Below, in pieces: positions 1 to 32,235 of a stretch of DNA of 32,235 nt. Below the pieces are notes generated by a model. It made no database searches. It was not told the DNA's origin and saw only the letters and a program-made list of their open reading frames with translations. The position numbers and the translations under genes are program-made. Source of the stretch: Acidobacteriota bacterium (GTDB lineage: Bacteria; Acidobacteriota; Terriglobia; UBA7540); contig PLWR01000504.1 of assembly GCA_003165615.1 (NCBI GenBank), positions 1 to 32,235 on the forward strand, written 5' to 3'. How positions within the stretch are numbered: the stretch's first letter is position 1; each line of letters starts with the position of its first letter.

Positions 1-118
1 AACGAGCCCGCCGCATCGCCCCGAGACGACGCGCCTGCTCGGCCCATTCCGGCGGCATAAAACTTCGCAGGTTTTCCCAATTCTCCAACTCCGCGAGACC
101 CTGGTTCGCAGTGCTCAT
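1..118 (-). CDS. IS4-like transposase, N-terminal fragment (runs off window)
   Basis: An open frame begins at the ATG at 116-118 and reads leftward off the window edge, giving 39 residues. The segment LRSFMPPEW followed by ARRLGAMRRAR resembles the N-terminus of IS4-family DDE transposases, which often open with a 'LLPEGW...ARELGALRRAR' type stretch. The catalytic DDE residues would lie outside the window, so neither intactness nor activity can be judged. A G-run sits directly upstream of the ATG. No terminal inverted repeat could be defined between the start codon and the hairpin cluster at 170. The family call rests on one short motif and is moderate; a non-transposase protein is possible. 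Confidence 0.45.
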   Translation of the reverse strand, partial: MSTANQGLAELENWENLRSFMPPEWAEQARRLGAMRRAR

Positions 119-169
119 GCCCCCAGCATACCTCAATTCCATCGAAGGGGCAACTCCTTAGGTTAACGC

Positions 170-425
170 TTATGGGCCGTTGGCCTGGGCTCGAGATCCC
201 ATTCCCGTGTGGCCGTAAGCCCTGAAAGGGCGAAATAGCGTTCTGGGATCCAGGCGGACGGTCGTCGAGCCGGGGGGTGGTCTTTATCGCGCCCTTTCAG
301 GGCTTGAGAACCGGAAATAGGGTGAACTTTCTGACCCAGGCCGTTGGCATGGTCCCGCAGGGCGGGATAGGCCGCCCCGTTGGGGCTGAATGCACCCACC
401 CCCCGTGTCCAGCCGAAAATCGGGG
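170..425. repeat. Cluster of REP-like hairpins between transposase and acetamidase
   Basis: This gap of about 310 bp holds no convincing gene. It contains a perfect 16-bp inverted pair (217-232 and 290-305), each half itself near-palindromic around GCCCTGAAAGGGC. CCTGGGC/CCCAGGCC blocks sit near 184-190 and 334-341, and GCCCCGTTGGGGC lies at 374-386. Such GC hairpin blocks are common intergenic repeats in Acidobacteriota and related phyla. The cluster follows the acetamidase stop at 432 on the minus strand, so it may also act on that transcript's 3' end. Its class is distinct from the heptamer-word hairpins described elsewhere in this window. Confidence 0.6.
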
Positions 426-431
426 CGAATA

Positions 432-1421
432 TCAAACGGGATGCGGCAACGACCTTTTGAGTATTTCCGCACCCACGGTGTACTGGAGCTTCGCCATAAG
501 CGCCATCTGGTACACGTTGATGCGGAAGTCCGGATTGACTCCGAGCAACAGGTAAGCTTGTCTCTGTGAACACCCGTAATCCGCCATCAACCACCGCATC
601 AATTGAATACTCGCTCGCCAAACAGCCTCTTCCAGTGGGCGTGCGCACGCCAGGGAGATAATGCTGACATCGTTTTCAAGACGTACAAAGGGCACTTGTT
701 TGGCTTTGATGACCTCGCAATGCAGTGCGACTGTGCCTCTGCTTTCCATCGCGGTCCCATAGAATTCGGTGTCGCCCTGACAGGCGTGCACGTCGCCGAC
801 ATAGAGCAGGGCGCCCTTGTGGTAACAGGGGATGAGCAGGCGGGTGCCGGGACAAATGTCATGCACGTCCATGTTCCCACCCCAGCTTCCCTGACCCAGT
901 ACAGAAGTTTCGACTTCTCGTTCCGGCGCTACGGCGATCGTCCCGATAAAAGGCGACTGCCGCACGCGTAAACCTATGGGGTGGGGTACGACTTTACCGT
1001 CCTCCAAGGTCTGCGCCGAGTCCATCACGACCTCGCCTTTTTCCATGCGCCCAATTACGAGTGTGGCTTTGCTCAAGTCGCTCCACTCAAGAGAATCACC
1101 CAAAGGCTCGTGCCCGGGACGCCAGAACGTTACCCCTTGCGAGTCGAGCTCCACACCTTCGATGTGGACAATCAGAGTGTCACCCGGTTCGACTCCCCTG
1201 ATATAGACTGGCCCGGTCAAAGGATTTGCTTTCCGGGGAGTGTAGTTCAAATACCACGCGTCAAGCAGCCGAGCCGCATCCGCGGGTGTGCGATAACTCC
1301 CGGAGGACGCGTCCTCTGTGTCAAGGATGAACGACTCACCAAGTTCGACCTCCAGGACAGGTGCGTGATGAAAATCAATCGTATACTTCAAACCCGCAGA
1401 GCTTCGTTCGATCCGTTTCAT
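432..1421 (-). CDS. Acetamidase/formamidase family protein (FmdA/AmdA)
   Basis: A 329-residue cytoplasmic hydrolase predicted to release ammonia from formamide, acetamide or a similar small amide. Family hallmarks are visible: HIEGVELDSQG, RVRQSPFIGTIAVAP, the glycine-rich GSWGGNMDVHDICPG segment, then LLYVGDVHACQGDTEFYG with the His and Asp residues typical of the metal-binding FmdA/AmdA fold. The length fits the family. The ATG at 1421 is chosen because GGGAGG lies 11 nt upstream; an in-frame start 17 codons earlier has no better site. It is transcribed divergently from the TonB receptor gene across about 165 bp, and its 3' end runs into the REP-like cluster. The substrate cannot be set from sequence alone. 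Confidence 0.88.
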   Translation of the reverse strand: MKRIERSSAGLKYTIDFHHAPVLEVELGESFILDTEDASSGSYRTPADAARLLDAWYLNYTPRKANPLTGPVYIRGVEPGDTLIVHIEGVELDSQGVTFWRPGHEPLGDSLEWSDLSKATLVIGRMEKGEVVMDSAQTLEDGKVVPHPIGLRVRQSPFIGTIAVAPEREVETSVLGQGSWGGNMDVHDICPGTRLLIPCYHKGALLYVGDVHACQGDTEFYGTAMESRGTVALHCEVIKAKQVPFVRLENDVSIISLACARPLEEAVWRASIQLMRWLMADYGCSQRQAYLLLGVNPDFRINVYQMALMAKLQYTVGAEILKRSLPHPV

Positions 1422-1558
1422 TGTAATCTTGGCCTCCCGTTTTCCGCCCACACATGGAGCTATCTTCCACATTATAGGCGAAAAGGGTCTCGGTTGGATG
1501 CTTCAACCAATCCCTAAACGCGACCACTTCAATGTAAGTAGCACGATTTAAAGATTCG

Positions 1559-1567
1559 TGTGATAAT
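1559..1567 (+). promoter_or_regulatory. Extended -10 promoter candidate for the TonB receptor gene
   Basis: TG-T-GATAAT matches an extended -10 element. A start site near 1574 would leave a leader of about 14 nt that still contains the AGGAG ribosome-binding site at 1577-1581. No good -35 box is seen, which extended -10 promoters can tolerate. This is inference from sequence only. Confidence 0.4.
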
Positions 1568-1587
1568 ACCTGTTTCAGGAGAGACCA

Positions 1588-3963
1588 GTGAACCATCGAT
1601 TGCAAGTCGTTTCAGCACTCGTCGTTGTCGGCTCCTTGCTGATGGCGGGTACGGCGCTGCGAGCCGCGAACGGGAGTGTGAGTGGCCAAGTTACCGACCC
1701 GCAGGGAAAGCCTGTTGCAGATGCGAAGATTGCCGCCGTGCAAAAGCGCGATTCGCGCACTCAGGAGACCCGCAGCGATTCGGAAGGGCGGTTTGCCTTC
1801 TCCGCGCTTCCCGCCGGCGAGTACAAGTTCGTCGGAACAGCGCCCGGCTTTGTCAACGTCAGCCAGAAGATCAACCTGGCGGATGGCGAAGCGTCGATGG
1901 TCAATTTGCAGTTTGACCGGTTGGCTTCCCGCAACGAGACCGTCACGGTGACCGCGGACGTGAAGCAGGTTGATATCCTGTCGCCTGATCCCGCCGTGAA
2001 GGTTTTCGCCAGCGAGGACTTGCTGGATGCAAATCCGGGGCGTCCGGGCGCGCCGATTTCGATTCCCGGCTATCCGATTGAGACGGCATCGAGCGGCATC
2101 AAGGCACCGCAGTATTTTGCGCCGGGGGTAGCGGGTGACCACGGCGAGCCTATCGCGCAGTTCATCCAGGTGGGCACCTACCTGGTGCCCAACAACCTGT
2201 CAGCGAATGCGCACGGCAACGGGTACACCGATCCGAACATTTATATTGCGGATGTGATCGAGAGCGTTCAGGTGGATGGCGGCGCGTTCAACGTGCGCGA
2301 GGGCAATCACGCATTGAACCTGGCGACCACCTATTCCCTGCGCTCGCATCTCGGTCCGTTCTTCACCTTGACGGGAGACGACCGGGACATCACGGGCACG
2401 GCGGGCATGAGCCCTTCGAAGTATTCGTGGATCGCGATTGAGGGCTCGTTTGGCAATGGATTCCTGGACCGGCTGGAGCACCGCAAGCAGTCCAAGATCA
2501 ACGGCGGGCGGGTCTTCCACGCAGGAGATCACACACTGTCGTTGTTTGGAATCGGATACTACGGCTCCTCCTACGTGGCGGGACTACACCCGATTTACGG
2601 ATTCAATTCCGTCGATGCGGCCGACGGCTGGAAGGAGTACCCGGATACGATTGATCCCAGGCAGAAGGACCAGACGCACACGGCGCTGCTGGCGTTGAAC
2701 GATGTGTGGAGGCCGGGTGAAAACCAGGAGCTTCAGCTCTCGGGGTTCTTCCGCACCTACAACCTCTCTCTTTACTCCGACTTTGGGGTCGGGCTGATCC
2801 GGCAGAGCGAGTTCCGCACCGTAACCGGCGGCAGTGCGGCGTATAAGAAGAAGTTCTCGAAGAACTTCACGCTGCTGGCCGGGACGGACTACGAGCGCGA
2901 GGCGCCGCGGCGAGACGATCTGGACCATTACAACTTCTACAATCCCGCCGACCCGAATTACTACGGACCTTTCATCAAGGTGGACGGAAACAATGTAACC
3001 ATCGCTCCGGTAACGCCCTACATCGCCGGGGAGGGCGAGTTGAGCAAGTATTTTCGCTACTACCTGGGCTTGAGACGCGATGAGATTAGCATCGACAACC
3101 AGGACCTGGTGACTCCGGCCAATTCCTGGAACAAGTTGGTGGGGCTGAATTCGCCGAAAGCGACGTTAACGTTCTTTCCCGAGGAATCCTGGTGCGTTCC
3201 TCAGGTTGCCTTCAGCTTTGGCAAGTCGTTCTTCACGGAAGATCCGAGAACGGGGTCGGCCACGGGACAGGACACCGCAACCGGAGCACCGGCAGCCGTT
3301 GACCCGGTGGAGACGGCGCGCTCGTATCAGTTGGTCGCGAGCAAGACCTTCCACAAGACGGATCTGAAGCTGACACTGGGACACGAGACGCAAACCGCCG
3401 AGTACGGCAAGATCGACCCCGACGACGGATTGCAATTCGATCTGGGGCCGGGCCGCATACGCTATATGGCGGTTACGCTGCGCCAGAGCTTCATCCATGG
3501 ATCGCTGCAGGCGACCTTTGAGCAGGCCGATGCGCGTGATCTGGACACGGGTCTGATTACGCCGGAGGCTCCGAGATTGATCGGCGATCTTTCCTGGACG
3601 TATCAAAAACTGCCCTACCATTTGCAGGCAAAAGGCGAATTCGAGTACGTGGGAAGGAAGGTGGTGGGGAATGGCTGCGATGAGGCGAAGCCCAACGACC
3701 TGACCACCTACTGTCTCGGCGTGCCGAACCAGGAGCTCCGGCTGGCGCTGGCGCGGCCATTTCTTGAGGGAAGAATCAACGTCGGCCTGAACATGATGAT
3801 TGCCACGGGCTTTACCGGGCAAACCACGGAAAACTTCGCTACGAACTATCAACCGGGATACGTAGGTCCTTTACCGATTCCCGAAAACCCAATTGCGGAG
3901 GTCATTGGGGTGCGCATACCTTCGTACGCGAGCGTAAACTTTACCTACAGGTTTGGTCACTGA
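1588..3963 (+). CDS. TonB-dependent outer-membrane receptor with N-terminal carboxypeptidase-regulatory-like domain
   Basis: A 791-residue protein starting at GTG, with AGGAGA seven nt upstream. Residues 1-26 form a signal peptide (hydrophobic VVSALVVVGSLLMAGTA, cleavage near LRA-A). Residues about 29-112 form a CarboxypepD_reg-like beta-sandwich (GSVSGQVTDPQGKPV...AGEYKF). A plug-like region follows (about 130-250), then a beta-rich region to the C-terminus with alternating aromatic strands, ending YASVNFTYRFGH as an outer-membrane barrel would. The role would be TonB/ExbBD-energised uptake of a bulky substrate across the outer membrane. Two exported carbohydrate-active proteins lie downstream, beyond the toxin-antitoxin pair, so a glycan ligand is plausible but unproven. 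No TonB box was identified with confidence. Confidence 0.85.
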   Translation: MNHRLQVVSALVVVGSLLMAGTALRAANGSVSGQVTDPQGKPVADAKIAAVQKRDSRTQETRSDSEGRFAFSALPAGEYKFVGTAPGFVNVSQKINLADGEASMVNLQFDRLASRNETVTVTADVKQVDILSPDPAVKVFASEDLLDANPGRPGAPISIPGYPIETASSGIKAPQYFAPGVAGDHGEPIAQFIQVGTYLVPNNLSANAHGNGYTDPNIYIADVIESVQVDGGAFNVREGNHALNLATTYSLRSHLGPFFTLTGDDRDITGTAGMSPSKYSWIAIEGSFGNGFLDRLEHRKQSKINGGRVFHAGDHTLSLFGIGYYGSSYVAGLHPIYGFNSVDAADGWKEYPDTIDPRQKDQTHTALLALNDVWRPGENQELQLSGFFRTYNLSLYSDFGVGLIRQSEFRTVTGGSAAYKKKFSKNFTLLAGTDYEREAPRRDDLDHYNFYNPADPNYYGPFIKVDGNNVTIAPVTPYIAGEGELSKYFRYYLGLRRDEISIDNQDLVTPANSWNKLVGLNSPKATLTFFPEESWCVPQVAFSFGKSFFTEDPRTGSATGQDTATGAPAAVDPVETARSYQLVASKTFHKTDLKLTLGHETQTAEYGKIDPDDGLQFDLGPGRIRYMAVTLRQSFIHGSLQATFEQADARDLDTGLITPEAPRLIGDLSWTYQKLPYHLQAKGEFEYVGRKVVGNGCDEAKPNDLTTYCLGVPNQELRLALARPFLEGRINVGLNMMIATGFTGQTTENFATNYQPGYVGPLPIPENPIAEVIGVRIPSYASVNFTYRFGH

Positions 3964-4031
3964 GGTCGGGTTATTGGGCGATTTCGCGATTGAGTGATTG
4001 GATGATTTGATAAACAAGCCGGTGAATCGCC
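3961..4031 (+). repeat. Octamer-word element after the TonB receptor stop (weak right arm)
   Basis: Starting at the TGA stop, the sense strand reads as degenerate 8-bp words: GGGTTATT, GGGCGATT, TCGCGATT, GAGTGATT, GGATGATT. The word resembles the GGGTGATC word at 18004. Only a short complementary arm is visible: GGCGATT at 3977-3983 against AATCGCC at 4025-4031. It looks like a half-preserved member of the stop-codon hairpin family. Confidence 0.5.
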
Positions 4032-4063
4032 GAGTTGGATTCGTCCTTGCCCGCAACATTGCA

Positions 4064-4082
4064 AAATTGTACAATTTGTACA
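4064..4082 (+). promoter_or_regulatory. Probable autoregulatory operator of the toxin-antitoxin pair (two TGTACA boxes)
   Basis: A perfect 14-bp palindrome spans 4064-4077 with TGTACA at its centre (4068-4073). A second TGTACA lies at 4077-4082, nine bp on. The E. coli yefM-yoeB operator is known to use palindromes with TGTACA cores bound by YefM. Here the boxes end 14 nt before the antitoxin start, so bound antitoxin would block transcription or the ribosome site. The function is inferred from this motif match. Confidence 0.65.
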
Positions 4083-4096
4083 GAGGGATAAGTTAC

Positions 4097-4348
4097 ATGG
4101 CTCGACGACTCACTGCCAGCCAAGCACGAGCTTCTTTCGCCGAGGCAATTAATCGCGCCAGCTTCGCCGGCGAGCGCACCATCATTCGCCGGCACGGCAA
4201 GGATGTTGCCGCGGTCGTCTCAGCAGAAGACTTAAAGATTCTCGAAGCTTTGGAAGACCGGCGGGATTTGGAAGAGGCACGCCACATCATGAAAAAGCCC
4301 GGCCGCCTGGTCTCTTGGGAGAAGATCAAAAAGGACCTGGGACTTTAA
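4097..4348 (+). CDS. Type II antitoxin, Phd/YefM family
   Basis: An 83-residue antitoxin. The N-terminal half (RLTASQARASFAEAINRASFAGERTIIRRHGKDVAAVVSAED) has the Phd/YefM DNA-binding and dimerisation pattern: an alpha helix, then beta strands with 'I.RHGK.VAA.VS.ED'. The charged C-terminal part, ending WEKIKKDLGL, would wrap the toxin. The ATG at 4097 is chosen because AGAGGG lies about nine nt upstream and it starts right after the TGTACA operator boxes. The upstream in-frame extension would translate through the operator and is rejected. The toxin gene follows after 83 nt, unusually far for such pairs, which often overlap or nearly touch. The gap could allow separate control of the toxin. 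Confidence 0.85.
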   Translation: MARRLTASQARASFAEAINRASFAGERTIIRRHGKDVAAVVSAEDLKILEALEDRRDLEEARHIMKKPGRLVSWEKIKKDLGL

Positions 4349-4431
4349 GGTGACTCCCTCTCTTGAAATCTGCGGCGGCGCCCAGGCGCAATGAAAAGTG
4401 ACTATCGGGGTATGAATAGAGGAGAATTACA

Positions 4432-4689
4432 ATGCCCTATTCCATCCGATTTACCCCGCGTGCTCTGCGTGACCTCTCGGCTCTTGAAAGAACTGTCCAG
4501 CAGCGATTGCAGCGGCACATTGATCGATTAGGCGAAAACCCTTTCCCACCCGGCGCCAAGAAGCTTCATGCGGATGACCCATATTACCGAATCCGTGTGG
4601 GTGATTATCGAGTGATCTACCAAGTCGAAGCTCGCCAACTCATAATCATCGTGGTGAAAATCGGCCACCGCAGGGAAATTTATCGTTAG
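4432..4689 (+). CDS. Type II toxin, RelE/ParE superfamily
   Basis: An 85-residue basic protein with the RelE/ParE layout: MPYSIRFTPRALRDLSALE opening, a two-helix region (VQQRLQRHIDRLGENPF), then GAKKLHADDPYYRIRVGDYRVIYQVE and a terminal KIGHRREIYR. The paired strands 'YRIRVGDYRVIY' and 'VVKIGHRREIY' are typical of RelE-type mRNA interferases, in which basic residues plus a C-terminal Arg/Tyr act in ribosome-dependent cleavage. GGAG lies seven nt before the ATG. RelE-type endonuclease is favoured over a ParE gyrase poison because of the C-terminal GHRREIYR, but this is not decisive. It is partnered with the Phd/YefM antitoxin just upstream. Confidence 0.85.
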   Translation: MPYSIRFTPRALRDLSALERTVQQRLQRHIDRLGENPFPPGAKKLHADDPYYRIRVGDYRVIYQVEARQLIIIVVKIGHRREIYR

Positions 4690-4771
4690 TCCGGATTGCT
4701 GATCCATGCACGGAAGGGCTCAAGCACTAAATGACCCGAAGAACGGATGGCCCCATGAAAGGAGTCCTGCC

Positions 4772-6439
4772 TTGATTTTTTCATGCTATCGGAAGTGGCC
4801 GCGTCTGCACTTTTCAACCGCGCTGGTCACCGTTTTCCTGTTGGCCGCTATTCTACTCTCGGCGCGCCCGGCCGGAGCGGTCGAGTGGTCCACGCTTTTT
4901 ACCGCACAGGATGTGCGCGATCACCTGTCAACCGTGCAAGGCCGCCAGGAGGCGTTGGAATTCTGCCGCAAAATGGGCATCACCAAGGTCTACATTGAGA
5001 CTTTTCGCGACGGCTACCAGGCCGAAGAAGCCACACTCAAGGCGGCCCGCGATTTCTTTCGTCAGGCGGGCGTAAAGGTTTCCGGCTGCGTCACCACTAC
5101 GGGAATTGGCAAGCCTTCCACCGGCTGGCAAACTGCCGTCTGCTACACGCATCGCCAGAATCAGGAACGATTGGAGTCGATCTTTCGCTTTGCCGCCGCC
5201 CTGTTTGACGAAATCATGATGGACGACTTCTTTTTCACCGACTGCGAATGCTCGGAATGCGCGGCGGCGAAAGGTGGGCAAAGCTGGCAGCAATACCGCG
5301 AGAAGTTAATGCTGCAAATGAGCCGCGAGCGCATTGTGGGCCCCGCGCACGCCGTGAATCCCAACGTAAAAGTCATCATCAAGTTCCCCCAGTGGTACGA
5401 CCGTTTCCAGGAGCGCGGCTATGTGCCGGACGAAGAAGCGGCAATTTTCGACCGTATCTGGGTGGGCACGGAACTCCGTGATCCCGCATCCAATGAGTGG
5501 GGGAACAAGCAGCAGTACGAGGGCTACTTCATTTATCGCTGGCTCGCCGATTTGGGCGGACCCAAGACCGGCGGTGGCTGGTTTGACCCATTCGGCGCCA
5601 CGCCCGCGCTCTACCTCGATCAGCCGCTGACCACGATTCTGGCAGGTGCTCCCGAGGTTTTCCTCTTTCACTACGGCATGCTGATCTCGCCGGAATACCA
5701 GGCGCAGGCGGGAGCACTCGCGGCGCGGCGCGTCCAGTATGAAAAGCTCGCTACATTGGTATCGGGTTGGACGGGCATTGCCACCTACAAACCCGTCTCC
5801 AGCGATCCCGGCGAGGAAGCCTACGTTCTGGATGAGATCGGCATGTTGGGAATTCCCGAGGCCCCGACCGCGCATTTTCCCCAAGGCGCACCGGCCGTAA
5901 TCCTCACGACGCAGGCGCTGGGAGATGCTGAGCTTGTGCCCAAGCTTGTGCGTTTTCTCACCGCCGGCGGCACCGCCTTCATCAGCCAACCGCTCGCGCA
6001 CCGGCTTAACGGTGACCCGCGACTGCCCACCCCGGCCGCGCTCGACCTTGAAAAAGATCACTATGTGAAAACGCTCCAAGTTGGCGGTGGCAAGGTTGTG
6101 GTATTCTCTGACGCCTTACCGCACTTGGCGCACGTGGATGCGCAAAATCGCATCGAGCAACTTACGCCCGAGCTCCGCGACGCACTGGAAAATTTGCGCC
6201 GCCAGGTTGCGGATTTCACCGTCACCTCGCTTGACGCGCCTCCGCGGGTTGCCGTCTACCCGCTGGGTGGGCACGTCGCCGTGGTGAACTATTCGGAGCT
6301 GCCCGTTGCCTGCCGATTGACCGGACTCGCCGGCATGGCGCACAGATTAATTCGACTTTACGCCCTCGAAGGCGCCACGCTGGCATCCGATGGCGGAACG
6401 CTCCGGCTACCACCCCATTCCGCGCTGGTGGTGGAGTAG
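4772..6439 (+). CDS. Secreted glycosidase-like protein of unknown specificity (TIM-barrel-like)
   Basis: I recognise no named family with certainty. The product is 555 residues from a TTG start, chosen because AAAGGAG lies seven nt upstream and the protein then begins directly with a signal peptide (basic start, hydrophobic LVTVFLLAAILL, cleavage near AGA-V at residue 36). An ATG 66 nt earlier would put a charged extension before the signal. The body has alternating strand-helix units (GITKVYIETF; VKVSGCVTTTGIG; DEIMMDDFFFTDC). An Asp pair near residue 151 is followed by C-x-C-x-x-C (158-163), reminiscent of glycosidase-like barrels that carry a small metal site. Residues about 370-460 resemble a beta-galactosidase trimerisation/GATase-like domain. 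A short beta domain follows. It sits upstream of a GH106-like gene. Confidence 0.6.
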   Translation: MIFSCYRKWPRLHFSTALVTVFLLAAILLSARPAGAVEWSTLFTAQDVRDHLSTVQGRQEALEFCRKMGITKVYIETFRDGYQAEEATLKAARDFFRQAGVKVSGCVTTTGIGKPSTGWQTAVCYTHRQNQERLESIFRFAAALFDEIMMDDFFFTDCECSECAAAKGGQSWQQYREKLMLQMSRERIVGPAHAVNPNVKVIIKFPQWYDRFQERGYVPDEEAAIFDRIWVGTELRDPASNEWGNKQQYEGYFIYRWLADLGGPKTGGGWFDPFGATPALYLDQPLTTILAGAPEVFLFHYGMLISPEYQAQAGALAARRVQYEKLATLVSGWTGIATYKPVSSDPGEEAYVLDEIGMLGIPEAPTAHFPQGAPAVILTTQALGDAELVPKLVRFLTAGGTAFISQPLAHRLNGDPRLPTPAALDLEKDHYVKTLQVGGGKVVVFSDALPHLAHVDAQNRIEQLTPELRDALENLRRQVADFTVTSLDAPPRVAVYPLGGHVAVVNYSELPVACRLTGLAGMAHRLIRLYALEGATLASDGGTLRLPPHSALVVE

Positions 6440-6540
6440 GGAACTCGGGATTCGGGGCTCGGGAAGAACAGGGGGGAGCCGCGATTTCAACGGGGACAAT
6501 CAGGTTTGCGAGAAAATGCTCAGCCCCGCCGAAATCGCGG
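6437..6540 (+). repeat. Heptamer-word element at the stop codon of the secreted protein gene
   Basis: The TAG stop merges into G-rich words: GGGAACTC, GGGATTC, GGGGCTC, GGGAA. CGGGGCT (6453-6459) can pair with AGCCCCG (6522-6528), and a separate 10-bp inverted pair lies at 6479-6488 and 6531-6540. The four G-tracts with short loops also match a canonical G-quadruplex pattern on the mRNA strand. Confidence 0.5.
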
Positions 6541-6584
6541 GCACGACGAGTTTCATTTGGTATTCATAATTTCGGGAGGCATTC

Positions 6585-9500
6585 ATGAGCAAGATGACGC
6601 GGCGGGATTTTCTGGAGGTCACTGGAGCCGGTTTGGGCAGCCTGGCGCTGAAGGATAGCTCCATGCTTACCGCCCAGTCGGGGGAGATATCTGATTCGCT
6701 CGCCCCGCTTTACCAAAAGTTCCTCGATCCCGACAGAAAATACAGCATCCGGCCGTTCTGGTTTTGGAATGGCGCCCTGACCGGCGAGGAGTTGAAACGC
6801 CAGATTAACCAGATGGTCGAGAACGGCGTTTACGGCGCTTACGCCCACAATCGCGATGGCCTCCAGACTCCGTATTTGTCGGAAGAGTGGTGGAAGGTGC
6901 TGGGGGAAGGCTTGCAGGCCGCCAAGGAGGCCGGATTTTCCCTCTGCATGGTGGATGAGTTTGAGTGGCCTAGTGGTGAGGCGCGCGATTACTGGTTGCC
7001 GGGCATCAACAAAAGCCGCGTGATCGAAGCCAATCCCGAATTCCACACGCGACGCATGCGGTCAGCAGAGAGCATCGTGCATGGACCAACCCGGTGGAGT
7101 TTGCCCGTTACCGAGAAGACCGTCGCGGTGGCCGCCGGGAAGCGCCTGGGGCCGGACCGCCTGGATGGGAATACCCTGCAAGCCTTGAGTTGGGAGAAGG
7201 GCGCCAAAGAAGTTTCATGGGAGGTGCCGGAAGGGGAATGGCTCATCATCGCTTACGACCTGGTGCCCGCGGTGGCGGAAATGGGCAGGGTTGACCTGAT
7301 GAACCGTGAGGCCATTGCTACATTTATTAAGATCTATTACGAGGAGTTCTACAAACGTTATAACCAGTATTTTGGCAACGCCATGCCCGCCACCTTTGCC
7401 GATCACGAGGGTTCCTTCGGAGGCAAGCTGCCCTGGACGCCGCTCCTTTTTGAGACCTTCCGGCGCAAGGCGGGTTATGAGCTTGTTCCCCACCTTCCCG
7501 GCCTCATCTACGACATTGGCCCCATGACGGAGAAAGTCCGTTGCGATATCGAGGACACGGTTAGCGAATTGTATTCCGAAAGTTTCTTCAAACAGGTCAG
7601 CGACTGGTGCCGCCAGCACAACATCTATCACTCGGGCCATGTTTGGGAAGAATCACTCTTCTGGGGACCTGACCGGCAAGGCGACTTCTATCGCATACTG
7701 CGCTCCCTCACTCATCCCGGGTGCGACACCTTGTTCGAATGGGGGCACGATTCCGGCTGGCTTCGGGAGGTGACGTCGGTTGCTGCTTTCGAGGGGACCC
7801 ACGTGGTTTGCGAAAACCAGGGCGTGCAGGGCAGTGAATCCTACCTGAGCCCGGAAAGGATGCGCCGGGTTTCCAATTGCCTGGGCGCCTGGGATATCGG
7901 CGAATTCATTCCCCACGCCTTCAATTATGACCTGACGCGCACCAACTATCCGCCCGACTGGTTCCGCGCGCAGCCTTTCCTGCCGTGGTTTCGCGCCTAT
8001 GCGGACCAGATGCGGCGCATCAGCTTCATCAATCGGGAAAGCCAGCGCCTGGCCGACATCGTTTTACTGTATCCACAAGTTTCCATTTGGGGGCAAGCGG
8101 CGCGGACGTTCAGCGAGGATCGCACAATCAACATTATGGCGAATTCCAACTGGAGCCCCGATGCGGTGGAGACCAGCGAGCAATACGAGGACATCAAGAT
8201 GCGCCTCACCCGAGCGCGGTACGACTTTATGGTCGCGGATGATGACTACCTCGCCAAAAGTGAGTTCAAAGGCAGGCGCCTGCGCATCAACCGTTCGGAG
8301 TTTCAGGTGTTGATTCTCCCCCCCATGTCGACCACGCGCCGGAGCACGGCCATGCGGGTGCGCGACTTTTACCGGGCGGGCGGAACCGTCATAGCCCACC
8401 GCCGGCTTCCCTATACCTCAGTCGAGAGCGGGCGCGATGACGCGGAACTAAGTGCCATCTGGGAAGAGGTGTTCGATCTTCATCCCTCCGTTGAACCTTA
8501 CGTTATGCGCAAAAATGACAGCGGCGGGTACTCTTATCGGGTCCAAGGTTTCGCTGCCGACCTCGTGGAAATCATTCGCGAGATCGTGGATCCTGGCGTC
8601 GAATTGGTGGAAGGCCCGGACGATCGCCTGTTCACGATGCACAAGCGCCACGACGGCGTGGACCTCTACTGGGTCGTCAACGACAAGCCTGAACCTCGCA
8701 CCCACCTGCTGCGATTCAAGGCGAAGGGCCGCCCGGAAAAATGGGAGGCGCCAACGGGAAAACGCTCACCCCTCTTCTATGAAACGCAGGGTAACAAGAC
8801 CCTCATGCGCCTGGCCTTGGGGCCCTGGGATGCCGCTTACGTGGTGTTTGATTCCACGGGCGCGGAGCAGTCCCTGGCTCTTGCGGAGACCAACCTGGAA
8901 GAGTTTCAGGTATTGCGCGCTGACGAAAAACAACTTGTGGTGCACGGGCGCGGAGTTCCCGGCGATAAAACCGGGTACGTTGAATTACAGAAGGACACGG
9001 GGCGCTACCGGGGAGAGTATCATTCCAAAAGCGCTGCCCCGCTCGAGATTTCGAGCGCGTGGAACGTCACGGTGGAAGCACCCACTATCGACTTGCAGTA
9101 TGCGCAAGTCCGCGAAGATCCCGCGGGCCGCGGCTTGCAGGAACGCTGGTACGCGAAGACCGGCGACCGGGCAAGTTGGAACCGCCTTTGGCTTTCTCCC
9201 CAGATGCGCTCCATCCGGAAGTGGAATGTGATTGGCCTGTTCCCGAATCCGGATGACTGCGGCTTGGAGGAAGAGTACGCGCCGGAGAATGACGAGCGCG
9301 TCGATTATGCCAAGGCCTACATCGGCAACCAGCGCCAGCAAATCTACTGGGTGGAATTTAACTCGGGTGAAGAATCCATTGGGCCGGTCAATCCGCTAAC
9401 TGGAATCCTCACGCCCGGGGGTGGACCCTACGCCCCGTCGAGCTTCATCGCCGATTATGGCCGGGCGATTCGGACGACGGTGTGGCAAGGAACGGTTTAC

Positions 9501-10424
9501 ATGCAAACGAACGTTTACCACCCTCAAGGCGGCGAGGCGGTGATGCTGCTGGGAGCGCCTCACCCCACCACGGTTTTCGTGAATCATGAAAAAGTCTATT
9601 CGCGCTTCGTGCGCCCCGCCTACTTTGACCTCATTGACGGGTTTGCCGTACGCATTCCCATCAAACTTAAGAGCGGCTGGAATAGTGTTCTTATCAGGTT
9701 CCTCCACAACAGTCCGGATGAAGGCAGGGCGGCGCAACTTACCTGCCGCATCGAGCAGGCAAATGGCACCATCATCGAAGGCCTGATGGCGAATTCAAGA
9801 ATTGCCGATGATCCGCAGACGTCGCCGCAAGGCTATCGCTGGCTGAATTTCGCGATTCCACCCGTGGCGCGCACGCTGCATATCCCCGCGTTTCGAGATG
9901 CTTTCCTGGTGTTTGTAGGCAATAAACAGGTTCCGGCGGCAGCGGAAATCACTCTCCCCCGCGGCACGCGTATGGTGACTTTACGGGTCAGTGCGCGGGA
10001 GGCGCTTGATCGTCCCTTCACGATTTCCACAACGCCGGCAACACTTCCACTGGGAACGTGGAAGGTGCCGGGGCTGGAAAACTTTTCAGGGACGATGGTC
10101 TATGAGAAGACCGTGGACGTGCCGGCGTCGATGCTAACCGAGCGTGTGCTGCTCGATTGCGGCGTGGTGGGGGTGTGCGCGGAAGCCTGGGTGAATGGCA
10201 ACGCCGTGGGCAAGCGGCCGTGGAGCCCGTTCGTTTTCGAGGTGACAGAACAACTCCATCCCGGGAAAAACCAAATAAAGGTTCGGGTGGCCAATACGGA
10301 AGGCAACGCCCGCGCGGTGGGACCATGGGTCGACAATCTCGCGAATATCGATATTGATGGCTGGCACGGACCGGCGCGCCTGGTGCCATTCGTTGAACGC
10401 GAGATCATCTGCGAAAAACTGTAG
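6585..10424 (+). CDS. GH106-type alpha-L-rhamnosidase-like protein with Tat signal
   Basis: A 1279-residue exported protein. The N-terminus carries a twin-arginine motif (TRRDFLE, residues 5-11) followed by the hydrophobic VTGAGLGSLAL. The segments RPFWFWNGALTGEELKRQI, GVYGAYAHNRDGLQTPYLS and CMVDEFEWPSGEA match the (alpha/beta)8 opening of GH106-type proteins, which remove L-rhamnose from plant or bacterial polysaccharides. Later stretches (TFADHEGS, HSGHVWEES, VVCENQGVQGSESYLSP) carry conserved acidic residues of the barrel. The C-terminal third is beta-rich and ends in a galactose-binding/GH2-like module (WVNGNAVGKRPW...LHPGKNQIKVRVANTEGN). GGGAGG lies 5 nt upstream of the start. Rhamnosidase activity is the family expectation; substrate is not shown. 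Confidence 0.78.
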   Translation: MSKMTRRDFLEVTGAGLGSLALKDSSMLTAQSGEISDSLAPLYQKFLDPDRKYSIRPFWFWNGALTGEELKRQINQMVENGVYGAYAHNRDGLQTPYLSEEWWKVLGEGLQAAKEAGFSLCMVDEFEWPSGEARDYWLPGINKSRVIEANPEFHTRRMRSAESIVHGPTRWSLPVTEKTVAVAAGKRLGPDRLDGNTLQALSWEKGAKEVSWEVPEGEWLIIAYDLVPAVAEMGRVDLMNREAIATFIKIYYEEFYKRYNQYFGNAMPATFADHEGSFGGKLPWTPLLFETFRRKAGYELVPHLPGLIYDIGPMTEKVRCDIEDTVSELYSESFFKQVSDWCRQHNIYHSGHVWEESLFWGPDRQGDFYRILRSLTHPGCDTLFEWGHDSGWLREVTSVAAFEGTHVVCENQGVQGSESYLSPERMRRVSNCLGAWDIGEFIPHAFNYDLTRTNYPPDWFRAQPFLPWFRAYADQMRRISFINRESQRLADIVLLYPQVSIWGQAARTFSEDRTINIMANSNWSPDAVETSEQYEDIKMRLTRARYDFMVADDDYLAKSEFKGRRLRINRSEFQVLILPPMSTTRRSTAMRVRDFYRAGGTVIAHRRLPYTSVESGRDDAELSAIWEEVFDLHPSVEPYVMRKNDSGGYSYRVQGFAADLVEIIREIVDPGVELVEGPDDRLFTMHKRHDGVDLYWVVNDKPEPRTHLLRFKAKGRPEKWEAPTGKRSPLFYETQGNKTLMRLALGPWDAAYVVFDSTGAEQSLALAETNLEEFQVLRADEKQLVVHGRGVPGDKTGYVELQKDTGRYRGEYHSKSAAPLEISSAWNVTVEAPTIDLQYAQVREDPAGRGLQERWYAKTGDRASWNRLWLSPQMRSIRKWNVIGLFPNPDDCGLEEEYAPENDERVDYAKAYIGNQRQQIYWVEFNSGEESIGPVNPLTGILTPGGGPYAPSSFIADYGRAIRTTVWQGTVYMQTNVYHPQGGEAVMLLGAPHPTTVFVNHEKVYSRFVRPAYFDLIDGFAVRIPIKLKSGWNSVLIRFLHNSPDEGRAAQLTCRIEQANGTIIEGLMANSRIADDPQTSPQGYRWLNFAIPPVARTLHIPAFRDAFLVFVGNKQVPAAAEITLPRGTRMVTLRVSAREALDRPFTISTTPATLPLGTWKVPGLENFSGTMVYEKTVDVPASMLTERVLLDCGVVGVCAEAWVNGNAVGKRPWSPFVFEVTEQLHPGKNQIKVRVANTEGNARAVGPWVDNLANIDIDGWHGPARLVPFVEREIICEKL

Positions 10425-10500
10425 GAGGCAGGTGGTAGATCGAATGAGGTATGTGGGTGGAAGGCCCCCACCTGCCACCTACGATCTACCACCTACCGCC
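10422..10500 (+). repeat. Heptamer-word hairpin (GGTGGTA) at the GH106 stop codon
   Basis: A perfect 13-bp inverted pair (10430-10442 and 10482-10494) is flanked by more degenerate words. The distal arm, read on the opposite strand, gives GGCGGTA, GGTGGTA, GATCGTA, GGTGGCA, GGTGGGG. The near arm gives GGAGGCA, GGTGGTA, GATCGAA, TGAGGTA. The TAG stop (10422-10424) abuts the first word. The rest of the gap to 10708 shows no gene and no clear promoter. Confidence 0.65.
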
Positions 10501-10708
10501 CCAAACCATCAAACCCCTTGGCAACCCTACGCCTTTTCTGGTAATCCTTATACACTGGGTGTGATGAGCAATCCTCAGGGGGCGCAGTAGCCGCAGGCCC
10601 GGCCATTGAATATGGTTGTCTGATTGTCCCTACGACCCACGTCGACAGGATGGGCTGGAAAGATCGGGAGTGGTTGCATATCTTCGGAAGCAGGAAGGGT
10701 GGCTTTCC

Positions 10709-11683
10709 ATGATCGAAGTTGAAAACCTTAGCAAACGTTACGGACCCACGTTGGCCGTTTCCGGCGTGAGCTTCAATGTGCAGAAGGGTGAGGTGCTGGG
10801 CTTTCTCGGCCCCAATGGCGCCGGGAAGACCACGACCATGCGCGTGATTACCGGATTCTTCCCCCCAACGTCGGGAAAGGTTCGCGTGGCCGGCCACGAT
10901 GTGGTGGACGAGTCCCTGAAGGCAAAGCGGTGCACCGGTTATCTCCCCGAAGCTCCTCCTGTTTATCCGGACATGACAGTGGTGGAGTACCTGGCCTTTG
11001 TGGCGCGGATCAAAGGTGTACCGCGAAGCAATTTGAAATCCCGGCTGAACGAGATTGTGGAAAAATGCGCGGTGGGAAACGTGCGCAATCGGCAGATCGG
11101 GAAACTCTCCAAGGGTTACCGGCAGCGGGTGGGTTTGGCTCAAGCGCTGATCCACAACCCCGACGTACTGGTTCTCGACGAACCCACCGCGGGGCTTGAC
11201 CCCAAGCAAATCATCGAGACCCGCGAACTGATTACCGGACTGGCGGGCCAGCACACGGTGATCCTGAGCACGCACATTCTGCCGGAAGTCTCGAAAACCT
11301 GCCAGCGCGTGGTGGTGATCAATGCCGGGCAGATTGTGGCCGTAGGTACGCCCAACGAACTCATGCGGCGGCTGCAAGGGTTTGAAACCGTCCTCGTCAC
11401 CGTGGAAGGTCCGGCGGCCTCCATCATCGAAAAGTTCCAGCGCGTTGGCGGCGTGAACTGGGTCGAACCCCGCGAATCCCATGAAGGCCGGGTGACCCTG
11501 GAAGTCCGTTCCGAAAAGGACAAGGATGTACGCGCAGAACTGGCGCGCGCCACGGTGGAATCCGGCTGGAAGCTTTACGAGCTGAAAACCACCGGTTTGA
11601 GCCTGGAGGAAATCTTCCTGAAGCTCACCACCAAAGATTTGATTGAAGAGGCCGCACCGCGAGTAGAAGAAGCGGCGAATTGA
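10709..11683 (+). CDS. ABC transporter ATP-binding protein (GldA-like)
   Basis: A 324-residue ATPase, first of a four-gene block. Walker A is GPNGAGKTT at residues 34-42, the signature is LSKGYRQRVGLAQAL, and Walker B is VLVLDEPTAGLDP, followed by the H-loop in ILSTHIL. After about residue 215 comes a C-terminal domain typical of the multidrug/gliding CcmA-GldA group. The ATG at 10709 is chosen because AGGAAGGG lies about nine nt upstream and the protein then opens directly with the standard MIEVENLSKRYG; a TTG 93 nt upstream is rejected. The partner membrane subunit follows after a 120-bp gap that contains a TTAGGG-word hairpin. The exported substrate is unknown. Confidence 0.9.
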   Translation: MIEVENLSKRYGPTLAVSGVSFNVQKGEVLGFLGPNGAGKTTTMRVITGFFPPTSGKVRVAGHDVVDESLKAKRCTGYLPEAPPVYPDMTVVEYLAFVARIKGVPRSNLKSRLNEIVEKCAVGNVRNRQIGKLSKGYRQRVGLAQALIHNPDVLVLDEPTAGLDPKQIIETRELITGLAGQHTVILSTHILPEVSKTCQRVVVINAGQIVAVGTPNELMRRLQGFETVLVTVEGPAASIIEKFQRVGGVNWVEPRESHEGRVTLEVRSEKDKDVRAELARATVESGWKLYELKTTGLSLEEIFLKLTTKDLIEEAAPRVEEAAN

Positions 11684-11790
11684 AAGAGCAGGGATTAGGG
11701 GTTAGGGATTTTGGGGTGGGTTGCTCGATGCTGGGGATCAAGTGTTGGCTTTTCCCGAACCCCTAAGCCCTGACCCCTAAGCCCTAACAT
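11681..11790 (+). repeat. GGGNTTA heptamer-word hairpin inside the ABC gene block
   Basis: From the TGA stop the strand reads AAAGAGCAG and then the words GGGATTA, GGGGTTA, GGGATTT, TGGGG. The far arm (11754-11788), reverse-complemented, reads as the same word family: TTAGGGC, TTAGGGG, TCAGGGC, TTAGGGG. Pairing 11690-11713 with 11762-11785 gives 19 of 24 matches. It ends about 18 nt before the permease start. The near arm has four G-tracts of three or more with loops of 3-5 nt, a canonical G-quadruplex pattern. Confidence 0.7.
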
Positions 11791-11805
11791 GAAAGGAAAC
11801 ACACC

Positions 11806-12582
11806 ATGCGCAATGTCATGGCGATGGCAGGGAAGGAATTGCGGGCTTACTTCCATTCGCCGATCGCCTACCTGGTCATGACCGTATACACCGTGATATG
11901 CGGGTTTGTCTTTTACAGCTCCACGGCTTTCTTTGCCCTCCAATCCTCACGCATGGAGGCGCAGGGTGGAATGGGCGCGCCGCCCTTGAGCCTGAATGAA
12001 TATATCATCCGGCCCATTCTGGGTGGCGTGCTTACAGTGGTGCTGCTCTTCCTGATTCCGCTCATCACCATGAGGCTTTACGCCGAAGAGAAGCGCTCGG
12101 GGACCATCGAACTCCTGCTCACCTCCCCGCTCACGGACATGGAAATCATCCTGGGAAAATATCTGGGCGCCATGATTCTGTTTGCGATCCTCGAAGCCTT
12201 GACGTTTGCCTACTTCACGGTTCTCTTTATTTATGGGAATCCCAATGCCAAACCGCTTCTCGCCAACGCGCTGGGGATGTTGCTTTATGGCGGCGCGCTG
12301 ATGGCGCTGGGCATGTGGTTTTCCACGTTCACCAAGAATCAGATCATTGCGGGCTCGGTGGGATTGGCCGCATTCCTGCTCCTCTACCTTCTTGACTGGG
12401 TAAGTGCGTACTCCCAAAGTACCGTCGGGCAGGTGATGTCTTATATGGCGCTAACCACCCATTTTGACAATTTCGCGAAGGGCGTTATCCAATTGAGCGA
12501 CGTGGTGTATTACCTCTCGGTCGTCATTCTGGGAATTTTCCTGACCGCGCGCTCCGTGGAAGCACTGAAAGGGAGGCCGTAG
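11806..12582 (+). CDS. ABC-2 type permease subunit (GldF-like)
   Basis: A 258-residue inner-membrane protein with about six hydrophobic segments: AYLVMTVYTVICGFVFYSS, IRPILGGVLTVVLLFLIPLI, GAMILFAILEALTFAYFTVLF, ANALGMLLYGGALMALGMW, IIAGSVGLAAFLLLYLLDWV and VVYYLSVVILGIFLTARS. The cytosolic motif RLYAEEKRSGTIELLLTSPLTDMEIILGKYLG is characteristic of ABC-2 permeases linked to GldF and NosY-type exporters. AAAGGAAA lies upstream of the ATG. It would pair with the ATPase encoded just before it. Only 2 nt separate its stop from the GldG-like start, so those two are almost surely cotranslated. Confidence 0.88.
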   Translation: MRNVMAMAGKELRAYFHSPIAYLVMTVYTVICGFVFYSSTAFFALQSSRMEAQGGMGAPPLSLNEYIIRPILGGVLTVVLLFLIPLITMRLYAEEKRSGTIELLLTSPLTDMEIILGKYLGAMILFAILEALTFAYFTVLFIYGNPNAKPLLANALGMLLYGGALMALGMWFSTFTKNQIIAGSVGLAAFLLLYLLDWVSAYSQSTVGQVMSYMALTTHFDNFAKGVIQLSDVVYYLSVVILGIFLTARSVEALKGRP

Positions 12583-12584
12583 CC

Positions 12585-14003
12585 ATGGCCGGGAAAGATC
12601 GTATTGCTGACCGCACCGGACAACAAATTTTGACGGGAGCAAATTTTGCTCTCTACACGCTCATTGTGATTGCCCTCATCGTCCTGGTGAACTGGTTTGT
12701 GAATAACCACGACAAGCGATGGGACATGACCCCCAACAAGAAGTACAGCCTCTCGGACCAGACGCGCAAAATACTAAAAGGCCTGAGCCAGGACGTGACC
12801 ATCTACGCCTTTGACCAGGAGCGCAGCTTCGGTGAACGCCGCGACGTTCTGGGGATGTATGAATCCGCCTCGAACCGGGTGAAAGTGAAATACGTTGACC
12901 CTAATCGCCAGCCGGCCCTGGCCAAGGAATTCGCTGTACGCAGCTATGGAACCATCATCCTGGCTGCGGGAGACCGCCATTTCGAGGCGCAGGGCGCCAC
13001 GGAAGAAGGTATCACCAACGCCCTCATCCACGTCCTCACTGGCCAAAAATCCATCTATTTCACCCAAGGCCACGGCGAACACGACCCCGGCAGCAGCGAA
13101 GATATGGGCTATTCCTCTGCCAAGCAGCAGATGGGAAACGAGAATTTCCAGGTCAACACGGTGAACCTGGCGGAGAAAAATGTAGTGCCCTCGGACTGCA
13201 CTGTGCTGATTATCGCCGGGCCGCAGAAGGATTTTCTAACCCAGGAAGTGGATGCGATTCGAAAATACGTGGCGGCGGGCGGACGGGTTTTGATGCTGTT
13301 GGACGCCCTGGCGGATCCCCATGCGGAAAAGCCTGAAAATCTTGAAAAACTGCTGGCGGATTGGAATGTGACCGCCCAAGCCGACTTGGTGATTGATCCC
13401 TCCGTTAGCATTATAGGCGCCGGACCGGGCCTTACGATCGTGCGCAAATACGGCGCTAATCCTATAGTTAAACCCTTGGCGGGGTCTATGACGCTGTTCC
13501 CCCTGGCGCGCTCCTTTGAGATCGGCAAGGAGTCCAAGCCGGGTGTCACAGCCGACTGGTTGTGCCAGACTTCCGACGACGGCTACGGCGTGGCCGACTT
13601 CAATGCCAAAATGCAAGACCTGACTTTTCGCCAGGGGAAGGACCTGAAGGGCCCGATGAACGTCGCCGTCGCGGGGACGGTAAGTGACGCCGGCGAAGGC
13701 AACCCGGCGCCGAGCACGCCAGCAAAGTCGGGCGAAGGACGTTTTGTGGCGATCGGGACCTCCGCGCTGGCTGCTAATGCTTACCTGCACGTCCGGCAGT
13801 TTTCCAACCTCGACCTGTTTATGGGTTCGATTGACTGGCTTGCGTCGCAGGAAGACCTTATTTCCATCCGTCCGCAGCCTCCGGAATCACAACATCTGAG
13901 CATGACTTTGGAACAGATGCGCCGCGTACTCGTTCTGGGTGTGTTCGGAATCCCCATCCTGATTGTGATGGCAGGCGTGTTGGTGTGGTGGGAACGCCGA
14001 TGA
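12585..14003 (+). CDS. GldG-like ABC transporter auxiliary protein
   Basis: A 472-residue membrane-anchored protein with one N-terminal transmembrane segment (about 18-40, FALYTLIVIALIVLVNWFV) and one at the C-terminus (about 448-468). Between them lies a large extracytoplasmic domain that begins WDMTPNKKYSLSDQTRKILKGL, the usual opening of GldG/ABC-transporter auxiliary domains. It continues through YVDPNRQPALAKEF and YFTQGHGEHDP to RKYVAAGGRVLMLLD. In Bacteroidetes GldA-GldF-GldG is linked to gliding, while in other phyla the same module has no settled role. A strong GGGAGG precedes the ATG. Its stop overlaps the next start as ATGA (14000-14003), evidence of translational coupling. Confidence 0.85.
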   Translation: MAGKDRIADRTGQQILTGANFALYTLIVIALIVLVNWFVNNHDKRWDMTPNKKYSLSDQTRKILKGLSQDVTIYAFDQERSFGERRDVLGMYESASNRVKVKYVDPNRQPALAKEFAVRSYGTIILAAGDRHFEAQGATEEGITNALIHVLTGQKSIYFTQGHGEHDPGSSEDMGYSSAKQQMGNENFQVNTVNLAEKNVVPSDCTVLIIAGPQKDFLTQEVDAIRKYVAAGGRVLMLLDALADPHAEKPENLEKLLADWNVTAQADLVIDPSVSIIGAGPGLTIVRKYGANPIVKPLAGSMTLFPLARSFEIGKESKPGVTADWLCQTSDDGYGVADFNAKMQDLTFRQGKDLKGPMNVAVAGTVSDAGEGNPAPSTPAKSGEGRFVAIGTSALAANAYLHVRQFSNLDLFMGSIDWLASQEDLISIRPQPPESQHLSMTLEQMRRVLVLGVFGIPILIVMAGVLVWWERR

Positions 14004-15340
14004 AAATCCGAAAATTCCTGCCAACTCTGATTGCCCTGGTGGCCCTGGCCGCCACTTGGGGAGCATTTACCTATTACGACAAACACAAGGGCAGTGAAAA
14101 ACCCGCCGCCGAAACCACTAATCAGGAAAAGATATTTTCCCTCGATGCGCAGCACATTCAGTCCATCACCTTCAAACCTCGCGACGGCGATGCTTTCTCC
14201 TGCCGCCGCGAGGGTGGGAAGTGGACCATCACGGATCCTCGCCACCTGGATGTGGACCAAGGCAACTTCTCGGGGATTCTGAACAGCTTGACCACCGCCG
14301 CCATCGACCAGGTTGCTGACCCAAACCCCGCCAGTTTGAAGGATTTTGGCTTGGATCCCCCCAGCTTCACACTGGAAATCACCACCGACGCCAAGCCGCA
14401 GTCCTTCACTCTGCTGCTGGGCGACGACACACCCACCAGTGGCGGTTTGTATGCGCAGGTCAGCGGAAGCCCGCGTGTCTTCACCCTGTCGAGTTATCTA
14501 AAGTCTTCCCTGGAAAAGAAAATGTTCGATCTTCGCGACCGCCGGGCGTTGACCCTGGAAGCGGAGCAACTTCAGAAGATTGCGGTTGAGTACAAGGGAA
14601 CACACTGGACGCTGGAAAAGAATCCTGAGGGGATATGGGATTTGGTGCTCCCACCCTCCGTGCGGGCGGACCGTTTCACCGTAGACGGATTAGTCAGCCA
14701 ATTGCGCGGCCTGACCATGCAGACCATCGCCGCCGAGGACAAAAAGAAAAATGGCGACTATGGATTGGGCTCACCGGAATTGCACCTGGAATTGACGGGC
14801 AGCGGGGGAACGCAAACGATCGTAGTGGGCAAAAAGGAGAAAGATTCGGAGCGCTATTTCGCCACGAATTCCGCGCTTGACCCGGTTTTCACGCTGAATT
14901 CCGAATTCGTCACCCAATTCAAAAAGGACCAGGCGGATTTGCGCGAAAAAGACCTCTTTTCATTTTCCGCGTTCGACGTAAAACGCGCAGAATTGGACAC
15001 GCCCAAGGGTCATTGGGTTTTCCAGCGGCAGGGTAATCAGTGGAAACAGACCGCGCCCAAGTCCAGGAATGTGAATTCAGATAAGATGGATACCCTCCTG
15101 ACCCACTTGCGCGACTTGCGTGCGGATTCTTTCCCCAAGGGCGGCAATCTGGCGGACTTCGGCCTGGCAAAGCCGGCTTACCGGTTCAGTATCCAATACG
15201 GAGACAAGAACGCTACGGAGATTGTGGAGGCGGGGAAATCCGGCGATCACGTTTACGCGCGGAAAACCACCGACCCGCTGCCCAGCGAGCTTCCTAAGAC
15301 AGCGTTGGATGATGTGGAAAAATCTCTCGGCGAGCTCTAA
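14000..15340 (+). CDS. DUF4340 domain-containing membrane-anchored protein
   Basis: A 446-residue protein that starts at the ATG overlapping the GldG stop (ATGA). An N-terminal hydrophobic helix (PTLIALVALAATWGAFTYY, about 8-26) anchors it. The outer part has repeated beta units with DUF4340 character: repeats of 'FSLDAQHIQSITFKPRDG..FSCRREGGKWTITDP' type at about 45-80, 190-225 and 325-360, each followed by 'LxxLttaaidqva' and 'dfGLdpPsftLeit' stretches. DUF4340 proteins commonly sit directly behind GldG-like genes, as here, so it is probably a periplasmic partner of the ABC complex. No catalytic residues are evident. Confidence 0.82.
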   Translation: MKIRKFLPTLIALVALAATWGAFTYYDKHKGSEKPAAETTNQEKIFSLDAQHIQSITFKPRDGDAFSCRREGGKWTITDPRHLDVDQGNFSGILNSLTTAAIDQVADPNPASLKDFGLDPPSFTLEITTDAKPQSFTLLLGDDTPTSGGLYAQVSGSPRVFTLSSYLKSSLEKKMFDLRDRRALTLEAEQLQKIAVEYKGTHWTLEKNPEGIWDLVLPPSVRADRFTVDGLVSQLRGLTMQTIAAEDKKKNGDYGLGSPELHLELTGSGGTQTIVVGKKEKDSERYFATNSALDPVFTLNSEFVTQFKKDQADLREKDLFSFSAFDVKRAELDTPKGHWVFQRQGNQWKQTAPKSRNVNSDKMDTLLTHLRDLRADSFPKGGNLADFGLAKPAYRFSIQYGDKNATEIVEAGKSGDHVYARKTTDPLPSELPKTALDDVEKSLGEL

Positions 15341-15441
15341 AGAGCAGTGGCGAGTGACAAGCAACTGAAAAACGAAACTCGCCGCGATTTTCGAGTTTCG
15401 ATTTTCGAATTTCCGTCCTTGCTGGCCCGTCACTGCCCTTA
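15338..15441. repeat. Nested hairpin between convergent stops (bidirectional word element)
   Basis: Both convergent stops border it. The plus side reads TAA then AGAGCAGTGGCGAGTGAC, and the minus side reads TAA then GGGCAGTGACGGGCC, so GCAGTG (15344-15349) pairs with CACTGC (15431-15436). Inside, CGAAACTCG (15373-15381) and CGAGTTTCG (15392-15400) form a second 9-bp stem next to 7-bp words TTTTCGA, GTTTCGA, TTTTCGA, ATTTCCG. The plus-side lead-in AAAGAGCAG is identical to that at 11683. It may serve as a two-way terminator; that role is inferred. Confidence 0.6.
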
Positions 15442-16269
15442 CCTATTCTTCCACACCGGCTTGCGTTTCTCGATGAGTGCGCGCAGACCTTCCTGGGAAT
15501 CCTGAAGATCAAACAACTGGTTCAAGAAGATGTCCTGGGCTCGCTTGAGCGCCTCTTCAAAGGGCCGCCACGTGCCTTCGAAAACTACGCGCTTGAGCAG
15601 CGTCAGCACCGGCCCGCTCTGTTCGGAGATGCGCTTCACCAGCGCATCCACCGTTTCCTGCAGCTTTTCCTTCGGCACGACGCGATTGACCAGGCCCAAC
15701 TGTTGCGCTTTTAAGGCGTTGATGGGATCTCCGGTAAGGAGCAGCTCCATGGCGGCGCGCGGCCCGATGACGCGGGGGTAAACAACTGCGCCCATGGGCG
15801 GAAACACGCCCAGCTTGATTTCCGGCTGGCGAAACTGTGCATTCTCGGTGGCAATCACCAAATCGCTGAATGCCGCCAACTCCGCTCCGGCGCCCGAAGC
15901 CACACCATCCACCACGGCAAGCACGGGTTTGGAGAGCTCCAGCATGACGCGAAAGACGCTGTGGAATGCGTCCATCATCTGAAACACCGTCTGCTGCGTG
16001 TACCCCTCCGCGCCCACTCCCATGGAGAAGTAGCCCTCGCATTCCGGGGCGGCATCCAGCAGGATCAGCCGCACGTCCTCGCGGACGGAGAGGCTTTCAA
16101 TAGCTCGCGCTATTTCCCGGAGCATTTCGATGTTCATGACGTTTTGCTTGGGCCGATTCAAGGTGAGATGCGCCACTACTCCCGAATCATCCCAACGGAT
16201 GAATTTGAAGTTTTTCTTCTCTTCTTCCTGTCTTGCCCTGAGGGCTTGTTCGATCGATTCGTCCGCCAT
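15439..16269 (-). CDS. Crotonase-fold hydratase, cyclohexa-1,5-dienecarbonyl-CoA hydratase (Dch)-like
   Basis: A 276-residue enoyl-CoA hydratase superfamily protein. Oxyanion-hole loops are visible at ECEGYFSMGVGAEGYT and VDGVASGAGAELAAFSDLVIA, followed by FRQPEIKLGVFPPMGAVVYPRVIG. The phrase 'F.QPEI.LGVF.P', the Ser-Met-Gly in place of the usual SxGxD, and the C-terminal EGLRALIEKRKPVWKNR resemble Dch, which adds water to the cyclic dienoyl-CoA made from benzoyl-CoA. The ATG at 16269 follows AGGAGG on the minus strand; an upstream in-frame start would translate part of the TTAGGG element. The neighbour at 16432 is an Oah-like crotonase. The exact substrate is uncertain, and a generic short-chain hydratase is possible. 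Confidence 0.72.
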   Translation of the reverse strand: MADESIEQALRARQEEEKKNFKFIRWDDSGVVAHLTLNRPKQNVMNIEMLREIARAIESLSVREDVRLILLDAAPECEGYFSMGVGAEGYTQQTVFQMMDAFHSVFRVMLELSKPVLAVVDGVASGAGAELAAFSDLVIATENAQFRQPEIKLGVFPPMGAVVYPRVIGPRAAMELLLTGDPINALKAQQLGLVNRVVPKEKLQETVDALVKRISEQSGPVLTLLKRVVFEGTWRPFEEALKRAQDIFLNQLFDLQDSQEGLRALIEKRKPVWKNR

Positions 16270-16281
16270 GTGTCCTCCTAA

Positions 16282-16434
16282 TTCGGGGTTAGGGATTGGG
16301 GGTTGGGGGTTAGGGACTCGGCACAAGGTTCGATCTATGAAGGTCCATGGACTATGCGGAAGTCCACAGAGCGGACCCGAATCCCTAACTCCTAATCCCT
16401 AACCCCTGACTCCTAACCCCTAACCCCTGCTTTA
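16282..16434 (-). repeat. GGGNTTA heptamer-word hairpin between the two crotonase genes
   Basis: Reading the minus strand from the TAA stop at 16432-16434: AAGCAG, then GGGGTTA, GGGGTTA, GGAGTCA, GGGGTTA, GGGATTA, GGAGTTA, GGGATTC. The far arm on the plus strand (16284-16321) reads GGGGTTA, GGGATTG, GGGGTTG, GGGGTTA, GGGACTC. The arms are inverted copies with seven and five words. The loop includes the palindrome GTCCATGGAC (16342-16351). The word is the same as at 11690 although the flanking genes are unrelated. Confidence 0.7.
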
Positions 16435-17385
16435 CTTCAGTTTACCGCCGCATTTCCCGCAATAGTCAAACTTTTCTGGGATGCCTTTGGCCCCACAGTC
16501 AGGGCACTTGCGGGTGTTGGCGCCCCAAAGGAACTCGCTGGATTTCCCCGCCGCCGCCAGCTCGCGTATATGCTTGGTGTCCGGGGGGCGCTTTTCAATA
16601 AAGGCCTGGACGCCTTCGTAAGGCTCCCAGGAAGTGGCGTGCACGGCAAGCCAGTCGCGCGCGTGGCCCGTGGTGAGCGTCCATGCCAGATCTTTCCACA
16701 TGTCCAATTGCTGGCGCGTGTAGCGCGTGCACTCCGGGAATTTCTGGATCAACTTTTTGGCCAGGGCGTTCACCGCTCGATCCAGTTGCTTGAGCGGGAC
16801 AACTTGATTCACCAGCCCCCAAATCAGCGCCTGGTCGGCGGTGACTTCGTCGCAAGTCAGCAGCATCTCTCGCGCCCGCCGCTCGCCGATGACCAGCGGC
16901 AACCACTGGGTTGCGCCCCAGGCATCCACCAAGCCCACGCGCGTACCCATCTGCATGAAGCGGACGTGGTCCGCCGCGATGGCCAAATCCGCTGCCAGGT
17001 TCCAATCGTTCCCCGCACCTGCCACCACGCCGTTCAGCCGGGCAATGGTGGGCTTGCCCAGGTGGCGAAATAGAGTGAGCGCCTCGGCAAGCAAGCCTTG
17101 AAACTTCCAGAAATTCCGCGGACGGCGGAGGAATTCCTTGGAAAATTCCTTGGCATCGCTTCCCGAGCAAAATGCCTTCTCGCCGGCGCCGGTAAGCACC
17201 ACCACTCCCACGGCATCATCCAGGGCGGCGTCGCGAAAGGCTTCCGTCATCTCGCGCAGGGTGTCGGAGGAATAGGCGTTGTAAATTTCCGGGCGGTTCA
17301 TCGTGACGCGTGCAATTCCATCCTTTTTCTCATAGATGATGTCAGCAAACGCAAATCGCGATGCGGCTTGTCCGGTAAACTCCAT
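16432..17385 (-). CDS. Crotonase-fold ring-opening hydrolase-like protein (Oah/BamA-like) with C-terminal zinc ribbon
   Basis: A 317-residue crotonase-superfamily protein. The N-terminal fold is clear: ARVTMNRPEIYNAYSS, VVVLTGAGEKAFCSGSDAKEF as first oxyanion loop, LNGVVAGAGNDWNLAADLAIA as second. The stretch KLIQKFPECTRYTRQQLDMWKDLAW followed by ARDWLA and EGVQAFIEKR resembles 6-oxocyclohex-1-ene-1-carbonyl-CoA hydrolase (Oah/BamA), the ring-cleaving enzyme of anaerobic benzoyl-CoA breakdown. MenB/BadI-type hydrolases are the alternative. The last 27 residues form CPDCG...CGKCG, a four-cysteine zinc ribbon that I do not know as standard for this family. It lies upstream of the Dch-like gene on the same strand, separated by the hairpin. 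Confidence 0.72.
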   Translation of the reverse strand: MEFTGQAASRFAFADIIYEKKDGIARVTMNRPEIYNAYSSDTLREMTEAFRDAALDDAVGVVVLTGAGEKAFCSGSDAKEFSKEFLRRPRNFWKFQGLLAEALTLFRHLGKPTIARLNGVVAGAGNDWNLAADLAIAADHVRFMQMGTRVGLVDAWGATQWLPLVIGERRAREMLLTCDEVTADQALIWGLVNQVVPLKQLDRAVNALAKKLIQKFPECTRYTRQQLDMWKDLAWTLTTGHARDWLAVHATSWEPYEGVQAFIEKRPPDTKHIRELAAAGKSSEFLWGANTRKCPDCGAKGIPEKFDYCGKCGGKLK

Positions 17386-17538
17386 GAATGACTCCGCTTC
17401 CCTGATTCCCAGGCGGGCTTAAAGCTCCCCGCATGATATGGATTGATGCTACCACAGCCAAATCCTGGGGGGTAGTGAACGGCAACTCCCTCGGGATTTG
17501 GGTAAACCTGCGCTATGATGGAAGTGTGAGGTGTTCTG

Positions 17539-18006
17539 ATGAATCCCCCCAAATACTGGTTTCTCATTCTGTTCTTACTGGTCATGGGTTGCGCCGGAAA
17601 GCAGCCCACCGAGTCCGTCTACGACGAGAAGGCGGATGCACACCGGGACGTTGCCGCGGCAATTACGAATGCCGAGGGGAGCAAAAGGAATGTTGTGCTC
17701 ATCTTTGGCGCTAACTGGTGCCCCGACTGCCGCGCGCTACATGCACAGATGCACAAGCCTGAGCTCGCTTCGATCATCGACAAGAATTTTGTCGTTGTCG
17801 AGATCGATCTGGGGCGCGAGGATAAAAACCTGGATTTGGCCGAGCATTATCATGTGCCCATCAAGCACGGAATCCCGGCCCTGGCAGTATTGGACTCGCA
17901 AGGGAAACTTCTGTTTGCAATGGAACAAGGGCAATTTGCCGACGCCCGCAACATGAGCTACGAAAGCATCAAAGCCTTTTTTGAGCAGTGGAAGCCAAGC
18001 CATTAA
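17539..18006 (+). CDS. Thioredoxin-like lipoprotein
   Basis: A 155-residue exported protein. Residues 1-18 form a lipoprotein signal with lipobox LVMGC (Cys18 would be lipidated). The thioredoxin fold follows, with the redox motif WCPDC at residues 60-64 inside VLIFGANWCPDCRALHAQM. The cis-Pro region is GIPALAVLDSQGKLLF, as in the thioredoxin_7/DUF255-like group. It probably works as a periplasm-facing thiol-disulfide protein, though the reductase partner is not visible here. GAGGTG lies upstream of the ATG. TATGAT at 17514-17519 could be its -10 element, with no good -35. Confidence 0.85.
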   Translation: MNPPKYWFLILFLLVMGCAGKQPTESVYDEKADAHRDVAAAITNAEGSKRNVVLIFGANWCPDCRALHAQMHKPELASIIDKNFVVVEIDLGREDKNLDLAEHYHVPIKHGIPALAVLDSQGKLLFAMEQGQFADARNMSYESIKAFFEQWKPSH

Positions 18007-18110
18007 TCGGGTGATCCGATGATCGGGTGATCGGGAGAACACGAAGTTTGCTTGGAGGATTTCCGCTCATCCGATCACCGGATCACCCGATCACCAGATC
18101 CCCCGATGAC
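18004..18110 (+). repeat. GGGTGATC octamer-word hairpin at the thioredoxin-like gene stop
   Basis: The clearest member of the family. The near arm reads as 8-bp words GATCCGAT, GATCGGGT, GATCGGGA directly behind the TAA stop. The far arm, reverse-complemented, reads GATCTGGT, GATCGGGT, GATCCGGT, GATCGGAT. Pairing 18006-18038 with 18075-18107 gives 28 of 33 matches with a 36-nt loop. No U-run follows, so it is not a classical intrinsic terminator. The TPR gene promoter starts 2 nt later. Confidence 0.75.
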
Positions 18111-18111
18111 C

Positions 18112-18140
18112 TTGACGCTCCCCGAGGTGTCAATTAGACT
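18112..18140 (+). promoter_or_regulatory. Sigma-70-type promoter candidate for the TPR gene
   Basis: TTGACG (18112-18117), a 17-bp spacer and TAGACT (18135-18140) make a plausible housekeeping promoter. Transcription would start near 18147, about 20 nt before the ATG. It begins right after the octamer hairpin, so the hairpin would separate this unit from the preceding gene. Confidence 0.55.
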
Positions 18141-18167
18141 GGCGATTCAACTAACGAAGAAGGATCA

Positions 18168-18818
18168 ATGAAAAAAGAAACGATAATTACAGCGGTGATT
18201 TTCTTCGCGGTGGGTTTTCTGACGGGGTACATGTATCTTGCTCAGAAAAACTGGAACGCCCGTCAGAAGGATGCGCAGACTGCGGCGACACCTTCCGAAA
18301 TGCCACCGGCAGGCGCCCCCTCCGCCCCCATGGCTGGGGCGATGCCGCAGCAGGGCTTGCCGGAGGGCCATCCTGCCATTGACAGTTCGACAATCATCCA
18401 GCAGTTGGAGGGCATGGCAGCGCAGAATCCCAAAGACGTCGATGTCCGCTTAAAGCTCGCCAATTTTCTGTACGATCAAAAGCAGTACAGCAATGCTATT
18501 GAATGGTACCAGCGCGCGCTGGAACTTGATCCGAAGAATGTCAATGCCCGTACCGATTTGGGCACCGCATATTTCTATATGGGTCGGCCGCAGGATGCCC
18601 TGCGCGAATATCACAAGTCTCTCGCGATCGATCCCAAACACGAATCGACCATGCTCAATGCCATCGTCGTAAACCTGGAGGGCACTCATGATCTGGTCGC
18701 GGCGCAAAAGGCATGGGACCGTTTATACAAACTGAATCCCAACCATCCTGCCCTGGCGGGTTTAAATGACCAGATTAGTGCCGCTCGCGCATCCGGCAGC
18801 CCGGCAGGACCGCACTAG
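18168..18818 (+). CDS. Membrane-anchored TPR protein
   Basis: A 216-residue protein. An N-terminal hydrophobic helix (about 5-24, TIITAVIFFAVGFLTGYMYL) anchors it with the rest most likely outside the cytoplasm. A Pro/Ala-rich linker covers about residues 40-65. From about residue 75 come tetratricopeptide helices, for example VDVRLKLANFLYDQKQYSNAIEWYQRALELDPKN and ARTDLGTAYFYMGRPQDALREYHKSLAIDPKH, each with the usual W/L-G-Y-A-P spacing. The layout resembles the C-terminal TPR part of cytochrome c biogenesis protein CcmH/NrfG, but no haem-lyase feature is present, so a general scaffold role is safer. AAGAAGGAT precedes the ATG. Confidence 0.8.
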   Translation: MKKETIITAVIFFAVGFLTGYMYLAQKNWNARQKDAQTAATPSEMPPAGAPSAPMAGAMPQQGLPEGHPAIDSSTIIQQLEGMAAQNPKDVDVRLKLANFLYDQKQYSNAIEWYQRALELDPKNVNARTDLGTAYFYMGRPQDALREYHKSLAIDPKHESTMLNAIVVNLEGTHDLVAAQKAWDRLYKLNPNHPALAGLNDQISAARASGSPAGPH

Positions 18819-18890
18819 GTGCTGGGTACCGGGTTCTGGGGGCTGGGGAAGAACCCAGAATCCAGTACCTAGCCCCCAGTCCCTGGGTTC
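18814..18890 (+). repeat. NCTGGGT heptamer-word hairpin containing the TPR gene stop codon
   Basis: The near arm (18814-18836) and far arm (18851-18873) pair at 18 of 23 positions with a 14-nt loop, and the TAG stop (18816-18818) lies inside the stem. The words are TGCTGGG, TACCGGG, TTCTGGG, GGCTGGG; the far arm read in reverse gives GGCTAGG, TACTGGA, TTCTGGG. Four G-tracts with loops of 2-4 nt also give a canonical G-quadruplex motif on the mRNA strand. Confidence 0.7.
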
Positions 18891-18928
18891 CAGGCATCCC
18901 TCCGGGGGGAAAGGCCGTCTGACCTCTT

Positions 18929-19234
18929 ATGGGGAGTTTTCTCTTCGACATTCTTGCCTTCGTTATCGCGGGGTACTTTCTCCGGGCGATAGTGCGAAGT
19001 CTCGGGTCTCTCTTCCCGTCACCACGGGTTCACGTCCGGACCTCGGGGGGCGGGCCGGCAACGTCCACTTCCTGTGTGCCGCATCGTGGAGAAATGGCTC
19101 GCGACCCTGTGTGCGGCATGTTTGTTTCCACGGAACTCCCCCATCAACTGAGGCGCGGCAAGGACACGCTGCACTTCTGCTCGCCCGAGTGTCTGGAAAA
19201 ATTCCAAAAGGATGCTGAGCATGTTGCTTCCTGA
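18929..19234 (+). CDS. Small protein with N-terminal membrane helix and YHS-type metal-binding motif
   Basis: A 101-residue protein. Residues 1-26 form a hydrophobic segment (FLFDILAFVIAGYFLRAIV). A Ser/Gly-rich linker follows, then a YHS-like domain: ARDPVCGMFV (Cys62) and LHFCSPECLEKF (Cys84, Cys88). YHS domains bind metal through such cysteines and occur beside heavy-metal ATPases and other redox proteins. The ATG has only a weak purine run upstream (18904-18913). Its end overlaps the start of the next gene by about 14 nt, which suggests coupled translation. The function is unknown; membrane-tethered metal binding is an inference. Confidence 0.68.
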   Translation: MGSFLFDILAFVIAGYFLRAIVRSLGSLFPSPRVHVRTSGGGPATSTSCVPHRGEMARDPVCGMFVSTELPHQLRRGKDTLHFCSPECLEKFQKDAEHVAS

Positions 19235-20231
19235 CAACCTGATCCGCGTGGTCCTGCGGCCCGCGGGGGGAATGGTGCTTCTACTGGCGGCGCTGGCCGG
19301 CGGCACGGTGGCGCAAGGAGCGGGGGGCGGCGTAATGTTAGCCCGCAAATACCGGTCCGGCCAGTCAATTGTCTATGCAACCAAGGTCAGCACGAACTCG
19401 AAGATCGACTCCAATCCCCCCGAGTTGAAAAACTTCTTCCCGCCCATGCCCACCAACTTGCGCCTGAACCAGCAAAGTACCGTGACGGTGTCAAACGTGC
19501 ACCCGGATGGCGCGGCGGATGTTCAGCACCGCTTCGACAAGTTTGAAATCCAATCCGACCTCGGGACGCTTCCGGAAAACATCCGCGACTCCGTAACTCA
19601 GGCCCAACAGGAAGTGAGCCAGCGGGTGGTGGGGGAGACACTGACCGCTCATTACGATCATGACGGCCGGCTGGTGGATTTCGATGGCGCCGACAATTTC
19701 TTCCGGGACATCGATGCTCCGGTGCGAGAACCGCTGGTGCAGATGCTGCGGCTCTTCCTGGAACAAATGGGTGGGCAGTCGCTCTATCCGGACCACCGCG
19801 TCAAGGTGGGCGAAGAATGGTCGCAAAATCTTGATGCCCAACCGCTCAAGGACTACCCTTTCAAGGTGGGAGGGAAAAGCACCCTGCACTATTCCGGCAA
19901 GACGCGCTACCAGGGAGTGAAGGCGGCCATCGTGGATTATCACTTCGAAAATACGCTCACGCCCGCCATGGCAGGCCTGCGCAAGGGGGGCGCACTTCCC
20001 CAACTTGAAGCCATGGGGATGCGGCTGGACATCCAGATCAGCGGAAAGGGGCAGGGCCGGATTCTAGTGGCGCTGGACGACGGCCGCGTGCTCCAAAATC
20101 ATTCCACCCTGCACCAGACCCTCAGCGCCACCATGAAAGGCAACGAAGGATTCGTTGAGCCCACAGAACAGCTTCCCCGGCTCGAAATCCAGTCCGACAC
20201 GGTGATGGAAGTTGAGGGAAGCAAGCCTTAG
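19221..20231 (+). CDS. Secreted protein of unknown function (DUF6263-like)
   Basis: The family is not recognised with certainty. The product is 336 residues, starting at the ATG at 19221 because AAAAGGA lies eight nt upstream; the ATG at 19212 overlaps that site. A hydrophobic N-terminal stretch (GGMVLLLAALAGGTVA) looks like a signal peptide. The mature part is beta-rich, with segments such as LARKYRSGQSIVYATKVST, QQSTVTVSNVHPDGAADVQHRFDKFEI, HRVKVGEEWSQNL and KVGGKSTLHYSGKTRYQGVKAAIVDYHFE. This pattern resembles DUF6263-type periplasmic proteins that open with 'L..K...G..Y.Y'. No catalytic motif was found. It is translationally linked to the YHS-like gene. Confidence 0.6.
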   Translation: MLLPDNLIRVVLRPAGGMVLLLAALAGGTVAQGAGGGVMLARKYRSGQSIVYATKVSTNSKIDSNPPELKNFFPPMPTNLRLNQQSTVTVSNVHPDGAADVQHRFDKFEIQSDLGTLPENIRDSVTQAQQEVSQRVVGETLTAHYDHDGRLVDFDGADNFFRDIDAPVREPLVQMLRLFLEQMGGQSLYPDHRVKVGEEWSQNLDAQPLKDYPFKVGGKSTLHYSGKTRYQGVKAAIVDYHFENTLTPAMAGLRKGGALPQLEAMGMRLDIQISGKGQGRILVALDDGRVLQNHSTLHQTLSATMKGNEGFVEPTEQLPRLEIQSDTVMEVEGSKP

Positions 20232-20240
20232 CAAGCCTCC

Positions 20241-20362
20241 GGCGCACCACACAAGATGAAAATGCTCCCCTCCTTGACAAGGAGGGGCCGGGGGTGGTTG
20301 ACCTGCGATTCCGTGCCCACCAACCCCTAACCCCCTCCTCAGCCGAGGAGGGGAGCAATTTT
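20241..20362. repeat. CTCCCCTCC-type intergenic hairpin
   Basis: Outer arms GAAAATGCTCCCCTCCT (20258-20274) and AGGAGGGGAGCAATTTTC (20346-20363) are near-perfect inverted copies. Inner parts include CCTTGACAAGG with flanking GGAGGGG, and GGGGGTGGTTG against CAACCCCTAACCCCC. This GGGGTGGTTG-type repeat occurs in many phyla. It differs from the word hairpins: its C-rich arm comes first and it starts about 25 nt after the stop. Confidence 0.65.
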
Positions 20363-20379
20363 CATGGCTGAAATCTTTA

Positions 20380-20407
20380 TTGACAAAGCGGCAAGTGTCC
20401 CTATAAT
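20380..20407 (+). promoter_or_regulatory. Near-consensus sigma-70 promoter of thiD
   Basis: TTGACA (20380-20385) and TATAAT (20402-20407) are both perfect consensus hexamers, with a 16-bp spacer. Transcription would start near 20414, giving a leader of about 36 nt that contains AAAGGAGAG. No TPP riboswitch core is present in this short leader. Confidence 0.8.
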
Positions 20408-20449
20408 CGGCAAGAGTTTCACCCAACTCAGGCGAACGCAAAGGAGAGA

Positions 20450-21301
20450 ATGCATCAGAGCATCAGCACGGCTTGGCCCGTGGTTCTCAGTGTCGCCGGA
20501 TTTGATCCCTCGGCCGGCGCCGGAATCATGGCCGACCTCAAGACTTTCGCGGCGCATAATTGTTATGGTGTCGCGGCCATCACCGCTTTGACTGTCCAGA
20601 ACACTCAGGGGGTGGCATCCGTCCACCCGGTTGACCCAACGGTGCTGAGAGAGTCAATCCTGTCCCTTCTTTCCGACGGCCGGGTAAAAGCCCTCAAGCT
20701 TGGAATGCTCTGTAACCAGTCCATCGCTGAAGTCGTTCGCGAGATTCTGGAGTCAAATCCCGATCTTCCTGCCGTGCTCGATCCCATCGTGCGCTCTTCC
20801 AATAATTATGACCTGTTGAACGCGGCGGCCCTGGACTTCATCCGGCGGCGATTGCTCTCCCGCGTGGCGGTGGTGACACCGAACCTGGCGGAAGCAGCGG
20901 CGCTGGCTGAAATCCCCGTCGATAGTCTCGACAGTATGAAGGCTGCGGCGCGCAAATTGGTTGAGTTGGGTGCGCGCGCCGTGGTGGTGACCGGTGGGCA
21001 CCTCGAGAAGGCCATCGACGTTTTCTTTGATGGGACGACGATGGAAGCTTTCGCCGGTGACCGCATCAAACCGGACAACACCCACGGTACCGGTTGCACA
21101 TTTTCCTCCGCCGTTGCCGCCAATCTCGCCCTCGGACGCCAGTTGCGCGATGCGGTGGTGATGGCCAAGGCCTATGTGGTGGAAGCCATTCGCCAGGCCT
21201 TCCCCGTGGGGCCCGGCCGCATTCCGTTAAACCACCTCTACCGCATGACCCAACCTGCCCGCGTCACGGACCACTCCCCCGCCGCTGAAACTGCGCACTA
21301 A
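20450..21301 (+). CDS. thiD: Hydroxymethylpyrimidine/phosphomethylpyrimidine kinase
   Basis: A 283-residue cytoplasmic kinase that phosphorylates HMP and HMP-P in thiamine diphosphate synthesis. The ribokinase-like fold shows VLSVAGFDPSAGAGIMADLKTF at the N-terminus and YGVAAITALTVQNTQGV. KLGMLCN and LDPIV follow, then TPNLAEAAAL. VVTGGHL precedes the anion-hole and catalytic motif DNTHGTGCTFSSAVAANLALG. All the usual ThiD landmarks are present and the length fits a stand-alone ThiD without a ThiE fusion. AAAGGAGAG precedes the ATG. No other thiamine genes are adjacent. It converges on the Ntn-hydrolase gene with a gap of 34 bp. Confidence 0.95.
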   Translation: MHQSISTAWPVVLSVAGFDPSAGAGIMADLKTFAAHNCYGVAAITALTVQNTQGVASVHPVDPTVLRESILSLLSDGRVKALKLGMLCNQSIAEVVREILESNPDLPAVLDPIVRSSNNYDLLNAAALDFIRRRLLSRVAVVTPNLAEAAALAEIPVDSLDSMKAAARKLVELGARAVVVTGGHLEKAIDVFFDGTTMEAFAGDRIKPDNTHGTGCTFSSAVAANLALGRQLRDAVVMAKAYVVEAIRQAFPVGPGRIPLNHLYRMTQPARVTDHSPAAETAH

Positions 21302-21335
21302 CCCGGATTTCTCTGTCCAAGTTTGGAAAGGCTGT

Positions 21336-22772
21336 CTAAGGATTCGGGGCAGCTCGCCCAGGCTGCGGCGCGATGGAGAAGGTGGTCCAGGGATAGGCAT
21401 CCATGTCGCGCAAGAGGGCTTTTTCCCAGGAAAATCCAGAATGTTGACGCAAGTATTCGACGGCCTTGAAGCTGAGGCCGCACGCGTGCCCAGCCGCCGC
21501 AGTAAAGGACATGTGTTCGGCCATGGTGGCGTCCGCGACTTTGTTCTGCACGGCGCCCGCCGCCCCGTACGGCGGCTGCCACGGCATCGCCCCGCGGGGC
21601 GAAAGATCAATGTGGCCGCAGAGAGAGCGCTCGTCCGCGTCTTCTTTCTTTTCGAATGTGTCATAGTGGTCGGCTAGGAAACCCTGCGCGGCGGCCACAT
21701 CAATCTTCCCCTTGTACTGCGCCATCAACTGTTCCCAGCGGACGTGCCGGGCGTTGGCGCTGTCCGCCATATCCGTGACATCGAAGTCGGTTTCCTCCTT
21801 TACCAGCTTGGGGTCGGAGGGAAAATTTGAACCCACAAAATAGCCGTCCGAGGTGCGCAGCAGCGTGGCGTTCTTGAGTCCCAGTTCGAGGCTCGCGATT
21901 TCATTGGTCTTACGATCGGCCACCAGCCAGTTGTTGGCGTAGCCGCCGTTGTTCCCCTCCTTCATGATGTGCGCGAAATCATCGATGGAGGCGGCATATT
22001 GCATGGCCTTGCGCGCCCGGATAAATTCCGGGATACCGCTGGGATCGTAACCCGAAAAGTGCGAAATGGTGGTTTCGGTAATCATGATCCCGGCAGAGTT
22101 GATGCCAAAATCGTCGCCACTGTGAATGGCGCCGGGGAAGCCATCCATCAGCATGTGCTGGCCGCTTGCCGGTGCGATATCGAAAATGATGGTCCAACGC
22201 GCGCCGTCCAGATAACTGGTCCAATCGTTGTGGGCGATGATGACCTTGCCATCCTTCGTGTAACTACCCGTGGCCACGAAGGCGCTGCATCGCTCCGGCA
22301 AAGCCAGCGCGGCGGAGGTGCTGGCGAGATGCTGCTTATCATATTCCTTTACGTAGTAGCCCCATTCGCAGAAGGCATTGAGCGCTACCACATCCCAAAG
22401 GTCCAGTTTTACACCCTTCGCCCGCAAACCCTCGCTGATGCCTTGCAGCTCCTCGCGATACTCCGATTCGATGTGCGGCCACATCATGTCGCGCGCGGCA
22501 TTGCGGAAAAACTTCCAATCCTGGTTGCTCTCGCGAGTCTTCTCCAGGGCCACCACTCTTTCCGCGTGCAGAATCTCCGGGGCCAAAAGGTATCCGTGCT
22601 GGAACCCAATATTGAAAGGCGTCCCCTCCAGATGCACGAAAATCCAACCATTCTGCGCGGGCTGGCGGAAGGCTCCCTGCATATTCGCATCGAGGTTGGC
22701 CTGTTTGGAAAACAGGGGCAGAGCGGCAGCGATAAGAGCAACGCTTGCCAGGAGAAGGGCAAAACGGCGCAT
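21336..22772 (-). CDS. Secreted Ntn-hydrolase, phospholipase B-like / acyl-transferase C45-like
   Basis: A 478-residue protein with a cleavable signal peptide (RRFALLLASVALIAAALPLFS). The segment EGTPFNIGFQHGYLLAPEI is typical of phospholipase B-like and C45 peptidase/acyl-CoA:6-APA acyltransferase relatives. The likely N-terminal nucleophile is Cys162 in ERCSAFVATGSYTKDGKVIIAHNDW, which such enzymes expose by self-cleavage. The downstream GAIHSGDDFGINSAGIMITETTIS and GGYANNWLVADRKTNEIASLELG fit the same fold. Amide or acyl-ester hydrolysis in the periplasm or outside is likely, substrate unknown. GGAGG lies 8 nt before the ATG. It is divergent from the LarA-like gene and convergent with thiD. 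Confidence 0.78.
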   Translation of the reverse strand: MRRFALLLASVALIAAALPLFSKQANLDANMQGAFRQPAQNGWIFVHLEGTPFNIGFQHGYLLAPEILHAERVVALEKTRESNQDWKFFRNAARDMMWPHIESEYREELQGISEGLRAKGVKLDLWDVVALNAFCEWGYYVKEYDKQHLASTSAALALPERCSAFVATGSYTKDGKVIIAHNDWTSYLDGARWTIIFDIAPASGQHMLMDGFPGAIHSGDDFGINSAGIMITETTISHFSGYDPSGIPEFIRARKAMQYAASIDDFAHIMKEGNNGGYANNWLVADRKTNEIASLELGLKNATLLRTSDGYFVGSNFPSDPKLVKEETDFDVTDMADSANARHVRWEQLMAQYKGKIDVAAAQGFLADHYDTFEKKEDADERSLCGHIDLSPRGAMPWQPPYGAAGAVQNKVADATMAEHMSFTAAAGHACGLSFKAVEYLRQHSGFSWEKALLRDMDAYPWTTFSIAPQPGRAAPNP

Positions 22773-22871
22773 TCAGGCCTCCAAAGGCATCGTCTTCCTT
22801 TAGGGATATCCCTGAGTGACGATGGGGGTAATGGCAATTATACACGAACAGACACCGGCCACCCTTCGCGA

Positions 22872-22877
22872 TACAAT
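22872..22877 (+). promoter_or_regulatory. -10 box placing the LarA-like transcript start at its ATG
   Basis: TACAAT lies with its last base six nt before the ATG, so transcription should begin at or next to the start codon. CAGACA, 17 bp further up, is a weak -35. There is no Shine-Dalgarno sequence between the box and the ATG. Together this suggests a leaderless mRNA. Confidence 0.5.
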
Positions 22878-22883
22878 AACACT

Positions 22884-24215
22884 ATGAAGGTTAACTTTGC
22901 TTTTGGTCGAACGGGTTTGCCCCTCGAATTACCTGAGGGTTTTGATTACCGCGTGTTGGAAGCGCGGTCGGCGGTTCCGCTGGATGACGCGGCGGCGGCC
23001 ATCAAGCGAGCGCTCGATACACCCATCGGTTGCCCACTGCTGATCGAGATGGCCCGAGGCAAGCGCTCTGCGGCAATCTCGGTTTGCGACATCACGCGGC
23101 CCGCGCCCAACCGGGAAGTACTTCCTCCGGTGCTGGCCCGCTTGGAAGCGGCCGGAATTCCCCGCGAAGGCATCACCATCCTGATCGCCACGGGGCTTCA
23201 CCGTCCGGCCACGGAGGCGGAGTTGCGCGAGATCTGCGGGGAAGAGACTGCCAGCCGTTATCGCGTTGTCAATCACCACGCACGCGAACTTTCCGAGCAT
23301 CGCGCCCTGGGAAAGACCGCCGCCGGAACCCCTGTATATATTGACGACCGCTTTGTTTCCGCCGACCTCCACATCACTTTGGGATTCATTGAGCCGCACT
23401 TGATGCTGGGCTATTCCGGCGGACGCAAGCTCATCGCTCCCGGCCTCGCCGCGCAGGAGACCATCAAGGTCCTGCACAGCCCGCGTTTCATGCGCGATCC
23501 GCGGGCGGCCGAGGGCTCAATTGAGGACAACCCCCTGCCCCGAGAACTTTTGGAAATCGCGCACATGGCCCGGCACGATTTTCTGGTGGATGTGGCGCTG
23601 GGCCGCGGCACTCCCCGCCGCCCCATCGCCGCGGTATTTGCCGGCGACTCCGTGGCCGCGCATCGGCGAGGAGTGGAGTTTGTCTCGCGCGTCATGCTGG
23701 AAACGCTCGACCAGCCTGTCGATGCGGTGATAACGACTTCCGCCGGCTACCCACTCGATTTGACCTTCTATCAGGCCGTGAAGGGAATTACCGCCGCATC
23801 ACACATCGTGAAGCCTGGCGGCAAGATCCTGTTGCTCGCGGCCTGCCAGGAAGGAGTAGGCGGACCGGAGTTTGCCCGCATGCTTGCCGAGGGATTACCC
23901 GATCATGTTTTTATGAAGAAAATCGAGGGAGTGCCGGTGACGGTGGACCAGTGGCAACTCGAAAAGCTTGCCATGGTCACTGCCCACATGGAAGTTTTAT
24001 ATTACGTGCCGGGCCTGCCGCGTGAATTCCACTCCGCCCTCTGGGGGAAATCCTACGCGAGCGCAGAAGAAGCCATCCGCGCACTCACCGGAACATTGGA
24101 AAGAAACGCGCGAATCGCCGTCATTCCCGAAGGGCCGTACGTCTTGGCGCGATCGGCTGCGATGGAAAATGCAACCTCTGAAGCCCTGCCGCCCCCTATG
24201 AGCTTCCAAGCGTAG
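22884..24215 (+). CDS. LarA-family nickel-pincer racemase/epimerase homologue
   Basis: A 443-residue protein. The residues that hold and use the nickel-pincer nucleotide cofactor in Lactiplantibacillus LarA (His108, His174, Lys184, His200) appear here at His106, His172, Lys182 and His198, all shifted by exactly two, in ATGLHRPAT, GFIEPHLMLGYSGGRKLIAPG and KVLHSP. It should therefore bind the cofactor and act on a 2-hydroxyacid, although LarA homologues differ in substrate. The cofactor genes larB, larC and larE are not in the window. The start at 22884 opens the conserved domain; a much longer in-frame reading frame upstream crosses the opposite-strand hydrolase gene and is not coding. A leaderless start is likely. 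Confidence 0.85.
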   Translation: MKVNFAFGRTGLPLELPEGFDYRVLEARSAVPLDDAAAAIKRALDTPIGCPLLIEMARGKRSAAISVCDITRPAPNREVLPPVLARLEAAGIPREGITILIATGLHRPATEAELREICGEETASRYRVVNHHARELSEHRALGKTAAGTPVYIDDRFVSADLHITLGFIEPHLMLGYSGGRKLIAPGLAAQETIKVLHSPRFMRDPRAAEGSIEDNPLPRELLEIAHMARHDFLVDVALGRGTPRRPIAAVFAGDSVAAHRRGVEFVSRVMLETLDQPVDAVITTSAGYPLDLTFYQAVKGITAASHIVKPGGKILLLAACQEGVGGPEFARMLAEGLPDHVFMKKIEGVPVTVDQWQLEKLAMVTAHMEVLYYVPGLPREFHSALWGKSYASAEEAIRALTGTLERNARIAVIPEGPYVLARSAAMENATSEALPPPMSFQA

Positions 24216-24228
24216 TGAGAGATCCGGC

Positions 24229-25365
24229 CTAAACCCCAACTTGCCGGCACGCCGCTGACCACTGGCGAAGCTTTTGGGCCGTGGAATGGAGGAAACTGGT
24301 GATTTCCGCGGGACACCAGGCGGGCAAATGGCCGATGGCCTCGGCCTCCAGGAATTCCGCCAACTCCAGAACTCTTTCCGGCATCGTGCGGCTGGTGGGT
24401 TTGAACGATTCGCGCAGAATCTCCAGCAGCCAGTCCGTAAGGATCATCCCCCAGAATTCATAGCGAAGGTCATCGACGTAGTTGTGGGGATTGCGCCGGT
24501 GCTCCACCAGGGGGCGCCCAAAGGCCACGTGATACTTTGTGCCCTGCATCAAGGCCAGTAGGAAGTAACCTCCCCAGATGTCGCCGTAGCGATCCAGCTT
24601 GCCGCCGGGAACCGGCCAGGCCATGGTGACAAACACAAAGGCCGGAATCAACTCCCGCACCACGCTGGTATTCTGCGTGTTCACCGGAGACCATGTCGAC
24701 TGGTCGAGGACGAACGCATCCGGACCTCGATAGTCCACTCCCTTAACCTTGCCATTGAGCCAAGTGGTGGCGTCAACGTCCGGCTCATCGAACCATAATC
24801 CTTCCGTGACCCCGATGGCAGCCCCTTCCGGACAAGGCGCCTGCTGCGGTTGATTCATTTGGCCGCGGAGCTGAAAGGGAAACCCTCGCGGAAACACCAG
24901 GCGAGAGGGTTTGAAGACCAGGTATTCACAGATATTGTGAAATTGCTTTTCCTCTTTCAGCACCGGTTGACGCCATGCCTGCCCCGTCCGGCGGTGAAAG
25001 CCCACAAAGTCGTCCTGTGTGGGAAAATTATCGTCGTCGATGGAAATGAGCAATTCGCACCCATCTGCCAGCGCCCGCAAATAGCCGAACACCCTTCTGC
25101 CGTCGGTGTTGTAAGGGATTAGAGGGTAGAGCGCGAATTGTTTGCCCCACTCATCCTGGTCATCCACGCCAAAATAAATGGTCTCCAGACCCTGCGCGGA
25201 AATCTCCGCGGCAAGGGCCGCGGCGCTGGGCGGAGTCTTGCGGTCCCCCACTACCCACACCTTCACCTCCTCCAGGCGGCCGTGGCGGTGTATGTTCTCG
25301 TACAGGTCGCGCAGAATCGCGGGGTGGTGGATTGTGGTGAAGACAATGTGGCAAGGCTTGTTCAC
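24229..25365 (-). CDS. GT-A glycosyltransferase resembling GT75 (reversibly glycosylated polypeptide) / STELLO
   Basis: A 378-residue protein starting at GTG behind GGGAG. The N-terminal half has a Rossmann-like nucleotide-sugar fold: HIVFTTIHHP, VKVWVVGDRKTP, and DGCELLISIDDDNFP with an Asp triad at 110-112 for metal and UDP-sugar binding. Later conserved-looking parts are VFPRGFPFQLRGQ, AFVFVTMAWPVPGGKLDRYGDIWGGYFLLAL and HRRNPHNYVDDLRYE. The DDD motif and the later 'K..RYGDIWGG' resemble plant UDP-arabinopyranose mutase/RGP proteins (GT75) and STELLO-like transferases. It closes a minus-strand glycosyltransferase block. The final stop is 13 bp from the convergent LarA-like stop. The donor sugar is unknown. 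Confidence 0.68.
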   Translation of the reverse strand: MNKPCHIVFTTIHHPAILRDLYENIHRHGRLEEVKVWVVGDRKTPPSAAALAAEISAQGLETIYFGVDDQDEWGKQFALYPLIPYNTDGRRVFGYLRALADGCELLISIDDDNFPTQDDFVGFHRRTGQAWRQPVLKEEKQFHNICEYLVFKPSRLVFPRGFPFQLRGQMNQPQQAPCPEGAAIGVTEGLWFDEPDVDATTWLNGKVKGVDYRGPDAFVLDQSTWSPVNTQNTSVVRELIPAFVFVTMAWPVPGGKLDRYGDIWGGYFLLALMQGTKYHVAFGRPLVEHRRNPHNYVDDLRYEFWGMILTDWLLEILRESFKPTSRTMPERVLELAEFLEAEAIGHLPAWCPAEITSFLHSTAQKLRQWSAACRQVGV

Positions 25366-25382
25366 GCGCTCACTCCCATTCT

Positions 25383-25463
25383 AAGTTACAGGTGACAGGA
25401 GACAGGGAACAGGGCACAGCGAACAGTAAAAGCTTTTCTCGATCACCTATCACCTGTCACCTA
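25383..25463 (-). repeat. CAGGTGA heptamer-word hairpin containing the GT2 stop codon
   Basis: On the plus strand 25389-25425 reads CAGGTGA, CAGGAGA, CAGGGAA, CAGGGCA, CAGCGAA. The minus-strand arm next to the gene reads AGGTGACAGGTGATAGGTGA, in which the first TGA is the glycosyltransferase stop codon. A perfect 10-bp stem pairs 25390-25399 with 25453-25462. AAAAGCTTTT lies in the loop. The element fills nearly the whole gap to the next start. Confidence 0.7.
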
Positions 25464-26197
25464 GTGCTACGGACCGGCGTCAGGAAAACCCTGAGCCCCA
25501 GCTTCACGTAACGGAAGTTCTTGAAAAAAGTATTGACGCTTGTACCTTCTTTTCTGCCGACCCAAACGGTGGGGACCTGTTCCAGATGATAGCCCTTCTT
25601 GAGGGGCTTTACGGTGGTCTCAATGCAGATTTCGTGCGTGGTGCCGTCCCACTCGATGGCCTCCGCCACTTCTTTGCTAAGAAGCTTTAAACCGAACGTG
25701 AAGTCACCAATGCGGGTCCAGAACAACACCCGGAAGGCCTTTTGAAAAATCCAGTTGAGGACAAGTTTCAAAGTGTCGTAGTTGGTGAATCCGCCCCCCG
25801 GCAGCCAGCGGTTGGCAATGACCTCATCGCAGCCTGTTTCCTCGACCTTTCGCACCATGCGATCGATGGCGGCGGGCTCTGTTTCCAAATCCCCAGCCAT
25901 CAGCGCTACGTAGTTTCCCTTTGCCGCTTCCATCCCTTCGCGATAGGCCCAGCCAATGCCGGGATTGTTTTTCTGCACCACCAATTTCACCCGCGGTTCC
26001 TGCGCCTCCCACTTCCGGCAAATGGAGAAAGTCTCCTCGGAAGCCCGGGGCGACGTGAGCAGGAGGATCTCCTGGATGTATCCGCGATCGTTGCCTAAAA
26101 GGATCTTGATGGTCTCGTCGATCGAAAACGTCTCCGAGAACACCGTGACCACGATGGAAAGCTTGATGGCGCTGAGCGGCACACTTTTTTGCGTCAT
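25457..26197 (-). CDS. Family 2 glycosyltransferase
   Basis: A 246-residue GT-A fold enzyme: KLSIVVTVFSE, VKLVVQKNNPGIGWAYREGMEAAKGNYVALMAGDLETEP (Asp103-x-Glu105 as metal-binding motif) and later VIANRWLPGGGF. It resembles polyprenyl-phosphate sugar transferases but lacks C-terminal membrane helices apart from one weak stretch (LVLNWIFQKAFRVLFW). It lies 36 nt behind the GT2-GtrA gene and is probably cotranscribed with it. The ribosome site is weak. Its stop codon is embedded in a repeat word, so the last residues (TR) are encoded by the element. Confidence 0.85.
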   Translation of the reverse strand: MTQKSVPLSAIKLSIVVTVFSETFSIDETIKILLGNDRGYIQEILLLTSPRASEETFSICRKWEAQEPRVKLVVQKNNPGIGWAYREGMEAAKGNYVALMAGDLETEPAAIDRMVRKVEETGCDEVIANRWLPGGGFTNYDTLKLVLNWIFQKAFRVLFWTRIGDFTFGLKLLSKEVAEAIEWDGTTHEICIETTVKPLKKGYHLEQVPTVWVGRKEGTSVNTFFKNFRYVKLGLRVFLTPVRSTR

Positions 26198-26233
26198 GGA
26201 GAGTCCGGTTCTGCTTGAATTCTTTCGCCAGGG

Positions 26234-27355
26234 TCAAACCTTCGCCGAGGACGCCCCATCCGCCGGGCGGCTTGCCCACGTCTTCCAGATGGCCGGAACA
26301 TTCATGATAAAGTTCATCGCGCCACCCGAAACAACGCCCGCCGCTGCCGCGCTCAGAATTCCTGCACCCTGCCCCATCCACAAGAGCGTGACCAGGAAAT
26401 TGAGGAAGGCGCCGGTTAAGCAAATCCCTTCGTACCGCCCCAATCTGCTCCAGACGCCGGGGCGAAACGCGGGCGCTTCGGCGGATCGAAAGGTGAAAGC
26501 TTCGCTGCAAACGAAGTTGCTCAGCAATGCGGCCTGAATAGCCACCGGTAATGCGGCATACGGCGGCCACGCCTCTTTCTTCACCAGGGTTGCGAAGAGA
26601 GCGATATCGATGAAGGCGCCGGTAAACGCCACCAGCCCGTAGCAGATCCAGCTCAGGAATTGGCCCGTCCCCACGGCCAGCCGCACCAGGTGCTGAAGAT
26701 ACTCCACATACTGGCGCGGACCCAGCTTGGAAGCGCCGCGTTCACGTTCCTGAAAAACGTAGGGCACTTCTACCAATTTGTTATAATGCGCCTTGGCAAT
26801 AACTTCCAGGAGAATCTTGTAACCCAGCGGGTTCAAGTGAGCGTCGCGCAGGGCGGAAGATCGAACCATGAATATCCCGGACATGGGGTCGCTGACCGCC
26901 GCCAGCTTGAGGGGCAGCACGGTGGCCGCCATGTGGGTTGCGGTGCGCGAAATAAGGCGGCGCATCCACGTCCAATCCGAAGTGCCCCCGCCGGGCACGT
27001 AGCGGCTCCCAATCGCCAGGTCCGCTCCCTGATGAATCGCGGCCGCGAGCGCCGTGAGCGTCTCGGGAGGATGCTGGAGGTCTGCGTCCATCACTCCCAA
27101 CACATCCCCCTTGGCCGATGCCCATCCGTCGAGCACAGCCGTGGCCAGCCCCAACCGCCCCGGGCGCCGCAGGACACGCGCGGGGACTTCGGAGGCAAGC
27201 AATTCCACGCGTTCTGCCGTTCCATCCGCGCTCTCGTCATCTACCACAATGAGTTCGAAATCTTCGCCCGCGGTCCGCAATGCCGCCGCTGCGCGCCGAA
27301 GAGTTTCCTCGATGACCGGTGCTTCGTTGTACGTAGGAATGATGACCGAAATCAT
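26234..27355 (-). CDS. Polyprenyl-phosphate glycosyltransferase (GT2) fused to GtrA domain
   Basis: A 373-residue inner-membrane enzyme, probably loading a sugar onto a polyprenyl phosphate carrier. The GT2 domain (1-220) has MISVIIPTYNEAPVIEETL, LIVVDDESADGT, GVMDADLQHPPE (Asp90, Asp92) and the dolichol-phosphate-mannose-synthase-like IGSRYVPGG. The C-terminal GtrA-like part (about 240-365) has four hydrophobic segments (WICYGLVAFTGAFIDIALFATLV, ALPVAIQAALLSNFVCSEAFTF, LTGAFLNFLVTLLWM, AAAGVVSGGAMNFIMNV) and could flip the lipid-linked sugar. The ATG at 27355 opens the conserved domain; upstream codons run into repeat words. No clear Shine-Dalgarno is seen, because the hairpin arm ends about 3 nt before the ATG. 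Confidence 0.88.
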   Translation of the reverse strand: MISVIIPTYNEAPVIEETLRRAAAALRTAGEDFELIVVDDESADGTAERVELLASEVPARVLRRPGRLGLATAVLDGWASAKGDVLGVMDADLQHPPETLTALAAAIHQGADLAIGSRYVPGGGTSDWTWMRRLISRTATHMAATVLPLKLAAVSDPMSGIFMVRSSALRDAHLNPLGYKILLEVIAKAHYNKLVEVPYVFQERERGASKLGPRQYVEYLQHLVRLAVGTGQFLSWICYGLVAFTGAFIDIALFATLVKKEAWPPYAALPVAIQAALLSNFVCSEAFTFRSAEAPAFRPGVWSRLGRYEGICLTGAFLNFLVTLLWMGQGAGILSAAAAGVVSGGAMNFIMNVPAIWKTWASRPADGASSAKV

Positions 27356-27359
27356 AATG

Positions 27360-27556
27360 AGGTGCCAAGTGTCAGGTGCCAGGGACCAGGGGCTGGGTTC
27401 TCGGTGTTGGGTGCTGGACGCTGGAAACCATGATTGGAGAGTTATAAAGGATAAAGGGTAAAGCGTAAAGGGTAAAGTATGGAACCGTCTCCCCTTTGCA
27501 CTTTTATCCTTCACCCATTATCCTCTACCCTTTAAACTTTAAGTACCTGACACCTA
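27360..27556 (-). repeat. Composite nested word hairpin (AGGTGCC outside, GGGTAAA inside)
   Basis: The outer stem pairs GTGTCAGGT (27369-27377) with ACCTGACAC (27545-27553), which abuts the alpha-galactosidase TAG stop (27554-27556). The plus strand continues with words AGGGACC, AGGGGCT, GGTGTTG, GGTGCTG, GACGCTG. Inside lie the words GGATAAA, GGGTAAA, GCGTAAA, GGGTAAA (27449-27476). They face a reverse-complement arm at 27496-27540 that reads GGGTAGA, GGATAAT, GGGTGAA, GGATAAA. About 26 of 33 inner positions match. The element fills the gap between the two genes. Confidence 0.7.
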
Positions 27557-28951
27557 CAGTGTGGGCGTGATCCGGTACAGCCCTGCGTCGTGGGGCGCGA
27601 GCTTGGGGGCGAATGCGCCGTCAACAACTCCCAAATCCTTTTTCCCCCAAAGGTCGCGCACCGTGCATGTCTTGGCCAGACCCAATTCGCTCCAGCGCAC
27701 GTTGATTTCCGCGGGCGTCTGATCGTCCAGGTTGAAAACCGCCAGATACTTGTCGCCCATTCCGGGGACATCCGCAATCCAGACCACCTGGTTCCCGCGC
27801 CGGAACAATTCACGATTGCGGGCGCTGTGTTGGTCCACAGCCAGCACCTCCGGGTTGGTCAACATTCCCAGCGTCGCCGCATCCAGGGTGGGCAGATCAC
27901 CACCCATCATCAGCGGCGAGCGGAAAATCGCCCAAAGGGTAAGGTGGGTTCTCTGTTCAGCCGGAGTGAAACGAGTCTGCCGCTCCGGGTCTTTGAATCC
28001 GCGAATGCGCAGTCGCCCGAGGGGCAGCATATCCGCGTCCGGCCAGTGATTGGGACCGATGTACGGCGCCCAGACGCGACAGAGGGCAAACTGGCTCTTC
28101 AGCAGATTCCATTCGTCCCAGAAATCACCGGAAATGCGCCACAAATTCGCATTGGCATGGAGGTGCGCGGCCTGATCCACGGGAGCCGGGCCCGGCGAGA
28201 GGCTCAGCACAATGGGGCGGCCCGACTTCTCGATAGCGCGATGCAGAGCGGCAATCTCCAGTCTGTGGTACTCCTCGCGCGCGGACTTGTCCGCCCAACT
28301 CATGTCGTCAGCCTTGATATAATCCACGCCCCAGCTTGCGTACAGAGCCGCCAGGGAATCGTAGTAAGCCTGGCCCGCGGGCTTGCTGACATCGACTCCG
28401 TACATCGCCGTTGACCAGGAACAGGTATTCCCCGTGTCCGCCACGTCCTGCGCGTGCGCGGACGTGCCCAGAATCGGAAGGTTCTTCTCCACGGCCGGGC
28501 GGGGGATTCCGCGCATGATATGAATCCCGAATTTCAGCCCCTTACTGTGCACGTAATCAGCCAGCGGTTTGAATCCCTGCCCATGGGCAGCCGAGGGAAA
28601 ACGATTGGGAGCTGGATTCAGCCGCCCATGATCATCCATGTTATTTCCGCGTTGATCATCCGGCACACCGGGCAACGGGTGGGAAAAATACCAGTAGAAA
28701 TCAACTACCACATACTTCCAACCATAGCGAGACATGTGCCGGGCCATATAATCCGCGTTGGCTTTCACTTCCTTTTCGGTCACGTCGCCGCAGTAGGCGT
28801 CGTAACTGTTCCATCCCATGGGCGGCGTCGGCGCCAAGTCCACCGCCTGGGTGGAAACTGGGGCAGCCTTCCCGCCGCCCGCCCATAATCCGGCGCCCAA
28901 CAGAAGCATCGTGGCGATCGACAACATAAGAGCCTTCCCCACATTTCGCAT
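27554..28951 (-). CDS. GH27 alpha-galactosidase, secreted
   Basis: A 465-residue exported glycosidase. The signal peptide is residues 1-30 (LMLSIATMLLLGAGLWAGG). The (beta/alpha)8 barrel opens with the family hallmark TPPMGWNSYDAYCGDVTE and continues with YVVVDFYWYF, KGLKFGIHIMRGIPR and VDYIKADDM, which holds the nucleophile Asp. RISGDFWDEW carries the acid/base Asp. A C-terminal beta domain follows (VFNLDDQTPAEINVRWSELG). It should release terminal alpha-linked galactose, though some GH27 members act on N-acetylgalactosamine or arabinopyranose. GAGGAG lies upstream of the ATG. The gene heads the minus-strand block with three glycosyltransferases. Confidence 0.88.
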   Translation of the reverse strand: MRNVGKALMLSIATMLLLGAGLWAGGGKAAPVSTQAVDLAPTPPMGWNSYDAYCGDVTEKEVKANADYMARHMSRYGWKYVVVDFYWYFSHPLPGVPDDQRGNNMDDHGRLNPAPNRFPSAAHGQGFKPLADYVHSKGLKFGIHIMRGIPRPAVEKNLPILGTSAHAQDVADTGNTCSWSTAMYGVDVSKPAGQAYYDSLAALYASWGVDYIKADDMSWADKSAREEYHRLEIAALHRAIEKSGRPIVLSLSPGPAPVDQAAHLHANANLWRISGDFWDEWNLLKSQFALCRVWAPYIGPNHWPDADMLPLGRLRIRGFKDPERQTRFTPAEQRTHLTLWAIFRSPLMMGGDLPTLDAATLGMLTNPEVLAVDQHSARNRELFRRGNQVVWIADVPGMGDKYLAVFNLDDQTPAEINVRWSELGLAKTCTVRDLWGKKDLGVVDGAFAPKLAPHDAGLYRITPTL

Positions 28952-29047
28952 GACTGAGTCTCCTCGTTCGAATTCCGTACCGTGACTGCGTTGGCAGCGA
29001 TTTTAATTCGCTTTTGTCCTGGGAAAGTACCAGTCCACCTACTCGCG

Positions 29048-29062
29048 TATCATGAAATGATA
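29048..29062. promoter_or_regulatory. Small palindrome upstream of the alpha-galactosidase gene
   Basis: TATCAT-GAA-ATGATA is a 15-bp inverted repeat about 97 nt before the alpha-galactosidase start and 34 nt past the VWA gene end. It could be a repressor operator for the galactosidase unit. The call rests on symmetry alone. The rest of the 144-bp gap holds only a possible TAAAAT -10 box. Confidence 0.25.
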
Positions 29063-29095
29063 TCTTCCGCAAGCCATGATTGGCGTTGCTGGGCA

Positions 29096-30073
29096 TTAGT
29101 GATCGACGGGTGCGTAATAACCCTGCCGCGCGTAGATGGTGTATTTGTGCGCGTGGTCTTTATTGCGCTCGTTGAGGTGCACCTCAATGGTGCGGTAGGT
29201 TCCGTCCAGCCGCTTATTGGTGGGGGAATAGCCAAGCGTATAGCCCTGCTTGAGCCAAGTGAGGATGGTCTCCATCGCCGAGGTCACCGACGTGCCGGTG
29301 CGGGTGTCGATCATTTCGCCACCCGTCTGCCGGCAGATTTTCTCCACGTCGTGAAGGCGGGGCTCCCCGTGAGTCAGGAAGAACGTCTTGGAGTGTTGCA
29401 GATTTCCCACCTTGACGCTGTAGATCGGAGTTCCGGATTGCTGCGCGGCGCGCACCACCTGGGGGACATCGCGCGTCTGCTCATCGGAAGGCTCGTTGTC
29501 AGAAACCAGGATGACGGCGCGGCGGCGGTCGCGTGCGGCGCGTCCCAGATAGAGCGACGCGTCATACAAGCCATCATTGAGGGCGGTGCCGCCATAGGGG
29601 CTAAGAGCCCACAAATCGACAGACAAGGCCTCGTGGTCCGAAGTCAGGCCCTCCACCATTTCGGGTTTCTCACCGAAGCTGAAGATTGCCACCTGGTCGT
29701 CGCGCTTGAGCAAAGCCAGCGTATCCAGAGCCCCTGCGCGCAGTTCCTCCAGCGCCGCGACGATGCTCGAGCTGTTGTCGATCACCAGCGCCACTGCCAG
29801 CGGCAACTCCTCGTGGGAGAAGGCGCGGATCTCCTGTTCCTTGCCATCCTCAAAAATACGAAAATCTTCCTGCTGCAGATTGCCGACGGCGTGCCCGTGT
29901 TCATCGTGGATGCCCACCTCCACCAACACTAGATCAACCTCTACTTTAAATGTGGCCGCACTCGCGGGCACCCCTTTGCCGTGCCCGAGAGGCGGTGGGG
30001 CTTGCGCGTCCAACCTCCAAAATACGGCGAGCAACACAAAAGCGAGGCTTCCGAATTTTGCCGCCAGTTTCAT
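29096..30073 (-). CDS. Secreted VWA-domain protein (VWFA-related Acidobacterial type)
   Basis: A 325-residue exported protein. The signal peptide is residues 1-24 (KFGSLAFVLLAVFWRLDAQA). A short beta region (FKVEVDLVLVEVGIHDEHGHAVGNLQQEDFRIFEDGKEQEI) precedes the von Willebrand A domain. MIDAS residues are intact: DNSSS (Asp99, Ser101, Ser103), the Thr in YGGTALNDGLY and the Asp in LVSDNEPSDEQ. The architecture 'V.V....G..V..L...DF.I.EDGK.Q.I..F' followed by VWA is the VWFA-related Acidobacterial domain, very expanded in that phylum. It probably binds a protein or metal partner outside the cytoplasm. The ATG at 30073 follows AGGAACGGCG; longer upstream codons overlap the divergent amidase start. 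Confidence 0.87.
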   Translation of the reverse strand: MKLAAKFGSLAFVLLAVFWRLDAQAPPPLGHGKGVPASAATFKVEVDLVLVEVGIHDEHGHAVGNLQQEDFRIFEDGKEQEIRAFSHEELPLAVALVIDNSSSIVAALEELRAGALDTLALLKRDDQVAIFSFGEKPEMVEGLTSDHEALSVDLWALSPYGGTALNDGLYDASLYLGRAARDRRRAVILVSDNEPSDEQTRDVPQVVRAAQQSGTPIYSVKVGNLQHSKTFFLTHGEPRLHDVEKICRQTGGEMIDTRTGTSVTSAMETILTWLKQGYTLGYSPTNKRLDGTYRTIEVHLNERNKDHAHKYTIYARQGYYAPVDH

Positions 30074-30234
30074 CGCCGTTCCTAAACCCGTCCTCTGTCG
30101 GGATGCGGTCCGAAGATAAGGTGTTGTCCGTTTAGCAGATTGGCCGCAAGCTTGGTATATTGTCGGAGCGGGCTTCTTCGTCCACCCAGGCTGGCGGACC
30201 CAGCGGATTAGATTTTTTCCGAAGGCCAATGCTG

Positions 30235-31878
30235 ATGACGATACCCTCCAACCCTTCAAGACTGGACCGCCGACGCTTCCTGCGGACCGGAATGCTCAGC
30301 GGGGCCGCCGCGGCTGCCGTGCCGCTGGTGGCGCAGGCCCAGGCGGCAAGCGTCACCCGCTTCATTCCGATGTTCGATTTTGATGAGATCACCCTCGCCG
30401 CCCTCCAGGCGGGAATGAAGTCCGGCATATTCACGGCGCGCTCGATTGCGGAAAAATACCTGGCGCGCATCGACGCGATCGATAAGCACGGGCCCGCGGT
30501 GAACTCCATTATCGAATTGAATCCCGACGCGTTGGCCATTGCGGACGCGCTCGATCACGAGCGGAAGACGAAAGGGCCGCGCGGACCGCTGCACGGCATT
30601 CCGGTTCTGATCAAAGACAATATCGCTACCCGCGACGGGATGCAAACCACCGCCGGCTCGCTGGCGCTGGTGGGGTCGGTGCCGCCCAAGGACGCCTTTG
30701 TGGCCAGGAAGCTGCGCGAAGCGGGCGCGGTGATTCTGGGCAAAACCAACTTAAGCGAGTGGGCCAATATCCGCTCGTCGCATTCCATCAGCGGTTGGAG
30801 CGGGCGCGGCGGGCAGACTCACTGCCCTTACGCGCTTGACCGCAATCCCAGCGGCTCAAGCTCCGGCTCCGCCGTCGCCGTGGCCGCCAATCTTTGCGCC
30901 GTCGCCATCGGCACGGAAACCGATGGCTCGATCGTCTCCCCCGCCAATGCCAACGGCATCGTCGGCATCAAGCCCACCTTGGGTCTCGTGAGTCGCGCCG
31001 GAATCATTCCCATCGCCCATAGCCAGGACACCGCCGGGCCCATGGCGCGCACGGTCACCGATGCCGCGATTGTGCTGGGCGCGCTGACGGGCGTGGACAG
31101 CGACGACGAGGCCACCCACACGAGCCACGGGAAGGCGCTGACAGATTACACACCCTTTCTTGATGCCAAGGGTCTGGCCGGCGCGCGGATGGGCGTGGTG
31201 CGCAAGCTGGGCGGCTTCCACGACGCTGTTGATCAGTTGATGGATGGCGCCATTGACGAGTTGAAGCGCCAGGGCGCGATGGTGGTGGACCCCGCGGATA
31301 TCCCCACGCTGGATCAGCTCGACGGCACGGAAGAGCTGGTGTTGCTATACGAGCTCAAGGCGGATCTGGAAATCTACCTGGCGCAACTCGGTGACGCCGC
31401 GCCGGTGCACACCCTTCAGGACATCATCGAATTCAATGAACAACACCGCGGACAGGAAATGCTCTGTTTTGGTCAGGACCTTTTCATCAAAGCGCAGGGA
31501 AAAGGGTCGCTCTACCATAAGGAATACCTGGACGCTCTCGACAAAAGCAAGAGCCTGATGCGCGCACAGGGGATTGACGCGGTGATGGACCAATACAAAT
31601 TGGATGCGCTGGTGGCGCCCACCGGCGCGCCGGCGTGGTTGACCGACCCCATCGACAGCGACCACGACCTCGGCGGCAGCTCCACGCCCGCCGCCGTAGC
31701 GGGTTACCCCCATATCACCGTCCCGATGGGTTTTGTCTCGACTTTGCCAGTCGGAATCTCCTTCTTCGGACGCGCTTGGAGCGAGCCAACCCTTCTCAAG
31801 CTCGCCTATGCGTTTGAGCAAGCTACCCGGCACCGCCGACCCCCGCGCTTTCTCGCCACGGCGGAGTTAAGCGCGTAG
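30235..31878 (+). CDS. Amidase (amidase signature family) with Tat signal
   Basis: A 547-residue exported amidase. The N-terminus has a twin-arginine signal (RLDRRRFLRTGMLSGAAAAAVPLVAQAQA). The amidase-signature Ser-cisSer-Lys triad is present: Lys127 in GIPVLIKDN, the cis-Ser within SGSSSGSA (208-210) and Ser232 in TETDGSIVSPA. The length and the later GIKPTLGLVSRAGIIPIAHSQDTAGPMARTV fit the GatA/peptide-amidase group. Export suggests it works on peptides or amides in the periplasm rather than on charged tRNA. The ATG at 30235 has GAAGG nine nt upstream; the ATG at 30229 would be only three nt from it. TATATT at 30156 may be the -10 box. It is divergent from the VWA gene. Confidence 0.87.
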   Translation: MTIPSNPSRLDRRRFLRTGMLSGAAAAAVPLVAQAQAASVTRFIPMFDFDEITLAALQAGMKSGIFTARSIAEKYLARIDAIDKHGPAVNSIIELNPDALAIADALDHERKTKGPRGPLHGIPVLIKDNIATRDGMQTTAGSLALVGSVPPKDAFVARKLREAGAVILGKTNLSEWANIRSSHSISGWSGRGGQTHCPYALDRNPSGSSSGSAVAVAANLCAVAIGTETDGSIVSPANANGIVGIKPTLGLVSRAGIIPIAHSQDTAGPMARTVTDAAIVLGALTGVDSDDEATHTSHGKALTDYTPFLDAKGLAGARMGVVRKLGGFHDAVDQLMDGAIDELKRQGAMVVDPADIPTLDQLDGTEELVLLYELKADLEIYLAQLGDAAPVHTLQDIIEFNEQHRGQEMLCFGQDLFIKAQGKGSLYHKEYLDALDKSKSLMRAQGIDAVMDQYKLDALVAPTGAPAWLTDPIDSDHDLGGSSTPAAVAGYPHITVPMGFVSTLPVGISFFGRAWSEPTLLKLAYAFEQATRHRRPPRFLATAELSA

Positions 31879-31959
31879 CTTCGCGCTCCGACGCGGGGCG
31901 TACGGAAAAATCTTCTGCATGGCATTACCCACGGCAACTTCTGACTTAATGGATGAACA

Positions 31960-32235
31960 ATGACGCTCAACGATCTACTTTTCGGGAAGCCGCTACGTAC
32001 TTCGGACGAAGCGGGAGAGAAGTTGGGGCCGGTGGGAGGGCTCTCCGTATTTGGTTTGGACGCCCTCAGCTCCGCTGCGTACGGGCCGGAGGCGGCACTC
32101 ACGCTGCTGATCCCGCTGGCCGCCGCGGGAATTGCCTACATTGTTCCGATTACGGCCAGCATCATCATCCTGCTGGCCATTGTCTATTTCTCGTACCGCC
32201 AAACCATTGCAGCTTACCCGACCGGCGGCGGCTCC
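31960..32235 (+). CDS. APC-superfamily amino-acid permease, N-terminal part (runs off window)
   Basis: The frame is open from the ATG at 31960 to the window edge (92 codons). The opening LNDLLFGKPLRTSDEAGEKLGPVGGLSVFGLDALSSAAYGPEAAL is typical of large bacterial APC-family permeases, in which a 'LL.G.PL.' head precedes 'DALSS.AY...'. Two membrane helices follow (about 45-70, LTLLIPLAAAGIAYIVPITASII, continuing into ILLAIVYFSYRQTIAAYPTGGGS). It would transport amino acids or related solutes across the inner membrane. A four-codon reading frame (ATG at 31949, TGA at 31961) overlaps the start, and the ribosome site is weak. No promoter was identified in the 81-bp gap. Confidence 0.75.
   Translation, partial: MTLNDLLFGKPLRTSDEAGEKLGPVGGLSVFGLDALSSAAYGPEAALTLLIPLAAAGIAYIVPITASIIILLAIVYFSYRQTIAAYPTGGGS

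Follow-up and report, generated by a model that had tools for sequence, protein, structure and literature searches.

The window, 32,235 nt of DNA from an Acidobacteriota bacterium (contig PLWR01000504.1, assembly GCA_003165615.1), carries 22 genes called with a small script that misses short genes, and periodic repeat arrays occupy 10 of the 21 intervals between them; the three divergent intervals in the same gene list contain no array. By eye, each of the ten loci shows a periodic tract, rich in purines or in G, that starts 0 to about 7 nt after a stop codon on the coding strand, with examples on both DNA strands, in agreement with an earlier note on this DNA that had described both the proximity of G-rich words to stops and the position of the G-rich arm (G-arm) beside them. 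At 25457-25459, the word even opens with the stop codon TGA itself. The ten loci are listed here with folding z scores relative to shuffles where available.

3964..4011, + strand: G-rich 8-mer array, GATTGAGT-like, single arm right behind the stop at 3961-3963, no inverted partner (z -1.48)
6440..6464, + strand: G-rich heptamer array, CGGGATT-like, single arm right behind the stop at 6437-6439, no inverted partner (z -1.20)
10425..10498, + strand: GGTGGYA-like hairpin, G-arm first, behind the stop at 10422-10424 (z -6.03); orthologous hairpin in L001
11684..11790, + strand: GGGATTA-like hairpin in an ABC ATPase/permease spacer, G-arm 11690-11710, C-rich arm (C-arm) 11754-11788 (z -4.85); relatives use other words
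15341..15438, no strand assigned: nested hairpin between convergent genes, outer word AGTGACA-like, inner word CGAAACT-like (z -3.65); both words also in L002
16282..16431, - strand: GGGGTTA-like hairpin in the spacer of two hydratase genes, stop 16432-16434 (-), G-arm 16376-16428, C-arm 16282-16324 (z -6.64)
18006..18111, + strand: GATCGGGT 8-mer hairpin overlapping the last letter of the stop at 18004-18006, G-arm 18006-18038, C-arm 18062-18111 (z -4.91)
18819..18887, + strand: GGGTTCT-like hairpin of 69 nt right behind the stop at 18816-18818 (z -3.31)
25385..25463, - strand: ACAGGTG-like hairpin whose G-arm (25442-25463) encloses the stop at 25457-25459 (-), C-arm 25385-25426 (z -4.85)
27360..27553, - strand: compound hairpin behind the stop at 27554-27556 (-), with TAAAGGG-like words in the inner arms (27485-27542 and 27444-27477) and AGGTGTC-like words in the outer tracts

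Seven of the ten loci fold at z -3.31 to -6.64, with none of 200 shuffles as good, and the folds at 3961, 6437 and 27360 do not reach z -2; at the last of these, positions 27405-27553 (149 nt, without part of the outer C-arm of 27360-27556) gave z -1.94, and 6 of 200 shuffles did as well. A comparison with Rfam at gathering cut-offs gave no match.

The period is a property of spacers. Across 20 stretches from G001 (the genome of a relative), the window and L001, about 383 kb in total, segments with a lag of 7 numbered 59 in 91.7 kb of intergenic DNA versus 4 in 291 kb of coding DNA, and a single Markov shuffle of the intergenic part yielded none, which rules out chance periodicity as the source of the arrays. 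A lag of 8 gave 4 intergenic segments and the remaining lags between 4 and 13 gave 0 to 5, lag 14 being a harmonic. Only 9 of 118 arms lay within called genes. Arms of about four units were the commonest (71 of 191 in G001), a count shaped by the detection threshold. Among relatives the distribution is patchy, with arrays in 12 of the 33 genomes sampled by an unannotated scan in which some segments may be genic. The hairpins appear to have been amplified in some Acidobacteriota, with roughly a dozen words in use.

The same design, with many words and the G-arm first, extends across the G001 genome. In its co-directional spacers, no more than 15 nt separate the stop from the beginning of 23 of 42 G-arms, against a mean of 6.45 and a maximum of 13 over 200 random placements in those spacers. 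For 18 of 36 C-arms, the next start lies 25 nt or less beyond the arm, against 9.2 under random placement (maximum 16); both counts exceed all 200 random placements. Of 16 co-directional spacers with two arms, 14 have the G-arm first. The earlier note had proposed scanning stop distances in the clade and comparing arm complementarity with shuffled sequence. By the latter kind of comparison, 23 of 35 testable G-arms have an inverted partner that beats all 100 shuffles of the remaining spacer (co-directional spacers of 50-500 nt; 4 of 39 G-arm spacers were dropped because too little sequence was left). The other 12 are without a partner by this test, including the 18814 locus, which was scored partnerless because array detection ran over both of its arms. 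A C-rich inverted arm at most loci, as originally described, is borne out by these partnered G-arms and by the seven folding loci, and does not extend to the single-armed loci 3961 and 6437.

The match in register that the earlier note described between arms largely reflects a shared word. Identity was 0.80 in the best register, 0.76 in the best other same-phase register and 0.26 in off-phase registers, for 46 of the 48 arm pairs whose best identity reached 0.6 or more. When unit order was tested against column shuffles, 14 of the 46 pairs from a single locus shared it significantly (p <= 0.05), as did 60 of 400 cross-locus pairs (drawn from 1795), so that the excess within loci is modest. Opposite-facing neighbor arms shared a word at 0.7 in 15 of 27 cases, versus 4.1% of cross-locus pairs. 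Overall, the pattern reported in the earlier note is largely real, and the note's account of it was confirmed in part.

Behind one and the same stop, some relatives carry a hairpin and others have an empty site. The site of the 16282..16431 hairpin is empty in G004, G005, G009 and G007, and that of 18819..18887 is empty in G003, G004, G005, G006, G009 and G011; at 18006..18111 the flanking genes overlap instead in G004, G005 and G009, as they do at 25385..25463 in G006 and G009. Where orthologous hairpins are present, they carry different words between relatives. Arms pair better with their own partner than with the orthologous arm (sum 525 versus a permuted mean of 409.9 and maximum of 521; 5000 permutations, p = 0.0002), with own-arm pairing above the cross mean in 15 of 18 spacers, these being the 18 of 34 with at least 80 nt and a lag score of at least 7. 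Comparison with relatives shows that both arms swap to another word together. That arms still pair despite array turnover may reflect selection.

The earlier note called the words locus-specific, which does not hold strictly: they recur at unrelated loci in 1.77% of comparisons versus 0.15-0.26% in composition and dinucleotide nulls, about ninefold (arms of 21-56 nt). The listed arms contain 72 consensus words, and arms of 21-60 nt fall into 13 families of at least two arms, plus single arms. Sharing among G001, the window and G011 is about equal to sharing within G001. In the distant G055, counted without a 139-bp tandem array (L170, 2000-2600), a match to a G001 word exists for 5 of 15 arms where 5.2 were expected, although pairwise sharing is 0.81% versus 0.21%. 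The words do not seem to be meant as stop codons in all frames, since stop triplets on the G-rich strand occur at 0.0602 versus 0.0651 per nt in permuted words. Permutation of the words raises the frequency of pyrimidine-purine (YR) steps from 0.201 to 0.242. The largest departures that might have backed a purine-run grammar (low TA, high AA and TT) also mark the intergenic background, and we therefore make no claim of a word grammar.

That bacterial spacers can contain heptamer repeats is an old observation. The earlier note knew of no named family with an inverted, stop-anchored form; this is corrected by Rehm et al. (2015, PMC4692102), who described GGGAATC heptamers in Xanthomonas with convergent pairs behind stops. 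Like the GGGAATC and GGGGA(C/T)T repeats of Xanthomonas and Nostoc, the Acidobacteriota arrays are degenerate intergenic heptamers, commonly of about four units, G-rich on the coding strand near the stop, C-rich before the next open reading frame and few between divergent genes; the convergent inverted pairs of Xanthomonas also have their counterpart in the partnered G-arms (PMC4692102). They differ in having many word families rather than one consensus word per genome, and in that most arms cannot form the G-quadruplexes proposed for those repeats (PMC4692102). Hairpins of 7-bp STRR (short tandemly repeated repetitive) sequences are described as not unusual in filamentous cyanobacteria, and the authors thought termination likelier for one of them (PMC2670836). 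They resemble the Acidobacteriota hairpins in lying between and behind genes with a function still unsettled, and differ in belonging to another phylum (PMC2670836). The TAACTGA direct repeats of marine Beggiatoaceae are likewise heptamer arrays in intergenic DNA and occur across distant phyla; however, they use a single word, sit for the most part immediately upstream of start codons, and the 169 direct sets and one indirect repeat do not amount to a hairpin design (PMC4679880). The kind of element found here is known from Xanthomonas and cyanobacteria; its novelty lies in how many words are interchangeable.

REP and BIME elements are small extragenic hairpins, and REPs are copies of a conserved palindrome. 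The Acidobacteriota hairpins, by contrast, have only a word in common, and dispersed copies of one conserved sequence, of REP/BIME or MITE-like type, were not found: searches with 127 arm-masked clusters gave 16 loop or flank hits, in a few groups resembling other repeats. The mobile-repeat role suggested earlier is weak because loops and flanks are common to few clusters only, and no common ends were seen. Copying of hairpins or words from locus to locus behind stops, replacing older hairpins, would fit the recurrence of words at unrelated loci, their about equally frequent sharing between G001, the window and G011, the empty and filled sites, and the different words at orthologous sites; with G055 matching no more often than expected, we consider such a mobile or self-copying element improbable. 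A process that writes stop-anchored hairpins from a shared word repertoire and overwrites both arms at once, self-templating and spreading words without a conserved element, is likewise unlikely. The self-templating role that had been proposed would fit the way both arms are reworded together, though this does not prove it.

What stays the same from hairpin to hairpin is the period, the strand, the position behind the stop and the pairing of the arms. One layout with many unrelated words makes the word sequence itself, G-quadruplexes or a word-specific binding protein unlikely as the common cause. Words such as GGGATTA and GGGACTC do contain G-tracts, and the prevalence of four-unit arms would suit quadruplexes; however, a four-tract motif occurs in only 17 of 191 G001 arms and 4 of 16 window arms, and 85 of the 191 lack any GGG. 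These counts rule out G-quadruplexes as a common denominator, making elements of the type proposed for Xanthomonas and Nostoc an extremely unlikely general explanation, with quadruplexes possible at single loci. Intrinsic transcription terminators with unusual stems are very unlikely too. Hairpins do lie right behind stops, convergent genes included, and in Xac transcripts start or stop at G-quadruplex-forming repeats more often than at controls (Rehm et al. 2015, PMC4692102), an enrichment of transcript ends that counts against a view without termination. Arm density, however, is similar in co-directional and convergent spacers (1.07 versus 1.16 per kb), no T-run is seen by eye behind the stems, and terminator-like sites, scored as a stem followed by a T-run, stay at background in 10400-27600 (19 versus 20.6 in shuffles, sd 5.0). 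Because some hairpins moreover sit inside evident operons (e.g., the ATPase-permease spacer, 11683-11806), the terminator structure envisaged earlier is unlikely as a general role. For such heptamer repeats, Rehm et al. closed by stating that the functional role was still to be elucidated (PMC4692102).

The likeliest account of our data is that these are fast-turnover hairpins that arise through slippage and inverted copying and are transcribed as spacer stems, of the same kind as the Xanthomonas and STRR hairpins; we give this reading an even chance of being correct. Behind a stop, where ribosomes are absent, an array would lengthen in 7-nt slippage steps. Template switching would produce an inverted copy, and the two arms would then be held to one word, either by copying from one paired arm to the other or because pairing is selected, while that word could drift or be replaced. 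The transcribed stem would fill the spacer from the stop to the next Shine-Dalgarno site, and its likeliest effect may be to separate neighboring genes or slow 3' decay. The recurrence of words at unrelated loci is not what slippage confined to single loci would lead one to expect, and it counts against this reading. The partnerless G-arms also count against the slippage and copying model, as do the continued pairing of arms through array turnover and its dependence on two steps, slippage and template switching, that we infer. Alternatively, selection may maintain the stems because they insulate cistrons from one another or protect 3' ends, with pairing under selection and the word free to vary. 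Strong folding at seven window loci, the position between stop and next start, and the concerted change of word in both arms are consistent with this. However, the sites are empty in several relatives, some with overlapping genes, single arms occur, and G-U compatible mismatches in the coding-strand RNA are not clearly in excess (28 versus 20 of the opposite class), and we regard a selected RNA element as possible but rather doubtful. The empty and filled sites, together with the concerted word changes, constitute natural experiments in which hairpin birth and turnover are testable.

Stems with different words also combine within clusters. Among 181 clusters, those longer than 700 nt having been dropped, 4 were nested, 5 serial and none crossing; these counts are too few to claim a rule of order, and nesting is given here as single examples, at 15341-15438 in the window, 11222-11420 in L062 and 12830-13122 in L060.

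The periodic words claimed at ten places in the window were visible by eye at all ten. Across the window, L001 (a stretch from the relative's genome G001) and 20 G001 stretches, self-matching at an offset of 7 nt (lag 7) marked 59 intergenic versus 4 coding segments and none in shuffled sequence; lag 8 marked 4 intergenic and no coding segments, and each remaining lag from 4 to 13 gave at most 5 intergenic segments. Over 649 kb of G001 we counted 111 lag-7 and 7 lag-8 arms (tracts of degenerate 7- or 8-nt words), nine of all 118 falling within called genes.

Among G001 spacers of at least 25 nt, the share with an arm was 46/254 for co-directional, 19/53 for convergent and 9/63 for divergent spacers, at densities of 1.07, 1.16 and 0.47 per kb, respectively. 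The proposed anchoring to stop codons was borne out: among the G-arms (purine/G-rich on the coding strand) of co-directional spacers, 23 of 42 begin no more than 15 nt from the stop, versus a mean of 6.45 and a maximum of 13 in 200 draws of random placement in the same spacers. C-arms, which face the opposite way, end no more than 25 nt before the next start in 18 of 36 cases (random mean 9.2, maximum 16). Where a co-directional spacer held a single G-arm and a single C-arm, the order was G then C 14 times and the reverse twice; at the detection threshold used, 12 single G-arms and 10 single C-arms stood alone. Immediately after the window's one-armed array at 3961 comes a toxin-antitoxin pair of ParE and Phd/YefM type (3998-4689); an insertion at this point could have caused the loss of a second arm.

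Arm complementarity, compared with shuffles as the earlier note had suggested, was upheld for 23 of 35 testable G-arms, whose inverted partner was better than all 100 shuffles, and not for the rest. Opposite-facing neighbour arms at most 350 nt apart had a word in common at 0.7 or above in 15 of 27 cases, versus 4.1% of cross-locus pairs. Predicted RNA folding of the ten window loci gave z-scores against shuffled sequence of -3.3 to -6.6 at seven, while three fell short of -2. The claim that arms match in register stood only in part: over 46 pairs the match was 0.80 in the best register, 0.76 in the best other same-phase register and 0.26 off phase, making it mostly a property of the word. Unit order agreed more closely than in column shuffles for 14 of 46 same-locus versus 60 of 400 cross-locus pairs, which is an excess, yet no proof that the arms are copies. 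With its motif in just 17 of 191 arms, G-quadruplex formation was ruled out as the common cause.

By Pfam, the window's gene content is ordinary (a GH106-like protein, a Gld-type ABC transporter operon, two enoyl-CoA hydratases, a thioredoxin-like protein, a TPR protein and glycosyltransferases), and the nearest relatives by GldG-like protein are Acidobacteriota MAGs (L001 from G001, L002 from G002). A permease plus GldG-like protein tree, rooted at midpoint for drawing only, groups the window with G001, G002, G004, G005, G006 and G009 (support 100/97); G003 and G007 join next, and G011 lies farther out. Behind the TPR gene, the window runs from the stop through a 69-nt hairpin to TTCCAGGCATCC, and G004 and G006 run from the stop to TTCCCAGGCATCC; the hairpin is likewise absent from the orthologous spacers of G003, G005, G009 and G011, and the gene had no match in G007. 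Behind hydratase 2, arrays occur in the window, G001, G002 and G003; stop-to-start distances without an array are 18 to 21 nt in G004, G005 and G009 and 42 nt in G007, G011 has no array, and G006 gave no match. Genes overlap at the thioredoxin-like/TPR junction in hairpin-free G004, G005 and G009, and in the glycosyltransferase-like pair in hairpin-free G006 and G009, while the filled versions in the window and G001 span 94 to 190 nt with an array; the former spacer is also filled in G002, and its G001 array is weak. Behind the hairpin of this spacer (18004) stands a promoter-like TTGACG-17-TAGACT (window 18112-18140), with similar letters after the hairpin in G001 (L001) and G002 (L002/L083). 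Since the outlying G011 lacks arrays behind the ATPase, the hydratase and the TPR gene, the simplest reading for these three sites is gain within the window's group, though arrays may instead have been lost.

Words at filled sites differ among relatives. In the ABC ATPase spacer, by eye, they are GGGATTA in the window, GGGACAA in G001, GGGATTC in G002 and CGAAACT-like in G004, G005, G006 and G009, with no array in G003, G007 or G011; behind hydratase 2 they are GGGGTTA (window), AGTGATG (G001), GGGATAC (G002) and GGGATTC (G003). Some sites keep their word, such as ACAGGTG behind the glycosyltransferase in both the window and G001. Across 18 filled spacers at five sites, a first half pairs better with its own second half than with orthologous ones (sum 525 versus a within-site permuted mean of 409.9 and maximum of 521; 5000 permutations, p = 0.0002), and 15 of the 18 exceed their own cross mean. 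At a given site, the word is less persistent than the paired layout.

Words recur at separate loci. Cross-locus comparison of 141 heptamer arms in G001 gave matches of 0.8 or above over at least 21 nt for 1.77% of pairs, versus 0.15-0.26% with Markov-chain and 0.13-0.16% with position-permuted words; linking a 124-arm set at 0.8 gave 13 families, the largest of 14 arms and the smallest of 2, with all other arms single. The fraction that G001 shares with the window (1.70%) or G011 (1.36%) is close to the 1.85% within G001; for distant G055 it is 0.81% (permuted 0.21%), for G085 it equals the permuted 0.32%, and the two arms of G003 give 0 of 314 pairs. The spread of arrays is patchy, with at least one lag-7 segment in 12 of 33 sampled relatives and none in 21 (samples of 5 to 54 kb each, G001 excepted); densities per 100 kb in longer samples were 8.2 (G055), 7.2 (G085) and 17.4 (G011).

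Arrays of this period, place and strand, inverted in pairs, present or absent at single sites and changing words jointly in both arms, may grow by slippage and gain their inverted arm by template switching, with pairing maintained by inter-arm copying or by selection. RNA behind a stop is ribosome-free, and purine-rich RNA favours RNA-DNA hybrids; the strand rule could therefore stem from transcription, or alternatively reflect selection that disfavours C-rich RNA left exposed and accessible to Rho. The suggested terminator role is unlikely as a rule because of the terminator-site scan and operon context. The earlier note knew no named family with this inverted, stop-anchored form, but the layout was already in print: Rehm et al. 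2015 (PMC4692102) described intergenic heptamers, inverted pairs and the coding-strand place behind the stop, and a second paper (PMC2670836) describes 7-bp STRR hairpins in Nostoc. Because these sources describe the kind, the hairpins here represent a variant of it; the repeats of Rehm et al. have one consensus word per genome. In favour of some termination, the same authors found transcript starts and stops more frequent at G4-forming repeats than at controls (PMC4692102). No report on such repeats in Acidobacteria/Acidobacteriota was found in the open-licence literature, which does not prove that none exists.

Loops and flanks are common to few clusters, in groups resembling other repeats. 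Four G001 loci have in common a promoter-like flank of ~40 nt beside arrays of differing words. A repeat family with ATCGCCGGATGCACCTT has copies about 150-175 bp apart, most followed by AGAAGYC heptamer-like tracts, and TTTCGCAGTAAACTACCGCTA, probably the end of an assembly-breaking insertion sequence, occurs in nine of the G001 contigs sampled, at the contig end or close to it, with unrelated sequence beyond.

Positions of flanks and neighbouring repeats
L043 5268, L045 4268, L150 258, L167 about 19650 (G001): common promoter-like flank
L048 15895, 16049, 16223; L063 14181, 14347, 14514 (minus): ATCGCCGGATGCACCTT repeat copies
L048, L049, L067, L151, L154, L158, L161 and others: TTTCGCAGTAAACTACCGCTA near contig ends

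Perfect 29/29 inverted arms of period 8 (L054 4563-4667) lie within a C-rich palindrome that resembles an L002 stretch near 4570-4660 and looks like a repeat family of its own. In G055, a 138/139-bp unit with TTTTGGA-like heptamers is repeated four times in tandem (L170 2054-2528). Upstream of the window's thiD-like gene, a sigma-70-type promoter (20380-20407) is a perfect 12/12 match (TTGACA, 16 nt, TATAAT).
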